A DNA stretch of 64,000 bases from assembly GCF_029945705.1 (NCBI RefSeq), contig NZ_JAQSDC010000060.1:1-64000 (forward strand). Reading direction: 5' to 3'. Of the stretch, positions 1-64,000 are shown piece by piece. This DNA is from Methylotenera sp. (GTDB lineage Bacteria; Pseudomonadota; Gammaproteobacteria; Burkholderiales; Methylophilaceae). The stretch's first letter is position 1; each line of letters begins with the position of its first letter. The translations under genes were made by a program, and so were the position numbers. The notes beneath the pieces were generated by a model. It was not told the DNA's origin. It was given only the letters and a program-made list of their open reading frames with translations, and did no database searches.

Positions 1-19
1 GTTAAGTAATTATAATCTC

Positions 20-391
20 TTAACTTGTGTCGCATTTTATTAGACCATTACATACGAGCTGACAGGCTTGAATGATTTGTTCAAAGCTGGCGTGTGGGTT
101 AGCTAAGGTGAGGTTGTCGTAAATACTGCCAGAGATCAATAAGGTTTCTTGCGGAACTACACCAAAGGTGTTTCTCAGTTCATTGGCTGATAGATAGCGG
201 ATGTCTTTACCGTTGGTTTCGTTATTACTATCACCGCCATTATTACCCTCACCCCAGCCCTCTCCCTTAAAGGGTGAGGGAGTATTGGCTCTTGTTGGGA
301 TGGGTGAGTAGGGTTCTGGTGGTGCATCCATTAAATCGCCTAGGCGTTTCACAGCAATATCGGCTTGTTGAAACTCCTGCATTAAACCCAT
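20..391 (-). pseudogene. Remnant of a type I secretion ABC transporter
   Basis: The 123-residue frame keeps two separate pieces of an RTX/LapB-type exporter ATPase. Residues 1-35 match the end of the membrane domain (QEFQQADIAVKRLGDLMD), and residues 70-110 match the stretch after Walker A (VVPQETLLISGSIYDNL). Walker A itself, the signature motif, Walker B and the whole N-terminus are missing, and a repeat-derived Gly/Glu-rich segment sits between the two pieces. Intact family members are about 600-720 residues. This is therefore a decayed gene with no expected ATPase activity. Neither a partner HlyD-like gene nor TolC is seen nearby, although the window starts only 20 bases further on. Confidence 0.75.
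246..280. repeat. Dispersed palindromic GC-rich repeat (REP-like)
   Basis: CCCTCACCC at 246-254 is the exact inverted complement of GGGTGAGGG at 272-280, with a pyrimidine-rich loop between. Elements of this type, which read as SPxPxGEGWGEG when translated, are scattered through many proteobacterial genomes. This copy lies inside the exporter remnant and interrupts its reading frame between the linker and the nucleotide-binding piece. Confidence 0.6.
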
Positions 392-582
392 TGAACACCT
401 TTTATATTTGTTCTAGTTATTGTTTGCATTATCAGATTAAAATGATTTTTAAGTAAACTAGTTTAAGTTATTTTTATAGCAATAAACTGTAAATTACTAA
501 TTGGCGCTTTTCACCTTTACGTTTGTTGCACCACTAACAAGCTAAGATAGTATATTAGACGTTTGAAACTAAAGGATGGTTT

Positions 583-1044
583 ATGCAAAGTTCTATTCAT
601 GGCGTTACAGTAGCTTCAGAGGTGATACAGCTTGCCATTGCGCCTGTGTTTCTATTAATGGGTGTTAGTGCATTATTGGGTGTGCTAACTAGCCGTCTGG
701 GGCGCGTGGTGGATAGGTTTCGAGTGTTAAACGAAAGCCTTGCTACCATGCAAGCTGACGATGCTAGGCATGGTTATTATATTCAAGAGCTTGATATATT
801 GTCATGCCGTGCTAATTGGGTGCATTGGTCTATCACGCTATGCACATTCACACTGTTATTGGTGGCGGTGGTGATTGGTTTGCTATTTTTAGGATCCGCC
901 ATCAATTGGGATTCGTCTTTGCTGGTGTCAATACTATTTATTGTGGCGATGGCGAGTTTGATTTCAGGCTTGGCTTGTTTTATCCGTGAAATTTCTCTTT
1001 CTAAGCATGTTTTTCAACAGATAAAGCATAAGATAGTGTCTTAA
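583..1044 (+). CDS. DUF2721 family membrane protein
   Basis: This 153-residue protein has a hydrophobic N-terminal helix (about residues 15-38), a conserved-looking SRLGRVVDRFRxLN segment just after it, and two further membrane helices near residues 90-112 and 115-137. That is the layout of the DUF2721 inner-membrane family, whose function is unknown. The ATG follows an AAAGGA ribosome site. It stands alone between the exporter remnant and the rpsF operon on the same strand. The family call is from pattern memory. No catalytic residues can be pointed to. Confidence 0.7.
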   Translation: MQSSIHGVTVASEVIQLAIAPVFLLMGVSALLGVLTSRLGRVVDRFRVLNESLATMQADDARHGYYIQELDILSCRANWVHWSITLCTFTLLLVAVVIGLLFLGSAINWDSSLLVSILFIVAMASLISGLACFIREISLSKHVFQQIKHKIVS

Positions 1045-1172
1045 ATACGCTTAATACGCTTAATATGCTGATTTAGTTGATTGTCGTTGGACTTTTGTCT
1101 ATAATCGCGCGCTTGCTTGGTAGTCTTATCAGGCAAATACAATTTAACCTTGTCACACTGCATCAGTTTTAA

Positions 1173-1204
1173 CCGTTTGTTGAAGTGTTTTTAACAAACA
1201 CATT
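1173..1204 (+). promoter_or_regulatory. Candidate S6:S18 autoregulatory leader motif
   Basis: Upstream of rpsF, a CCG trinucleotide at 1173-1175 opens a small hairpin with arms GTTTGTT (1175-1181) and AACAAAC (1193-1199), followed by ACATTGG. This resembles the leader structure bound by the ribosomal S6:S18 complex in many bacteria, where a CCG bulge is conserved. The operon does encode both S6 and S18. The exact consensus is recalled and was not computed. Confidence 0.45.
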
Positions 1205-1263
1205 GGTAATGTTTTATGAAAATAAAGCATTTTGCAGGTGGCTATAATCCATAAGGAGTACTA

Positions 1264-1662
1264 ATGAGACATTATGAACTAGTGTTTATCGTCCATCCGG
1301 ACCAAAGCGAACAAGTACCAGCGATGATTGAGCGTTACCGTACGCTTATCACAGCTAGCGGCGGTGCAGTTCACCGCTTAGAAGACTGGGGTCGCCGTCA
1401 ACTTGCTTACCCAATCCAAAAAATCCACAAAGCACACTATGTGTTAATGAACATTGAGTGCAATCTTGAAGTTTTAGCTGAGCTTGAGCATGGCTTTAAA
1501 TTCAATGATGCTGTTTTACGTCATTTGTTAATGTCTAAGAAAACTGCTGTTACAGCACCATCACCAATGATGAAAGAAGAAAAATCTAGATCAGTATTAA
1601 GCCGTGATGCAGCTCCAATAGCCGCGCCAGCTGAAGCTGCAACAGAGGCTTCTGCAGCTTAA
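1264..1662 (+). CDS. rpsF: 30S ribosomal protein S6
   Basis: This 132-residue S6 starts [17 protein letters not shown], the typical first beta strand, and contains the family [19 protein letters not shown] segment and a [11 protein letters not shown] segment. The Ala/Glu-rich tail (about residues 100-132) is variable in this family. The ATG is preceded by AAGGAGT. S6 binds S18 and 16S rRNA in the small-subunit platform. It is the first gene of the rpsF-priB-rpsR-rplI operon, only 12 bases before priB. Confidence 0.97.
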
Positions 1663-1674
1663 TTAGTAAAACAA

Positions 1675-1959
1675 GTGAATAAACTGGTGTTGCAAGCAGA
1701 AGTTGTGCAAATTGAGCCGCTTCGTTACACGCCAGCAGGCATACCGTTGTTAAGTGTTGTATTGCGTCATGTTTCAGAGCAAATTGAAGCTGGCATGAAG
1801 CGTAAGGTGGAATGTGAAGTGAATGCGGTTACCTTGGGTGACTTAGCATTGAAAGGCTTAGCAATAGGCTCACACATTCAAGCGAGTGGTTTTTTAGCCA
1901 AACGCAGCCTTAAAAGCACACAGCTGGTGATGCACATTAACCATATAGTAAGTATTTAG
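1675..1959 (+). CDS. priB: Primosomal replication protein N (PriB)
   Basis: This 94-residue single-domain OB-fold protein begins at a GTG codon. PriB is an ssDNA-binding dimer that bridges PriA and DnaT/DnaC during replication restart. Its place between rpsF and rpsR is the classic beta/gammaproteobacterial arrangement. Visible OB-fold features are alternating hydrophobic strands ([19 protein letters not shown], then [11 protein letters not shown]) and the [16 protein letters not shown] loop. GTG was chosen because no in-frame ATG precedes the conserved first strand. Confidence 0.9.
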
Positions 1960-1969
1960 GAGTATTCAA

Positions 1970-2200
1970 ATGGCAAGAGAAATGTACAAACGCCGCCGTT
2001 ACTGCCGTTTTTCAGCAGAAGGCATCAAAGAAGTTGATTACAAAGATGTAGATCTATTGAAAGATTTCATCTCTGAAAACGCAAAAATCATTCCAGCACG
2101 TATGACGGGCACTAAAGCACGTTATCAACGTCAACTAACGACAGCTGTTAAGCTTGCTCGTTTCTTGGCTTTGCTTCCATACACAGATAAACATCAATAA
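1970..2200 (+). CDS. rpsR: 30S ribosomal protein S18
   Basis: A 76-residue basic protein with the S18 signatures [12 protein letters not shown] near the N-terminus and [17 protein letters not shown] in the middle. It is the normal length. An AGGAGT ribosome site lies about 8 bases before the ATG. S18 partners with S6 on the 30S platform, and both genes are in this operon. The single Cys near residue 12 follows the usual basic cluster. Confidence 0.97.
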
Positions 2201-2212
2201 TCGGAGGCTACC

Positions 2213-2662
2213 ATGCAAATTATTTTATTAGAAAAAGTAGGTAACCTAGGTAATTTAGGTGATATCGTTAAAGTTAAAGATGGTTACGGTCGTAACTTTT
2301 TAATTCCACAAGGTAAAGCAAAACGCGCTACAGAAGCTAACAAAGCTGAAATCGCTGCTCGCCGTGTTGAGTTAGAAAAACAACAAGCTGAAATCTTAGC
2401 TGCTGCGCAAGCACGTGGTGAAAAATTAGCTTCATTCACAATGACAGTGGCTCAAAAAGCTGGTGTTGATGGTCGTTTATTTGGTTCTGTGACTAACGGC
2501 GACATCGCTGAAAGTTTAATTGCTCAAGGCTTTGAAGTAACTAAAGCTTTGGTACGCATGCCAAATGGCCCATTGAAAACAATCGGTGACCACGTGGTTA
2601 CAGTGGCATTGCACCATGATGTTGTTGTAGATATCACAGTAACAGTAGTTGGTGAAGCGTAA
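2213..2662 (+). CDS. rplI: 50S ribosomal protein L9
   Basis: A 149-residue L9 with the diagnostic start [17 protein letters not shown] followed by [18 protein letters not shown], a long connecting helix, and a C-terminal domain containing [15 protein letters not shown]. The length and two-domain dumbbell layout are standard. An AATCGGAGG ribosome site lies just upstream. It is the last gene of the rpsF operon and is followed at once by a strong intrinsic terminator. Confidence 0.97.
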
Positions 2663-2700
2663 TTAACATTCACTTGAAAACTTCAAGTGTTTGAATTAAA

Positions 2701-2726
2701 AAAGGCTACCTCGGTAGCCTTTTTTA
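2701..2726 (+). terminator. Intrinsic terminator after rplI
   Basis: AAAGGCTACC (2701-2710), a TC loop and GGTAGCCTTT (2713-2722) form a perfect stem ending in a T-run. It separates the ribosomal operon from dnaB. Confidence 0.9.
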
Positions 2727-2784
2727 TTGCGATTTTCTAAAGTTTGTCTGCTAGCCATACAGTGTTATTGAGTATAATCACTGC

Positions 2785-4167
2785 ATGGCTGACCAACAAT
2801 TAGATGCATTAAAAATCCCCCCACATTCTGTCGAAGCTGAGCAATCAGTGATTGGCTCTTTATTGCTTGAGAATGAAGCTTTAGATAAAGTCGCGGACAT
2901 ACTCTCGCCCAATGACTTTTATCGACACGACCATAAGGCGATATTTATGCATATTGCCAAACTGGTTGAGCATAATAGACCCGCTGATATTGTCACAGTG
3001 GCTGAGTCCTTAGAAAGTACGGCCGAATTATCAGGTGTTGGTGGCATTGCATATTTAGGCGCACTGGCTCAAAGCACGCCGACGGCAGCTAATATCAGAC
3101 GCTATGCCGAAATCGTTCATGAACGCGCTGTGATGCGCCAGTTAGTCGTAGTTGGTTCTGGCATTGCTGAAAGTGCTTATTTACCTAATGGCCGTAATGC
3201 TGAGCAACTTTTAGATGAAGCTGAAGCTAAAATATTTCAGATTGCTGAAGGTGGTAAAAAGAGTACACAAGGTTTCGTGGATATTAAAATTCTACTTCCA
3301 CAAGTAGCTGACCGCATTGACTATCTTTATTCAAGAGATAACCCATCAGACGTGACTGGCGTTCCTACAGGCTTTGCTGACCTTGATGCGATGACTTCAG
3401 GCATGCAAGGTGGCGACTTAATTATTGTCGCGGGTCGACCTTCGATGGGTAAAACTGCATTCTCATTGAATATTGCAGAAAATGTGGCGCTGGATACAAA
3501 ATTACCAGTCGCGGTTTTCTCTATGGAGATGGGCGGCACGCAACTCGCGATGCGTATGATTGGTTCAGTAGGGCGCTTAGATCAACATCGCATGCGTAAT
3601 GGTAACCTCGAAGATGAAGATTGGGAAAAGCTTACAACCGCATTAGGTAAGTTAAACGAAGCACCGATTTTTATTGATGAAGGCGCAGGTTTAAGCAGTT
3701 TTGATGTGCGTGCAAGAGCGCGTAGATTACACCGCCAAACTGGCAAGTTAGGCCTAATCGTAATCGATTATTTACAACTAATGGCTGCGCCAGCAGGTAG
3801 GCAAGGCGAGAATCGTGCGACTGAGATTTCTGAAATCTCACGTTCGCTAAAAGCCTTAGCTAAAGAGTTAGATTGTCCTGTAGTAGCCCTTTCACAGCTT
3901 AATCGAAGTGTTGAGCAGCGCCCTGATAAGCGCCCTGTGATGAGTGACTTGCGTGAATCTGGCGCGATTGAGCAAGATGCGGATGTCATCTTATTCATCT
4001 ATCGCGATGAAGTATATAACCCCGATAGTCCTGATAAAGGCACGGCTGAAATCATTATTGGTAAGCAGCGTAATGGCCCGATTGGGCGTGTTCGTCTGAC
4101 GTTTATGGGTCAACATACACGCTTTGAAAACTATGCTGGCAGTGGTCATATGGCTGATGAATACTAA
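2785..4167 (+). CDS. dnaB: Replicative DNA helicase DnaB
   Basis: A 460-residue hexameric helicase that unwinds DNA at the fork. The N-terminal domain opens with KIPPHSVEAEQSVIGSLLLE. The RecA-like domain carries Walker A GRPSMGKTA (about residue 220), the FSMEM strand and the Walker B-like LIVIDYLQLM (about residue 325). SDLRESGAIEQDADV and GKQRNGPIG follow, which are typical DnaB C-terminal motifs. The length is normal and no intein is seen. It lies downstream of rplI, as in many proteobacteria, with radA 8 bases after it. Confidence 0.97.
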   Translation: MADQQLDALKIPPHSVEAEQSVIGSLLLENEALDKVADILSPNDFYRHDHKAIFMHIAKLVEHNRPADIVTVAESLESTAELSGVGGIAYLGALAQSTPTAANIRRYAEIVHERAVMRQLVVVGSGIAESAYLPNGRNAEQLLDEAEAKIFQIAEGGKKSTQGFVDIKILLPQVADRIDYLYSRDNPSDVTGVPTGFADLDAMTSGMQGGDLIIVAGRPSMGKTAFSLNIAENVALDTKLPVAVFSMEMGGTQLAMRMIGSVGRLDQHRMRNGNLEDEDWEKLTTALGKLNEAPIFIDEGAGLSSFDVRARARRLHRQTGKLGLIVIDYLQLMAAPAGRQGENRATEISEISRSLKALAKELDCPVVALSQLNRSVEQRPDKRPVMSDLRESGAIEQDADVILFIYRDEVYNPDSPDKGTAEIIIGKQRNGPIGRVRLTFMGQHTRFENYAGSGHMADEY

Positions 4168-4175
4168 AGGCTAGC

Positions 4176-5549
4176 GTGGCAAAAGCTAAAACCATTTATA
4201 GCTGCACAGAGTGTGGCGCCAGCGAGCCTAAGTGGCAAGGCCAATGCCCAAGCTGCATGGCTTGGAATACTCTGGTTGAGAGCGTCGAAGAAAGCAGCAC
4301 TTCGACCAATCGCTATGCCAACAAGTTTGAAGGTTTAGCACAAAGCAGCACATTGCAAAAAATTAGCAGTATTAAAGCCGCAGATATCGCGCGTAAGCCG
4401 ACTGGTATCAGTGAGTTTGACCGAGTACTAGGGGGTGGCTTGGTAGAGGGTGGGGTGGTATTAATAGGTGGTGACCCTGGTATCGGTAAATCGACTTTAC
4501 TATTGCAGGTTTTATGTCATTTAGGAAAATCTAGCCAAGCCATTTACGTGAGCGGTGAGGAATCTCCGCAACAAATTGCTATGCGCGCTAAACGTTTAGG
4601 GCTTGACGCAAGCGAGGTCGAGCTTTTAGCAGAGATCAATCTTGAGAAAATTCTAGCGACGTTACAAACGCACAAGCCAAATATTGCGGTCATTGATTCT
4701 ATTCAAACCGTATATTCTGAAGCCTTGCAATCAGCACCTGGCTCTGTGGCGCAGGTGCGCGAATGCTCTGCGCAATTAACTCGTTTGGCTAAGCAATTAG
4801 GCATCACTGTCATTTTAGTCGGTCATGTAACTAAAGAGGGCTCTTTAGCTGGGCCGCGCGTGTTAGAGCACATTGTGGATACGGTGTTGTATTTCGAGGG
4901 CGATCAAAACTCTAGCTTTAGGTTAATTCGCGCCTTCAAAAATCGTTTTGGCGCGGTGAATGAGTTAGGTGTATTTGCCATGACTGAGCATGGTTTACGT
5001 GAGGTTTCTAATCCATCCGCTTTGTTTTTATCGCATCATGAAGGTGAAGTGGCTGGCAGTTGCATTACTGTGACAATGGAAGGTACACGTCCACTATTAA
5101 TTGAAATTCAAGCTTTGGTCGATGAAAGCCATGCACCTAGCCCAAAAAGATTGTGTGTTGGTTTAGAGCAAAATCGTTTAGCGATGTTGTTGGCCGTTTT
5201 ACATCGCCATGCCGGCATCCCATGTTTTGACCAAGATGTATTTATAAACGCAGTAGGTGGCGTTAAAATTGCTGAGCCAGCAGTCGATTTAGCTGTGTTA
5301 CTTTCAATCGTTTCTTCATTAAAAAACAAGCCATTAGATAACAAACTTATAGTGTTTGGTGAGGTTGGTTTGGCAGGGGAAGTGCGGCCTGTGCAAGGCG
5401 GTCAGGTGCGTTTAAAAGAAGCTGCTAAATTAGGTTTTACGAAGGCAATCGTCCCTAAGGCGAATGCACCAAAAAGCAAAATCGCTGGGCTGGAAGTGAT
5501 TGCTGTAGAACGTTTAGAACAGGCTTTAAATCAATTAAGAAATGGCTAA
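4176..5549 (+). CDS. radA: DNA repair protein RadA
   Basis: A 457-residue RadA/Sms, a DnaB-like branch-migration factor in recombination. The N-terminal zinc finger is CxxC (YSCTECGAS) plus CPSCMAWN. Walker A is GGDPGIGKSTLLLQ near residue 103. The RadA-specific KNRFG motif is present near residue 252, and the C-terminal Lon-like domain follows (EPAVDLAVLLSI, FGEVGLAGEVRPV). The start is GTG, 8 bases after the dnaB stop, so the two are probably co-transcribed. Convergent hpnE begins its 3' end 21 bases downstream. Confidence 0.96.
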   Translation: MAKAKTIYSCTECGASEPKWQGQCPSCMAWNTLVESVEESSTSTNRYANKFEGLAQSSTLQKISSIKAADIARKPTGISEFDRVLGGGLVEGGVVLIGGDPGIGKSTLLLQVLCHLGKSSQAIYVSGEESPQQIAMRAKRLGLDASEVELLAEINLEKILATLQTHKPNIAVIDSIQTVYSEALQSAPGSVAQVRECSAQLTRLAKQLGITVILVGHVTKEGSLAGPRVLEHIVDTVLYFEGDQNSSFRLIRAFKNRFGAVNELGVFAMTEHGLREVSNPSALFLSHHEGEVAGSCITVTMEGTRPLLIEIQALVDESHAPSPKRLCVGLEQNRLAMLLAVLHRHAGIPCFDQDVFINAVGGVKIAEPAVDLAVLLSIVSSLKNKPLDNKLIVFGEVGLAGEVRPVQGGQVRLKEAAKLGFTKAIVPKANAPKSKIAGLEVIAVERLEQALNQLRNG

Positions 5550-5570
5550 AGCTATTTATTCTGCGTGACT

Positions 5571-6914
5571 TTAGTCATTCGCAATTAAGTTGGCACAAGC
5601 CAATCCACTTCTTACCGCACCTTCAATGGTCGCTGGGTAGTCAGCATAAGTATAATCCCCCGCTAAATACAGTCTAGGTTGTAGCGTTTTATTGGTTGGT
5701 CTAGCTAAGTTTGGCCCGCATGAAAAAGTTGCACGTTTTTCAGCAATCACTTTGTGCCATAAGGGTTTTGGCATATCGGGGAATACATGATGAAGCTCTT
5801 TAGCAATATGCAATGCAAGATCGTCTTGGCTAAGTTTTTGATGCTTGCCAGTGGCGCTTATAATCACCGCCAGCAAACCTTTTTGGTTGCAAAGTTGACC
5901 TCTATCAAACACCCATTGCCCTAATGTGCCGGACAAACCATGCATCACATTTTCTAGTTTGAAATCTGGTGGATATTGTAAATAAACAGTATAGATGGGT
6001 TGGTAACTATAGTTTTGTGTTTGTTTGTACACATTTTGTAGCTTGGGGATAGACTCTATAAGTGTATCTAATCTGGCCGCTGGTGCAGCAATGACTACAT
6101 GACTAAAATATGCTTTGCCGTCACGTGTTGTTAAGCTAAAGCCATCACCATCAATTTCTAGTTGGCGAATGCGTCTATTAAGCTTTATTTCAGCGCCATT
6201 GACTTGTAGGTAGTGCGCGATTGGATTTGCAATGATTTTTGATAAATCGGAGCGAGGTAACAAAAAGTCACTATTTTTTTTTCGTGTTGTTAATGAGTCG
6301 TTCGAGAAACTGTCTTTTAACACATTCAAGAAAATTTGCGTACTCGCAATGGCGATTGGTGTGTTAAGTGCGGCTAAACATAAGGGCTCCCATAACATCT
6401 CTATGAGTTTTATGGGCTGATTTTGTTCGAGGAGGTAGTTTTCTAATACTTTGTCACCAGTAATTTGAAAGCGCGTGCGTCTCAAATGCACCATAAACTT
6501 AATCGCAGTGATTAGCTCAGAAATGCTAATCCCTTTACAGGCGATTAGCCCAACAAGCATGTTTAATGGGCTTGGTAAGTAGTTGGCGGACTTTAAAGAA
6601 AATACAGACTTAAATGGCACTGCATGCATATTGATTCGCAAGGGTACTCGCATGAATGCTTTTTCTTCATCCACGCCAACTTTATTTAATAATTTTAAAG
6701 TTTCGTGGTATGCACCTAATAAGATGTGTTGGCCATTATCTAATACATGCATCAGGCTATTATTTTCTACCAGTACTGTGCGAGCACGGCCCCCAAGCTG
6801 AGAGCTAGATTCAAATAGTGTGACTTGAAAGCCTTTTTCAAGTAAAGCCGCTGCGGCGCTTAAACCAGCGCATCCACCGCCAATAACTGCCACATGCGTA
6901 TTTGATATATTCAT
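5571..6914 (-). CDS. hpnE: Hydroxysqualene dehydroxylase HpnE
   Basis: A 447-residue FAD-dependent amine-oxidase/phytoene-desaturase-like protein. The FAD dinucleotide motif is VAVIGGGCAGLSAAAALLEKG at the N-terminus, with a second motif near the C-terminus (LYLAGDYTYADYPATIEGA) that binds flavin. HpnE reduces hydroxysqualene to squalene after HpnC and HpnD act. Its start codon directly abuts the hpnD stop with no gap, and the order hpnC-hpnD-hpnE is the standard operon. No squalene-hopene cyclase lies in this window, so the end product cannot be read here. Confidence 0.9.
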   Translation of the reverse strand: MNISNTHVAVIGGGCAGLSAAAALLEKGFQVTLFESSSQLGGRARTVLVENNSLMHVLDNGQHILLGAYHETLKLLNKVGVDEEKAFMRVPLRINMHAVPFKSVFSLKSANYLPSPLNMLVGLIACKGISISELITAIKFMVHLRRTRFQITGDKVLENYLLEQNQPIKLIEMLWEPLCLAALNTPIAIASTQIFLNVLKDSFSNDSLTTRKKNSDFLLPRSDLSKIIANPIAHYLQVNGAEIKLNRRIRQLEIDGDGFSLTTRDGKAYFSHVVIAAPAARLDTLIESIPKLQNVYKQTQNYSYQPIYTVYLQYPPDFKLENVMHGLSGTLGQWVFDRGQLCNQKGLLAVIISATGKHQKLSQDDLALHIAKELHHVFPDMPKPLWHKVIAEKRATFSCGPNLARPTNKTLQPRLYLAGDYTYADYPATIEGAVRSGLACANLIAND

Positions 6915-7751
6915 TTAAGTTTTTATCCAAACATTAAAGGCCAGAAAAATCTTGCGTAATGCACCTAGCGAAGTGCGCGAATTTAATACTTTTTGCGCAC
7001 CATCCACCTTAATTTCACGTAATAAAGTACGGTAGATTGCCGCCATCATTAACCCGACACGCTGATTTTTACGGTCTTCTGTAGGTAATTCACGTAGAGC
7101 ACGGTCGTAATAAGTCTCAGCACGTTCAATTTGGTGATCTAACAGGTTTTTAACGGCATCTGATTCACGGCTATGCAAAATGTCGTCTTCTGTGACTTTG
7201 AATTGGGCTAACTCATCTAACGGTAAGTAAATGCGGTTACGGCGCGCATCTTCACCTACATCACGAATGATGTTCGTCAATTGAAATGCCATGCCTAAAT
7301 CATGTGCATATTTGAGCGTTTTACGATTATTAAAACCTAATATTTGTGCTGTAAGTAGGCCAACGACACTGGCAACGCGATAACAGTAAAGCTGTAATTG
7401 CTTGAAATCTTCATAGCGATTGAATTTTAAATCCATCTCCATGCCATCGATGACTTCTATAAAGTGTTCAGAATCAAGCTGATAAGTTTTAATGGGATTT
7501 ACTAAGGCCTTGGAAACTGGATGTTGTGGTTTTCCGTCATATAGACTTTCAATTTCCGTACGCCACCAGTTAAGTTTAGTCTGTGCGATATTAAAGTCTG
7601 TGCATTCGTCTGCAATGTCGTCTACTTCACGGCAGAAAGCGTAAAGTGCAGTAATTGCCTCGCGTCTGTCTTTAGGCAAAAACATAAAGCTGTAGTAGAA
7701 ACTTGAGCCACTTTTAGCGGTTTTTTCTTCACAATATTGCTGTGGCGTCAT
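6915..7751 (-). CDS. hpnD: Presqualene diphosphate synthase HpnD
   Basis: A 278-residue trans-isoprenyl diphosphate synthase of the squalene/phytoene synthase fold. The first Asp-rich motif is AFCREVDDIADE (about residues 40-51), and the second is QLTNIIRDVGEDARRNRIYLP, both needed for Mg-diphosphate binding. HpnD condenses two farnesyl diphosphates to presqualene diphosphate. It is the middle gene of hpnC-hpnD-hpnE, 8 bases after hpnC. Confidence 0.9.
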   Translation of the reverse strand: MTPQQYCEEKTAKSGSSFYYSFMFLPKDRREAITALYAFCREVDDIADECTDFNIAQTKLNWWRTEIESLYDGKPQHPVSKALVNPIKTYQLDSEHFIEVIDGMEMDLKFNRYEDFKQLQLYCYRVASVVGLLTAQILGFNNRKTLKYAHDLGMAFQLTNIIRDVGEDARRNRIYLPLDELAQFKVTEDDILHSRESDAVKNLLDHQIERAETYYDRALRELPTEDRKNQRVGLMMAAIYRTLLREIKVDGAQKVLNSRTSLGALRKIFLAFNVWIKT

Positions 7752-7759
7752 TATCTTTT

Positions 7760-8662
7760 TTATACTTTCATCAACGCTTTAAAAAATACGATTAACCAAT
7801 CACCATAATTGAGGGTCGGTCTAAAGTTAAATATATCACCATTCACTTTATTTATTTTGGCAATGATGCATTCGCCCCCTGCAATAATCATGCGCATCTC
7901 AAAGCCAATGCGGCCAGTTAGGATGCGTCCAAGCGGTTTTCCTGAGTAAAGTAGGGCATTTACTCGGTGTAGGTTAAAAAGAACAAATTGTTGCCAATTT
8001 TCATCTATCTCTTGCGTACCATCTACAAAATCTTGAATTTGTGCCTCAGTGATATTAAACGCAGCCATTTCATCTTGGCATAAATAAATACGTTGTTTGC
8101 CGTCATTTTTCTTAAAATCAATCGCAATATCTTGTATGAAATTGATGATTTGCAATGCCGTGCAAATGTTGTCTGAGAGTTTGATGTTATTAGGATTGGA
8201 TTGACCGTAAAGATGTAACAATAATCTGCCAATCGGGTTGGCTGAACGCGTGCAGTAATCTAGTACTTCGTCATAATCCGCATACCGCGTTTTAGTTACA
8301 TCTTGGCTAAAAGCATTTAGCAAATCATAAAATGGCTCAAAAGGCAGTTTTTTAGCCTTAATCATTGTACCTAATGCATTGAAAAAGCTAGATTTTGGTT
8401 TTATGTACGCCTGTAACAACTCTAATTCATTTCGAAAGCCGTTAAGCAAACCTAAACGTTGCTCAATGTTTAAATCACCTTCATCCGCAAAATCATCGGC
8501 TTGGCGAGCAAAGCTGTAAATTAAACTTATAGGCTCACGCAAATATTGCGGTAAAAATACGGAGGCGACTGGAAAGTTTTCATAATGGCTGTTTGCCACT
8601 TCCAAACTATTATTGACGATACCCTTATTGGTATGGATGTTGGGGGAATGCATGTCTGTCAT
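7760..8662 (-). CDS. hpnC: Hydroxysqualene synthase HpnC
   Basis: A 300-residue squalene/phytoene-synthase-fold enzyme. Motif 1 is ARQADDFADEGD (about residues 52-63) and motif 2 is IINFIQDIAIDFKKNDGKQRIYLC. HpnC converts presqualene diphosphate to hydroxysqualene. The N-terminal SHYENFPVASVFLP segment is typical of HpnC and separates it from HpnD. It is the first gene of the minus-strand operon. Its promoter region is shared with the divergent cupin gene and holds a NarL-like site. Confidence 0.88.
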   Translation of the reverse strand: MTDMHSPNIHTNKGIVNNSLEVANSHYENFPVASVFLPQYLREPISLIYSFARQADDFADEGDLNIEQRLGLLNGFRNELELLQAYIKPKSSFFNALGTMIKAKKLPFEPFYDLLNAFSQDVTKTRYADYDEVLDYCTRSANPIGRLLLHLYGQSNPNNIKLSDNICTALQIINFIQDIAIDFKKNDGKQRIYLCQDEMAAFNITEAQIQDFVDGTQEIDENWQQFVLFNLHRVNALLYSGKPLGRILTGRIGFEMRMIIAGGECIIAKINKVNGDIFNFRPTLNYGDWLIVFFKALMKV

Positions 8663-8787
8663 GGTGTGAGTATGCCATAAACTTGATATTTTTTTGTGAC
8701 GAAATGAACTTTATAAGTTGATTTTTAGAGATTTAAATGCCTGACATAAGAAAGTTATTTAGCTACTTTTTTATCCTTCTTAGTGAG

Positions 8788-8802
8788 TACCTCTTAGGTG
8801 TA
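8788..8802. promoter_or_regulatory. NarL-like heptamer pair, variant 7-1-7
   Basis: TACCTCT (8788-8794) matches the NarL heptamer TACYYMT fully. After one base it is followed by AGGTGTA (8796-8802), a weaker inverted half. The site lies between divergent hpnC and the cupin gene, 65 bases before the cupin ATG. The same TACCTCTTA core recurs upstream of dmmD. Its irregular spacing makes it less certain than the copies at 30,068 and 39,951. Confidence 0.4.
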
Positions 8803-8866
8803 ATTGTGAGATTAGAGGCGTTGAGATTAAATACAACACAGTTAATCAACCATAAGGAGAAGTGCA

Positions 8867-9220
8867 ATGAGTTCGAAACCGTTTCAATACAAAAAACAGG
8901 CTATTAAAGATTCTCAGCCGTCGATGAATGTAGCTGGCGTTCCTGCTTGGCTTGGAGACACATTTATATCTGCAGATGCTGATAAACGAATTTGTGCAGG
9001 CTTCTTTCGTTTAGAGAAAGGTAACGCTCTGAATTACAGCTACGATTATGAAGAGATGAAAATTGTTGTAGAAGGTACATTTATTATTTCTGATGATACT
9101 GGTCAACAAGTGACTGCAACCGTGGGTGATGTACTTTATTTCCCATCTGGAAGTAACATTAAGTTTGAAACGCCTGACTATGCAATTGGCTTCTTCTGTG
9201 GTCAACGCGTACCGTTATAG
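8867..9220 (+). CDS. EutQ-like cupin protein
   Basis: This 117-residue protein is a single cupin barrel. Residues 60-100 read EEMKIVVEGTFIISDDTGQ then GDVLYFPSGSNIKFE, the two cupin motif regions of the EutQ-like group. The usual metal-binding His residues are largely absent, so metal binding or acetate-kinase-type activity is doubtful. An AAGGAGA ribosome site precedes the ATG. It is monocistronic, between the divergent hpn operon and the convergent GNAT gene. Its role is unknown. A link to amine metabolism is inferred from neighbours only. Confidence 0.6.
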   Translation: MSSKPFQYKKQAIKDSQPSMNVAGVPAWLGDTFISADADKRICAGFFRLEKGNALNYSYDYEEMKIVVEGTFIISDDTGQQVTATVGDVLYFPSGSNIKFETPDYAIGFFCGQRVPL

Positions 9221-9284
9221 TTTTCTGTAAAAAATACGTCTGCAATGCTGTCAAATGTATTGCAGATGCTATTTTCTTTATGGC

Positions 9285-9740
9285 TTATAGAAAAACTCTA
9301 CGTGCCTGTAATTGGGTAGATTCCCACTTTAAGTGTTCGTAATAACCTAAAGCTTCTTTATTCTCAATATCTACCAAAAGTTGAGCGCGTGTGGCGCCAT
9401 TTTCTTTGGCCCAATCTAATGTCCGCTGAAGCAGTTTTTTGCCTATACCATGTCCGCGATAGGATGAGTGGATGACCATGTCTTCAATCCACGCTGAAGC
9501 TGCGCCTTGTGCGGTTGAGATGACTAGCTGAGCGGTCACCATTCCAATTACTTTGCCTGCGTTATTTTTAGCCACTTGCACGGTTGCTGTGTCGAGATTT
9601 TTAACGATTAACTCAAGTCCTTTTCTTTGTTTAGATAAATCTGGGTTAAAGTCTTTTTCAATCGTAAATAAATCTGATAACAAACTCACCAAGTCATCAA
9701 TATCAGACTCATTGGCTACTTGATAGTTAATATTTTCCAT
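9285..9740 (-). CDS. GNAT family N-acetyltransferase
   Basis: A 151-residue single GNAT domain. Motif A is VIHSSYRGHGIGKKLLQ (about residues 90-106), which contains the RGxGIG pyrophosphate loop for acetyl-CoA. ENKEALGYYEHLKWE near the end is the usual motif B region. The substrate is unknown. It lies 14 bases after the XRE-cupin regulator on the same strand, so they are probably co-transcribed, which is common for PuuR-like regulators beside acetyltransferases. Confidence 0.8.
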   Translation of the reverse strand: MENINYQVANESDIDDLVSLLSDLFTIEKDFNPDLSKQRKGLELIVKNLDTATVQVAKNNAGKVIGMVTAQLVISTAQGAASAWIEDMVIHSSYRGHGIGKKLLQRTLDWAKENGATRAQLLVDIENKEALGYYEHLKWESTQLQARRVFL

Positions 9741-9754
9741 AAGTTGAGTCTTAC

Positions 9755-10393
9755 TTATTCTTCAAAATTTTCTTTATCCGGTGCATCGTAATGAATAATG
9801 GCTAAAAACTTAATCGGGGTTTCAATCAAGTTTTCAGGCCTATGTGGAATTTCGCCCTGAAAGGTAAGAGAGTCGCCTTTGTTTAATACAAAGGTATCTT
9901 TACCTACTCTATACTCGAGTGTACCTTCAAGCATATGGATAAACTCTGTGCCTGGGTGTTCAAACGCAGGAAACTCTTCGCATGAGTCTTCTAGGGAGAT
10001 TAAGAATGGTTCAAAGGTCTTGTGCGGGCCTTGGTCATAAGCCAGTAATTGGTAGGTGTGGCCCACTCGCGTGCCTCTCCTAACGACTTCCATGCCTTCA
10101 CCTTTTTTAACAAGCTGCGCGGCACCGCGCGGTAAGTTATAGTTTTGAAAGAGTTTGGAGAGGGTAACGCCTAAAGCATTGGCTAACTGTTCTAAAGTTT
10201 CTAAACTGGTGGCTGCAAGGCTATTTTCAATCTTACTTAGCATGCCACGGCTTATTCCTGCGCGTTCGGATACATCTGCAATAGTTAGATTATGCTCTAA
10301 CCTAAGTTGGCGTATGGTCGTGCCCAAATGCCGCCCGAGCGATTTATTGCGCTCATCTACTTTTACATCTTCAGTTTCTTTTTTTGCAGCCAT
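9755..10393 (-). CDS. XRE-cupin transcriptional regulator
   Basis: A 212-residue regulator. An N-terminal helix-turn-helix of the Cro/XRE type (residues 25-80, LTIADVSERAGISRGMLSKIEN) is followed by a C-terminal cupin sensor domain (about 130-205, GTEFIHMLEGTLEYRVG, then LTFQGEIPHRPEN). This is the architecture of PuuR-type regulators, which sense amines or amino acids. It is divergent from the Fae-like gene across a 231-bp gap holding an AAAGTTTCA box. The same box is repeated upstream of mgdA, so control of both is a reasonable inference. Confidence 0.85.
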   Translation of the reverse strand: MAAKKETEDVKVDERNKSLGRHLGTTIRQLRLEHNLTIADVSERAGISRGMLSKIENSLAATSLETLEQLANALGVTLSKLFQNYNLPRGAAQLVKKGEGMEVVRRGTRVGHTYQLLAYDQGPHKTFEPFLISLEDSCEEFPAFEHPGTEFIHMLEGTLEYRVGKDTFVLNKGDSLTFQGEIPHRPENLIETPIKFLAIIHYDAPDKENFEE

Positions 10394-10505
10394 TTTGAGT
10401 GTCCGAAGCTATTAACAACCCGAATATTACAAGAGACTTTAGCATTACTTGTAAATAAATTCTTTTTATTCACTAAAGTTGCAGAAATTATAACAAACAT
10501 TCACA

Positions 10506-10515
10506 AAAGTTTCAC
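10506..10515. promoter_or_regulatory. AAAGTTTCA box upstream of the Fae-like gene
   Basis: AAAGTTTCAC at 10506-10515, with a weaker AAAGTTGCAG at 10475-10484, lies in the divergent region between the XRE-cupin regulator and the Fae-like gene. The first nine bases are identical to the 10-bp boxes that recur upstream of mgdA at 12,111, 12,131 and 12,186. It is a candidate operator. The assigned protein is inferred only from proximity. Confidence 0.4.
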
Positions 10516-10624
10516 TCAGGTAATAATAGTTGATGTAAAATTAAAAAATTGTATTTTATAGATGTTTCTTTAATGTCTGCATTGAATGCTTATTAGCAAG
10601 TGACTTAATTATTAGGAGAGTATT

Positions 10625-11173
10625 GTGAGTGAACGTATTGTAATGAGAACTGGTGAAGCTTTAGTAGCAGGCGGCCCTCCAGGTACGGCTGCGGAACCAG
10701 AAGTTATTATTGGCGAATTAGATGGGCCAGTTGGAACTGCAATTGCTACTTTGACTGGTGATCAGGTCGCTGGACACACGCGTGTTTTTGCTTTGTTGAA
10801 TACAGATATTCAAGTAAGGCCAGTGACATTGATGGTGAGTAAAGTGACTGTTAAAGAAACTAAATATACTAATATTTTGATGGGCACGGTGCAGGCTGCT
10901 ATCGCTAATGGCGTGCTTGATGCCGTTCGCGCAGGTGATATTCCTAAAGAGCGTGCAAATGATTTAGGTATTATTGTTTCGGTTTGGTTAAATCCGATGG
11001 TGACAAAAGACGATAAGTTAGACCATAAGATTTTGTTTGATATTCATCGCAAGGCCACGGCGATGGCTATTCATAAAGCAATGAATAATAAACCTGATAT
11101 TGATTGGTTACTTGATAACCAAGATAAGATTACTCATAAGTACTATCAAATGGGTTTAGACGGTAAGCTTTAA
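10625..11173 (+). CDS. Formaldehyde-activating enzyme (Fae)-like protein
   Basis: A 182-residue Fae-family protein. The N-terminal GEALVAGG and xxVIIGELDGPVGTA align with GEALVGDG and IDLIIGPRGSPAETA of canonical Fae, and LMVSKVTV with LMFNKVTI. Fae couples formaldehyde to tetrahydromethanopterin. In the canonical enzyme the segment before IIG reads AHIDL and supplies the catalytic His. Here it reads AEPEV, so that His is missing. The protein may be one of the divergent Fae paralogues of methylotrophs with a binding or sensing role. The start is GTG with a TTAGGAG ribosome site. It is divergent from the XRE-cupin regulator. Confidence 0.75.
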   Translation: MSERIVMRTGEALVAGGPPGTAAEPEVIIGELDGPVGTAIATLTGDQVAGHTRVFALLNTDIQVRPVTLMVSKVTVKETKYTNILMGTVQAAIANGVLDAVRAGDIPKERANDLGIIVSVWLNPMVTKDDKLDHKILFDIHRKATAMAIHKAMNNKPDIDWLLDNQDKITHKYYQMGLDGKL

Positions 11174-11190
11174 GCTTTATCATTCATCGT

Positions 11191-12000
11191 TTATTTTTGA
11201 GTCTCAGCCCAATTTAAGCAGGTTTTAAGTAGGTCGCTTAACAAGGGCTTAACTTTCATCGCTAATTTAGCATTGTATTTATATGGAGAATTTTCATCCA
11301 TATAAATGCATTGACTCATTTCCAGCTGTATTGCATGTATGTTCATATTAGGCATTCCATAATGTCTAGTGATATAGCCACCTTTAAAGCGTCCATTGAA
11401 TACATGGCTATAGTTTTTAGCATGCATTAATTCTTGCATGGTTGCTGCTAGCGCATTTTGCAATGAAATGTTGCAAGAGCTTGAGTCAGCGGTACCAAAA
11501 TTTAGGTCGGGTAATTGTCCAATAAAGAATCTTGGTACATGAGATGCAATCGAATGCGCGTCCCACAGTATTGCCACGCCGTGAATAGCATGTATTCTTT
11601 GAAGCTCAGTGGCTAATTTTTGGTGATAAGGCTGCCAATATTTTTCAATGCGATCTTTTATCTCATTGTCATCTGGCTCCTTCCCATCTTGATAGATTGC
11701 ACTTTTAGCAAAAGTGTCAATTGGGCACAGTCCTGTCACATCTTGCCCAGGATAGAGCGAAGTATTCTCGGGTGATCGGTTTAGATCTATCACGTAACGT
11801 GCATATTCTGCTGATATAACAGAAACATCATAGTCTTTCGCCATGTCATATAGGATTGGTAAGTGCCAATCAACGTCTGGTAGCAGTAGCGCTTCGGGTG
11901 TAAGCCTGTATCTCATATCTTCAGGTATGCCAGTTCCAGCGTGCGGCATAGAGATAAGCAGGGGAGAGTTTCCACTGTAAAAATTATATGTTTTATCCAT
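11191..12000 (-). CDS. N-formylglutamate deformylase (FGase family)
   Basis: A 269-residue FGase-family metallohydrolase. N-terminal SPLLISMPHAGTGIPEDM, then VISAEYARYVIDLNRSPEN and ILWDAHSIASHVPRFF carry the His/Asp/Glu residues typical of HutG-type N-formylglutamate amidohydrolases (formylglutamate -> formate + glutamate). ATG at 12000 follows AAAGGA at a plausible spacing. An upstream TTG at 12009 is possible. No other hut genes are present. Divergence from mgdA suggests a role beside the N-methylglutamate pathway rather than in histidine degradation. Confidence 0.82.
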   Translation of the reverse strand: MDKTYNFYSGNSPLLISMPHAGTGIPEDMRYRLTPEALLLPDVDWHLPILYDMAKDYDVSVISAEYARYVIDLNRSPENTSLYPGQDVTGLCPIDTFAKSAIYQDGKEPDDNEIKDRIEKYWQPYHQKLATELQRIHAIHGVAILWDAHSIASHVPRFFIGQLPDLNFGTADSSSCNISLQNALAATMQELMHAKNYSHVFNGRFKGGYITRHYGMPNMNIHAIQLEMSQCIYMDENSPYKYNAKLAMKVKPLLSDLLKTCLNWAETQK

Positions 12001-12031
12001 CGCTAACAAGTCCTTTATACACTCACCAACC

Positions 12032-12047
12032 TACCACTTTAGTAGTA
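12032..12047. promoter_or_regulatory. NarL-type 7-2-7 site upstream of mgdA
   Basis: TACCACT (12032-12038), TT and AGTAGTA (12041-12047) form an inverted heptamer pair with two-base spacing. Each half differs from TACYYMT only at position 5, where A replaces a pyrimidine. The same A at position 5 occurs in half-sites of the dmm and permease copies, which may reflect a local consensus. The site lies between the divergent formylglutamate deformylase and mgdA. Confidence 0.5.
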
Positions 12048-12064
12048 CTGCTAAGTTCCTAATC

Positions 12065-12074
12065 TACCTAAGTA
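12065..12074. promoter_or_regulatory. Overlapping NarL-like heptamers TACCTAAGTA
   Basis: TACCTAA on the plus strand and TACTTAG on the minus strand overlap in TACCTAAGTA. Each has six of seven matches to TACYYMT. ACCTAAGTAG recurs upstream of tmd at 32,114. This is a weak site, listed because of that recurrence and its place 18 bases after the 7-2-7 pair. Confidence 0.3.
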
Positions 12075-12110
12075 GCTAATATATATAGTAATCATACTAT
12101 GCCTTAAGGT

Positions 12111-12140
12111 AAAGTTTCATTATGATTAAAAAAGTTTCAT
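12111..12140. promoter_or_regulatory. AAAGTTTCAT direct repeats, 20-bp phased (pair 1)
   Basis: AAAGTTTCAT occurs exactly at 12111-12120 and again at 12131-12140, start to start 20 bp, which is about two helical turns. The pair lies just upstream of a TTGACA -35 box, the position expected for an activator. The likely binder is the XRE-cupin protein encoded at 9755-10393, by inference. Confidence 0.55.
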
Positions 12141-12147
12141 TTATGTA

Positions 12148-12178
12148 TTGACATGCGATATTAGGATATGGCTTAATA
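12148..12178 (+). promoter_or_regulatory. Candidate mgd operon promoter
   Basis: A perfect -35 TTGACA at 12148-12153 is followed by a weak -10 TTAATA at 12173-12178 (19-bp spacing; CTTAAT at 18 bp is an alternative). The long spacing and poor -10 suggest that an activator is needed, in keeping with the phased repeats directly upstream. The leader to mgdA would be about 100 bases. Confidence 0.4.
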
Positions 12179-12185
12179 CGTCAAC

Positions 12186-12220
12186 AAAGTTTCATACAGA
12201 TTAAAAAAGTTAATGAAACT
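12186..12220. promoter_or_regulatory. AAAGTTTCAT repeats, pair 2, with inverted copy
   Basis: AAAGTTTCAT is found at 12186-12195, and a degenerate copy AAAGTTAATG starts 20 bp later at 12206, repeating the phasing of pair 1. ATGAAACT at 12213-12220 is the exact inverted complement of the AGTTTCAT core. This pair lies downstream of the putative -10, where a bound protein could repress. Confidence 0.5.
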
Positions 12221-12286
12221 TAATGAGTAGCTACGAAGTCGTTAGTATCTTTAAAGATTAATAATTAGGTTTCATGGAGTTAAGAA

Positions 12287-13528
12287 ATGCCCTTAAGATT
12301 ACTTAAATTCGCACTATCAAAAGAGCATCCAGCACCGCGCTTTTTTAAGTCACACGAGACCCCAAAGAAATCCTATGATGTAGTGATTATTGGCGGTGGC
12401 GGACATGGTTTGGCGGCGGCCTATTATTTGGCTAAAGATCATGGTATTACTAATGTATGTGTGCTTGAAAAAGGCTACATTGGGGGCGGCAATACAGGCC
12501 GTAACACGACTATTGTTCGTTCCAACTACCTCACACCAGAAGGCGTTAATTTTTACGATGCCAGCGTCAAGATCTACGAAGGTCTTTCTGAAGAGTTAGA
12601 TTTAAACCTTTTCTATTCAACACGTGGTCACTTCACGCTAGCTCATACTGAATCTGCGATGCGTACCATGAGATGGCGTGCTGAAGTGAATAAACATGTA
12701 GGCGTTGAAAGCCGTGTAGTTGGCCCTGATGAAATTGCTAAGGCTTGTCCACAGTTAGATTTGAGCTGTAGTGGTCAAGCGCCAATTTTAGGCGCTTTGT
12801 TTCATGCGCCTGGATCAGTAGCTCGTCATGATGGTGTAGCTTGGGGTTATGCCCGCGGTGCAGACCGTTTGGGCGCCGAAATTTATCAAAATACTGAAGT
12901 GCTTGGTATTGATGTTAAAAATGGCAAAGTTTGTGGCGTTAAGACTAATAAAGGCTATATCGAAACTAAGCAAGTGCTTTCAGCAGTTGCAGGTTTCACA
13001 CCACGTATTACAGAAATGGTTGATCTAGAAACGCCGATTGTGATTCATCCATTGCAAGCTTGTGTAACGGAGCCTATGAAACCTTGGCTAAACACCATCT
13101 TGGTTTCAGGTAGCTTACATGTGTATGTCAGTCAATCTTCTCGTGGAGAGTTGGTGATGGGTTCATCATTAGATCCATACGAAGTGCATTCAACACGCTC
13201 TACGTTAGATTTCGTGGAGGGACTTACCTCTCATATGTTAGATATGTTCCCATTCCTATCAAATGTAAAAGTGGTCCGTCAATGGGCTGGTATGGCTGAT
13301 ATGACGCCAGACTTTGCGCCGATTATGGGTAAAACACCGATTGAAGGTTTTTATTTAGATGCTGGTTGGGGTACTTGGGGCTTCAAAGCTACGCCTATTA
13401 GTGGCAAAACCATGGCACAAACCATTGCAAATGATAGTGCGCCAGATTTAATTCACTCATTCCGCTTGTCACGTTTTGAAGATTACGAACTGACTGGGGA
13501 AAAGGGTGCTGCGTCAGTAGGCCATTAG
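12287..13528 (+). CDS. mgdA: N-methylglutamate dehydrogenase, SoxB-like beta subunit
   Basis: A 413-residue flavoprotein like the beta subunit of heterotetrameric sarcosine oxidase. The FAD dinucleotide motif DVVIIGGGGHGLAAAYYLA is near residue 30. ARHDGVAWGYARGA near residue 180 includes the His position that carries covalent FMN in sarcosine oxidase. WAGMADMTPDFAPIMG near residue 335 is typical of the DAO fold. The enzyme oxidises N-methylglutamate to glutamate, passing formaldehyde to folate. It is the first gene of mgdABCD, with order B-D-A-G as in soxBDAG. The start follows ATGGAGTTAAGA. Confidence 0.9.
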   Translation: MPLRLLKFALSKEHPAPRFFKSHETPKKSYDVVIIGGGGHGLAAAYYLAKDHGITNVCVLEKGYIGGGNTGRNTTIVRSNYLTPEGVNFYDASVKIYEGLSEELDLNLFYSTRGHFTLAHTESAMRTMRWRAEVNKHVGVESRVVGPDEIAKACPQLDLSCSGQAPILGALFHAPGSVARHDGVAWGYARGADRLGAEIYQNTEVLGIDVKNGKVCGVKTNKGYIETKQVLSAVAGFTPRITEMVDLETPIVIHPLQACVTEPMKPWLNTILVSGSLHVYVSQSSRGELVMGSSLDPYEVHSTRSTLDFVEGLTSHMLDMFPFLSNVKVVRQWAGMADMTPDFAPIMGKTPIEGFYLDAGWGTWGFKATPISGKTMAQTIANDSAPDLIHSFRLSRFEDYELTGEKGAASVGH

Positions 13529-13568
13529 TGGCTTATTCATGCAAGTTAGATAACTAGAGGAATATGAA

Positions 13569-13847
13569 ATGAAATTACTCACCTGTCCAATGAATGGAAC
13601 AAGACCGCTAAGCGAGTTTGTTTTCGGAGGCGAATATCGCCAAGCGCCAGATCAAGATACATGTACTGATGCCCAATGGGCGGCTTTTGTGCACAACCGT
13701 AGCGGCGCACCTGGCGACAAAAAAGAGTGGTGGTATCACTCACCAAGCGGTACATGGTTTATTGCAGAGCGTAATACGCTGACAGATAAGGTCACTAGCA
13801 CCTATCTTCTCGGTCAAAAAGATACAACGCAGGAGGCAGGTAAATGA
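13569..13847 (+). CDS. mgdB: N-methylglutamate dehydrogenase, SoxD-like delta subunit
   Basis: A 92-residue delta-type subunit identified by size, position and motifs (LTCPMNGTRPLSEFVFGGEY; EWWYHSPSGTWFIAERNT). In sarcosine oxidase the delta subunit binds zinc through CPxCG and a downstream His/Cys pair. Here CPxCG reads CPMNG and the later Cys position is replaced within HSPSGTW, so two of four ligands appear lost while the fold motifs remain. Its last four bases (ATGA) overlap the start of mgdC, indicating translational coupling. Confidence 0.85.
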   Translation: MKLLTCPMNGTRPLSEFVFGGEYRQAPDQDTCTDAQWAAFVHNRSGAPGDKKEWWYHSPSGTWFIAERNTLTDKVTSTYLLGQKDTTQEAGK

Positions 13848-16738
13848 TTTTTCGTACACCCAAGCAAGTCGGGGAATGGGTTAACCGAACTAAAAAAATC
13901 AACTTTACTTTTGAAGGTGAAGAGTTCTCAGCATTCGAGGGCGATACCATTAGTAGTGCATTATGGGCTGCAGGTCAAAAGGTTTTGGGTCGTAGTTTTA
14001 AATATCACCGTGCCCGTGGAGTATTGAGCTTAGCAAACCATGACGTGAATGTTTTGGTGACTGACGGCATCGATACTAATATTCGTGCAGATGTCGTTGA
14101 AGTGAAACAGGGCATGGTATTGACCGCCGTGAACACAAGCGGTGGTGTAAAAAAAGATAAGAATAGCTATATTGATTCAATTTCACCGCTCTTACCTGTT
14201 GGTTTTTACTACAAAGCATTTCATACACCACGCCGCTTGTTTCCCTTTTGGGAAAGCGTCATCCGTAAGGCTGCGGGTTTAGGTATTGTCAATTTTGACT
14301 ATCCTCGTATCTTAAAACGTAAAACACACTCACATTGCGATGTGTTGGTGGTTGGTGCTGGTCCAACTGGTTTGACCGCAGCTTGTACTGCTGCTGAAGC
14401 GGGTCTTGAAGTAACGATTGTGGATGAAAACCGTCAGCTTGGCGGAAGCTTAGGCTATAACCGTGCGGGTGATTCAAGCGTAGTGACAGAGTTGGATAGC
14501 TTAATGAGCAAAGTCGCTAGTCTGCCAAACATTAAAGTGATGACTGGTGCTTATGCAGCTGGCTACTATCCAGATCATCTAATTCCAATTGTAAGTGAAG
14601 CCGGGATCAATAAAGTACGCGCTAAATCTGTCATTGTTGCAAGCGGTGCTTTTGAGCAGCCACCAGTATTCAGATATAACGACTTACCTGGCGTGATGCT
14701 TGGCTCAGCAGCGCAGCGTTTGTTATACCGCTATGCAGTAAAGCCATTTAACAATGGCATCGTAGTGACAGCCAATGATTATGGTTATCGTGTTGCATTA
14801 GATTTATTTCAAGCGGGTACCAAGATTGTGGCTTTGGTAGATATGCGCCCAACAGGAAGTACTGCCTATGCCGCAGCACTTGCAAAACGTGGCGTGAAAG
14901 TCTATACCGGTCATTGTGTTTATGAAGCGATTGCCTCTTCAGATAAATCTGGTGTACGCGGCGCAATCATTTGCGCATATGACGAAAAACAAAGCATTGC
15001 TTTAACTGATACCAAATTTACGCTTGAGTGTGATGGTATCGCTATGAGCGCAGGCTGGGCGCCAGCAGGGGCTTTGCTGTATCAAGCAGGTACGGGTATG
15101 CAGTTTGATTATGGCGTAGAGCAATTTGTACCAAGCCGTTTACCCAACGGCATGTTTGCCGCAGGTAAAGTGAACGGTATTTTTGAGCTTGAGCAACGCT
15201 TGCGTGACGGTGTACGGGCCGCTAATGATGTGATTCGTCATTTAGGTGGGCAAGCTCCACAAAATGATGTTGAGAAGCATGTGGGCATTTCTCCAAGTCA
15301 CGCTTACCCAATGGTGCCTCATCCCAAAGGCAAAAACTTTGTCGACTTTGATGAAGACATTCAAATAAAAGATTTTGTGAATGCAGCTAAAGAGGGCTTT
15401 GACAATATTGAATTAATGAAGCGTTTTACTACGGTGGGCATGGGTCCTAGCCAAGGTAAGCATTCTAATATGAATGCAATTCGAATCTTAGCTAGAATTC
15501 GTGGTTTGCCAGTTGAAAAAATTGGTACAACGACATCAAGACCCTTCTTCCACCCCACGCCAATCGGACATTTAGGAGGACGCGGTTTCCATTCACATCG
15601 TTTAACATCCTTGCATGATTGGCATCAGGCAAACGGCGCAGTATTTACCGATATTGGCGCTTGGAAACGTGCGGCTTATTATCCTGCAGCTGGTCAATCT
15701 AAAGAAGATGCAATCCAAACAGAAGCGCTCGCAGTACGCAAAACAGCAGGCATCATTGATGGTAGCTCATTCGGTAAGATTGAGATTCATGGCCCAGATG
15801 CAGCCTTATTCTTAGAGCGTTTTTTTACTGGTGTATACACAGATCAAAAAGTGGGTTCTTGCCGCTATGTGATGCTGCTTGATGAGACAGGCGTGGTGGT
15901 TGATGATGGTATTGCAAGCCGCCTTGCGGATGATTTGTTCTATCTTTCTATTGGAACATCCAACGCAGCCGCTGTTTACCGTGAAATGCAGCGCTCACAA
16001 CAAATGTGGCAACTCAATATTGGTTTGGTGAACGTAACGGGTGCCTTTGGTGCTATCAATATAGCTGGGCCGGCTGCTCGTGAAATCCTTTCAACCCTTA
16101 CTGATTTAGATCTTTCTTACGAGTCATTTCCGATGAGTAGTGTGCGTGAAAGCCATGTGGCAGGCGTAGAAACACGCATGATTAGAGTGGCTTTCGTGGC
16201 AGACAATGGCTATGAGTTACATGCACCGATGGGACAAATTCCACACCTTTGGAATGCCTTAATTGAAGCAGGTAAAAAACATGCTTTGCGTCCTTTTGGT
16301 AGTGATACGCAACGCTTGTTACGCCTTGAAATGGGTCACGCAATGCCTGGTGTTGATACAGATGGTTTAACAAATCCATTTGAAATTGGCGCTGACTGGG
16401 CAATCAAAATGGATAAACCTTACTTCATTGGACAAAGAAGCTTAACAATTTTAGCTAAACGCCCATTAAGAAAACAACTAGTGCCTTTTGTATTGGCGGA
16501 AAACTACAAAGGCGAAATGCCTATGGATTGCAACTTGGTAGTGGATGGACGCGATATTTTAGGCCGTGTTACGAGTATCAGTTACAGCAAATATTTAGAC
16601 CGTTGCATAGGTTTTGCCTACGTGACACCCGCTAGAAAAGAAGTAGGTAGTGTATTTCAAATTCGTGCAGATAGTGGCGCGTTGGTAGCTGCAACAGTGG
16701 TTAAAAGCCCATTTATCAAGACTTTAAAGGGAGCATGA
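13844..16738 (+). CDS. mgdC: N-methylglutamate dehydrogenase, SoxA-like alpha subunit
   Basis: A 964-residue alpha subunit of the sarcosine-oxidase type. The N-terminal domain (residues 1-100) has GDTISSALWAAGQ and SFKYHRARG. The NAD-binding motif [21 protein letters not shown] is near residue 170. The central amine-oxidoreductase region (KVNGIFELEQRLRDG) leads to a C-terminal GcvT-like folate domain (about 590-960) that would accept the methylene group. Length matches SoxA. It overlaps mgdB by 4 bases and ends 1 base before mgdD, so the four subunits are one transcript. Confidence 0.92.
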   Translation: MIFRTPKQVGEWVNRTKKINFTFEGEEFSAFEGDTISSALWAAGQKVLGRSFKYHRARGVLSLANHDVNVLVTDGIDTNIRADVVEVKQGMVLTAVNTSGGVKKDKNSYIDSISPLLPVGFYYKAFHTPRRLFPFWESVIRKAAGLGIVNFDYPRILKRKTHSHCDVLVVGAGPTGLTAACTAAEAGLEVTIVDENRQLGGSLGYNRAGDSSVVTELDSLMSKVASLPNIKVMTGAYAAGYYPDHLIPIVSEAGINKVRAKSVIVASGAFEQPPVFRYNDLPGVMLGSAAQRLLYRYAVKPFNNGIVVTANDYGYRVALDLFQAGTKIVALVDMRPTGSTAYAAALAKRGVKVYTGHCVYEAIASSDKSGVRGAIICAYDEKQSIALTDTKFTLECDGIAMSAGWAPAGALLYQAGTGMQFDYGVEQFVPSRLPNGMFAAGKVNGIFELEQRLRDGVRAANDVIRHLGGQAPQNDVEKHVGISPSHAYPMVPHPKGKNFVDFDEDIQIKDFVNAAKEGFDNIELMKRFTTVGMGPSQGKHSNMNAIRILARIRGLPVEKIGTTTSRPFFHPTPIGHLGGRGFHSHRLTSLHDWHQANGAVFTDIGAWKRAAYYPAAGQSKEDAIQTEALAVRKTAGIIDGSSFGKIEIHGPDAALFLERFFTGVYTDQKVGSCRYVMLLDETGVVVDDGIASRLADDLFYLSIGTSNAAAVYREMQRSQQMWQLNIGLVNVTGAFGAINIAGPAAREILSTLTDLDLSYESFPMSSVRESHVAGVETRMIRVAFVADNGYELHAPMGQIPHLWNALIEAGKKHALRPFGSDTQRLLRLEMGHAMPGVDTDGLTNPFEIGADWAIKMDKPYFIGQRSLTILAKRPLRKQLVPFVLAENYKGEMPMDCNLVVDGRDILGRVTSISYSKYLDRCIGFAYVTPARKEVGSVFQIRADSGALVAATVVKSPFIKTLKGA

Positions 16739-16739
16739 T

Positions 16740-17420
16740 ATGCAACAGTTTGACGTCAAAAGTATCATCCAAACATCACCTGTAGCCCATGCTCAGCCAA
16801 GAGATTCTGCTAAATGGGAAGTGATTAATAGCATGGATACCGCAGTGCAATTTGCTAGTGCTGCAATTGAAGATGCTAGAAAAAAAGTGCTAGGTGTTGC
16901 TGATGTAAGTTGTTTAGCAAGATATGGCGTAAAAGGCCCGAATGCAACGCAATGGTTGCTTGAGCGCGGGATTGCGATTCCAACTACCCCAAACTCATGG
17001 ACGATGTGTGAACAAAAAACATTGGTGTTACGTCTCGGTTCTAGCGAGTTTTTAATTGAAGATCAATTAGGTGGTTCTGCTTGTAGCAGATTAGCCAGCG
17101 ATACAAATCGTGTGGCGAGTGTTTATAAAGTACCACGTGCAGATGCTGCTTTTATTGTGAGTGGTAGCGAAGCTCTAAACTTGCTTTCAGAACTTTGCTC
17201 GCTCGATTTACGTGAAAAATCATTAGCAGCAAAAGATCTCATTATGACTCAGGTAGCTGGGATATCAGCAACAGTGATACGCCAAACACTCAATGGTGAG
17301 CCAGTTTACCGCATTTGGTGTGATGGTACTTACGGACCTTATATGTGGGAAGTTCTAATAGAAATTGCTACTGAGTTAGGTGGTGGCGCAGTTGGGCTTG
17401 TTCAGTATCAAAGCTCTTAG
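16740..17420 (+). CDS. mgdD: N-methylglutamate dehydrogenase, SoxG-like gamma subunit
   Basis: This 226-residue protein matches the sarcosine oxidase gamma subunit in size and place, with VADVSCLARYGVKGPNATQWL near residue 50, LRLGSSEFLIED near residue 98, and RADAAFIVSGSEALNLLSELCSLDL further on. Gamma is a non-catalytic GcvT-like folate-domain relative that packs against alpha. It closes the mgdABCD operon, with gmaS following after a 139-base gap that holds no obvious terminator. Confidence 0.85.
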   Translation: MQQFDVKSIIQTSPVAHAQPRDSAKWEVINSMDTAVQFASAAIEDARKKVLGVADVSCLARYGVKGPNATQWLLERGIAIPTTPNSWTMCEQKTLVLRLGSSEFLIEDQLGGSACSRLASDTNRVASVYKVPRADAAFIVSGSEALNLLSELCSLDLREKSLAAKDLIMTQVAGISATVIRQTLNGEPVYRIWCDGTYGPYMWEVLIEIATELGGGAVGLVQYQSS

Positions 17421-17559
17421 TATCAAAAATGAAATTTATAAACAGAACAAGAGCTTGCGATTAAAAATAAAGCTAGTGCTGAGAAAACCGTTGGAGATGA
17501 CTTAATTTAAGGTTGATGTATCTATAGTTTAGATGCATTGAATTTTCAGGGAGAAATGA

Positions 17560-18894
17560 ATGAAAACGTTTGATGAAGCAAAAAAGTTTCTAAAAGATAA
17601 TGATGTTAAGTACATCTTAGCTCAGTTTGTTGATATACATGGTGTTGCTAAGGTTAAGTCAGTGCCTGCCGAACATCTCGGCAGTATTCTTAAAGGCGGC
17701 GCTGGTTTTGCTGGCGGCGCAATTTGGGGCATGGGCATCGCGCCAAATGGTCCAGATTATATGGCGGTTGGTGATTTATCAACCTTGACTTTAATACCTT
17801 GGCAACCAGGGTATGCGCGCATTGTTTGTGATGGGCACGTTAATGAAAAGCCTTATGGCCACGACTCGCGTGTGGTACTCAAGGCTCAAACTGATCGTCT
17901 TGCTAAAAATGGCTGGATTCTTTACACAGGATTAGAGCCTGAATTTTCTTTACTACGTAAAGATGAAAAGGGCGGTATTCATCCTTATGATGAAACTGAT
18001 ACCTTACAAAAGCCTTGTTATGACTATAAAAGCATGTCAAAACAATCTGCGTTTTTAGAGCGATTAACTGAAACACTCATTGCGGCGGGGCTAGATATTT
18101 ACCAAATCGACCATGAAGATGCAAATGGTCAATTTGAAATCAATTACACCTACGCAGACTGCCTAAAAAGTGCAGATGATTACTTGATGTTCAAAATGGC
18201 AGCTAGCCATATTGCCAATGAGTTAGGAATGATTTGTTCATTCATGCCTAAACCATTTGGTAATCGTCCAGGCAATGGTATGCATATGCATATGTCGATT
18301 GGTGATGGTAAAAAAAGCTTGTTCCATGACGACAGCGATACCACTGGTCATGGTTTATCAAAATTAGCCTATCATTTTATGGGCGGTATTCTTGCTCACG
18401 CGCCTGCAATTACGGCGCTAGCTTGCCCAACTGTTAACTCATATAAGCGTCTAGTGGTGAGTCAATCACTCACAGGTTCTACATGGGCGCCCGCGTATAT
18501 TTCATATGGCAATAACAATCGTTCAACCATGGTACGTATTCCGTATGGTCGTTTAGAACTGCGCTTACCAGATGGTAGTTGCAACCCTTATTTAGCCACA
18601 GCGGCAGTGATTGCCGCAGGTCTAGATGGTGTTAAACGCGAACTACATCCAGGCGCTGGTCATGCTAACAATTTATATGATTTATCACCTGCACAAATGC
18701 GTGAACAAGGTATCGGAATATTGCCACAAAGTTTAAGTGAAGCTATAGATGAATTTGAAGGCGATCAAGTCATTCGTGATGCATTGGGTAATTCACTATC
18801 AGAAGAGTTTATCAAAATTAAACGTGCGGAATCGATGGAATATCAGCGCCATGTTTCTGATTGGGAAATCAATCGCTATGTAGAGTTTTTCTAG
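17560..18894 (+). CDS. gmaS: Gamma-glutamylmethylamide synthetase
   Basis: This 444-residue glutamine-synthetase-fold enzyme joins methylamine to glutamate with ATP. The GS beta-grasp is at residues 1-100, the catalytic GLEPEFSLL and [11 protein letters not shown] carry Mg-binding Glu residues, and GNGMHMHMS (about residue 245) supplies the His. [22 protein letters not shown] is the ATP/glutamate region. Clustering with mgd and mgs genes makes GmaS far more likely than a GlnA paralogue. It has a GGGAGAA ribosome site. Confidence 0.92.
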
Positions 18895-18954
18895 GCTTTA
18901 GTTACAGGCTTTATTGTAAAAGTAAAATTTAACTATATTTGTAAGGAGAAAAGT

Positions 18955-19851
18955 ATGTGTGGAATTGTCGGATTATTAGTTAGAAATCCCAAATTGCGTG
19001 ACTCAATTGGTGAACTCATGATGCCTATGTTAATCGGCATGACTGAGCGTGGACCTGACTCAGCTGGTATGGCGATGTTTACGGCGCCAGTAGCGGCGGA
19101 TGCTAGAAAGTTCAGCTTGTTTTCTGGCGCACCAGATTTCAACTGGGCTAAATTAGGCCATCATTTTGAAACACATTTAAGCATCAAGGCTACGGTCGAG
19201 TCAAAAGCCAATCATGCTGTGTTAACAACAACCCTTGAGCCAGCAACAGTAAAAGCGTGGGTGAATGAACATTACCCTCAATTGCATTTATTGTCTGTTG
19301 GTCAGTCAATGGACATCTATAAAGACATTGGAACACCGCAACAAGTGGCAGATCGTTATGACTTTAAAAATTTCAAAGGTACGCACTTGGTTGGTCATAC
19401 ACGTATGGCTACTGAATCTGCTGTAACACCTGCACATGCGCATCCATTTACTGCGGGTGAAGACTGGTGCTTAGTGCATAACGGCTCTTTATCAAATGCA
19501 CATAGCCTACGTCGCAAGTTAGAAAAAGAAGGCATCAACTTTGAAACAGACAACGATACTGAAGCTGCATGCCGCTTTTTGCAATGGCGTATGCGTGAAG
19601 GTGATGATCTTAAAACAGCATTGAATCATGGCTTTGAAGAGCTTGATGGTTTTTACACATTGTTAATGGGTACAAGCACTGAGCTTGCTTTAGTACGCGA
19701 CCCATATGGTTGCAAACCAGCGATTATTGCTGAGCATGATGACTATGTTGCAATTGCTTCTGAGTTCCGCTCATTAGCGCATTTGCCAGATATTAAAAAC
19801 GCGAAGGTGTTCGAGCCTTCACCTAAGGAGATGTATGTATGGAAACTCTAA
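18955..19851 (+). CDS. mgsA: N-methylglutamate synthase subunit A (class II amidotransferase-like)
   Basis: A 298-residue class II glutamine-amidotransferase fold. It begins MCGIVGLLV, with Cys2 as the N-terminal nucleophile, then ERGPDSAGMAMF, GHTRMATESAVTPAHAHPF and DWCLVHNGSLSN. In N-methylglutamate synthase this subunit hydrolyses gamma-glutamylmethylamide and passes methylamine on, as GltB does with ammonia. It has an AAGGAGAAAAG ribosome site. The reading frame overlaps the next gene by 13 bases. Confidence 0.9.
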   Translation: MCGIVGLLVRNPKLRDSIGELMMPMLIGMTERGPDSAGMAMFTAPVAADARKFSLFSGAPDFNWAKLGHHFETHLSIKATVESKANHAVLTTTLEPATVKAWVNEHYPQLHLLSVGQSMDIYKDIGTPQQVADRYDFKNFKGTHLVGHTRMATESAVTPAHAHPFTAGEDWCLVHNGSLSNAHSLRRKLEKEGINFETDNDTEAACRFLQWRMREGDDLKTALNHGFEELDGFYTLLMGTSTELALVRDPYGCKPAIIAEHDDYVAIASEFRSLAHLPDIKNAKVFEPSPKEMYVWKL

Positions 19852-20531
19852 AATTTGATTTGGATACCAAACCACTACGTGAAGTGAATCAATTCCTTCA
19901 CGGTGATGCAGGTAGTCTAAACGGGAAAAAAGTAGTCATTGAGAATCCAAATGGCGCGCATAACGTAGCAGTAGGTTTAAAAGCCGATGTAGACGTAACG
20001 ATTAAAGGCCATGCTGGTTATTACGCAGCAGGTATGAATCAAATCGCTAAAGTGACTATTGAAGGTAGTGCTGGTAGTGGTGTAGCTGAAAACATGATGT
20101 CAGGTGTTGTGCATGTGAAAGGTTTTGCTTCAAATGCAGCTGGTGCAACCGCCAACGGTGGCTTGCTCATCATTGATGGTGATGCTGGTTTACGTTGTGG
20201 TATTGCCTTAAAAGGGGCTGACATTGTGGTTGGTGGTTCTGTAGGTAGTTTCTCAGCTTTCATGGCGCAAGCAGGTAACTTTGTTATCTTGGGTGACGCT
20301 GGTGATGGCCTTGGTGACTCAATCTATGAAGCTAAGTTATTTGTTCGCGGTACGGTCAAAAGCCTAGGCGCGGATTGCGAAGAAAAAACAATGAATGCAG
20401 AAGATAAGCAAATTCTAGCTGATTTGTTGAAAAAATCAGGTCACGCAGATGTCAGCCCAGATAGCTTTAAGCAATACGGCTCTGCTCGCACCTTGTACCA
20501 CTTCCATGTTGATAATGCAGGAGCATACTAA
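19839..20531 (+). CDS. mgsB: N-methylglutamate synthase subunit B (GXGXG domain)
   Basis: This 230-residue protein is a stand-alone GltB C-terminal (GXGXG) beta-helix domain. Repeats of G-x-x-G spacing appear as DVTIKGHAGYYAAGMNQ, VTIEGSAGSGVAENMMSG, LIIDGDAGLRCGIALKG and FVILGDAGDGLGDS. It is structural in glutamate synthase, linking the amidotransferase and synthase domains. It overlaps mgsA, and mgsC begins 2 bases after its end, giving tight coupling. Confidence 0.9.
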   Translation: METLKFDLDTKPLREVNQFLHGDAGSLNGKKVVIENPNGAHNVAVGLKADVDVTIKGHAGYYAAGMNQIAKVTIEGSAGSGVAENMMSGVVHVKGFASNAAGATANGGLLIIDGDAGLRCGIALKGADIVVGGSVGSFSAFMAQAGNFVILGDAGDGLGDSIYEAKLFVRGTVKSLGADCEEKTMNAEDKQILADLLKKSGHADVSPDSFKQYGSARTLYHFHVDNAGAY

Positions 20532-20532
20532 A

Positions 20533-21894
20533 ATGAGTGACGATAAATCTAAAGAAATACATAAAATTCCTCAAACCACGCCGCGTTACTCTGCAACGTT
20601 TGATGAATATACCAACTCGGAAATCAGACGTGCAGCCGCAACCGGCATTTATGACATTCGTGGTGCAGGTTCAAAACGTAAGTTGCCGCACTTTGATGAC
20701 TTGCTATTCCTAGGCGCATCAGTCAGCCGTTACCCATTAGAAGGCTACCGTGAAAAGTGCGGTACAGATGTAGTGTTGGGCACACGCTTTGCTAAAAAAC
20801 CAATTCATTTGAAAACCCCAGTGACCATTGCTGGTATGAGTTTTGGTTCATTATCAGGTCCAGCTAAAGAGTCATTAGGTCGCGGTGCAACCGCAGCTGG
20901 TACAAGTACAACGACTGGTGACGGTGGTATGACACAAGAAGAGCGTGGTCATTCTACAACGCTAGTTTATCAATACCTACCTTCACGTTACGGTATGAAT
21001 CCAGACGATTTACGTAAAGCAGATGCGATTGAGTTGGTGATTGGTCAAGGCGCTAAACCAGGCGGCGGCGGTATGTTGCTTGGTCAAAAAATTACTGCGC
21101 GTGTAGCAAAAATGCGTTGCTTGCCAGAAGGTATCGACCAACGTTCATCATGTCGCCACCCTGACTGGACAGGTCCAGATGACTTAGAAATTAAAATCGC
21201 TGAACTACGTGAGATTACCGATTGGGAAAAACCAATTTACGTGAAAATTGGTGCGACTCGCCCTTACTTCGATGTGGCACTTGCGGTTAAAGCAGGCGCT
21301 GATGTAGTGGTGCTAGACGGCATGCAAGGCGGTACTGCTGCAACTCAAGAGGTGTTTATTGAGCATGTAGGCTTACCCATTTTAGCTGCGATTCGTCCAG
21401 CAGTGAAAGCATTGCAGGATTTGGGTGTTTATCGCAACGGTAAAGATAGCGTTCAGTTGGTTGTTTCTGGTGGTATTCGTAACGGTGCGGACGTGGCTAA
21501 GGCGATTGCTTTAGGTGCTGATGCTGTAGCAATCGGTACAGCTGCATTGATCGCATTAGGTGACAATGACCCGCATTTAGAAGCTGAATACAACAAACTT
21601 GGTACTACTGCTGGTGCTTATGATGACTGGCATGAAGGTAAAGATCCTGCAGGTATTACAACGCAAGATCCTGAATTGATGAAACGTGTTGATCCTATCA
21701 AAGCTGGTCATCGTTTGGCTAACTACATTGCGGTGATGACCATGGAAGCGCAAGTAGTTGCACGTGCTTGCGGTAAGTCACATTTGCATAATTTAGAGCC
21801 AGAAGATTTGGTGGCATTAACAATCGAAGCCTCAGCAATGGCACAAGTGCCTTTAGCTGGTACAAGCTGGATTCCAGGAGTGACTAAATTCTAA
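20533..21894 (+). CDS. mgsC: N-methylglutamate synthase subunit C (FMN synthase domain)
   Basis: A 453-residue GltB-type synthase domain. Features in order: TPVTIAGMSFGSLSGPAKESLGRGA, TGDGGMTQEER, GQGAKPGGGGMLLGQKI, IYVKIGATRPYFDVALAVKAGADVVVLDGMQGGTAA and SGGIRNGADVAKAIALGADAVAIGT, the TIM-barrel FMN site. It adds methylamine to 2-oxoglutarate to give N-methylglutamate. ATG at 20533 follows AGGAGCA. A longer frame to 20449 lies inside mgsB and is rejected. Confidence 0.92.
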   Translation: MSDDKSKEIHKIPQTTPRYSATFDEYTNSEIRRAAATGIYDIRGAGSKRKLPHFDDLLFLGASVSRYPLEGYREKCGTDVVLGTRFAKKPIHLKTPVTIAGMSFGSLSGPAKESLGRGATAAGTSTTTGDGGMTQEERGHSTTLVYQYLPSRYGMNPDDLRKADAIELVIGQGAKPGGGGMLLGQKITARVAKMRCLPEGIDQRSSCRHPDWTGPDDLEIKIAELREITDWEKPIYVKIGATRPYFDVALAVKAGADVVVLDGMQGGTAATQEVFIEHVGLPILAAIRPAVKALQDLGVYRNGKDSVQLVVSGGIRNGADVAKAIALGADAVAIGTAALIALGDNDPHLEAEYNKLGTTAGAYDDWHEGKDPAGITTQDPELMKRVDPIKAGHRLANYIAVMTMEAQVVARACGKSHLHNLEPEDLVALTIEASAMAQVPLAGTSWIPGVTKF

Positions 21895-21917
21895 TTCTTT
21901 TCTAAAAGTTTTCCCTA

Positions 21918-21936
21918 CCCAATTTTATTGGGCTTT
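21918..21936 (+). terminator. Short hairpin after mgsC
   Basis: CCCAAT (21918-21923), loop TTT and ATTGGG (21927-21932) form a perfect 6-bp stem followed by CTTTAT. The T-run is weak, so termination may be partial. A much longer inverted repeat starts within a few bases. Confidence 0.45.
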
Positions 21937-21937
21937 A

Positions 21938-22042
21938 TGAGGGTATGCGTAATGGATAGTTTTTTCTACTTTAAGGCGGGTTCATCCTCCAACTACCAAA
22001 TTAAGGTAGAAAAAACATTCATATTAAATGCGCATACCCTCA
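21938..22042. repeat. Long imperfect inverted repeat (about 105 bp)
   Basis: TGAGGGTATGCG at 21938-21949 is the perfect inverted complement of CGCATACCCTCA at 22031-22042. Inside, AGTTTTTTCTAC and GTAGAAAAAACATT also pair, giving a long interrupted stem with a loop of about 30 bases, then a CTTTTTATTT run. It lies between mgsC and the small membrane genes. It may be a structured terminator/leader or a MITE-like insertion. No coding frame is credible here. Confidence 0.6.
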
Positions 22043-22232
22043 CTTTTTATTTGTGCGGCTTAACCATAGCTGCATTTTTTTCGTCTATACAAACTGCTTC
22101 ATTACCAAACCCATGTCGATATTTAATTAACTTACCATTTTGGTGACTACGGTAATCGTTCTTTTAACAGGTTTTTGTCACACGTTTTATTTCACAGGTA
22201 TTCCAATTTATAAAAAATATGAGGAGAGTGTT

Positions 22233-22529
22233 ATGAGAGATGATAATAAAAAACGAATGAATGACATGTATATGCGAGACTGCCTGATGGCTTGGTTCGA
22301 TGTTGCATTGTTATGGGCTGCTGTCATTTTTGTGTTAATCGCAATATTAGGCATAGTGAAAGACGACAACATTCGCTCAGTACTGTACGTGGCTAGCTTT
22401 ATGTTGATGCTTTTTAATACAGCATCAGTTTTTGCGATGACCAAGCACTTCAAAGAAGATAAAGACTTCATCTATGGTTTAGACATCAAACATCTAGACG
22501 CCAACCGTGCCGCTAAAATCAGCCATTAG
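22233..22529 (+). CDS. Small membrane protein, two helices
   Basis: A 98-residue protein of unknown family. The start at 22233 is set by GAGGAGAGTGTT just upstream. Two hydrophobic helices are seen near residues 22-45 (VALLWAAVIFVLIAILGIV) and 52-72 (LYVASFMLMLFNTASVFAM), joined by a short charged KDDN turn, with a charged N-terminus (RDDNKKR) and C-terminus. It is the first of three small membrane proteins that lead straight into the permease gene, with spacings of 9, 26 and about 0 bases, so the four are one unit. An accessory role in amine transport is inferred. Confidence 0.75.
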   Translation: MRDDNKKRMNDMYMRDCLMAWFDVALLWAAVIFVLIAILGIVKDDNIRSVLYVASFMLMLFNTASVFAMTKHFKEDKDFIYGLDIKHLDANRAAKISH

Positions 22530-22538
22530 GAGAAACGT

Positions 22539-22931
22539 ATGAGTAAAAACTATACCCCTCCAAAACAGGGCATGTTTGGTCAAATTTTTGACACAATTTT
22601 AGTGCTAGTCTTGGTTTATGCCAGCCTGATGGTGCCATTGCTATTTAAGGCAGAAGCAAAAGCTGAGGCCGCAGCAGCAAGTGCATCAGCACATGTGCAG
22701 GTAAGTTGGCAGTCGTTAGGTCAGAATGAAATACAGCAACAGCAATGGGTGAAACTTGGCTATGACCCAGAAAAGGCAGCAACATTAATTAACAGCAGAT
22801 TCGATTACACCATTGATCCACTAATGTTGATTATTACCATACTTGTGGTTGCTGGCTACTTCATCTTTATGTTGAAGGTGTCAGATAAACAATACCGCGA
22901 AGTCATTAGAGAAAAATTCGATAATAAATAG
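22539..22931 (+). CDS. Small membrane protein, two helices with Ala-rich extracytoplasmic segment
   Basis: A 130-residue protein, family not recognised. A first helix lies near residues 15-36 (IFDTILVLVLVYASLMVPLLF), then an Ala/Glu-rich stretch (KAEAKAEAAAASASA), a segment with DPEKAATLINSRFDYTIDP, and a second helix near residues 95-113 (LMLIITILVVAGYFIFML) with a charged cytoplasmic tail. An AGGAGAAACG ribosome site lies 4-5 bases before the start. It occupies the middle of the permease cassette. The domain between the helices could face the periplasm. Confidence 0.75.
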   Translation: MSKNYTPPKQGMFGQIFDTILVLVLVYASLMVPLLFKAEAKAEAAAASASAHVQVSWQSLGQNEIQQQQWVKLGYDPEKAATLINSRFDYTIDPLMLIITILVVAGYFIFMLKVSDKQYREVIREKFDNK

Positions 22932-22957
22932 TTGCTCACTTTAAAGGGAGAAATATC

Positions 22958-23140
22958 ATGAAGTTTTGGGATATTCTGGTGTATGCAGCATGGAGCATAT
23001 CAGCGGTCATGTTGGTTTGGATGGTAGTAGATGCATTTATGATTTCTTCGCAATACGACGAAGAATATTTGATGAGTTCACGTGAAGGTGGTGAAGACGA
23101 TGTCGTTCACGGCGTTCATTTAGAAGAAGGGAACTCATAA
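22958..23140 (+). CDS. Small single-helix membrane protein
   Basis: A 60-residue protein with one membrane helix (about residues 5-29, ILVYAAWSISAVMLVWMVVDAFM) and an acidic tail rich in Glu and Asp (YDEEYLM, GGEDD, LEEGNS). The stop codon overlaps the start of the permease gene by one base (TAATGG), which means tight translational coupling. Such coupling to a transporter gene is usual for small regulatory or stabilising subunits. No family is recognised. Confidence 0.75.
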   Translation: MKFWDILVYAAWSISAVMLVWMVVDAFMISSQYDEEYLMSSREGGEDDVVHGVHLEEGNS

Positions 23141-24534
23141 TGGCTAAAGATAAAATTACGACTTCTAATAGTAAGCCTATCGCGATGCTTAAAGTACTCA
23201 ACCCATTCCATATATGGGCTTTGGGTGTTGGTATTGTGCTGGTGGGTGAGTTTATGGGCTGGAACTTTACGGTAGGCAAGGGCGGCGCTTACGCCTCACT
23301 CATTGCTTGTTGGGTGATTGGTTTGCTATACACCTGTGTAGCGATGATAGACTCGGAAGTTACTTCAACAGTGGCAGCGGCAGGCGGGCAATATACGCAG
23401 GCTAAGCATATTGTCGGGCCGCTAATGGCGTTTAATGTGGGGCTTTACCTAGTGATGGCTTATACCATGTTGTGTGCTGCCGATGCCTTGGTGGTGGGTG
23501 ACCTCATGAAGTCTGGTGCTGAGGTAATGGGATATGCCAACTTAGATACCAAGCCATTTGTGGTGTTGACGGTGGCTTTTCTTGCCTGGCTCAATTATCG
23601 CGGCGTGTTTGCCACACTGACGCTTAACTTAGTCATTACCTTTCTTGCCTTTGCCTCTTTGATTGTTTTATTTCTATCAGTAGACCCATTACATCAAGGC
23701 GTGATACTTCAACATCAAGCACTGCTCACAGATTTGCCATATGGTTGGATTGGTGTAGTGGCTGCCCTGCAATTTGGTATGTGGTATTACTTGGGTATTG
23801 AAGGTACGTGTCAGGCGGCAGAAGAGGTTCGCTCAGCAGGTCGTTCTATTCCACTTGGTACAATGGGCGGTATGATGACTTTGTTAGTCGCTGCGACGAT
23901 TACATGGTTTGTAGCAACAGGCTTGATGCCTTGGCAATATTTAGGGCAAGCAGTCACACCTATGTACGATGCGGCAACTTTGTTAGGTAGTAGTCAGTTG
24001 CAGTTGATGTTATTTGTGGCTACGGCTTTTGCTGCGATTGCTTCAGCAAATGGCTGTATCAACGATGCGTCACGCGCTTGGTTCTCATTAGGTCGTGACC
24101 GTTACATGCCAGTTTTCTTTGGTGCTATTCATCCTAAATACCGCACACCTTATCGTTCAGTACTATTTTTAGTGCCAATTGCGATTTCGTTTGCGTTTAC
24201 TGGGTTGTTGGATCAAGTGATTACATTCTCTATCCTATCTGGCTTGCTTGGCTATACTTTCATGACGTTTAACATGATTAAATTCAGAAAAATGTGGCCA
24301 TTAGGATCAATACACCGTGGTTATATTCATCCGTTTCATCCGATACCAGCGATTACATTACTAACCTTATGTTGCGCGACTTATTTTGCAACGTTCTTGG
24401 GTTACGGTGCATCACTGTTATCAATCATGGCGTTCTATATCTTGGCATCTATCTGGTTTGTATTACGTCGTTACAAATACGTAAAACGTGCAGATCAATT
24501 CACAATGCCTTGGCCTCGCCCAAAAGGTTATTAA
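23140..24534 (+). CDS. APC superfamily amine/amino acid permease
   Basis: A 464-residue permease with about 12 hydrophobic helices, related to the ethanolamine/amino-acid permeases of the APC superfamily. The first helix contains GEFMGWNFTVGKGG. ALQFGMWYYLGIEGTCQAAEEV is the helix 6-7 substrate region. ANGCINDASRAWFSLGRDRYMP lies in the loop before helix 9. Coupled to three small membrane proteins and directly after the N-methylglutamate genes, it is a candidate methylamine importer. Substrate is inferred from position only. Confidence 0.85.
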   Translation: MAKDKITTSNSKPIAMLKVLNPFHIWALGVGIVLVGEFMGWNFTVGKGGAYASLIACWVIGLLYTCVAMIDSEVTSTVAAAGGQYTQAKHIVGPLMAFNVGLYLVMAYTMLCAADALVVGDLMKSGAEVMGYANLDTKPFVVLTVAFLAWLNYRGVFATLTLNLVITFLAFASLIVLFLSVDPLHQGVILQHQALLTDLPYGWIGVVAALQFGMWYYLGIEGTCQAAEEVRSAGRSIPLGTMGGMMTLLVAATITWFVATGLMPWQYLGQAVTPMYDAATLLGSSQLQLMLFVATAFAAIASANGCINDASRAWFSLGRDRYMPVFFGAIHPKYRTPYRSVLFLVPIAISFAFTGLLDQVITFSILSGLLGYTFMTFNMIKFRKMWPLGSIHRGYIHPFHPIPAITLLTLCCATYFATFLGYGASLLSIMAFYILASIWFVLRRYKYVKRADQFTMPWPRPKGY

Positions 24535-24558
24535 GCTTACCCATTGATATAAACCATT

Positions 24559-24582
24559 GGCAGCGGCTTAAACACCGCTGCC
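24559..24582 (+). terminator. Intercistronic hairpin after the permease
   Basis: GGCAGCGG (24559-24566) and CCGCTGCC (24575-24582) form a perfect 8-bp GC-rich stem with an 8-base loop but no T-run. The next gene's AAGG ribosome site follows at once. It may shield the permease mRNA 3' end or attenuate transcription. Confidence 0.4.
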
Positions 24583-24596
24583 ACATAAGGCTTAAT

Positions 24597-25277
24597 ATGA
24601 ATATAGTCGTTTTGCTGTTACTCAGTGTGATGCTTGTGATGTTATATCGCAAATATCAGCATGCAGTAAGTTACCGAGCCGATGCTAGAGGTCGGATATT
24701 TGACGAGTGTGCGCCATTACTGGCAAATACGCAGCAACGTTTAGATAAAGCAAATCTACCAATACTTGAAGGTGATTACAGCGGCTACAAGGTATCACTA
24801 AGTATTGTTGAAGATACACTTGGCTGGCGAAAAGTGCCTCCACTATGGCTGTTAATTAAAGTGGACGCGCATGTGCAAAGTATGGGCACCTTAGATTACA
24901 TTGTTAGGCCATCAAATAACGAGTTCTATAGCCCTTCATGGCAATGGAATGGCAATTTAGCTATTCCAGCAAGTTGGCCGCAACATGCAATTCTGAAGTA
25001 TCAACATGAAGCTGTTGATTTGGATTTAATCGACTCGTTCCTACCTAAACTATTTGCTGATGCAAATATGAAGGAGTTATTAGTCACCCCCAACTTTATT
25101 AGATTGACCTACATGGTTAAGCAGGCTGAACGAGGTGAATACCTCATCATGCGAAATGCTATTTACGAAAACACTCCAGTTGCTAAAAATATAGTAGAAG
25201 CTTTACTAAAGCAGGCTATCGCTATACGGATAAACATAGAAAGCTCAGGAGCTGTTTTAAAAGCCCAAGCGGCTTAA
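24597..25277 (+). CDS. Membrane-anchored protein of unknown function
   Basis: A 226-residue protein with one N-terminal helix (MNIVVLLLLSVMLVMLYRKY) and a long soluble region, family not recognised. The start at 24597 is preceded by ATAAGG. The frame is open further upstream but that part lies inside the permease gene. The body has alternating strand-like patterns (YKVSLSIVEDTLGWRKVPPLWLLIKVDAH) and a C-terminal helical stretch. It lies between the permease and another small membrane protein, so a link to amine uptake is possible but unproven. Confidence 0.65.
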   Translation: MNIVVLLLLSVMLVMLYRKYQHAVSYRADARGRIFDECAPLLANTQQRLDKANLPILEGDYSGYKVSLSIVEDTLGWRKVPPLWLLIKVDAHVQSMGTLDYIVRPSNNEFYSPSWQWNGNLAIPASWPQHAILKYQHEAVDLDLIDSFLPKLFADANMKELLVTPNFIRLTYMVKQAERGEYLIMRNAIYENTPVAKNIVEALLKQAIAIRINIESSGAVLKAQAA

Positions 25278-25289
25278 ACAAAGGAATAT

Positions 25290-25583
25290 ATGACATTAAA
25301 CGATCACCAACCTTTACAAAAACCGTTAGACGCAAAACTAGTATTACTTGTCGCTATTTTCCTGCCAGGGATGGGGCAGGTAATCAATAATGCGCCAAAG
25401 CGAGGTTTCTTTATGGCGTGCTTTATGATTATTCTCGGACTGATCACTTTTAACTTAGCGCAACCGCATATTTCAATGGTAGGCAAGCTTTCTGGTGGAA
25501 TTTTCATTTATGCGATTTCTATTTTAGATGCTTATTATTGGGCAAAATATCGCATGGAATATTTTCAAGCGAGCATTGATTAA
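25290..25583 (+). CDS. Small membrane protein (TM2/DUF5683-like)
   Basis: A 97-residue protein with three hydrophobic segments: LVLLVAIFLPGMGQVINN near residues 18-35, FFMACFMIILGLITFNLA near 41-58, and GGIFIYAISILDAYYWAKY near 70-88. The PGMGQ-x-N and DAYYWAK patterns resemble small membrane proteins of the TM2/DUF5683 kind. It has an AAAGGAATAT ribosome site. It is the last gene before a strong terminator at 25,724-25,775. Confidence 0.6.
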   Translation: MTLNDHQPLQKPLDAKLVLLVAIFLPGMGQVINNAPKRGFFMACFMIILGLITFNLAQPHISMVGKLSGGIFIYAISILDAYYWAKYRMEYFQASID

Positions 25584-25613
25584 GCGTTAACGTGTGTTTG
25601 GCATACCTACCCA

Positions 25614-25636
25614 AACGTAGTAGTACTTAAAGAGAA
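25614..25636. promoter_or_regulatory. Weak NarL-like element upstream of folE2
   Basis: ACGTAGTAGTACTTAAAGAGAAT contains TACTTAA flanked by a TAGTA block and GAGAA, related to the TACTACTTAAGAG core of the dmm site. Each candidate half has only about five of seven matches. It is listed as a possible member of the family, not as an independent site. Confidence 0.25.
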
Positions 25637-25670
25637 TTGTTTAGAAAGCAACCAAGAATGAGAATGTATT

Positions 25671-25708
25671 ACGTAAGTTTGACGATAAGTCATCTCCTAA
25701 TCTTACGT
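25671..25708 (+). promoter_or_regulatory. Hairpin preceding the terminator upstream of folE2
   Basis: ACGTAAG at 25671-25677 pairs with CTTACGT at 25702-25708 across a 24-base loop. The strong terminator begins 16 bases later, and folE2 starts 144 bases after the hairpin. The pair could be an attenuator leader or simply 3' untranslated sequence of the preceding gene. No known riboswitch class was recognised. Confidence 0.3.
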
Positions 25709-25723
25709 TAAGTAGCAACCTTA

Positions 25724-25775
25724 AAGGAGGCAAGCTGTTTACATTTGAGTTTGCACTTGCCTCCTTCTTTTTTTA
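25724..25775 (+). terminator. Strong intrinsic terminator before folE2
   Basis: AAGGAGGCAAG (25724-25734) and CTTGCCTCCTT (25756-25766) form a perfect 11-bp stem with a 21-base loop, followed by CTTTTTTTT. It ends the permease cluster or attenuates folE2. Confidence 0.88.
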
Positions 25776-25851
25776 AGGACTTTTACATTGTGGCTCAGTA
25801 CATAATTCAAACGATTGGTATGAATATAGTAATTTAAGAAAGAAGATATAG

Positions 25852-26727
25852 ATGAATTTGCCGATAGATTTTTCACTTCAAGATGTACAAAACTTGGCGG
25901 ATACTCGCCAACTTGCGATTGATAAAGTTGGCATTCGCGCAATACGTCATCCCGTAATTATCAAAGATAAAGCAGGTAGTGCGCAGCATACAGTGGCCAT
26001 GTTTAATATGTACGTGCATTTGCCAAAGCATTTTAAAGGCACGCATATGTCTCGTTTTGTCGAGATACTTAACGAAAATGAGCATGAAATATCTGTAGAG
26101 AGTTTCAAGAGTATCTTGCAGGAAATGGCAACAAGATTAGAGGCGAAATCTGGCTATATTGAAATGACTTTTCCATATTTCATCAACAAGTCAGCACCTG
26201 TTTCTGGCGTAAAAAGTTTACTCGATTATGAAGTTACCCTGATTGGTGAAATAAAAAATGGAAAACATGACGTTAAAGTAAAAGTGTTAATTCCTGTCAC
26301 TAGTCTTTGCCCATGCTCTAAGAAAATATCTGCGTATGGTGCACACAATCAACGCTCGCACGTCACTATTACCATTGCCTTAAAAGAATTTATGTGGCTT
26401 GAAGATATGATCAAGATGGTTGAGGCGCAAGCATCTTCTGAGTTGTACGGCCTACTAAAACGGCCAGACGAAAAATACGTGACTGAATTGGCTTACGATA
26501 ATCCAAAGTTTGTTGAAGATATGGTGAGAGATATCGCGACAGTATTTAAAAATGATCCTCGAGTAAAAAGCTATGTGATTGAATGTGAGAATTTTGAGTC
26601 TATACATAACCATTCCGCGTATGCATGTATATCAAGTGAGCTATCTGTAGATGCTGAAGATAAGCCCGCTAAAGAGCATAAGGCTAATTCTGTGAGTCCC
26701 TGTGTTTCTAGTGAAAATGGATATTGA
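25852..26727 (+). CDS. folE2: GTP cyclohydrolase FolE2 (type IB)
   Basis: A 291-residue FolE2. It makes 7,8-dihydroneopterin triphosphate from GTP, the first step of folate and methanopterin synthesis. The active-site motif [20 protein letters not shown] (about residues 148-167) carries the metal/catalytic Cys and His. [16 protein letters not shown] near residue 245 is the usual C-terminal motif. The last 25 residues are a loose tail. No Zur-type palindrome is visible upstream. It sits 6 bases before ribB, pointing to joint supply of cofactors for the amine pathway. Confidence 0.93.
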
Positions 26728-26733
26728 GAGTAA

Positions 26734-27906
26734 ATGATGAACGATATTGTTAACCTAAGTTATTTAGAACAAGTAAAAACGATACCTGCGTTTAAGGTAT
26801 TGGGAAATCCTACAGTTTCTATTAGCCCAATGATTGAAATTATTGAGGAAATGCGCCAAGGTCGTATGGTGGTGTTATTGGATGATGAAGATCGCGAGAA
26901 TGAAGGCGACTTAGTTATGGCGGCACAATTTGTGACGCCCGCAGACATCAACTTTATGGCTAAACATGGACGAGGATTGATCTGTTTAACACTGACTGAA
27001 GAGCGAGGTAAGCAACTCAATCTTGAGCCTATGGTGACAAAAAATGGTACAAAAATGGGTACCAATTTCACAGTTTCTATTGAAGCTGCTGAAGGCGTTA
27101 CTACGGGTATTTCAGCTGCCGATAGGGCGCATACTATACAAACAGCAGTTGATGTGAATGCTCGACCAGCAGACATCGTGAGTCCTGGCCATGTATTTCC
27201 TTTAATCGCACAAAAAGGTGGGGTATTAGTGCGTGCTGGCCATACTGAGGCTGGTTGCGACCTTGCTAAGCTTGCTGATCTTGAGCCAGCGTCCGTGATA
27301 TGTGAAATATTGAAAGATAATGGCGAGATGGCAAGGCTGCCAGATTTACTTGAGTTTGCAGCGAAGCATGATTTGAAAGTAGGGACGATTGCCGACTTAA
27401 TTAACTATAGAAGTCAGACTGAACGTTTGGTGACTAGGGTTGCTGAGCGTCATATCGAGACAGCTTATGGCGAGTTTAAATTAATCGCATTTAATGATAC
27501 TGCTGCCAACGAAACACATTTGGCGTTAGTTAAAGGTAAGGTAAGCGCTGATCAAAGTGTACTGGTTAGAGTGCATGAGCCTATAACTATCATAGATTTG
27601 TTAGATGCAAGTAGTAAGAGCCACAGCTGGAGTTTGCCGCACGCAATGGAACACATTAGCAAAGCAGAGTCTGGCGTCATTGTTATGCTTAGACGAAAAG
27701 AAGAGAGTGAGGATATTGTTCATGCAATCAAATCCGCAGGTCAGCCAGTTGACAATCAATATACGCTTAAAGATTATGGCATTGGTGCGCAGATATTACG
27801 AGATTTGGGAGTGGTAAAAATGCGCCTGATGGCAGAGCCTCGTAAGATTCCAAGCATGGCAGGATTCGGCTTGGAAGTGACTGAGTTTATAGTCTACGAA
27901 GCTTAA
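26734..27906 (+). CDS. ribB: 3,4-Dihydroxy-2-butanone-4-phosphate synthase with degenerate RibA domain
   Basis: A 390-residue RibB-RibA-like fusion. Residues 28-230 are a full RibB domain: VVLLDDEDRENEGDLVMAA (Mg-binding Glu), THTIQ-like AHTIQTAVD and RAGHTEAGCDLA. The C-terminal half resembles GTP cyclohydrolase II but lacks its zinc Cys set. Where RIHSECLTGD and RCDCG are expected, the sequence has RVHEPITIIDLL and no Cys. GTP cyclohydrolase II activity is therefore unlikely. It is co-transcribed with folE2. Riboflavin supply for FMN in MgdABCD and TMADH is the inferred role. Confidence 0.88.
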   Translation: MMNDIVNLSYLEQVKTIPAFKVLGNPTVSISPMIEIIEEMRQGRMVVLLDDEDRENEGDLVMAAQFVTPADINFMAKHGRGLICLTLTEERGKQLNLEPMVTKNGTKMGTNFTVSIEAAEGVTTGISAADRAHTIQTAVDVNARPADIVSPGHVFPLIAQKGGVLVRAGHTEAGCDLAKLADLEPASVICEILKDNGEMARLPDLLEFAAKHDLKVGTIADLINYRSQTERLVTRVAERHIETAYGEFKLIAFNDTAANETHLALVKGKVSADQSVLVRVHEPITIIDLLDASSKSHSWSLPHAMEHISKAESGVIVMLRRKEESEDIVHAIKSAGQPVDNQYTLKDYGIGAQILRDLGVVKMRLMAEPRKIPSMAGFGLEVTEFIVYEA

Positions 27907-27945
27907 GTCTTAGGCTGGATGCTGTGCTTAAAGCAGTATATGCTA

Positions 27946-27974
27946 AATAGCTGTACACTTTGTGTGCAGCTATT
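27946..27974. terminator. Convergent hairpin between ribB and the minus-strand operon
   Basis: AATAGCTG (27946-27953) and CAGCTATT (27967-27974) pair perfectly, with an inner ACAC/GTGT extension across one bulge on each side. There is no T-run on either strand. Located where the two convergent transcription units meet, it could act as a bidirectional stop or RNA stabiliser. Confidence 0.4.
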
Positions 27975-28086
27975 CTCCATAGTTAGAAACAAATACTCTG
28001 GCACACATTAAACAGATAAAACTTACTGCGCCTATCACAACTATCGCTAAAATATCTGCGCCTGCATAACCCCAAAACTCACTCAT
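27970..28086 (-). CDS. Small 38-residue single-helix membrane protein
   Basis: The frame reads MSEFWGYAGADILAIVV followed by a hydrophobic run to CLMCARVFVSNYGE, one membrane helix with a short charged tail. Three consecutive ATG codons occur (28092, 28089, 28086). The third gives the best spacing to AAAAGGA, so 28086 is chosen. It begins 14 bases after the preceding minus-strand gene ends, so it belongs to the globin-transporter operon. It has no family and is short, so evidence is the ribosome site, frame and hydrophobicity only. Confidence 0.55.
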   Translation of the reverse strand: MSEFWGYAGADILAIVVIGAVSFICLMCARVFVSNYGE

Positions 28087-28100
28087 CATCATTCCTTTTG

Positions 28101-28385
28101 TTATGGTAGTAGCAGCCCAGTATCTACCATTCGTGTTATTCCAAAATCTGAAACTTGATATTTAAAAATTAACTTTGCGTTACCATTGATGGTTTCAAGT
28201 TTACTTTCAATGCGCTTTATTAGCCCAGCGGAAGCTAATTCATCTAGAGCGATACGTAAGGTTTTTTCTCTGAAACTCCCAGACTCATCATACTCAGTCA
28301 ACACTTTTTCAATGAGTTGTTGATCCCAAATGCCACCCGATTTTGAGATGGAGACTAATAGAAATCCTTTGTGATGTAGCTTCAT
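28101..28385 (-). CDS. Small winged-helix-like protein
   Basis: A 94-residue protein whose residues 25-65 (LIEKVLTEYDE, LRIALDELASAGLIKRIES) look like a winged-helix recognition region followed by a beta wing (KLIFKYQVSDFGITRMVDTGLL). That resembles small DNA-binding or MarR/PadR-like modules, but no certain family. The start overlaps the transporter stop by 4 bases (ATGA type), so the two are coupled. It could be a regulator or an adaptor. Confidence 0.6.
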   Translation of the reverse strand: MKLHHKGFLLVSISKSGGIWDQQLIEKVLTEYDESGSFREKTLRIALDELASAGLIKRIESKLETINGNAKLIFKYQVSDFGITRMVDTGLLLP

Positions 28386-29461
28386 GAATGTACTTTAATA
28401 TTGCTAAGGGCGTCACTGTTGTCGCGTAGCTCTGCAATAGATTCAGCAGATTCGCTGAACATAACAAAACTGCCAAACACCGTTAGAAACAAACCTACAA
28501 TGAAATACCATTGAGGCAGTTGTAGCGTAAAAGCAGCGATAAAGATAAGTGCAAAAACTGCATATAAGTTGCCAATCGCTTCACCTCGACCCACACCAAT
28601 TAAACTAAAACTCTTATAAAAAGACGTATAACAATATGCATGACAAGCTGCCGCAAGCACTATCCATAACATGGCTTTGCTATGGGTAAACGTATCGACA
28701 ATCAGCGCTTTGATAGGTAAGTCAGTAAATATGGCGAGAAAGGGTAAGATGAGTAAGCCCCAAAATAATATTTCAAATGAAAATCGACAATGAATACCAA
28801 CATCTGGGTCAGAAACATCCATAGCTCGTCCTGCGACTGCGCCCTCTGTACCCCAACCAATCGCAGACATAATGCCGCCTACGTAGCCTAGCCAGGCATT
28901 AGGGTTGCTCGCATCCACCTCACCAAAGAGGCTAGGGCCGTAAATCACCATGCCGCCAAAAATTATGATGCACATGCCAATCGCAGCACGTTTAGAGATT
29001 TTTTCTTTGTACCAAAGCCTAGCAATAACGGCGCCTATGACTGGATAGAATAATGAGGATATGGCTGCAAACACCGGACCAACAAAGCCCATCGCCATAT
29101 AAGAGCCAAAGATGGCTAAAGGACCGCCACAAAGTGAGGCGAGGGCATACCACTTGGAAATCTTGCTAAAGCGCACCATGGTTCGACCATAATCTTTAAC
29201 CTTACCTAGTACCATATTCCAAAGTAGTAGAAAGAAAAATACGGTTATGGCATGTATCCAAGTCATCACAGCTGTTGCAGCTAGCCTTAATGACTGCTGA
29301 TCTGCTGAAATATCAACGTAGGGATGTTCAGACCAAAGTGCTGTTCCAGGCACATACCAAGCGCCCCAAAGAATGGCTGTCCAAAGCGCCCACATAAAGC
29401 CCCAGCGTTGATTTCGAGCATAATGTTTTTGTAAGGCGTTATTCAGTGCGGCGCTGTTCAA
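28382..29461 (-). CDS. DMT superfamily (EamA-like) transporter
   Basis: A 359-residue protein with about ten hydrophobic helices and internal duplication typical of the drug/metabolite transporter superfamily. ALWTAILWGAWYVPGTALW is the first helix, and AISSLFYPVIGAVIARLWYKEKIS matches the fourth-helix EamA pattern that ends in a charged loop. It lies between a truncated globin and a small winged-helix-like gene on the minus strand. The substrate cannot be deduced. Efflux or uptake of an amine or related metabolite is only a guess from its neighbours. Confidence 0.8.
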   Translation of the reverse strand: MNSAALNNALQKHYARNQRWGFMWALWTAILWGAWYVPGTALWSEHPYVDISADQQSLRLAATAVMTWIHAITVFFFLLLWNMVLGKVKDYGRTMVRFSKISKWYALASLCGGPLAIFGSYMAMGFVGPVFAAISSLFYPVIGAVIARLWYKEKISKRAAIGMCIIIFGGMVIYGPSLFGEVDASNPNAWLGYVGGIMSAIGWGTEGAVAGRAMDVSDPDVGIHCRFSFEILFWGLLILPFLAIFTDLPIKALIVDTFTHSKAMLWIVLAAACHAYCYTSFYKSFSLIGVGRGEAIGNLYAVFALIFIAAFTLQLPQWYFIVGLFLTVFGSFVMFSESAESIAELRDNSDALSNIKVHS

Positions 29462-29489
29462 AATAAAACTCTTTCAGGGAAATTTGGCA

Positions 29490-29912
29490 CTAATCAGATC
29501 TATTCACTAGGCGTTCTGCTGCAGCAGTGAAATTACGCATTAACTTATTTTTTGTTGTGTCTTCTAGCCCAATTTGATCAATCGCCATTGACATACACTC
29601 AAGCCAAATGTCTTTTGATTCAACATTAATCTCTACGTGCTCATGCATGGTTCTGACATTCGAGTGACCATGTTTCTCTACATATAATTTAGGTCCACCT
29701 AAGAACCCTGAAAGAAAGTTGAATTGTTCAACACGTGAGTGTGCCAAGCCGTTGCCTCTTAGATGTAGTAAGAGCAGCTTATGAGCAAAATTTTCAGTTT
29801 CAACTATGTCATAAAAAACCTTTACTAGGTTCAAAACGCCAGCCTCTCCACCGACTAAATCATATAAAGAGCTATTTGCAGTATCACGCATTGTTGGCTG
29901 AACACTTGTCAT
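29490..29912 (-). CDS. Group II truncated hemoglobin
   Basis: A 140-residue 2/2 globin. SLYDLVGGEAGVLNLVKVFYD is the B-E helix start. FLSGFLGGPKLYVEKHGH followed by RTMHEHVEI is the E-F region. The proximal His is expected in MHEHVEI, and DIWLECM is the G-helix motif of group II globins (which usually read RDAWLxCM). Such proteins bind O2 or NO. Divergent from the permease before tmd, it shares an intergenic region with two NarL-type sites. A role in O2 or nitrosative protection around the oxygen-using DMA monooxygenase is possible. Confidence 0.82.
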   Translation of the reverse strand: MTSVQPTMRDTANSSLYDLVGGEAGVLNLVKVFYDIVETENFAHKLLLLHLRGNGLAHSRVEQFNFLSGFLGGPKLYVEKHGHSNVRTMHEHVEINVESKDIWLECMSMAIDQIGLEDTTKNKLMRNFTAAAERLVNRSD

Positions 29913-29998
29913 TGGTCGCTTTCTTCACTATTGATTAACTTATATATACGACGTAATAGTAAACAGTGAAATTGCGAATAAACACTATCTTGAAGGTG

Positions 29999-30014
29999 TA
30001 ATACTTAAGAAGTA
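29999..30014. promoter_or_regulatory. NarL-type 7-2-7 site (copy 1) upstream of the APC permease
   Basis: TAATACT (29999-30005), TA and AGAAGTA (30008-30014). The right half is a perfect inverted heptamer (TACTTCT), the left is 5 of 7. The surrounding 28 bases (29989-30016) match the reverse complement of the dmm site (39949-39976) at 25 of 28 positions. Confidence 0.6.
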
Positions 30015-30067
30015 TTTGGCTGAACAAAATCGGGTGCACAATGGACGAGGTCTAGTGTTAAGCAAAC

Positions 30068-30083
30068 TACTACTTTATGAGTA
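30068..30083. promoter_or_regulatory. NarL-type 7-2-7 site (copy 2) upstream of the APC permease
   Basis: TACTACT (30068-30074), TT and ATGAGTA (30077-30083). The right half is a perfect inverted heptamer (TACTCAT), the left is 6 of 7. It lies 69 bases after copy 1, close to whole helical turns apart, and 246 bases before the chosen permease start. Confidence 0.6.
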
Positions 30084-30328
30084 ATCCGTTATGAGAATTG
30101 CACTCAACTAATGATTGTCATCAAATGCATATCAATGCGGCAAGTTTTTTTAGACTCCGTAGAAGGTTTATAAGTAAGTGTTTTATATGCAGTTGTTTTC
30201 TATGTTTTGATATAAAAATTGTTTTATTTATTTGGTGACACAGGCTAATTCTGTTGCTTGACCCAGGTGGGCAGCTCCTTATTTAGATTTTGAGCTGTAA
30301 TGGGGATTTTATAAAAAGGGGACTTAAA

Positions 30329-32026
30329 TTGAGTGTAATTTCTTCGGTTGATGCGATTTCAGCTGATCTTTCTGAAAACGTTGCAGCGCAAAATGCAACG
30401 TTACATAGAAAGATTGGCTGGCAAGGCGCATTCTGGGTGGCAAGTGGCGTTCCTGCACTTGTTCTGTTTTCAATTGGCGCGATTGCGGCAACGGTCGGTA
30501 AGCCAGCATGGATGATTTGGGCAATTTCGATCGCTTTTGGTTTTATTCAAGCATTTACTTATGCAGAAATTGCAGGCCTGTTTCCGCATAAGTCTGGCGG
30601 CGCTTCAATCTATGGTGCAGTTGCATGGGTAAAGTACAGTAAGTTTATTGCACCAGTCTCTGTTTGGTGTAATTGGTTTGCTTGGTCGCCAGTGTTAGCC
30701 ATTGGCTCTGGGCTTGCAGCAGGTTATATGCTCAGCGCCTTATTCGCACCCGATGCAGTAATCAATACTTGGCAGATTACCTTATTAGACTTAAGTATGG
30801 TTAAAGATGGGCTGGCATTAAGAATAAACGCAACGTTTATTGTAGGTGCTGCTGTTCTGCTATCAGTATTTGCAGTTCAACATGGCGGCATTTTGCGTTC
30901 TGCTAAAACCACCATGATTCTTGGCGTGATTGCATTAATTCCATTGATGTTAATTGGATTGGTGCCATTAATGACAGGTGACATTTCTCAAGCCAACTTT
31001 TTCCCATTAGCACCTCTTGCGCATGACGCAGCAGGTAATGTGATTGATGGTGTGTGGGGAATAGAAGGCTGGAAACTAATGGCAGGCGGGCTGTTTATTG
31101 CGGCATGGTCTACCTATGGTTTTGAAACCGCAGTGTGCTACACACGTGAGTTCAAAAACCCAAAAACAGATACCTTTAAGGCTATTTTCTATTCTGGTCT
31201 GCTATGTGTAGCGGTATTTACGTTAGTGCCAATTGCTTTCCAAAGTCACTTAGGTTTGGGTCACATGGTGACACCTGCTGTCATTGATGCTGCTGGCGTA
31301 GTGACTAGCCCAGCTGTTTATGACGGTATGCTAGAAGCTTCAATCTACAGCGGTATGGGTGTAGCAGCAGCGTTCTCAGATATTGTAGGCGGTGGTGCTT
31401 TCGTTGCGAATGTGATGGTGATTATGATGGTACTTGCACTCATGTTATCTATCATGACCTCAATGGCGGGTTCTTCACGTACTTTATATCAAGCTTCTGT
31501 AGATGGATGGTTGCCTAAGTACTTATCCCATGTGAATGATCATGGTGCCCCTACAAGGGCAATGTGGACAGACCTGTGCTTTAATTTACTGCTTTTGATG
31601 ATGTCAGATTATGTATTCATTCTTGCAGCATCAAACGTAGGTTATATTATTTTCAACTTTCTCAACCTTAACTCTGGTTGGATCCATCGTATAGATAGAC
31701 CAAAGTGGGATCGCCCATATAAAGCACCAACTATACTATTGGTATTAGGCGGTATTCTTGGCTTCGTTAACCTTGGCATCATGGGTTTAGGTGCTGATGT
31801 ATGGGGTGCAGGAACATTGAAAGTTGGGTTGTTATTTGCATCCTTGATACTTCCAGTGTTTATCTATCGTCACTATATTCAGGATAAAGGCGTGTTTCCT
31901 AAACAAATGTTAGAGGATATGCACTTAGACGAGCATGAAGATGGCGTAGCAAATAGGGCTGGTGTTCTACCATACATTGCATTAGCTGCAGGTATTGGAT
32001 TGGTTTGGTACTTACATAGCCTGTAA
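30329..32026 (+). CDS. APC superfamily permease upstream of trimethylamine dehydrogenase
   Basis: A 565-residue permease with about 12 helices. Near the N-terminus, GAFWVASGVPALVLFSIGAIA and then GLFPHKSGGASIYGAVAW match the APC helix 1-3 pattern. A TTG start at 30329 is preferred because AGGGGA ends 6 bases earlier. An earlier TTG at 30290 lacks such a site. It is followed by an intrinsic terminator and then tmd, and its promoter holds two NarL-type sites. Transport of trimethylamine or dimethylamine is inferred from this placement. Confidence 0.85.
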   Translation: MSVISSVDAISADLSENVAAQNATLHRKIGWQGAFWVASGVPALVLFSIGAIAATVGKPAWMIWAISIAFGFIQAFTYAEIAGLFPHKSGGASIYGAVAWVKYSKFIAPVSVWCNWFAWSPVLAIGSGLAAGYMLSALFAPDAVINTWQITLLDLSMVKDGLALRINATFIVGAAVLLSVFAVQHGGILRSAKTTMILGVIALIPLMLIGLVPLMTGDISQANFFPLAPLAHDAAGNVIDGVWGIEGWKLMAGGLFIAAWSTYGFETAVCYTREFKNPKTDTFKAIFYSGLLCVAVFTLVPIAFQSHLGLGHMVTPAVIDAAGVVTSPAVYDGMLEASIYSGMGVAAAFSDIVGGGAFVANVMVIMMVLALMLSIMTSMAGSSRTLYQASVDGWLPKYLSHVNDHGAPTRAMWTDLCFNLLLLMMSDYVFILAASNVGYIIFNFLNLNSGWIHRIDRPKWDRPYKAPTILLVLGGILGFVNLGIMGLGADVWGAGTLKVGLLFASLILPVFIYRHYIQDKGVFPKQMLEDMHLDEHEDGVANRAGVLPYIALAAGIGLVWYLHSL

Positions 32027-32053
32027 TTAACAGTAATTGAGCTTGAAATAATG

Positions 32054-32085
32054 GCGAGCGGGCATATTGTCCGTTCGCTTTTTTT
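32054..32085 (+). terminator. Intrinsic terminator after the permease
   Basis: GCGAGCGGGC (32054-32063), loop ATATT and GTCCGTTCGC (32069-32078) form a 10-bp stem with two GU pairs, followed by seven T residues. Confidence 0.88.
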
Positions 32086-32109
32086 ATTGTCATTCCAGGT
32101 TTTATCAAT

Positions 32110-32124
32110 AACACCTAAGTAGTA
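32110..32124. promoter_or_regulatory. NarL-like half-site upstream of tmd
   Basis: AGTAGTA (32118-32124) is the same half-site as in the dmm and mgd copies. AACACCT precedes it by one base as a poor partner (7-1-7). It lies 82 bases before the tmd start, so it could influence its promoter. Weaker than the copies at 30,068 and 39,951. Confidence 0.35.
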
Positions 32125-32181
32125 AGCCATGAGGGTAATTGTTTACATTGCTCATCACATTGAGAATAGCCATACAGTTAA

Positions 32182-34398
<2,217 letters not shown>

Positions 34399-34406
34399 AT
34401 TGGAAT

Positions 34407-34444
34407 AATCAAGCTTGTCGTAATCTCTTACGGCGAGCTTGATT
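34407..34444 (+). repeat. 17-bp intercistronic hairpin after tmd
   Basis: AATCAAGCTTGTCGTAA (34407-34423), loop TCTC and TTACGGCGAGCTTGATT (34428-34444) form a 17-bp stem with two GU pairs. No T-run follows. It may stabilise the tmd mRNA 3' end and reduce, rather than stop, transcription into the following Fe-S gene. Confidence 0.6.
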
Positions 34445-34524
34445 AAACCATTTAAATACATTCATTAAAAAAATATAAATTCTAAAAATAACAACTTTTA
34501 AACCCCATCAATAGGCGGAGCTAA

Positions 34525-36651
34525 ATGGATAATTCTAAAGAAATCACCCGAGTGCTGTTTGAGAACTTTCAGCCACAGGCGATACATTTATTCTACGCCA
34601 TCGGTTATTTGGCAATTGCGGTTTTCACTTATGGCGTTTATGTTCAGATACGTAAATATCGCCGTGGTAAACCAGATGGTTCGTGGAACGAGCTATTTCA
34701 TCGTTTTGTTGATATGGTCAAAACAATGGCGACACATCGCACCTTGGTGCGACGTGATAAAAGTGCAGGGCGCGCGCATGGCTTAATTTTCTTAGGTTTT
34801 GTATTGCTATTTATTGGCACCTCTACCATTACGCTGGAATATGACATTCTAGAGCCGTTATTTGGCGTTAAGTTTTGGTACGGTAACTTTTACTTACTCT
34901 TCTCACTCGTGTTGGATTTAGCTGGTTTAGGTTTAATTGTTGGCCTTATCTATATGATGTATAGACGTAAATGGCTCCACTTACCTAAGCTTGATTACAA
35001 AAGAGTTGATAGACAAGAAGGTGATCCTGACTTTGATCGCAGCCAATATCGCCGCGAAGACTGGGCATTTCTCTGGTCATTTATCTTGATAGGTATCACT
35101 GGCTTTATTTTAGAAGCAACACGTTTAGTATGGCTTAACGATAGGCCAGAGGTCTGGGATTACCGTATGTGGTCACCAGTGGGTGCTTTGCTTGCTCAAA
35201 TCATGCAGACATTTGGGATGGTATCTGAAAGTGCTGGAGCATTCCGTCCATACTTATGGTGGTTTCACGGCTTGCTTTCACTGACTTTTATTGCATGTAT
35301 TCCATACACAAAAATCAAACATATCTTCACAGCCGCGACCTCATTGATGTTCAAGGATCCGTTAGCAGGTAGAAGATTGCCAAAAGTACCAGATGACCAA
35401 AAAACTGCAGGTTATAAGACTATTACCGACCTGACTTGGAAAAACTTACTGCATCTTGATGCTTGTACTAAATGCGGCCGCTGCCAAGAAGCATGCCCGG
35501 CCAATGCAGTTGGCGCGCCATTATCGCCAAGAGACGTCATTCTTTCTTTACGTGAGTTTGCGAATCATGCATTGAGCGCTAAGGAGCTACCAAAAGAAGC
35601 TGAGTTAAATATTCACGGTAAAGATGTTGGGCAAGTGTTCATGGAAACGCTCTGGTCTTGCCGTACTTGCTTAGCATGCGTAGAGATTTGCCCTGTTGCG
35701 GTGGAGCATGTGCCGATTATCGTACAGATGCGACGCAACCTAGTTGAAGCTGGTGAAATGGAGCCTTTGCTAGAAAAAACACTGCAAACCATTCATAAAA
35801 CAGGTAATTCTTTTGGTGAATCAAAACGTAAAAGAGCCGCTTGGGCTAAAGAGTTGCCGTTTGAAATTAAAGATGCGCGTAAAGAACCAGTCGATGTGCT
35901 GTGGTTCGTTGGAGATTATGCATCTTTTGACCCACGCAATCAAAAAGTCACTCAGTCCTTCGCCAAATTAATGCATCACGCAGGCGTCAATTTCGGCCTG
36001 CTTTTTGAAGCTGAACTTAATGCAGGCAATGATGTACGACGAGTTGGTGAGGAAGGTTTGTACGAGCTACTTGCATCATCGAATATCGGCACATTGCAAG
36101 CTTGTGACTTTGCATCAATCGTGACAACTGACCCGCACTCGTTTAATACGATACGTAACGAATATCCAGATTTTGGTGGCAAGTTTGAAATTGAACACTA
36201 TACAACTTTGGTTAAACGACTCATTGAAACAGGTCAAGTTAAGCTTAAGAAAAAGCTCGATTACCGTGTCACCTTTCATGACCCTTGTCATTTAGGACGC
36301 TACAACAAAGGCTATGACGCGCCACGCGAAGTAATTAAGTTATTGGGTTGTGAGTTAGTAGAAATGGCACGAAACCGTGATAACTCATTCTGTTGCGGCG
36401 CTGGTGGTGGACGTATTTGGATTCCTGACCCAGTCGGTATTGAAAAACCTTCAGCTAACCGTATGAAAGAAGCTGGGCAGATTGAAGGGCTGCAAGTATT
36501 TGTGGTGTCATGCCCGAAAGACCTCACGATGTTTGAAGATGCACTTAAAACATCAGGCTTCGAAGGACAGTTTGTGGTGCGCGAACTGATTGAGTTAATT
36601 GACGAGTGTATTGAATATGAAGTTTGGGAAGACACTGCAGTGACGGCTTGA
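34525..36651 (+). CDS. Membrane Fe-S protein with heterodisulfide-reductase-like domains (ETF-to-quinone candidate)
   Basis: A 708-residue protein. About five N-terminal membrane helices (residues 18-275) resemble the nitrate-reductase gamma/cytochrome b type. Two 4Fe-4S ferredoxin motifs follow, CTKCGRCQEACP (about residue 313) and CRTCLACVEICP (about 378). Then come CCG-domain Cys motifs, HDPCHLGRYN (about 587) and SFCCGAGGGRIW (about 622). This layout matches DgcB-type proteins thought to pass electrons from ETF to quinone. It lies between tmd and etfBA, with the LRV gene starting 1 base after its stop. It likely delivers trimethylamine electrons to the membrane. Confidence 0.85.
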   Translation: MDNSKEITRVLFENFQPQAIHLFYAIGYLAIAVFTYGVYVQIRKYRRGKPDGSWNELFHRFVDMVKTMATHRTLVRRDKSAGRAHGLIFLGFVLLFIGTSTITLEYDILEPLFGVKFWYGNFYLLFSLVLDLAGLGLIVGLIYMMYRRKWLHLPKLDYKRVDRQEGDPDFDRSQYRREDWAFLWSFILIGITGFILEATRLVWLNDRPEVWDYRMWSPVGALLAQIMQTFGMVSESAGAFRPYLWWFHGLLSLTFIACIPYTKIKHIFTAATSLMFKDPLAGRRLPKVPDDQKTAGYKTITDLTWKNLLHLDACTKCGRCQEACPANAVGAPLSPRDVILSLREFANHALSAKELPKEAELNIHGKDVGQVFMETLWSCRTCLACVEICPVAVEHVPIIVQMRRNLVEAGEMEPLLEKTLQTIHKTGNSFGESKRKRAAWAKELPFEIKDARKEPVDVLWFVGDYASFDPRNQKVTQSFAKLMHHAGVNFGLLFEAELNAGNDVRRVGEEGLYELLASSNIGTLQACDFASIVTTDPHSFNTIRNEYPDFGGKFEIEHYTTLVKRLIETGQVKLKKKLDYRVTFHDPCHLGRYNKGYDAPREVIKLLGCELVEMARNRDNSFCCGAGGGRIWIPDPVGIEKPSANRMKEAGQIEGLQVFVVSCPKDLTMFEDALKTSGFEGQFVVRELIELIDECIEYEVWEDTAVTA

Positions 36652-36652
36652 T

Positions 36653-38056
36653 ATGCGAGTTGCTAACAGTGCTACAGCATTAGTGGATTTAGCATTGAAA
36701 GCTGGCGACTCCTATAGTGCTGCTGCCGTTTATAGCATTGCAGAAAGTAAACAAAAGCATCAGTTGAAAGAGTTAATGTTTGGTAAGCGGCGAGATGCTT
36801 TAGCGTTGGCTCGATGGGAGCATACGCCAGCATCGGTATTAGAAGCGCTTTGTAGCGCTTCTGATGATGCGATTGTTGTTCGCTTAGATAAGAACCAGAA
36901 CACACCGACTTTGGCGATATCAAAGCTTTATGTTGCTGAAAATCAGCGTAGTAAAAGTAGCGCTAGTTTGACGGTTTTAGTTGCACAACATCGGCATGCT
37001 TCGCTTAGCGTTTTGAAAAATATTGCGCAGTTTGAGGATGATGAAGCAAGTTTGTTAGCCGTGAGTAAAAACCTAGCTGCAAACAGTGAAGTGCTCAGTA
37101 TTTTGCTAGACCGATTTGAGTCAAGTTCGATATTGGCAGCACTGCAAAAGAATATAAGTGAGCATCCGTCTACCTCTCCTCAGTTGCTTGAGCAGTTGTA
37201 TGAAAAAGGCGATGTGTACGTTAAAGCTGCGGTGATTGGACATGCCAATTGTCCTTTGCAATTGATTGATAAAGCCTTACTTGAGGAAAATGTCTTTATT
37301 CAGCGCCAACTGGCGGCTGATAAGCGTTTGAATAATGAAGTAATCAGTCGCCTAAGTTTGCATCAGGATAAGTCGGTGCGATGTGCTGTGGCTTCTAATG
37401 CAATCGCTTCGAATGATGTAATTAAGCTCTTAGCAGTTGATGAGAGTGACGTGGTAAGACGAGTTATAGCATCAAGGCTTGATTTAACATCACACGTCAT
37501 TAGCCGCTTAATGAATGACCAAGATGTATGGGTAAGGCAAAAGTTAGCGCGAAATCCAACTGTTTCATTTGGAGTTTTTGATAAGTTATCTAAAGACCTG
37601 CAAGCAGATGTGCGCAGAGGTGTGGCAAGAAATCCTCGTTGCCCAGTCAAGTTACTGCATTTGTTAGCTAAAGATGAGGATTATTGGGTACGTTCTGCGG
37701 TGGCTTATCAGCACAGAACGTCGAAGCAGTTGTTAATAGAGCTTGCAGATGATACGGCGGTAGATGTATTGAGTGGTGTGGCGAATAACCCGAATACACC
37801 ACAGCGATTATTGAAGAAGTTAACGGCTTCTGCAGAAGCTGATGTTAGGCGCGGCGTTATTTTAAACCCGAGTGCGACACGATTGACTTTGTTGCCATTA
37901 TTAGAAGACGCCTATTACTTACATCGATTAATGCTAGTTGGGAATAGTAAATTGAAAGATAAAGATAAATGGCACTTGTGTTTTGATCCAGATTATCAGG
38001 TCAGATTTACGGCATTTAAGTATTTTGCAGGTCATTTTATAAAAAGTAGTAGTTGA
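36653..38056 (+). CDS. LRV/HEAT-like repeat protein
   Basis: A 467-residue helical repeat protein. A unit of about 24 residues recurs through the chain: VRRGVARNPRCPVKLLHLLA, VRSAVAYQHRTSKQLLIELA, VLSGVANNPNTPQRLLKKLT and VRRGVILNPSATRLTLLPLL are successive copies. The V-R-x-x-V/L-x-x-N-P pattern fits leucine-rich repeat variant (LRV) repeats. The N-terminal Cys cluster that binds iron-sulfur in Azotobacter LRV protein is not seen. It starts 1 base after the Fe-S gene and is followed by etfB, so it belongs to the tmd electron-transfer operon. Its role, perhaps in assembly, is unknown. Confidence 0.75.
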   Translation: MRVANSATALVDLALKAGDSYSAAAVYSIAESKQKHQLKELMFGKRRDALALARWEHTPASVLEALCSASDDAIVVRLDKNQNTPTLAISKLYVAENQRSKSSASLTVLVAQHRHASLSVLKNIAQFEDDEASLLAVSKNLAANSEVLSILLDRFESSSILAALQKNISEHPSTSPQLLEQLYEKGDVYVKAAVIGHANCPLQLIDKALLEENVFIQRQLAADKRLNNEVISRLSLHQDKSVRCAVASNAIASNDVIKLLAVDESDVVRRVIASRLDLTSHVISRLMNDQDVWVRQKLARNPTVSFGVFDKLSKDLQADVRRGVARNPRCPVKLLHLLAKDEDYWVRSAVAYQHRTSKQLLIELADDTAVDVLSGVANNPNTPQRLLKKLTASAEADVRRGVILNPSATRLTLLPLLEDAYYLHRLMLVGNSKLKDKDKWHLCFDPDYQVRFTAFKYFAGHFIKSSS

Positions 38057-38081
38057 TATAAGTTTCAAGGAGAAGAGAAGT

Positions 38082-38876
38082 ATGAAAATTTTAGTTGCGG
38101 TAAAACAAGTAGCGGCATTAGATGAAGACTTTGAAATCCGCGCAGATGAAAAAGATGTCGATGAAGACTTTCTTTTGTATGACTTAAACGAGTGGGATGA
38201 CTTCTCACTTGAAGAGGCCATGAAAATTAAAGAGGCCGGCACGACAGAGGTTGAAGTAGTAGTCGTTTCAGTAGGGCCAGATCGCGTGGATGAAAGTCTG
38301 CGCAAATGTTTAGCTAAAGGTGCAGACCGCGCCATCAGAGTTTGGGATGACAGCATTGAAGGTTCAGACGCCATTGCCATTGGACGTATTCTTGCCGCTG
38401 TAGCAAAAAAAGAAGCGCCTGATATGATATTTGCTGGTGTGCAATCATCGGATCAAGCCTATGCATCCACTGGCATTTCAACCGCAGCCTATCTCAACTG
38501 GCCACATGCGGCAGTAGTCGCTGACTTGCAATATCAAGCTGGCAACAAAAGTGCTGTGGTTCGTCGCGAATTAGAAGGTGGCTTATTACAAGAAGTTGAG
38601 ATTAATTGCCCAGCAGTATTAACCATACAACTCGGCATTAACAAACCTAGATACGCTTCATTGCGTGGCATTAAACAAGCGGCTGCAAAACCTATCGAGG
38701 AAGTGACTTTGTCTGATATTGGCTTGTCTGGTGCTGATGTAGGAGCGGGTAACTCCATGTCGCACGTTCGCCGCATGTATATTCCAGCTAAAGGTCGCGC
38801 AGAAATGATTGAAGGCACGATAGCGGAGCAAGCGGCTAAGTTGATTCAAATTATGAACGAATTTAAAGGAGTTTAA
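38082..38876 (+). CDS. etfB: Electron transfer flavoprotein beta subunit
   Basis: A 264-residue EtfB. It begins MKILVAVKQVAALDEDFEI, with YDLNEWDDFSLEEAMKIKE, a signature close to the ETF of Methylophilus W3A1. GVQSSDQAYASTGISTAAYL and INKPRYASLRGIKQA are conserved EtfB segments. It binds AMP and pairs with EtfA. Its length equals, from memory, that of the W3A1 protein. AAGGAGA precedes the ATG. It is placed 26 bases after the LRV gene and 2 before etfA. Confidence 0.96.
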   Translation: MKILVAVKQVAALDEDFEIRADEKDVDEDFLLYDLNEWDDFSLEEAMKIKEAGTTEVEVVVVSVGPDRVDESLRKCLAKGADRAIRVWDDSIEGSDAIAIGRILAAVAKKEAPDMIFAGVQSSDQAYASTGISTAAYLNWPHAAVVADLQYQAGNKSAVVRRELEGGLLQEVEINCPAVLTIQLGINKPRYASLRGIKQAAAKPIEEVTLSDIGLSGADVGAGNSMSHVRRMYIPAKGRAEMIEGTIAEQAAKLIQIMNEFKGV

Positions 38877-38878
38877 GC

Positions 38879-39844
38879 ATGAGTACAATTTTGGTAATTG
38901 CAGAGCACCGTCGTAATGAGTTGCGCCCTGTCACCTTTGAGCTTATCTCTGCGGCACAAGGTTTGAAAAAATCGGCAGATGACAAAGTGGTGGTGGCTGT
39001 GATTGGTAGCCAGGCTGAAACATATACTGCTGCGTTGTCTGTGAGTGGTGTAGATGAAATATTGACTATTCCAGCGCCAGTGTCAGAATTTGATCCTGAT
39101 GTTTATGAAGCTGCAGTGTCGGCTTTAATAGAAGCTAAAAATCCTAGCGTTGCCTTATTGCCACATTCAGTCGACTCACTTGGATATGCGGCTACATTAG
39201 CAAGTAAAGCTGGTTATGGATTCGCTACAGATGTATTCATTGTTGAATATCAAGGCAATGATTTAGTCGCAACGCGTGGTGGTTATAATCAAAAAGTGAA
39301 TGTTGAAGTGGATTTTCCAGGTAAAAGTGTTGTTGTCATGACTATTCGCGCCAGTGTATTTAAACCATTGGAAGGTTCAGGTAGCCCAACTGTATCAAAC
39401 TTTGATTTACCTGCAGTTCAATCGCGCAGCCAAAACAAAGAGTTTGTTGAGCAGGGAGGTGGTAATGATATTGATATCACAACCGTTGATTTTATTATGT
39501 CTATCGGTCGTGGTATTGGTGAAGAAACCAATGTGGAGCAGTTCAGAGAGTTAGCGGAAACTGCTGGCGCTACTTTATGTTGTTCACGCCCAATCGCCGA
39601 TGCTGGCTGGTTGCCGAAATCAAGGCAGGTTGGACAGTCAGGCAAAGTGGTTGGCTCATGTAAACTTTATGTTGCTTTAGGCATTTCTGGTTCAATTCAG
39701 CATATGGCTGGTATGAAGCATGTACCAACTATTGTTGCAATCAATACAGACCCGAGCGCTTCAATATTTACGATTGCTAAGTACGGTATCGTGGCAGATA
39801 TTTTTGATTTTGAAGAAGAACTCAACAGCCAATTGGCCGCTTAG
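38879..39844 (+). CDS. etfA: Electron transfer flavoprotein alpha subunit
   Basis: A 321-residue EtfA. It carries the C-terminal FAD-binding motif: SIGRGIGEETNVEQF, GATLCCSRPIADAGW, QVGQSGKVVGSCKLYVALGISGSIQHMAG and AINTDPSASIFTIAKYGIVAD. It accepts electrons from TMADH and hands them to the membrane Fe-S protein encoded upstream. The ATG is 2 bases after the etfB stop, with GGAG inside that gene's end. A terminator follows. Confidence 0.96.
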   Translation: MSTILVIAEHRRNELRPVTFELISAAQGLKKSADDKVVVAVIGSQAETYTAALSVSGVDEILTIPAPVSEFDPDVYEAAVSALIEAKNPSVALLPHSVDSLGYAATLASKAGYGFATDVFIVEYQGNDLVATRGGYNQKVNVEVDFPGKSVVVMTIRASVFKPLEGSGSPTVSNFDLPAVQSRSQNKEFVEQGGGNDIDITTVDFIMSIGRGIGEETNVEQFRELAETAGATLCCSRPIADAGWLPKSRQVGQSGKVVGSCKLYVALGISGSIQHMAGMKHVPTIVAINTDPSASIFTIAKYGIVADIFDFEEELNSQLAA

Positions 39845-39875
39845 TAACGAAAGAATTACAAGCTTTAAACTCTCC

Positions 39876-39913
39876 AAATGGCGTGAGGCTAAGATCTAGT
39901 CTACACGCCATTT
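39876..39913 (+). terminator. Hairpin terminator after etfA
   Basis: AAATGGCGTG (39876-39885) and CACGCCATTT (39904-39913) pair perfectly across an 18-base loop, followed by TCATTAATTT. The T-run is short. Confidence 0.75.
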
Positions 39914-39950
39914 TCATTAATTTCCTCAAAATCTATCCCTAAATATTCAG

Positions 39951-39966
39951 TACCTCTTAAGTAGTA
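39951..39966. promoter_or_regulatory. NarL-type 7-2-7 site upstream of dmmD
   Basis: TACCTCT (39951-39957), TA and AGTAGTA (39960-39966). The left half is a perfect TACYYMT heptamer. The right, TACTACT on the minus strand, has six of seven matches. It lies 88 bases before dmmD. A 28-bp block around it (39949-39976) is conserved in reverse orientation at 29989-30016. Confidence 0.65.
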
Positions 39967-40054
39967 CACCTTCAAGAGAATTTTCTCTGATTTTCTATTC
40001 CGATAATGTGTAATCAATCTCTTAACAATTTCATTTTATTAAGTAAGGAAAATA

Positions 40055-41173
40055 ATGCGAAATTCTATTCTTAACGATAGACACGCGACGCTTGGATCCA
40101 GTTTAGATGGCGACAAATGGAACGACATGGCTATTCCTTGGAGCTATCACACGGATCCAAATGAAGAAACGATTGCGGTGCGTAGCCGCGCTGCTTTGTT
40201 CGATGTTTCAGCACTAAATCTTGTCGATGTCACTGGCACTGATGCTGAGGCGGTATTAAATGCTATGGTTGCCAAAGATATCATCAAGCTTAAAGTCAAC
40301 ACTGGCATTATCGCGGCGGAAATGAATGAAGCTGGGGAGTTGTGCGACGATATTATGATTATTCGTCTAGGTGCCAATGAATTCAAAATTTCTCATGGAA
40401 GTGGTAAAACACCTGACAATCTAAGTAAGTTATCTGCAGGCAAAAACATTAAAGTTCAAAAAGATGATGATACGCACGTATTGTCATTACAAGGTCCTAA
40501 ATCTCTTGAAATTCTTACGCCGCATGTAGGCATTATATTGTCAGAATTACCCTATTTTGGTTTTGTGAAAACCACCTTATTTGGCATTCATGTGATTATT
40601 GGCCGTGGTGGATATGCAGCAGAACGCGGCTATGAAATATACAGTTCAGCAAAAAATACAGTCACGATTTGGGACAAAATTCTTGAGATTGGAAAGCCAT
40701 TTGGCATCATGCCAGCCTCTTGGAACTGTCTGGAGTTAACTAGAGTAGAAGCTGCTTTGCAGTTCTTTCCATTTGAAATGCCAGAGGGTGACACAACGCC
40801 TTGGGAAGCGGGTTTAGGTTGGGCAATTGATTCTGATAAAGCGGCTGAATATACAGGTAAAGCGGCCGCATTAAAGTCAAAAGGTCAAGAGCGCGTTAAA
40901 CAAGGTGGTCTTGTTTGCCAAAGTGCAACTGCTGTGGAAGCTGGCGCCAAAATCATGAAAAATGGTATTGAAGTTGGTGTGGTCACCAGCAGCAGTTATA
41001 GCCAATACTTAATGCAGTCCATCGCGATGATGCATATCAAGCCTGAATATTCAGCCATTGGCACTGAGGTAGAAATAGTGGGAAAAATTACCAGTTGCAA
41101 GGCAAGAGTGGCACAAACGCCATTTTACGATCCAATGCGCTTGCGTACCTACCCAGAAAGGGTGAAAGGTTAA
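40055..41173 (+). CDS. dmmD: DmmD, GcvT-like tetrahydrofolate aminomethyltransferase
   Basis: A 372-residue GcvT/folate-dependent aminomethyltransferase-fold protein. N-terminal RSRAALFDVSALNLVDVTGTDA, then GELCDDIMIIRLGANEFKISHG and GRGGYAAERGYEIYSS, plus ELTRVEAALQFFPFE, are typical of the family. It is the first gene of the dimethylamine monooxygenase operon dmmDABC, where DmmD is thought to pass formaldehyde to tetrahydrofolate. It has an AAGGAAA ribosome site. The role is inferred from operon order and family, not from a known active-site residue. Confidence 0.82.
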   Translation: MRNSILNDRHATLGSSLDGDKWNDMAIPWSYHTDPNEETIAVRSRAALFDVSALNLVDVTGTDAEAVLNAMVAKDIIKLKVNTGIIAAEMNEAGELCDDIMIIRLGANEFKISHGSGKTPDNLSKLSAGKNIKVQKDDDTHVLSLQGPKSLEILTPHVGIILSELPYFGFVKTTLFGIHVIIGRGGYAAERGYEIYSSAKNTVTIWDKILEIGKPFGIMPASWNCLELTRVEAALQFFPFEMPEGDTTPWEAGLGWAIDSDKAAEYTGKAAALKSKGQERVKQGGLVCQSATAVEAGAKIMKNGIEVGVVTSSSYSQYLMQSIAMMHIKPEYSAIGTEVEIVGKITSCKARVAQTPFYDPMRLRTYPERVKG

Positions 41174-41175
41174 TC

Positions 41176-41772
41176 ATGGAACGTGGATATTGGATTAGAA
41201 GCAAGCCTGTTTACACTTCATTATTGTGGCATGAAAAAGCCACTTCGCATTTAGTCGTAGCGCAAAGTCAGGGTGGTATGGCGGTGTTGAAGTTGTTTCA
41301 GTTAATGCATCCTAAGCAAGCAATCACGGTGTTGTATATGCCCCATGCTGAGGCCGACTATTCTAAAACGCTTATAAAAGTAGTACCTGATGGTTTGCAA
41401 CTCTTAGAAACTGAGCAAGAGGTTTTAGCTAAGTTGGATAGCGTCTTACATGGCATGTGTATGGGTATGCGGCTTTATATTGCTGGCTCTGAAGACTTTA
41501 TGTGGTCAGTAGCAAAAGTGGCAAATAAGTTCGGCATTGAAGATGCTGGCATGATGAAAGAGCTGACAGGCACATTGGCAAGACCAATCTACTGCGTACA
41601 TTGCAAAGCGACAACACATGGCGTCACAACCAATATTGGGGAATGTAGCGGCTGTGGTCGCATGCTTTTCGTTCGGGACCACTTTTCACGCAAGCTAGGC
41701 GCCTACATGGGCTTGATGATAGATGCTGAATCACCAGGTGAATTACCAGATATAGAGGAAATATATCCATGA
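41176..41772 (+). CDS. dmmA: Dimethylamine monooxygenase subunit DmmA
   Basis: A 198-residue protein with an N-terminal domain (residues 1-135) and a C-terminal Cys motif, YCVHCKATTHGV then GECSGCGRMLFVRDHFSR, matching the zinc-finger-like C-terminus of DmmA. ATG at 41176 is the first codon after the dmmD stop. An in-frame extension into dmmD is rejected. The last four bases overlap dmmB. DmmA is required with DmmB and DmmC to convert dimethylamine to methylamine and formaldehyde. Confidence 0.85.
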   Translation: MERGYWIRSKPVYTSLLWHEKATSHLVVAQSQGGMAVLKLFQLMHPKQAITVLYMPHAEADYSKTLIKVVPDGLQLLETEQEVLAKLDSVLHGMCMGMRLYIAGSEDFMWSVAKVANKFGIEDAGMMKELTGTLARPIYCVHCKATTHGVTTNIGECSGCGRMLFVRDHFSRKLGAYMGLMIDAESPGELPDIEEIYP

Positions 41773-42722
41773 GTATGATTGATATTAAAGTTGCCGCCGT
41801 TGAGCAGGTAACGCCACTCGTTAAACACTTCACTTTTGTTAAACAGGATGGGTCGCCATTCCCGGCATTTTCAGGTGGAAGCCATGTGGTAGTCTCTATG
41901 AATGTAGCGGGAAGGGTGCATCGCAACCCTTATTCGTTAATGGGCTCGCCAGTAGATACTGGCTCTTACCATATTTCGGTGCGCAAACAAGAGCAGTCTA
42001 GAGGCGGCTCAGTGTTTATGCACGAGAGTGTTGAGGTTGGCACATCACTGCAAATTACTTATCCAGTTAACCTTTTCTCATTGGCAAAAAAAGCACATAA
42101 ACATATCTTGATTGCAGGTGGTATTGGCATCACGCCATTTATGTCGCAATTGGTTGATTTAAATCGTTTGAATTCAAGTTTCGAGTTGCATTATGCATTT
42201 AGATCACCCGAACATGGTGCATTTGCAACGCAATTAAAGACAATTTGCAATGATAAATTGCATTGTTATGCTGATAGTAAAGGTGAACGTTTAGACCTAA
42301 CTGCTTTACTTAGCAAGCAACCCTTAGGAACCCATGTATACGTTTGTGGGCCAAACCCTATGGTCGTGGCAGTCATTGAAACTGCCAGAAATTTGGGCTG
42401 GCCTGAAAATCATATTCATAGTGAACAGTTCCTCTCACCTGGTATTGGTGAGCCATTCAAAATCCAACTGGCAAAATCTAATATTGAAGTGCACGTGCCT
42501 GCAGAAATGAGCATGCTAGAAGCTATTGAGGCTGCTGGTGTTGAGGCTGATTACTTATGTCGAGGCGGTGTTTGTGGCCGTTGTGAAGTTAATGTACTTG
42601 AGTCAGATGGTGCGCTTTTACATCACGATCATTTTTTAACTGACGCCGAAAAAGCTTCTGGTAAAAAGATTATGCCTTGCGTTTCTCGCGCTAGATGTGA
42701 CCGATTGGTTTTAGATCTTTAA
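41769..42722 (+). CDS. dmmB: Dimethylamine monooxygenase reductase DmmB
   Basis: A 317-residue PDR/VanB-type reductase. The FMN domain has HRNPYSLMGSP (residues 50-60), and the NADH domain has LIAGGIGITPFMSQL and VYVCGPNPMV. A C-terminal 2Fe-2S ferredoxin domain follows (CRGGVCGRCEVNVLE, MPCVSRARCDRL). It supplies electrons to the heme oxygenase-like subunit DmmC. The start overlaps dmmA (ATGA). The order FMN-NAD-ferredoxin is the normal family arrangement. Confidence 0.9.
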   Translation: MSMIDIKVAAVEQVTPLVKHFTFVKQDGSPFPAFSGGSHVVVSMNVAGRVHRNPYSLMGSPVDTGSYHISVRKQEQSRGGSVFMHESVEVGTSLQITYPVNLFSLAKKAHKHILIAGGIGITPFMSQLVDLNRLNSSFELHYAFRSPEHGAFATQLKTICNDKLHCYADSKGERLDLTALLSKQPLGTHVYVCGPNPMVVAVIETARNLGWPENHIHSEQFLSPGIGEPFKIQLAKSNIEVHVPAEMSMLEAIEAAGVEADYLCRGGVCGRCEVNVLESDGALLHHDHFLTDAEKASGKKIMPCVSRARCDRLVLDL

Positions 42723-42801
42723 CGCCAGATTGACCAGAGATTGAATGACTTAAGTGTTTAAAACCACTTGATATTAAAAATATAAAATTAAGGTGAACAA
42801 A

Positions 42802-43842
42802 ATGGCATTAGCATTTAAACAAGAAACATTTCGCAATGACTATCAATACAGTAACTCTCCGAATGCAATTAAACGCTTTCCGTTTCCCTTTGCAGAAGAT
42901 CAGTATATGTATTCCGTCAACATTGAACCACACATTAAAGGCAAGCAAGGTACTGTATGCGAATTCCCTTTTGACGTAGATGAACACTATGTTGGAGAAT
43001 GTTTAGATAAGCAGATTACATTAGACTTAGATCGTGGTAGATACAAAACTCTACCGCACATGATGGATGCGCAATGGGATTTTGTTGAGCTGACGATGGA
43101 AGCGCTATCAAATGATTACCCTGAGCATTTTTCGTTAATAAAAGATGGCTTAAATTGGACATGGGAAAACAAACCATTAAACATTAAGCAAAGTTTTGTA
43201 TTTGGTGATGCTTCAACAATGCCAATGGATCCATTTGAATTTATGAGCCGACAAGTGCAAGGTGACTTTGTGTTACTTGACCAACGCGATGAAACTTTAT
43301 ATGCCGATGGCGGTTTTGTTACGAGCCAGGCAGACTGGTCTTTAGCGTTTGATGTGGGAATGTCATGGAGAGAATGGCATGCGCCAGTGCCGCGCGCGAC
43401 CGAGTTAGGTGTGATGGATAGAGCGCTTAAATATTTGCTCAACCTACAATTAGGCAGTCCAGTACGCAGGCTTAATTGGACAATGACAGTGAATCCACGT
43501 TTAGACACTTCACCTGAGAACTATCCACTATGGGGTACCGACCGAAATACTGTTAATCCTGAAAACGTTGCAGATAAAGTACATCTTCGCGTGGAGTTAC
43601 AATCTTTATTTAGATTGCCACGCAGCAATGCCATTGTTTTCAGTATTCGGTGTTACTTGATGAGTTTAAAAGAGCTTTCCAGCTATCCAAGATGGGCAAA
43701 ACGCTTACATCGCGTTCAAAAAACGATGCATCCAGATTTGATTGAATATAAAGGAATGACTAAATTTCACCCAATGATGGTTGAGTGGCTTTCTAAGTTT
43801 GATGACGGTGCTGCTATGGATTTAGGAACTCATCCAGAGTAA
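42802..43842 (+). CDS. dmmC: Dimethylamine monooxygenase DmmC (heme-dependent oxidative N-demethylase)
   Basis: A 346-residue protein of the DUF3445/HODM family. AEDQYMYSVNIEPHIKG, GRYKTLPHMMDAQWDFVELT, SFVFGDASTMPMDPFEFMSRQVQGDFVLLDQR and WHAPVPRATELGVMDRAL are characteristic segments. The family carries heme and oxidatively demethylates dimethylamine. ATG at 42802 (after AAGGTG) is preferred to GTG at 42793. It is the last gene of dmmDABC, and the minus-strand PAS gene converges on it. Confidence 0.88.
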   Translation: MALAFKQETFRNDYQYSNSPNAIKRFPFPFAEDQYMYSVNIEPHIKGKQGTVCEFPFDVDEHYVGECLDKQITLDLDRGRYKTLPHMMDAQWDFVELTMEALSNDYPEHFSLIKDGLNWTWENKPLNIKQSFVFGDASTMPMDPFEFMSRQVQGDFVLLDQRDETLYADGGFVTSQADWSLAFDVGMSWREWHAPVPRATELGVMDRALKYLLNLQLGSPVRRLNWTMTVNPRLDTSPENYPLWGTDRNTVNPENVADKVHLRVELQSLFRLPRSNAIVFSIRCYLMSLKELSSYPRWAKRLHRVQKTMHPDLIEYKGMTKFHPMMVEWLSKFDDGAAMDLGTHPE

Positions 43843-43877
43843 TGTTTTCGCTGGCTAACTTTTAATCTAGTTAACTT

Positions 43878-45239
43878 TTAATTAAGTAGCGATTTCACTT
43901 TATATTGTTGCTCTGGAATTTCGGTAATAAAACCTTCCAGAGCTAACAGTTCACCTGTACTAGAGAAGATGCCTCGACCGTACTCTTGCACGACTTTGGT
44001 TTCACCTTTACGGGTGACAATACGGTAAATGAGTTTAAATTTTTCACTTAGTCCGAGTTGCTGATTCACTGATTCCCATACTTCAGCCCTATCATCTGGG
44101 TGAATGATTAAGTTGAAATTAAGATTATTGCCATTAAGAAAATCTTGAGGGTCATAACCAGTAAGGTCTATACAACCGTCGCTGACATATTCAAATGTCC
44201 AAAAACGGTCGTTTCGACCCCGATAGACTAAGGCTGGAATATGACTTAATAAAGAGTTAGATGCTCGACGACTCGCTAATATGCTTGCTTCAGCCTCTTT
44301 ATTGTTTTGGATGTTTGTCATGGTGCCTATTACGCTAGTTCTTTCACCAGCAGACGAGGACGTGGCTTTTGCGCGCATGACAATCCAGTTTGGGTAGCCA
44401 TGTACTGAGAGAAGGCGCGCTTCCAGTGTGCAGTTGGGCCTTTTTCCTTGTGTTAAGGAATTTAGTCTGGCCTCTAGCATAGGTCTGTCTTCGGGATGGA
44501 AAAAGTCCAAAAGTGACTTATTTAGACAGTCATGAACTTTGAGCTCGAGTAAATTTTCCCATGCTGGATTAAGGAAAATTATTTTACCTTCCGCACTAAT
44601 TTGAAAAACGATTTCCTCTAATCTATCGATAATGAGATGGTAATTAAATTGGGATTCAAAATCGTTTGTTAATGGGCTGGTGGCAGAAATTGGTGTGAAT
44701 TGAAAGAGAGTAAGGCTGTTTTGACCATCTTCACGCATACGGGTGAGGCTGGCATTTGAAGGTAAGGTTGTGCCGTCGGCGCAAATTAATCGAATTTTTG
44801 TTGGGTCATTGTTAGTTTTACCTGTTGTAGCCTCAGCATTGAGGTTAGCAAAGCTTTGATGGTCTGTAGGATGTATCAAGTTGGTAAAGGGCATGCCGAT
44901 AATTTGATCCGCCATATCGGCCATACCTAGCATTTGGAGAAATGGTGTATTGATGAATTTTACGACATAGCCATCCAGCATGGCAGCTGGTGAAGATAGG
45001 GTACTTGAAACCTCACGTCCCCAAGCTGCTTCTTGATTCAGATTTTGATTGATACGTGATTTCTTCGAAGTGAATAAGGGCTGAATAACTATAACAAGTG
45101 CAGCAGAAAATATAGCAACGGCCGTTGAAATTAACATGACAACATGTAGTAAAAAAGGTCCTTGAATGTTGTACCATGAACCAAGTATCACAAAGAAAAT
45201 AATGCCAATGATTAGCGTAGAAAAAATAAATATACTCAT
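43878..45239 (-). CDS. Membrane-anchored triple PAS protein without output domain
   Basis: A 453-residue protein with two N-terminal membrane helices (residues 1-22 and about 30-53) and three PAS-like domains. Domain 1 (near 85-180) has IGMPFTNLIHPTDHQSF, domain 2 (near 200-315) has AEGKIIFLNPAWENLLELK, and domain 3 (near 330-445) has RFWTFEYVSDGCIDLTGYDP. The chain stops shortly after the last PAC segment with no kinase, GGDEF, EAL or HTH domain. It is divergent from the NarX-like kinase across 66 bases, so a sensory partner role is likely. Confidence 0.75.
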   Translation of the reverse strand: MSIFIFSTLIIGIIFFVILGSWYNIQGPFLLHVVMLISTAVAIFSAALVIVIQPLFTSKKSRINQNLNQEAAWGREVSSTLSSPAAMLDGYVVKFINTPFLQMLGMADMADQIIGMPFTNLIHPTDHQSFANLNAEATTGKTNNDPTKIRLICADGTTLPSNASLTRMREDGQNSLTLFQFTPISATSPLTNDFESQFNYHLIIDRLEEIVFQISAEGKIIFLNPAWENLLELKVHDCLNKSLLDFFHPEDRPMLEARLNSLTQGKRPNCTLEARLLSVHGYPNWIVMRAKATSSSAGERTSVIGTMTNIQNNKEAEASILASRRASNSLLSHIPALVYRGRNDRFWTFEYVSDGCIDLTGYDPQDFLNGNNLNFNLIIHPDDRAEVWESVNQQLGLSEKFKLIYRIVTRKGETKVVQEYGRGIFSSTGELLALEGFITEIPEQQYKVKSLLN

Positions 45240-45305
45240 TACGTTATGCCCAATTTTGAAGCTTTAATATGACAGTATTAGAGTATAAAAAGAACCAGAG
45301 TAAAT

Positions 45306-47135
45306 ATGCAAAATATTTTGAATATTCTTAGATTAATTCGCAAATCTTTAATCAAACATAAGCTTTATGCGAATTTACATGCATTAGTTGTTTCTATGGT
45401 CTTGGCGGTTTTATTGATGCAAGCGGGATCGTTGTTTTTGTTTGACTATATTCCAGATCATCTTTCCGTCATTCATCGCGCCTATCAGGATCAATCAACA
45501 TGGAAACTAGGTGTAAGCCAACTCGAAAGCAACTTTAATCAAAAGGAAGAAATTTTTAATCGATTAAATGAGAGTCAAAGTGAATTTGAAGATGTTTTAT
45601 ATTCATGGGCTAAAAATCAAAAAGATACAAAGTTAGATATTGCATACAAAAAACTATTATCAGCGCGAAGAGATTTTGCAAATACAAGAGTACATGGAGA
45701 TGAAAAAGACATATTGATTGATAAAGGGCAGGGCGTTATTAAGGCTTACGACGACTTTGTTGCTGCTGCGGAAAAAGATATTGTCATCAAGCAATCTTTA
45801 GTTTCATTACTTCAATTAGTTTGCTTAATACTGGTGTTTTGCATAGGCGCTTGCATTATGTTGATGTCATGGAATATTCTGGTCAATCGACTCGGCAAAA
45901 TAATTGCTTCTGTGCCCAATGGTTTAATTTTAAGTGAGGGTAATAAGCAATTTGATGATGAGTTTGAGTTACTTGAAAGGCTGACTGCTGAAATGGCTGC
46001 CCGCCTTGAGGGTATACAGGTTGAAACTAAGTGGATCAATAAAACCAGCACTGAAAAAATGCGGAAAATGATTCTTTCACAGGATTTCTTGTTAAAACTC
46101 ACTAAATTGATTGGAAACTCTGGATTAAGCGAGCTCACAATTAAAAAGACACTTTATTCACTTGAGCGTACTTTAGGTGTGAGTAATGCAGCATTGGTTT
46201 TTAGTGAAAAAGGATCGAGAATCTCCGCGCAGCGCGCGCTATTCTCTAGCTATTGGCCACTGACTTTTGATGAGAGCATGTTTGATGAAAGTAATAATCA
46301 AATTTTGGTCAATCACGAAACCAAGTTAATTAAAGGTGAGTGTGTGCAATGCGTCACGATTCCTCTGCCAAGCCCTAATGGTTGGTTGGGGATATTATTA
46401 TTAGAAACAGAAGCAAATCATTATTTTGAAGATACAGAATTACAATTATTTGAAGTGACCGCTCAGATGTTGGCTTTATCTATGGGATTCCAAGCCAAAG
46501 AGCAGGAAAGTCGGCGTGTGGCATTATTAGAAGAACGCGCAGTGATTGCTAGAGAGCTGCATGACTCACTTGCACAATCATTGTCATATATGAAGTTTCA
46601 AATTGCACGTTTGCAGACTAATTTTAGCGCGCAATTGATTGAATCTGGCGCAGAAACTATCGTGAATGACATGCGTGAAGGCTTAGATAATGCCTATCGG
46701 GAATTGCGCGAGTTACTGACTACATTTAGAGTGCAGATGGATGTTCGTGGGCTTGATCATGTGCTGGAAGAAGCGATTGAAGAGTTTTCCCAACGATCGA
46801 GCTTGAATATTACGCTTGATAATCGTTTGCAAGAATGTCGACTGAGCGTCAATGAAGAGTTTCATTTACTGCATGTGGTACGAGAGGCATTATCAAACAT
46901 TGTGCGACATTCAGGTGCAGAAAAAGTCACCATTGCACTCGTTTTACAGTCTTCCGGGGACGTGATAGTAACCATTGATGATGATGGTAACGGCGTAGCG
47001 TTTGACAAGACTAAACCGCATCACTACGGCCTGGCGATTATGACGGAACGTGCACATTGCCTAGGTGGGAAAATTGACATTCTCCCCAGGCGCCTTGGTG
47101 GGACGCGTGTCAGGCTGTTATTTCATCCAAAATAG
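45306..47135 (+). CDS. NarX-like sensor histidine kinase
   Basis: A 609-residue kinase. Two membrane helices (about 25-45 and 165-188) bracket a helical periplasmic region of roughly 120 residues. A GAF-like domain (about 260-395) follows, then the HisKA_3 box VIARELHDSLAQSLSYMKFQ with phospho-His near residue 419. The HATPase_c domain includes HVVREALSNIVRHS and a final GLAIMTERAHCLGG motif. This is the NarX/NarQ plan, but the nitrate P-box (GSLRMQSYR in NarX) is not seen, so another ligand is expected. Its response regulator follows. Confidence 0.85.
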   Translation: MQNILNILRLIRKSLIKHKLYANLHALVVSMVLAVLLMQAGSLFLFDYIPDHLSVIHRAYQDQSTWKLGVSQLESNFNQKEEIFNRLNESQSEFEDVLYSWAKNQKDTKLDIAYKKLLSARRDFANTRVHGDEKDILIDKGQGVIKAYDDFVAAAEKDIVIKQSLVSLLQLVCLILVFCIGACIMLMSWNILVNRLGKIIASVPNGLILSEGNKQFDDEFELLERLTAEMAARLEGIQVETKWINKTSTEKMRKMILSQDFLLKLTKLIGNSGLSELTIKKTLYSLERTLGVSNAALVFSEKGSRISAQRALFSSYWPLTFDESMFDESNNQILVNHETKLIKGECVQCVTIPLPSPNGWLGILLLETEANHYFEDTELQLFEVTAQMLALSMGFQAKEQESRRVALLEERAVIARELHDSLAQSLSYMKFQIARLQTNFSAQLIESGAETIVNDMREGLDNAYRELRELLTTFRVQMDVRGLDHVLEEAIEEFSQRSSLNITLDNRLQECRLSVNEEFHLLHVVREALSNIVRHSGAEKVTIALVLQSSGDVIVTIDDDGNGVAFDKTKPHHYGLAIMTERAHCLGGKIDILPRRLGGTRVRLLFHPK

Positions 47136-47221
47136 CTATAAACACTGTGGATTAGTAATTAATTAAGGCGTAAATAAAAATGAATTTAGACAAAAGTGAA
47201 CATAAATAAGTGGAGAGCAAT

Positions 47222-47860
47222 ATGACCAAACCTACATCTGTCATCATTATCGATGATCACGCCTTGTTCCGTCGGGGCGTCAGTCAAATGATCTCGGCAG
47301 ATCCAGCGTTCGTTGTCATTGGCGAGGCTGCTTCTGGTGCTGAGGGTTTGTTATTGGCAGAGCAGTTGAAGCCAGATTTAGCGTTGATTGATTTAAACAT
47401 GAAGGGCATGAATGGTATCGAAACGCTCTCACGTATTAAAGAGGCGAAGCTAGAGTCAAAATGTATTGTGCTAACTGTATCAGATGCTGAGGCGGATTTA
47501 CTTGAAGCTTTGCGTGCAGGTGCTGATGGCTATCTATTAAAAGATATGGAACCAGAAGACCTTTGTGATAATTTAAAAAAGGCAATGTCAGGCGTTACCG
47601 TTTTACATGAGAGCCTCACAGAAATTCTTAAAAACGCGCTAATTAGCCCGTCTTTAAGTCGAAGCGAGGAAGAAGTTTCATTGACTGAGCGTGAAAGAGA
47701 AATACTCGAGTGTTTGGCAAATGGCTTGAACAATAAGACTATTGCACGTTCTTTGGGCATCAGTGACACAACCGTTAAAGTACACATCAAACATTTGCTG
47801 AGTAAGCTAAAGTTAACCAGTCGGCTAGAAGCAGCCGTTTGGGCACATAGAAAAAAATAG
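47222..47860 (+). CDS. NarL-family response regulator
   Basis: A 212-residue NarL-like regulator. The receiver domain has IIDDHALFRRGV (Asp11-12) and the phospho-acceptor Asp57 in LIDLNMKGMNG, with DGYLLKDMEPEDL matching NarL. LuxR-type HTH: LTEREREILECLANGLNNKTIARSLGI, then the recognition helix TTVKVHIKHLLSKLKL, where TVKVHxKH of NarL (Lys188, Val189, Lys192) is kept. It should therefore bind NarL-like heptamers, and such sites occur at several amine promoters here. ATG 47222 follows GGAGAG. Paired with the upstream kinase. Confidence 0.9.
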   Translation: MTKPTSVIIIDDHALFRRGVSQMISADPAFVVIGEAASGAEGLLLAEQLKPDLALIDLNMKGMNGIETLSRIKEAKLESKCIVLTVSDAEADLLEALRAGADGYLLKDMEPEDLCDNLKKAMSGVTVLHESLTEILKNALISPSLSRSEEEVSLTEREREILECLANGLNNKTIARSLGISDTTVKVHIKHLLSKLKLTSRLEAAVWAHRKK

Positions 47861-47885
47861 ACCAAGTCGGCTGGACGTTAATCAA

Positions 47886-48299
47886 TTGAAAAATCTAGAT
47901 CCCCAACACGAAATTTGCAAGGCAAGAAGACGTTATAACCACGCTATTTTGCATCGAGATGTAGATGCAATTTGTAGGTTCTTTGCCCCAGACTATTTTG
48001 TGATGACAGGACGAGGTGTTCAGTCAAGAGGAATACAAGAACAGCATCGGCGCTGGTCAGAATCATTTAATTCTGACCCTATTGTTTGTTATAGAAGACG
48101 AACAACAGGTTTAAGTGTTCGTAAGCAATTTGCATGTGCTGAAGAGCTTGGAAGCTGGGTGGGAAAATACTCTCTAAATCAAAGAGTTGTTTTGGTGGGT
48201 GGAGTTTATTCAGCAAAATGGCAAATGCAGCAGAATGGAGAATGGTTAATTCAAGCGGAAGTTTTCACTACTTTAAAATCGTTTACCGTTAAGGCTTAA
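47886..48299 (+). CDS. SnoaL/NTF2-like protein
   Basis: A 137-residue protein with an NTF2-like fold pattern: helix RRRYNHAILHRDVDAICRFFAPDYFVMTGRG, then strands ending GGVYSAKWQMQQNGEWLIQAEVF, as in SnoaL/DUF4440 proteins. The start appears to be TTG at 47886, as no earlier in-frame ATG exists and the next ATG is inside the fold. It has a poor ribosome site and lies 26 bases after the NarL-like gene. The substrate is unknown, and a link to signalling cannot be claimed. Confidence 0.6.
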   Translation: MKNLDPQHEICKARRRYNHAILHRDVDAICRFFAPDYFVMTGRGVQSRGIQEQHRRWSESFNSDPIVCYRRRTTGLSVRKQFACAEELGSWVGKYSLNQRVVLVGGVYSAKWQMQQNGEWLIQAEVFTTLKSFTVKA

Positions 48300-48437
48300 C
48301 GTTTTAATCATATATTTTTAATTGTAATTAACTATCCTCGCTGAAGTTATATAAGGTAATTGAAAGCCTCTCGGACTTGCCAACCAACGTTTTCTCATGC
48401 CATAGTGGTAAATATACACATAGATAGGTTGTAAGTA

Positions 48438-49199
48438 ATGTTAGCAATTATTGGCGGTACAGGTTTAACTCAGTTAGATAATTTAGAAATCACAAGACGT
48501 TTGATTGTACGCACACCCTATGGCGAGCCTTCACAGCCACTCATATTTGGCAAAATTGAAGGTCGTGAAGTGGTGTTTTTAGCGCGCCATGGTAACGGAC
48601 ACACCATTCCTCCGCATGAAGTTAATTATCGGGCGAATATTTCAGCACTACATTTACAGGGTGTTACTGAAATTGCCGCTGTAGCCACGGTGGGCGGTAT
48701 TCATAAAGACTTAGCGCCAGGTGTTATTGCAATGCCCCACCAAATTATTGACTATACGCATGGCAGAAAAAATACATATTTTGATGGTATTGATTTGCCA
48801 GTCAAACATATTGATTTTACAGAGCCGTATTGTCCAGACTTGCGTTCAAAATGGGAGCAAGCAGCCAAGACGATTGGCGAGCCTTTAGTCACCACTGGTG
48901 TGTATGCAGCCATGCAAGGCCCGAGGCTGGAAACTGCTGCTGAAATCAATCGACTTGAGCGCGACGGCGCCACAATGGTCGGTATGACGGGCATGCCAGA
49001 AGCTGCCCTCTCTCGAGAGCTAGGCATCAGCTATGCAGCCATTTGTCCTGTAGCTAACCACGCAGCAGGGCGTGGCGATAGTCTGCACGGTATTCAATAC
49101 GAAGAGTTAGTTGAGAATTTAAATCAAACCATGGTGCGAGTGCGTAACATTATTGCGCAGCTAGTTAAACAAAACGGGTTTAATCACAATAAGAGTTAA
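48438..49199 (+). CDS. mtiP: S-methyl-5'-thioinosine phosphorylase
   Basis: A 253-residue MTAP/PNP-family phosphorylase. MLAIIGGTGLTQLDNLE at the N-terminus has the phosphate-binding IGGTG. FLARHGNGHTIPPHEVNYRAN and GVYAAMQGPRLETAAEINRLERDGATMVGMTGMPEAALSRE are family motifs. Proteobacterial members of this branch mostly use methylthioinosine or methylthioadenosine. It salvages purine and methylthioribose after polyamine synthesis. Specificity cannot be read here. It lies 21 bases before def. Confidence 0.85.
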   Translation: MLAIIGGTGLTQLDNLEITRRLIVRTPYGEPSQPLIFGKIEGREVVFLARHGNGHTIPPHEVNYRANISALHLQGVTEIAAVATVGGIHKDLAPGVIAMPHQIIDYTHGRKNTYFDGIDLPVKHIDFTEPYCPDLRSKWEQAAKTIGEPLVTTGVYAAMQGPRLETAAEINRLERDGATMVGMTGMPEAALSRELGISYAAICPVANHAAGRGDSLHGIQYEELVENLNQTMVRVRNIIAQLVKQNGFNHNKS

Positions 49200-49220
49200 A
49201 CAAAAGGATAGTTAAACAAG

Positions 49221-49769
49221 ATGGCAGTTAAACCAGTGTTACGCATGGGTGAACCGTGTTTGCTACTTAAAGCAGCTCCAGTTGAAAAATTTGATACGCC
49301 TGAGCTACATAGTTTGATTCAAGATTTAGAAGATACCATGCAGGCAATGAGTGGCGCGGGCATTGCCGCACCGCAAATTGGCGAAAGCTTACGTGTAGTT
49401 ATTTTTGGCCAAAAATCTACTGATGAAAGTAAAAATTCACGTTACCCAGACGCTGATGCAGTGCCATACACCGTACTCATTAATCCCGTGATTACACCAA
49501 TAAGTGACGATGTGGAAGATGGTTGGGAAGGGTGCTTGTCAGTGCCAGGCATGCGAGGCATAGTGCCACGCTATCTACGCTTACATTACGCAGGCTTCGA
49601 TCAATACGGAAATCCTATTGATCGATTAGTAAGCGGGTTTCATGCGCGCGTAGTGCAACACGAATGTGACCACTTGGATGGCGTACTATATCCAATGCGC
49701 ATTAAAAATCTAAAAGATTTTGGCTATACGGAAGTGTTTTTCCTTGGACAAAATATTATTGACGATTGA
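49221..49769 (+). CDS. def: Peptide deformylase
   Basis: A 182-residue deformylase with all three motifs: [12 protein letters not shown] (motif 1), [11 protein letters not shown] (motif 2, metal Cys) and [13 protein letters not shown] (motif 3, the HExxH metal site). It removes the N-formyl group from new proteins. The length is usual. The start is a clean ATG after AAAGGATAG. No fmt partner is next to it; tRNA-Ser follows downstream. Confidence 0.93.
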
Positions 49770-49832
49770 GGCTTCCATATTACAAATTCTTTGCTATAAT
49801 CCTGCTTTCGCTGAAATTGATGCGGAAATGAA

Positions 49833-49922
49833 GGAAGAGTGGCAGAGCGGTTTAATGCTACAGTCTTGAAAACTGTCGTGGGTGCGAGCCCACCGTGAGT
49901 TCGAATCTCACCTCTTCCGCCA
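49833..49922 (+). tRNA. tRNA-Ser (anticodon TGA)
   Basis: The 90-base gene GGAAGAGTGGCAGAGCGG to CTCTTCCGCCA folds with acceptor GGAAGAG/CTCTTCC, an anticodon stem ACAGT..ACTGT with loop CTTGAAA (anticodon TGA), a long class II variable arm TCGTGGGTGCGAGCCCACCG and T-loop GTTCGAATC. The CCA is encoded. A good -10 (TATAAT, 49795-49800) lies 33 bases upstream. It is followed by a perfect 20-bp terminator hairpin. Confidence 0.95.
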
Positions 49923-49930
49923 AGCACACT

Positions 49931-49982
49931 AAACCCAGTATTTTATAACCAAATCAATAGGTTATAAAATACTGGGTTTTTC
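49931..49982 (+). terminator. Terminator after tRNA-Ser
   Basis: Positions 49931-49950 and 49960-49979 are perfect 20-bp inverted complements with a 9-base loop, and a run of T residues follows to 49982. Confidence 0.9.
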
Positions 49983-49989
49983 CATTTCA

Positions 49990-50565
49990 CACGCGTGTAT
50001 AGATGCCTACATCTACTATTACATCCTTTCTATAGATGCTCTAAACTATAACGATGTCTATCAGCGCGAGGAAAGCCCCATCATTATTACCCGCCACGCA
50101 AAACTATATGCTGCGATTTTTTCTGAACTACTCACTATGCGAAATAAACAACAGATTTTTGTGGTTTTGCCGCTTCGTAGAAAGGCTAGGACACTACTCC
50201 TGCAATCGAGGAATCAGCACTGCATTAATTTGAGTGGCCTATCTTATTTATGCCAGTGATTTTTTCTGCAGAACAAGATAATCCGCGCACTGTGATCATC
50301 GGTTGCTGGAAGTTTCTGGATTTGGCATTGACCAATTAACCAAGTCTAACTTCATGTAATATTAAAGCCGAATTTAGGAAGAGTAACTTCAAGGTTGGGA
50401 GGTTGTGTGGCAATAAATCCCTATGGAGTTTGCCTACGAAAGTAGGAGGTACCATTGAATAATGCTAGATGTGTTTGTGTAGGCAGGTTTATATCTAAAG
50501 TGCAGGACTTTGAAGATTAACTTATAGATTTACGTGTGATTTTTTGCGAATCAACCACTTAATGT
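49990..50565. other. Gene-poor region between tRNA-Ser and tRNA-Glu
   Basis: About 575 bases with no credible gene. A 61-codon open frame (about 50054-50236 on the plus strand) begins at an ATG but has no ribosome site or recognisable motif, and a neighbouring frame is also open. It may be degraded coding sequence between tRNA genes, a frequent integration site. No inverted repeats or attachment sequence were seen. Confidence 0.4.
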
Positions 50566-50570
50566 TGTAT

Positions 50571-50646
50571 TGGCGTCCCCACGGGGATTCGAACCCCGGT
50601 CGCCTCCGTGAAAGGGAGGTGTCCTAGGCCTCTAGACGATGGGGAC
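50571..50646 (-). tRNA. tRNA-Glu (anticodon TTC)
   Basis: On the minus strand the 76-base gene starts GTCCCCATCGTCTAGAGG and ends CCCCGTGGGGACGCCA. The acceptor stem pairs GTCCCCA with TGGGGAC, the anticodon arm reads CCTCCCTTTCACGGAGG with anticodon TTC, and the T-arm is GGGGTTCGAATCCCC. CCA is encoded. It lies 89 bases downstream of tRNA-Ala on the same strand. Confidence 0.95.
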
Positions 50647-50735
50647 CTAAGAATTTCTGTACCGTATTACAAGTGCAACATCATACTACAAAACACATAA
50701 TTATCTAAGCAGAATTTTAGTAATTTTTGCATTTT

Positions 50736-50811
<76 letters not shown>

Positions 50812-50962
50812 AATCTACATCCATTTCGCTGTTGATTTACTTGCGTCATCAGCGAGGCGCCATATTAATGATGGTGTGAACTATTGTCAATGACTTTCAC
50901 CAGCATTTTTGAATTGTTGCGAATTTATTTCACAGTTACATTTAAAAACTAGTACTTTAAAA

Positions 50963-51409
50963 CTAGCCGCGAATATTCGATTGACTCTCAAATTGGGTGA
51001 GTTCAACACGAGGTAGTGGTTGCCAACCAGTTTTGCGATGCTCAGCAACTACATTGGTAAATACTCCGCCTCGCACATAGAACTTTGCAGTGACACGCAT
51101 GAATTTTGGTTGAGTGGCTGCAACTAGGTCATCTAATATCATATTGGTCACGGCTTCATGAAAACAGCCTTCATCACGGAAAGACCACATATATAGCTTT
51201 AAGCTTTTTAATTCAACGCAGGTTTGGTCTGGTATGTAGTCTAAATAAATAACGGCAAAATCTGGTTGACCTGTTTTTGGACAAAGACAAGTGAACTCTG
51301 GAATTTCCATATGGATATGAAAGTCACGCGCCTGATTTGGATTTTCAAACGTTTCTAATGTTTTAGTGGGTTGTGCGGTTGGTTTGCCGCCGATTGATTG
51401 TGTAGTCAT
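50963..51409 (-). CDS. queF: NADPH-dependent 7-cyano-7-deazaguanine reductase QueF
   Basis: A 148-residue type I QueF, reducing preQ0 to preQ1 in queuosine synthesis. [19 protein letters not shown] holds the catalytic Cys, and the QueF motif [20 protein letters not shown] holds the NADPH and substrate residues. The length is normal for the short type. It is divergent from smc across about 90 bases. No preQ1 riboswitch was recognised upstream. Confidence 0.93.
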
Positions 51410-51501
51410 ATGGTGTTTTTGGGGTGTTTTTGCTTAAAAAAAGTTATTATACTAGCTTATAAAATTCTACAAAAATTTAGCTTAACTAATTTCTATTCAA
51501 T

Positions 51502-54500
51502 TTGCGTTTAACTCACTTAAAACTGGCTGGCTTTAAATCGTTTGTTGACCCAACAACGTTGCATATCCATGGTCAGCGCGTGGGCGTAGTTGGGCCTAAT
51601 GGTTGCGGTAAGTCTAACGTGATGGAGTCTGTGCGTTGGGTACTAGGTGAGTCTTCAGCTAAAGAAATGCGTGGCGACAGCATGGATGCCGTTATTTTTA
51701 ACGGGTCTGGTAATCGTAAACCAATTTCACGCGCCAGCGTGGAGCTAATATTTGATAACAGCTTGGGCGGTGCGACGGGCGAATGGAGCCAGTACGCGGA
51801 GATTTCCGTTAAGCGCGTGATTGAGCGTGATAAAGGTTCCACTTACTATATTAATAATACTGTTGTGCGCCGTCGCGATGTGGCTGATTTATTTTTAGGT
51901 ACAGGTTTGGGTGGTCGAGCTTACGCCATTATTGGTCAAAATACGATTAATCGTATTGTTGAAGCTAAGCCAGAAGAGTTGCGTATTTTCTTAGAGGAAG
52001 CAGCTGGTATTAGTAAATATAAGGAACGCCGTCGCGAAACCGAGCTACGTTTGCGTGACACGCGCGAGAATCTCACTAGAGTGGAAGATATTCTGCGTGA
52101 GTTGGATAAGCAAATAGCACGCTTGCAGTCTCAGGCAGTTGTTGCAACGGAATATCATCGTTTACAAGCAGCTTTAACTATTACTAAAGGTCAGGTATGG
52201 CTGCTTAAAAAACGTGACGCCAGCGCACAATGGGAGAAAGCTCAGCGTCAGGTAGAAAAGCTAGTGAATGAGCTTGAAGCGCAAATGGCTAGCTTGAGAA
52301 GCAATGAAAGTGCGTTGGAAATAGCTAGGCAGCAAAATTTTACTGCAACTGAGGCCGTTAATCAGGCACAGGCTAAGTATTATGAAGCGAATGCAGAGGT
52401 TTCGAATCTTGAAAATCAAGTGAAAAATACCGCTGATGCACGTGAGCGCATGCAGTTACAGTTACAGCAAATCAATACTCAATTAGAGAAAAACATCACG
52501 CAGCGAAGTAATTTCCAAGAAAATTTATTAAGCGCTAATAATGAATTGCAATTAGCGAATACAGATTTTTCAGCGGCTGAATTAGTAGTAAAAGAAGCGC
52601 GTGAGGCTGTTCCAGCTTTATCTGAGCTCTATCAACAAGCATTGACGACCTTTAACGCTAGCCAAACAGCACTAACTCACGCTGAGCAGCGCTTAAAATT
52701 AGAGCAGGCTAATATTGGGCATATTGCGCGCACCGTAACCGAAACAAACGGGCAGTTGCAGCGCTTGCAGCAGAGTTTGAATAGCATTCAATTTCCTTCG
52801 GATGAAGTGTTAGTGGAGAAAGAATCGCAACTGGCTAAAGCTGAAGCCGAGATTGCTAGCTTAGAAAAGCATGCGGCTGATGTATTACAAAATGAGCAAT
52901 CGCTTAATCTATCACTTAAAGCAAGTCGAGATGCTCATTTAGCGCAACAGCGAGAGTTAAATTTATTAGAAGCTGAGATAGGTTCTTTAAATAAAATTCA
53001 GCAAACTATGCGTAATGGTAATAATGAGGCAGCGCTATCAAGCTGGCTAAAAAATGCTGGGCTAGATAATAATGCGCGTATTTGGCAAAAAATTAGTATT
53101 AAGTCAGGCTGGGAAACCGCTCTGGAGTCGGCTTTGGGCGCAAGGTTAAATGCGCTTACTGCTTCTGAAGTTAATATGGCTACTAAGCTACCAGTGAATA
53201 GACCACCTAGTGCGCTAAGTTTAGCTATCACGTCTGATTTAGTCACTGCGGGCAATGTTGCCGCTAACCTGCACCAAACTACACTATATTCATTGATAGA
53301 AAGAATTACACCAGACTTGCAAGCCGTGCTGCAAGATTGGCTGGCAGATGCATATGTGCTTGAGGATGGGGTGGATATTAATGTTTCGCGTAAAACCTTG
53401 GCTTACGGTGAGTACTTGGTGAACAAACAAGGTGACATATATACCACGCAAAGTGTGAGCTACTTTGGCGCACAATCTATGTTGCACGGTGTGCTGGAAA
53501 GACAGGCTCAACTTGATGCACTGGTAAAAAGGTTGCCAGATTTACAAGGGAATTTAGTGCTTGCTGGTAATCAAGTCAGTGAACTGGAGCAGCAATTGCA
53601 AACCTTGCGCCATGAACATCAAACACGCAACTTGCAATTAAAAACAGTGACGCAGCAGGCGCATCAATTAAGCTTGGCGCTACAACAGCTCAAACAACAG
53701 CAATCGAATGCTTTGCAGCGAGAAAAAACCTTGCTAGCAGATAACGCATTGGCGAATGAGAAATTACTTAAACTTAAAACAGAAACCACATTGAAAGAGC
53801 AGTTAGTGGCTGAGATTTCACATGGCCTTCAACAGTTACAGCATGAAAAAGACTTAGCTGATAAAAATAGGCAGCAAGCAGAGTTGGCATTTAATGAAGC
53901 ACGAAATCAATTGCAAGTGTTGGAGCGTTCGCATCAAGAAAAGTCTTTTAATATTAAATTAAATAATAATAATATCAATGAATTAAATAATAAAATTAAT
54001 TATTTACTTGAGGAAAATTCAAGTCTTAAATTACGCTGCAATGAAGTAGAAACAACATTAGCCGCCACCAAAATGGAAGCATTAAAAGCTAATTTAGAAA
54101 CCGCGATTAACAATAAACAACAGCAAGAGCTCACTTTGACCAATGCACGGAACCAAATGAGTGATTGTGAACAGGCTTTGCAACAGCAAGAGCGCATGCG
54201 CATGCAGAACGAACAATTGTTGCATCCATTGCGAGATAAGCGGGAAGCAAGTCGGCTAAGCGAGCAAGAAGCACGTTTGTATTTTGAACAATGTCAGGCT
54301 GAGTTATCAGCATCGCAATTGAGCGAAACTGAACTCACTGAGCATCTAACGGCAAATGGTGGTGAGAATAAGCTCAAAGTGATTGATTTAGAAAGCAAAC
54401 GCGATAGACTCTCTCTTGATATAGAAGAGTTAGGCGCGGTAAATCTAGCGGCTATTCAAGAACTAGAAACCGAACAAACACGTAAACAATATTTGGATAG

Positions 54501-55053
54501 TCAATGTAAAGACTTAACCGATGCTAGCGAAACATTAGAAGAGGCTATTCGCAAGATAGACAAAGAAACTAGAGGGCGCTTGCAAGCCACGTTTGATGAA
54601 GCTAACCGCCACTTTATGGAGTTGTTCACTACCTTGTTTGGTGGTGGGCAAGCTAGATTAGAGCTGTTAGGTGAAGAGATATTAGATACAGGCATGCAGG
54701 TTTTTGCACAACCACCTGGTAAGAAAAACAGCACGATACATTTGTTATCTGGCGGGGAAAAAGCACTTACCGCATTAGCTTTGGTATTTGCTTTGTTTAG
54801 ATTAAATCCAGCACCATTTTGCTTGATGGATGAGGTGGATGCGCCTTTGGATGACAGCAATACTGAGCGTTTTTGCACAATGGTGAAAAAAATGTCTGAG
54901 AAAACACAATTTTTATACGTAAGTCATAATAAAATAACCATGGAAATGGCGCAGCAATTGATAGGTGTTACTATGCAAGAGTCTGGTGTTTCACGTATTG
55001 TGGATGTGGATATGGAAGCTGCAGTTCGTATGATCGAAGAAGCCGTAGTTTAA
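51502..55053 (+). CDS. smc: Chromosome segregation protein SMC
   Basis: A 1183-residue SMC ATPase. The N-terminal head has Walker A VVGPNGCGKSNVMES (about residue 32). Long coiled coils (about 170-500 and 650-1010) flank a hinge near residues 510-640. The C-terminal head has the signature LLSGGEKALTALAL (about residue 1085) and Walker B CLMDEVDAPLDD. The start is TTG at 51502, the only start just before the conserved RLTHLKLAGFKSFVDPT. It condenses chromosomes with ScpA/ScpB, not seen here. It is followed by zipA. Confidence 0.95.
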   Translation: MRLTHLKLAGFKSFVDPTTLHIHGQRVGVVGPNGCGKSNVMESVRWVLGESSAKEMRGDSMDAVIFNGSGNRKPISRASVELIFDNSLGGATGEWSQYAEISVKRVIERDKGSTYYINNTVVRRRDVADLFLGTGLGGRAYAIIGQNTINRIVEAKPEELRIFLEEAAGISKYKERRRETELRLRDTRENLTRVEDILRELDKQIARLQSQAVVATEYHRLQAALTITKGQVWLLKKRDASAQWEKAQRQVEKLVNELEAQMASLRSNESALEIARQQNFTATEAVNQAQAKYYEANAEVSNLENQVKNTADARERMQLQLQQINTQLEKNITQRSNFQENLLSANNELQLANTDFSAAELVVKEAREAVPALSELYQQALTTFNASQTALTHAEQRLKLEQANIGHIARTVTETNGQLQRLQQSLNSIQFPSDEVLVEKESQLAKAEAEIASLEKHAADVLQNEQSLNLSLKASRDAHLAQQRELNLLEAEIGSLNKIQQTMRNGNNEAALSSWLKNAGLDNNARIWQKISIKSGWETALESALGARLNALTASEVNMATKLPVNRPPSALSLAITSDLVTAGNVAANLHQTTLYSLIERITPDLQAVLQDWLADAYVLEDGVDINVSRKTLAYGEYLVNKQGDIYTTQSVSYFGAQSMLHGVLERQAQLDALVKRLPDLQGNLVLAGNQVSELEQQLQTLRHEHQTRNLQLKTVTQQAHQLSLALQQLKQQQSNALQREKTLLADNALANEKLLKLKTETTLKEQLVAEISHGLQQLQHEKDLADKNRQQAELAFNEARNQLQVLERSHQEKSFNIKLNNNNINELNNKINYLLEENSSLKLRCNEVETTLAATKMEALKANLETAINNKQQQELTLTNARNQMSDCEQALQQQERMRMQNEQLLHPLRDKREASRLSEQEARLYFEQCQAELSASQLSETELTEHLTANGGENKLKVIDLESKRDRLSLDIEELGAVNLAAIQELETEQTRKQYLDSQCKDLTDASETLEEAIRKIDKETRGRLQATFDEANRHFMELFTTLFGGGQARLELLGEEILDTGMQVFAQPPGKKNSTIHLLSGGEKALTALALVFALFRLNPAPFCLMDEVDAPLDDSNTERFCTMVKKMSEKTQFLYVSHNKITMEMAQQLIGVTMQESGVSRIVDVDMEAAVRMIEEAVV

Positions 55054-55122
55054 TAAAGTTATCGTTTTAAAAGCGTTATGGAAAGCAATGATGATGAGAG
55101 CAATTTTGAAAGTTAAATGTAA

Positions 55123-56628
55123 ATGAGTGAATTACAAATAGCCTTAATCGCCATAGGTGCGCTGATTATTCTAGCAGTGCTTATTATTAATTGGTGGCAG
55201 GAAAAACGATTTCACAATCAAGTGGAAAAGAGCTTTTCACCCTTGCAAAGAGATGCTTTGTTAGATGACAACAATGAAGATGATTTAGACAATACCAATT
55301 TTGAGCCTAGTGCTCATGAACCAAATTTTGATGTGCGCAGTTTAAATGAACCAAAATTTCACACTAATGCATTTGATAACTCTTCAAGCAATACTCTAGA
55401 TAATAGGGCTAATAGCCACTTCTCTATCGATGAAGCCACTACAGTTGGCAAGCCGCAATTACAAACAAACGATGAAGAGTCTGATAGATTTGTAGAGTTA
55501 CCAAATGAAAATGCAGCAGAACTGCTGATGCAAGAAGAAGAGTCAATTGATGATACTTATAGTGAGCTCATCAATTCAAAGTTGGATAGGCTAGTTTCAC
55601 AAGATTATCATCAACAAGCGCAATTAGCAGAGGTTGAGAGTGCTCGAATTAGTGACTCCAAAGCTGTGTTTAACCAAACGTTAACGCATCAAGAACCAAT
55701 CGAAAATCCAGTTGAAAAAAATCAACAAGCAAAAAATCCTTTACCAATAGAAACTTCATTCAGTTTGCCAGAAATGCTACATGGGCAAATGGATTTAACG
55801 GCTTTATTATATTTGTCTACAGATACGCCTGTTAGTACATTAAATCAGGCTTTGACTTCATTATTTGATCACTTTGATAAACCAATTTTTGTGCATGTTT
55901 TAGACGCCAACAAACAATGGCATTTATTAAAAGAAATGCAATCTAATCAAGAAGCTTTGAACAGACTGGTTTCAAAAGTAGCCTGTAGCATGCAGCTTGC
56001 CGACCGCGGTGGAGCCGTGGATCGTAGCACTTTAAATCGCTTTCAATTAGCGGTTGAAACGTTGGGTTTAGATATTAATGGTCATGTAGAGTGGCAAAAT
56101 GCAGGAGATGCTCTCAATACGGCAAATTCTTTAGATTTATTTTGTATAGAAGTAGATAAAACGATTGGTTTTCATCTAGTGCATGGTGATAGTGGTGCAT
56201 TTACTGGCACCAAGTTACGTGGCTTGGCTGAGGCGCAAGGTTTGACACTTGCATCAGATGGCGCATTTAAATACTTTGATCAATCATCTGATGAACTCGC
56301 TAACAAGCAACCTCCATCTTTTGTGATGTTTAATCGTGAAGACCATCCGTTTAGCCCAGAAATGCTCAGGTCATCCGTGGTAAAAGGCATTACTTTTCAA
56401 TTAGATATTCCACATGTTAAACAGTCAGCTGAAACCTTCAACCAGATGGTACAAGTGGCGCGACAAATGGAAATAGGCCTAAACGCAACATTGGTAGATA
56501 GTAACAATAAATTGTTGGGTGATATTCAAGTTGAGAAGATTCGCCAGCAGATTAAGGTGTTGCAAGCCACCATGTTGGTACGTGGTATCGTCCCAGGCTC
56601 AGATAGCGCGCATAGATTATTCTCTTAA
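55123..56628 (+). CDS. zipA: Cell division protein ZipA
   Basis: A 501-residue ZipA. The N-terminal membrane helix (residues 5-25, IALIAIGALIILAVLIINWW) is followed by a long acidic Asn/Asp-rich linker of about 190 residues. The C-terminal FtsZ-binding domain (about 360-495) contains GAFTGTKLRGLAEAQGL and MVQVARQMEIGLNATLVDSN. It tethers FtsZ to the membrane. The linker is longer than in E. coli ZipA (328 residues), as is common in betaproteobacteria. Order smc-zipA-ligA is the usual one. Confidence 0.9.
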   Translation: MSELQIALIAIGALIILAVLIINWWQEKRFHNQVEKSFSPLQRDALLDDNNEDDLDNTNFEPSAHEPNFDVRSLNEPKFHTNAFDNSSSNTLDNRANSHFSIDEATTVGKPQLQTNDEESDRFVELPNENAAELLMQEEESIDDTYSELINSKLDRLVSQDYHQQAQLAEVESARISDSKAVFNQTLTHQEPIENPVEKNQQAKNPLPIETSFSLPEMLHGQMDLTALLYLSTDTPVSTLNQALTSLFDHFDKPIFVHVLDANKQWHLLKEMQSNQEALNRLVSKVACSMQLADRGGAVDRSTLNRFQLAVETLGLDINGHVEWQNAGDALNTANSLDLFCIEVDKTIGFHLVHGDSGAFTGTKLRGLAEAQGLTLASDGAFKYFDQSSDELANKQPPSFVMFNREDHPFSPEMLRSSVVKGITFQLDIPHVKQSAETFNQMVQVARQMEIGLNATLVDSNNKLLGDIQVEKIRQQIKVLQATMLVRGIVPGSDSAHRLFS

Positions 56629-56663
56629 CGCGTTACGTCTTTAATCTTTGTAATTAACTTTAA

Positions 56664-58742
<2,079 letters not shown>

Positions 58743-58750
58743 GGTTTTTA

Positions 58751-59569
58751 ATGAGTTATCACCAATATCTTGAGCAAGTCATCATTATCGCCAAAGCTGC
58801 TGGCGACGCCATCATGCAAGTATATTCAACCGACTTTAATGTTGTGAAAAAAGAGGACAGCTCACCGCTTACTCAGGCTGATTTGGCCGCACACCAAGTG
58901 ATTGTTCAGGCATTAAGCAAACTCACGCCAGATATTGCTATCCTTTCTGAAGAGTCTGATAGCATAGGTTTTGAAACCCGTAGCCAATGGCAACAATACT
59001 GGCTGATAGACCCATTAGATGGCACGCGTGAGTTCGTTAAAAGGAATGGTGAGTTTACAGTTAACATTGCTTTAATCAATCAGCATCAGCCTGTACTTGG
59101 TGTCGTATATGCGCCAGTGACCGGTTTATTGTATTACGCCAGTCATGGTTACGGCGCTTATAAACAACTGAATGTAAACGACTCTAAAAATAGTCCTCAA
59201 AAGATTCATACACGCGACTTAGATCTAAAACGGCCAACTGTGGCTGGTAGTCGCTCTCACTCCAATGAGAAAATGCAGCAATTCATGCGTCACTTAGAAA
59301 GTGCTGCTGGTTCGACACCTGAACTAATCAGCATGGGTAGCTCTCTAAAAATCTGCTTGGTGGCAGAAGGTTTGGCGGACGTCTACCCAAGATTGGGCCC
59401 TACCTCGGAATGGGATACGGCAGCGGCGCATTGTGTATTGCAAGAAGCAGGCGGCGATATAGTGGATATGTCTAATCAGACATTGCTTTACAACACCAAA
59501 GACTCTTTACTGAACCCTAGTTTTTTTGCTAAAAGCGATGAACTTCATGACTGGGCAATCTATTTATAA
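58751..59569 (+). CDS. cysQ: 3'(2'),5'-bisphosphate nucleotidase CysQ
   Basis: A 272-residue inositol-monophosphatase-fold enzyme. Metal motifs are EESD (ILSEESDSIGFE), WLIDPLDGTREFVKRNGEFTVNIA (DPLDGTxxF) and EWDTAAAHCVLQEAGG (WDxAA). It hydrolyses PAP to AMP, supporting sulfur assimilation. The length is usual. It lies 8 bases after ligA, so it may share its transcript. Confidence 0.92.
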   Translation: MSYHQYLEQVIIIAKAAGDAIMQVYSTDFNVVKKEDSSPLTQADLAAHQVIVQALSKLTPDIAILSEESDSIGFETRSQWQQYWLIDPLDGTREFVKRNGEFTVNIALINQHQPVLGVVYAPVTGLLYYASHGYGAYKQLNVNDSKNSPQKIHTRDLDLKRPTVAGSRSHSNEKMQQFMRHLESAAGSTPELISMGSSLKICLVAEGLADVYPRLGPTSEWDTAAAHCVLQEAGGDIVDMSNQTLLYNTKDSLLNPSFFAKSDELHDWAIYL

Positions 59570-59621
59570 CTGATGTGAAGCTGCTTGATAAAATCTGTAT
59601 TAATAAGAAAGATAGACAAAA

Positions 59622-60524
59622 ATGAAATTACAAATTACTTTAAGTTCAATTTTTATCATATTGTTTTTAAATAATGTTTATGCGGCTAGTCCTGAAGCTA
59701 TAGCGTGTAAAACAGCCTTAGATAAAGGGGATGCTGTAGTAGCATTGAAGCAAGCCGAGAAAGCGTTAATCAACAATAATAAAGAGACCGAGGCCTATAT
59801 TTGCCAAGGGCGCGCCTTGATGGTAACAACTAAATTTGACTCAGCATTATCGTCTTTTAAACAAGCGAATACCCTATCAACTGATGCCTTTGATAAAACC
59901 ATTGCGACCTTGCTGATGGGCCGTAGTTATCATGCGCTAAAGCAAGATGATTTAGCGATAACGAGTTTTCAGCAAATGCTAGAAAATGCGAAAGCCGCCA
60001 ATAATCAGGCATTTGAACGCGTGGCGCACAATGAATTGGGAGATGTTTATTTTGAAAGTAAGCAGTATGCTCAAGCTCTACCTGAGTATATGGCAGCAAC
60101 CAAACTTGCCGCAAATGACAATGAGCGCGGAGAAAGTTACGAAAAAGTAGCATCAACACATCATAAATTGAATCAAAATGATTTGGCTGTTGAATACCAA
60201 CTCAAAGCCTATTTAATGCATGACACCGCTGGAACTTTAGACCAATACGCCCACTCTAGCGTTGAGCTAGGTCGATATTATGTAGTTACCAAAAACTACC
60301 CCAGCGCTGAAAATATATTGAATAAAATCATTAAATTCGCGAAAGAACAAGGTGGGGCGTACTATGAAGCACAAGGCAGCTATGTATTAGCGCAAGTTAA
60401 GGCTGCTAAAGGTGATATTGCAACAGCTAAAAGGTTGGTTGAGAACGCAAAATATATTGCTAAAAACACTAACGACAAAGCACTGGATGCGGAGATTGAT
60501 CAAGAAACTGCTGGTTTGTTTTAA
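59622..60524 (+). CDS. TPR-repeat periplasmic protein
   Basis: A 300-residue protein with a signal peptide (residues 1-21, ending NNVYAA) and six to eight tetratricopeptide-like helical pairs. Typical units are DSALSSFKQANTLSTD, DLAITSFQQMLENAKA and QYAQALPEYMAATKLA. It has no catalytic domain and probably acts as a periplasmic scaffold. It stands between cysQ and msrP with no clear operon link. Confidence 0.75.
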   Translation: MKLQITLSSIFIILFLNNVYAASPEAIACKTALDKGDAVVALKQAEKALINNNKETEAYICQGRALMVTTKFDSALSSFKQANTLSTDAFDKTIATLLMGRSYHALKQDDLAITSFQQMLENAKAANNQAFERVAHNELGDVYFESKQYAQALPEYMAATKLAANDNERGESYEKVASTHHKLNQNDLAVEYQLKAYLMHDTAGTLDQYAHSSVELGRYYVVTKNYPSAENILNKIIKFAKEQGGAYYEAQGSYVLAQVKAAKGDIATAKRLVENAKYIAKNTNDKALDAEIDQETAGLF

Positions 60525-60644
60525 TTGTAAGTTTTGAAGTGAAATCAGTTAAATAATTTGTAAGGAAATCTATTTAGGGGCGACTAATAGGCAACAGTAA
60601 CATCTCATCAATCTTTTTAATTACACCTTTAATTGAGAGCCGCC

Positions 60645-61691
60645 ATGATTATTCAAAGAAAATCTGACATTACTCCATCTGAAATCACGCCTAAATCAGT
60701 ATTTGATAATCGTCGTGAATTCATACAAAAAGCGGGCTTTGGTTTAATTGCTGGTGCTGCAGTAGGCTTATTAAGCAATCCTATTAAAGCCGCAACAGTA
60801 AGCTCAGGAACCACAGAAGGTGCAGGTAGGTTAATAGGGCGTGCCAACGCCCCAGCTATTATTAAACCGTCATCTTTTGGATCTCGTCAAAAAATCTCTG
60901 GTTACACCAAAACCGCCTATGGCGAAGGTGAAAAGCTCACCGCTTATGAAGATGTCACAACTTATAATAACTATTACGAATTTGGTACAGATAAAAACGA
61001 GCCTGCAATTAATTCAAAATTATTCAAACCCTATCCTTGGACAGTGAGCATTGAAGGCGAAGTTAAAAAAAATAAAACAATAAGCATTGAAGATATTTAC
61101 AAGCTAGCACCATTAGAAGAGCGCATCTACCGCATGCGTTGTGTAGAAGGTTGGTCTATGGTGATTCCATGGATAGGCTTACCTTTAGCACAATTAATTA
61201 AGTGGGCAGAACCAAACTCCAATGCAAAATACGTAGAATTTATCTCTTTAGCAGATAGGCAGCAAATGCCTGGCCAGAATCTGCAAGTACTTGATTGGCC
61301 TTATGTAGAAGGCTTACGCATGGATGAAGCGATGAATCCACTTACCATTATGGCAGTCGGCCTATATGGTGAACAATTACCCAATCAAAATGGCGCACCA
61401 ATGCGCTTAGTCACCCCATGGAAATATGGCTTTAAGGGCGCTAAAGCGATTGTTAAGATTCGTTTCGTTGAAAAAATGCCAGTATCAAGCTGGATGAAAG
61501 CAGGGCCAAATGAGTATGGTTTTTATGCCAATGTGAACCCGAATGTTGAGCATCCACGCTGGACGCAGTCCTCTGAAAAACGGATTGGCGGCGGCTTGTT
61601 TGCTGGACGCATTAAAACACAGATGTTTAATGGATATACGGAGCAAGTAGGGCAGATGTACGCGGGTATGGATTTACGTAAATACTTTTAA
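60645..61691 (+). CDS. msrP: Periplasmic methionine sulfoxide reductase MsrP
   Basis: A 348-residue molybdopterin enzyme of the YedY type. The Tat signal contains NRREFIQKAGF followed by a hydrophobic stretch (about residues 30-50). The Mo-binding Cys is in RMRCVEGWSMVIPW, and the C-terminal WKYGFKGAKAIVKIRF motif is typical. It repairs oxidised methionine in periplasmic proteins with electrons from MsrQ, encoded next. ATG at 60645 is preferred to a TTG at 60633. Confidence 0.93.
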   Translation: MIIQRKSDITPSEITPKSVFDNRREFIQKAGFGLIAGAAVGLLSNPIKAATVSSGTTEGAGRLIGRANAPAIIKPSSFGSRQKISGYTKTAYGEGEKLTAYEDVTTYNNYYEFGTDKNEPAINSKLFKPYPWTVSIEGEVKKNKTISIEDIYKLAPLEERIYRMRCVEGWSMVIPWIGLPLAQLIKWAEPNSNAKYVEFISLADRQQMPGQNLQVLDWPYVEGLRMDEAMNPLTIMAVGLYGEQLPNQNGAPMRLVTPWKYGFKGAKAIVKIRFVEKMPVSSWMKAGPNEYGFYANVNPNVEHPRWTQSSEKRIGGGLFAGRIKTQMFNGYTEQVGQMYAGMDLRKYF

Positions 61692-61701
61692 GGTAAACAT
61701 C

Positions 61702-62349
61702 ATGCTAGCTTTTCTAAAAAACAACCCTACTAAAAAACAAATAACATGGATTAAGATTTTTGTATTTGTCGTATGTCTTATTCCATTAGTGCGTTTAGTT
61801 TGGCTCGGTATTGCGGATAATTTAAGCGCTAATCCAATCGAGTTTATCGAGCGCTCAACTGGTTTTTGGGCGCTATTTATTTTGTTGGCGACGCTTACAT
61901 TAACACCAGTTCGCCTGCTCACAGGACGTGCGTGGCAAATACAAATGCGGCGCATGTTAGGTTTGTTTATGTTTTTTTATGTGTGCTTACATATAGTTAC
62001 TTATGTATGGCTGGACTTTGCATTCGACTGGTTAGACATAACGAAAGACATTTCCAAGCATCCTCGCATTCTCGTTGGCTTTGCAGCATTCATTTTAAGT
62101 GTGCCATTAGCCTTAACATCTACTAATAACATGATGAAACGCTTACGTGAGCGCTGGAAACAACTGCATCAATTGGTCTATTTAATAGCAATCTTAGCGA
62201 TAGTACATTTCTGGTGGCTAGTTAAGAAAGATATTCGAGAACCACTTCTATATGCTTGTATATTAATGATTTTATTTGGAATTAGAATCTATTATAAATA
62301 TATAAAAGCTGCCAAAGTAAACAGCAAGGTTCAAATAAATAGCCTTTAG
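61702..62349 (+). CDS. msrQ: Heme membrane protein MsrQ
   Basis: A 215-residue membrane protein with about six helices and heme-binding His residues in LHIVTYVWLDFAF and WKQLHQLVYLIAILAIVHFWW, as in YedZ. It passes quinone electrons to MsrP. It starts 10 bases after the msrP stop, giving a two-gene operon. The early helix FWALFILLATLTLTPVRLL matches the family. The length is normal. Confidence 0.93.
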   Translation: MLAFLKNNPTKKQITWIKIFVFVVCLIPLVRLVWLGIADNLSANPIEFIERSTGFWALFILLATLTLTPVRLLTGRAWQIQMRRMLGLFMFFYVCLHIVTYVWLDFAFDWLDITKDISKHPRILVGFAAFILSVPLALTSTNNMMKRLRERWKQLHQLVYLIAILAIVHFWWLVKKDIREPLLYACILMILFGIRIYYKYIKAAKVNSKVQINSL

Positions 62350-62428
62350 TTTTAATTTTTTGTAAGTCATTTTGGTTTACCACGACTAATGTTTGTAGAA
62401 ACAAATAAACATTAAAAAGGGACTTAAA

Positions 62429-62947
62429 ATGACTACAACAAACTTAATCACCAGCGGTTTAAATCTATTTAAAGCTTGTATCAACCAACTAAATAGCCTA
62501 TCAGAAAGTGTACCCCAATTATTTTTAAGATTGTTATTGGCTTGGGAGTTTGGCGAATCAGGCTTTGAAAAACTACATGGTACAAATTGGTTTGCAGACT
62601 TAACTTTTCCATTCCCATTCAATCTTTTACCGCCAGATATAAGTTGGGGAATATCAACGTTTTTCGAGATCACAGGCGCGTTTGCATTAGCATTTGGCTT
62701 TGCTACTAGATTTTTCTCCATCTCATTGATGATACTCACTATGGTTGCAATCTCAGCTGTGCATTGGCCTGAACATGTCAATAGCTTAAGCGAGCTACTT
62801 AAAGGTTATAGAATTGTTGACGAAGATGGTGATGGTTTTGGTAACTACAAATTACCGCTCATTTATCTAGTCATGTTTTTGCCTTTACTATTTGGCGGCG
62901 CAGGTAAATTGAGTGTAGATCATCTAATTAAGAATAAATTTAATTAG
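62429..62947 (+). CDS. DoxX family membrane protein
   Basis: A 172-residue protein with four hydrophobic helices and the DoxX pattern LFLRLLLAWEFGESGFEKLHG, then GISTFFEITGAFALAFGFATRFFSISLMILTMVA. Members occur in thiol or quinone redox systems, without a certain function. It lies downstream of msrQ, after an 80-base gap. An AAAGGG ribosome site precedes the ATG. The long palindrome after it probably terminates transcription. Confidence 0.85.
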   Translation: MTTTNLITSGLNLFKACINQLNSLSESVPQLFLRLLLAWEFGESGFEKLHGTNWFADLTFPFPFNLLPPDISWGISTFFEITGAFALAFGFATRFFSISLMILTMVAISAVHWPEHVNSLSELLKGYRIVDEDGDGFGNYKLPLIYLVMFLPLLFGGAGKLSVDHLIKNKFN

Positions 62948-62958
62948 ATGTGAGAGGT

Positions 62959-62982
62959 CAGTCACTACAGCTGTAGTGACTG
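62959..62982. terminator. 24-bp perfect palindrome after the DoxX gene
   Basis: CAGTCACTACAG (62959-62970) and CTGTAGTGACTG (62971-62982) form a perfect 24-bp palindrome followed by ATATTTATG. The T-run is weak. It lies at the chromosome-prophage boundary, next to the dif-like site, so it may be part of either. Confidence 0.5.
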
Positions 62983-62986
62983 ATAT

Positions 62987-63022
62987 TTATGTAAAATATG
63001 TATATTGTATAATTTTACATAA
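62987..63022. repeat. Inverted XerD-type arms
   Basis: TTATGTAAAAT (62987-62997) is the exact inverted complement of ATTTTACATAA (63012-63022), separated by 14 bases. The second is the XerD arm of the dif-like site. Filamentous phages that use XerCD often carry two inverted dif-like sites that pair in single-stranded DNA, so this could be a phage attachment hairpin. Inference only. Confidence 0.5.
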
Positions 63023-63039
63023 TATACATTATACGAAGT
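63012..63039 (-). other. dif-like XerCD recombination site
   Basis: On the minus strand the 28-bp sequence has XerC arm ACTTCGTATAA, central TGTATA and XerD arm TTATGTAAAAT. The centre and the XerD arm match E. coli dif (TGTATA, TTATGTTAAAT) except one base. It could be the chromosomal dif at the replication terminus, or an attachment site created by integration of the filamentous prophage whose genes begin to the right. Confidence 0.75.
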
Positions 63040-63079
63040 CGTAAAAGGCTTTTTAAGAAGGTTAATAAGACAGTTAAAA

Positions 63080-63200
63080 CGACAAAAATGTCGCTTACTT
63101 TACGTGTAACTGGACACGTAAAGTCACTGAGAGCTAGCGTAGACATTGGTTAACAATTAAAAATTAGTGTGATTGTTTTTTATTTATCGGGCGCTGCGCG
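63080..63200. other. Hairpin-rich intergenic region of the prophage
   Basis: CGAC/GTCG (63080-63093) and ACTTTACGTGT/ACACGTAAAGT (63097-63107 and 63114-63124, perfect 11-bp stem with a 6-base loop) form two hairpins in a noncoding stretch upstream of the first prophage gene. Filamentous phages keep replication origins and packaging hairpins in such regions. No function can be assigned from sequence alone. Confidence 0.45.
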
Positions 63201-63308
63201 CTCCTAAAAATAAAACCCTCTCACACTTTTTTTGAGTAGTAGCAGGAAAAATTTTCCGCAGGTTGTATTTGTGATTAAACGCAATTTTACAACCTTAGGA
63301 GATTTAAC

Positions 63309-63596
63309 ATGCGTTACAAAAAAAATGAGGCACCCGACTCTGAAAAAGTCGCCTTGACCATGACTATGGGACAAGTCCGATTTCTAAACAGAATGGTTGG
63401 AATGGCTTTGCATGACATTGAAGAATTCGGGGAAGATGAATTCAATAAAGCCAAACCGCTACAGAAGCTCACAGACCTGTTTTCTGCAATAGTTGATATA
63501 GAGATGACAGAAGCTGAACAATTAGACCATACGCAAGCTTGGGTGAAGTCTTACACAAAAGCTGAATATGAGCGTGTTCATGGGGTGAAATTATGA
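63309..63596 (+). CDS. Small putative prophage protein
   Basis: A 95-residue acidic, largely helical protein (RFLNRMVGMALHDIEEFGEDE, then KLTDLFSAIVDIEMTEAEQ), family not certain. TTAGGAGATTTAAC precedes the ATG. Its stop overlaps the next gene (ATGA), and the two following genes look phage-like, so it is assigned to the prophage by context. Confidence 0.6.
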   Translation: MRYKKNEAPDSEKVALTMTMGQVRFLNRMVGMALHDIEEFGEDEFNKAKPLQKLTDLFSAIVDIEMTEAEQLDHTQAWVKSYTKAEYERVHGVKL

Positions 63597-63847
63597 TTAA
63601 GCCCTATTTCGACGGCATTTCAAAAAACGGGTTACCTCTAAGACAATTCGCTGAACAACTGGGCTTGCCTATAGGCTATGCACAGAAACTTTGCCGTGAA
63701 GGTAAGGTTTTTGGCGCTCGTAAGCACCCTCTCACAAAATCATGGTGGATTTACTCACCTGCAAGACTGCTATGCGAACCAAGAAGACTAAGCGCAGGTG
63801 GAACGACCCAGAGATATTCTATGTCGCCCGCCGTCGTGCTGGTTTAG
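63593..63847 (+). CDS. Small helix-turn-helix prophage protein
   Basis: An 84-residue protein. LRQFAEQLGLPIGYAQKLCREGKVFGARK is a MerR/excisionase-like helix-turn-helix in which a DNA-binding helix is followed by a wing (WWIYSPARLL). It overlaps the previous gene by four bases and the next by 76 in another frame, which is common in compact phage genomes. Its C-terminal tail is therefore less certain. Possible regulator or excisionase-like factor. Confidence 0.6.
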   Translation: MIKPYFDGISKNGLPLRQFAEQLGLPIGYAQKLCREGKVFGARKHPLTKSWWIYSPARLLCEPRRLSAGGTTQRYSMSPAVVLV

Positions 63848-64000
63848 ATGTAGCGCAGGCAGCTCAAATGTTAAACGTCACAGCTAAAACCTTACGCAAC
63901 TGGGAGAATGGATCCAGCAGCATTCCGTATGCAGCTTTCAGGCTGATGCGTTTGTTTGGTGGCCACTCACTAGTGCATAAAGCTTGGGAAGGCTGGAGCC
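63772..64000 (+). CDS. Filamentous-phage-type HTH protein (partial)
   Basis: Begins MRTKKTKRRWNDPEIFYV and continues ARRRAGLDVAQAAQMLNVTAKTLRNWENG, then IPYAAFRLMRLFGG, running off the window. The basic start, XRE-like helix-turn-helix and IPYAAFRL motif resemble DUF3653-type proteins of Xanthomonas, Stenotrophomonas and Ralstonia filamentous phages (family recalled, not searched). It supports an inovirus-like prophage beside the dif-like site. The 3' end is missing. Confidence 0.7.
   Translation, partial: MRTKKTKRRWNDPEIFYVARRRAGLDVAQAAQMLNVTAKTLRNWENGSSSIPYAAFRLMRLFGGHSLVHKAWEGWS

Follow-up and report, generated by a model that had tools for sequence, protein, structure and literature searches.

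A conserved promoter element at methylated-amine genes of Methylotenera and its proposed NarL-type regulator

Genes and heptamer pairs of the locus

The window, a 64,000-nucleotide stretch of a Methylotenera sp. contig, carries methylated-amine genes together with genes for a sensor kinase, a NarL-type response regulator and a PAS protein. Elements in the feature list were recognised by alignment, by a position matrix and by two models: R1, built from 28 dmm and TorF elements, and the broader R2.

8774-8807, plus strand: element before the EutQ-like cupin gene (8867-9220); matrix, R2, conservation
12032-12047, plus strand: core dyad before mgdA; R1 E 0.43 over positions 1-17, second dyad not conserved
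12287-13528, plus strand: mgdA, N-methylglutamate dehydrogenase subunit, sarcosine-oxidase-beta type (Pfam DAO; TIGR01373 481.6 bits, under the cut-off of 529)
25608-25641, plus strand: degenerate element before folE2 (25852-26727) and ribBA (26734-27906); kept in four same-genus genomes
28382-29461: EamA-type transporter, next after the globin gene (Pfam PF00892)
29490-29912, minus strand: Bac_globin protein, truncated-haemoglobin type (Pfam PF01152)
29981-30014, minus strand: element facing the globin gene; R1 E 3.6e-5, not an R1 training sequence
30068-30101, plus strand: permease element; matrix and R2 matches
30290-32026, plus strand: TMAO-permease-type transporter (NCBIfam NF053774, 846 bits against a cut-off of 690)
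32109-32142, plus strand: tmd element; matrix, spacing table, R2
32206-34398, plus strand: trimethylamine dehydrogenase-like protein (Pfam Oxidored_FMN architecture), which we, like the initial annotation, take to be tmd
39951-39984, plus strand: dmmD element, dyad 1 TACCTCT-TA-AGTAGTA, dyad 2 TACACCT-TC-AAGAGAA; aligned in 21 dmmD promoters; R1 E 1.5e-10 in its own genome, as an R1 training sequence
40002-40007, plus strand: GATAAT, predicted -10 of the dmm operon, 51 bases from the element start (spacing table)
40055-43842, plus strand: dimethylamine monooxygenase operon (DmmD; DmmA-family; reductase; HODM alpha-like haem subunit; Pfam/NCBIfam)
43881-45239, minus strand: membrane-anchored PAS protein with no recognised output domain (Pfam, alignment; 28 of 150 family genomes)
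45306-47135, plus strand: NarX-like sensor histidine kinase (HisKA_3 and HATPase_c)
47222-47860, plus strand: NarL-type response regulator, proposed binder of the element (Pfam, NCBIfam, alignment)

An Rfam scan found three tRNAs and no riboswitch at folE2. In the window, no strong element was noted in the interval that separates the PAS gene from the kinase gene, and there is therefore no sign of autoregulation at that position.

The initial annotation had noticed inverted heptamer pairs at several of these promoters, and inspection of the window showed that they are present. Compared with TACYNCTNNAGNRGTA, the sites at 39951-39966 and 12032-12047 match exactly, those at 29999-30014 and 30068-30083 have one mismatch each, and the weaker variant at tmd was confirmed at 32109-32124 with two. 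No other exact match exists in the 2.93 Mb genome, and both of these sites lie 5' of amine operons. The reported identity of 25 out of 28 bases between the dmm segment and 29989-30016 is also correct, the two segments lying on opposite strands.

The bare pattern is nevertheless within chance. With up to two mismatches, it occurs nine times in the window against 5.47 expected, a number reached by 9 of 100 shuffles; with up to one mismatch, a genome scan gave 21 matches compared with 57 for a reversed-pattern control. Seventeen matches lie outside the window, and 11 of the 13 that were fetched sit within open frames of 100 aa or more. The pairs themselves exist, but the argument for them comes from conservation.

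The heptamer itself was compared over 68 distinct sites, in which the 7-2-7 spacing is retained. TACYYMT fits 23 of the 68 left halves and 9 of the right halves, whereas TACYNCY fits 56 and 48, respectively. An A at heptamer position 5, earlier taken for a local consensus, is not one: A, C and T stand there in 33, 39 and 26 percent of the sites.

A longer element at a fixed promoter position

The NarL-like 7-2-7 spacing is kept, but the element is longer than one pair. An alignment of 34 bases across the dmmD promoters of 21 loci reads TACYHCY, two bases and an inverted heptamer, followed by ACCTTCRAGAGAATTTT or similar. Most sites head such an element of about 34 bases, in which the inverted TACYHCY pair is followed by a second, degenerate pair 14 bases on. 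Positions 15-30 would make a second 7-2-7 pair (TACACCT-TC-AAGAGAA) that overlaps the first; we infer this dyad rather than observe it because its right half is a poor heptamer.

The longer element changes how several sites are assigned. The weak variant at 8788-8802 does belong to a site, but as dyad 2 of the 8774-8807 element and not on its own, and no support was found for 12065-12074 as a separate site. The pair at 29999, previously given to the permease, belongs with the divergent globin gene on account of its orientation and of the 34-base element. The pair at 30068 heads a plus-strand element and serves the permease, as had been stated.

The best -10-like hexamer falls 51-54 bases after the element start in 89% of 23 dmm sites, in 78% of 44 others and in 5/5 Methylotenera-type mgdA sites, compared with 17-19% in a shuffled control; the rows are related, hence the trials are not independent. 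The putative dyad 2 would be centred 29.5-32.5 bp upstream of the predicted -10. This is close to the arrangement in Escherichia coli, where, according to an extract of PMC9314961, a single NarL 7-2-7 site 32 bp upstream of the -10 suffices.

A 30-column matrix was trained on dmmD promoters, with the window and its three closest relatives left out. It scored dmmD at 45.9, 29985-30014 on the minus strand at 29.7, the permease at 14.5, tmd at 10.9 and the site at 8774 at 8.6; the next position in the window scored -0.2. When all Methylotenera-type rows were removed, three positions (dmmD, globin and permease) remained above 8 bits, with tmd and EutQ just under this value, whereas 300 column-permuted matrices averaged 0.09 such positions and never gave more than two. 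The best single permuted score, 17.1, was higher than that of the permease site under these conditions (13.0). A 16-column matrix found six positions of at least 13 bits against a permuted mean of 0.66 (maximum 5); of the six, 1245-1260 is without an amine gene. The excess over chance belongs to the longer element, not to the bare pattern.

Targets and co-distribution with the kinase-regulator-PAS cluster

Over the 2.93 Mb of its own genome, R1 found only dmmD, globin and mgdA at E<=10. R2 gave eight matches there at E<=1, namely seven window sites and one match inside an open frame; five of the seven are training sites, the others being mgdA (0.19) and folE2 (0.56). Among 150 family genomes, R1 had 49 matches at E<0.01, including 26 training sites. 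Of the 23 non-training matches, 22 precede recurring targets: dmm (seven, two relics included), globin (seven), folE2 (four), cupin (two), permease (one) and mgdA (one). The remaining match, G120:C1:1507183, is unassigned. At E<=0.05, R2 found 70 matches, many of them training sites; all lie in the 14 system-bearing genomes, whereas the four that lack the system have none. Recurring targets, which include a reductase gene in two genomes, follow 67 of the 70; the unassigned exceptions are G120:C3:94693, G018:C25:22101 and G062:C1:475416.

The element is found in relatives 5' of dmm, permease, tmd, mgdA, globin, folE2 and two cupin families. It also precedes trimethylamine monooxygenase (tmm) in L045 (NF058570, 833.5 against a cut-off of 675) and TorF porin genes in L091 and L099. 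The EutQ-like cupin element stands at the same position in L044, L158, L183, L199, L205 and L206. The folE2 element of the window is weak and its orthologues have clear sites, and folE2 is a probable extra target. These data suggest targets beyond those listed earlier, namely folE2-ribBA, the EutQ-like cupin and globin, with tmm and the TorF porin in relatives. The comparison proposed at the outset, a scan of this genome and of its relatives, had a divided outcome: the bare pattern shows no enrichment in the genome, but the longer element is conserved in the relatives' amine operons.

NarL orthologues of at least 68% identity occur in 28 of the 150 family genomes, and these 28 are also the ones with the PAS protein. 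The kinase adjoins the regulator and the PAS protein in all 28, always near dmm, etf/tmd or mgd genes. As R1 was trained on sequences from 26 of these genomes, the presence of the element in 28/28 is by construction; the informative counts are the non-training matches and the strong elements in regulator-free genomes. Strong elements (E<1e-3) were found in 3 of 122 regulator-free genomes, for which there are plausible reasons: the dmm operon of G007 is cut off by a contig end, G033 has a truncated dmmD relic and G045 is 78% complete. Eight more NarL matches at E<=1e-50 in the family are paralogues of 44-47% identity; the paralogue-only genomes other than G045 (G060, G068, G102, G127, G139 and G140) have no R1 match at E<=0.05. 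Among 369 class genomes, the only full-length PAS match besides the window's own is in G309, from another family. G309 has the same gene cluster, and elements before dmmD, EutQ, folE2, a permease-TorF pair and globin.

Control of the whole pathway, as first suggested, did not hold for the mgd operon, where it would be lineage-specific. The core dyad is conserved in 7/7 same-genus genomes with the system. Among 42 mgdA loci, 25 come from system genomes; 13 of these have a site (14.8-24.3 bits) and 12 do not (at most 0.8), and the 17 loci from system-free genomes have none (at most 5.0 bits). In 29 of the 42 loci, the fetched flank shows an XRE-cupin gene next to mgdA. The mgdA element occurs at none of these 29 loci and at all 13 of the others, although same-genus genomes in these counts are not independent. 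It looks like an exchange of the mgd operon between two regulators within one family. The window has an XRE-cupin gene (9755-10393) about 1.9 kb from mgdA.

Proposed mechanism and alternatives

The regulator has a receiver domain and a GerE/LuxR-type HTH and passes the NCBI NarL equivalog model (282.1 bits, cut-off 250). Its recognition helix, TVKVHxKH, is invariant in the alignment, E. coli NarL included; we take these residues to be the ones with which E. coli NarL contacts DNA. The kinase has a HisKA_3 and HATPase_c transmitter whose sequence is NarX-like. The motif AIN-x-AGSLRMQSYR, the periplasmic P-box common to E. coli NarX and NarQ, is absent from the nine kinases aligned with both. 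The kinase is also far under the NCBIfam cut-offs for NarX (215.9 against 578) and NarQ (236.6 against 553). A conserved stretch of the kinase, QAGSLFLLDYIP, was considered as the P-box and dropped, as the alignment puts the P-box further on. The structure model of the kinase was helical but weak (pLDDT 72.6, pTM 0.31), its fold search was dominated by kinase domains, and a pocket claim was dropped because the model is too weak. W66 and W101 are near-invariant in 23 kinases, and a ligand role for them is speculation.

We have proposed a model that we consider very probable: a dedicated two-component system, encoded at 45306-47860 and either derived from NarX-NarL or a close relative of it, switches on a methylated-amine regulon from class II promoters. 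The element, its fixed promoter position, its targets and its co-distribution with the kinase-regulator-PAS cluster are read directly from sequence; from these we infer DNA binding, a phosphorelay, activation rather than repression, and the signal. The system would sense a methylated amine or a product of amine breakdown. The phosphorylated regulator would then bind dyad 1, the conserved upstream part of the activator site that was noticed as heptamer pairs, together with the overlapping dyad 2, and would aid RNA polymerase at promoters with a weak -35. Predicted targets would serve uptake (permease, TorF porin), demethylation (dmm, and tmd or tmm), cofactor supply (folE2-ribBA, for folate and flavin) and accessory functions (globin, EutQ-like cupin). 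The N-methylglutamate branch (mgd) would be a target in some lineages.

A two-component system of this kind might instead be an ordinary nitrate or nitrite NarXL system through which the electron acceptor controls amine oxidation. The regulator would be named NarL by the NCBI model, the kinase domain is similar to NarX and NarQ, and a globin in the regulon could fit nitrogen-oxide stress. We regard this as improbable, however: the kinase is without the NarX/NarQ motif and scores far below both models, the system adjoins amine genes in every one of the 28 family genomes, and the recognised targets are amine and cofactor genes. A comparably small chance is left to a different binder of the element, either the XRE-cupin protein (9755-10393) or another LuxR-type protein. 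The frequent company of the XRE-cupin gene with mgdA, and the presence of NarL-like proteins of 44-47% identity in the family, would fit such a binder. The mutual exclusion at mgdA (0/29 against 13/13) rules out the first candidate, as the XRE-cupin protein therefore does not use the element, and the paralogues do not track the element in the six paralogue-only genomes. The reading that the pairs arose by chance in AT-rich intergenic DNA and were linked up by eye would agree with the lack of enrichment of the bare pattern in window and genome, but its probability is negligible. It is contradicted by conservation across genera and in a second family, by the fixed spacing to the -10, and by the transfer of a dmm-trained model to other targets.

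Within the amine-regulon model, a further proposal is tentative and, on balance, rather doubtful: that the kinase, regulator and PAS membrane protein form a unit from nitrate signalling re-aimed at methylated amines. The nitrate-binding motif would be gone, W66 and W101 might provide a new ligand site, the PAS protein would be an obligatory partner, and the mgd operon would be captured or lost by exchange with the local XRE-cupin regulator.

The regulator is 51% identical overall to E. coli NarL, with the recognition helix invariant, and the sites share with those of NarX-NarL the inverted heptamers, the two-base gap and a class-II-like distance to the -10. They differ in the heptamer (TACYHCY instead of TACYYMT) and in the second overlapping dyad; the amine regulon, the kinase without the NarX/NarQ motif and the gene for a PAS membrane partner set the system apart as well. 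Another likeness is to TmaR of Ruegeria pomeroyi, described in an extract of PMC13390433 as the master activator of dmm, mgd and related operons within an amine gene cluster, a role that we propose for the regulator here. In contrast, TmaR is an AraC-type one-component protein (PMC13390433, same extract), whereas our regulator has a GerE HTH and no AraC-type HTH; the terms two-component, response regulator and NarL are absent from that paper.

How Methylophilaceae regulate their use of methylated amines appears not to have been described in the open-access literature searched. The present analysis names a regulator, puts forward an operator sequence and predicts a regulon, and would tie the pathway to folate and flavin supply and to porin and globin genes. 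It also suggests that the label 'NarL' from a standard database model can mislead, and presents what looks like an operon changing hands between two regulators in one family. An extract of PMC3728764 reports that the N-methylglutamate genes of M. versatilis 301 are expressed in all conditions tested, which would be contrary to a strict inducible switch if that strain carries the mgdA site. In the five g10 genomes, TTGAC stands directly after the mgdA core.

The putative activator site at variant dimethylamine monooxygenase operons

No dmmD match at E<=1e-60 was found in the genomes that carry the dmm operons at loci L092, L093 and L095-L097, and at these loci the ~34-base element, headed by an inverted heptamer pair, lies upstream of the DmmA-family gene. 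Two of them also contain a strong element (L095:14022 and L096:14012) between the dmmA-side genes and the PAS membrane-protein gene, to which no target gene is assigned.

Truncated and relic loci

In genome G033 (locus L103), dmmD is truncated and runs into an N-formylglutamate-amidohydrolase-like frame. The element is retained there, although no close orthologue of the NarL-type response regulator was found in this genome. Genome G096 has a second, perfect dmm-type element (L153:2095), followed by fragments that match the DmmA-family and PAS genes; this is a relic of a dmm locus.

A possible folE2 attenuator

A hairpin with perfect arms, followed by a T-rich stretch, sits upstream of folE2 and downstream of the promoter predicted for this gene (window 25726-25764). 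An Rfam scan gave no matches for the hairpin. Both parts are kept in same-genus genomes, and together they are a possible attenuator.
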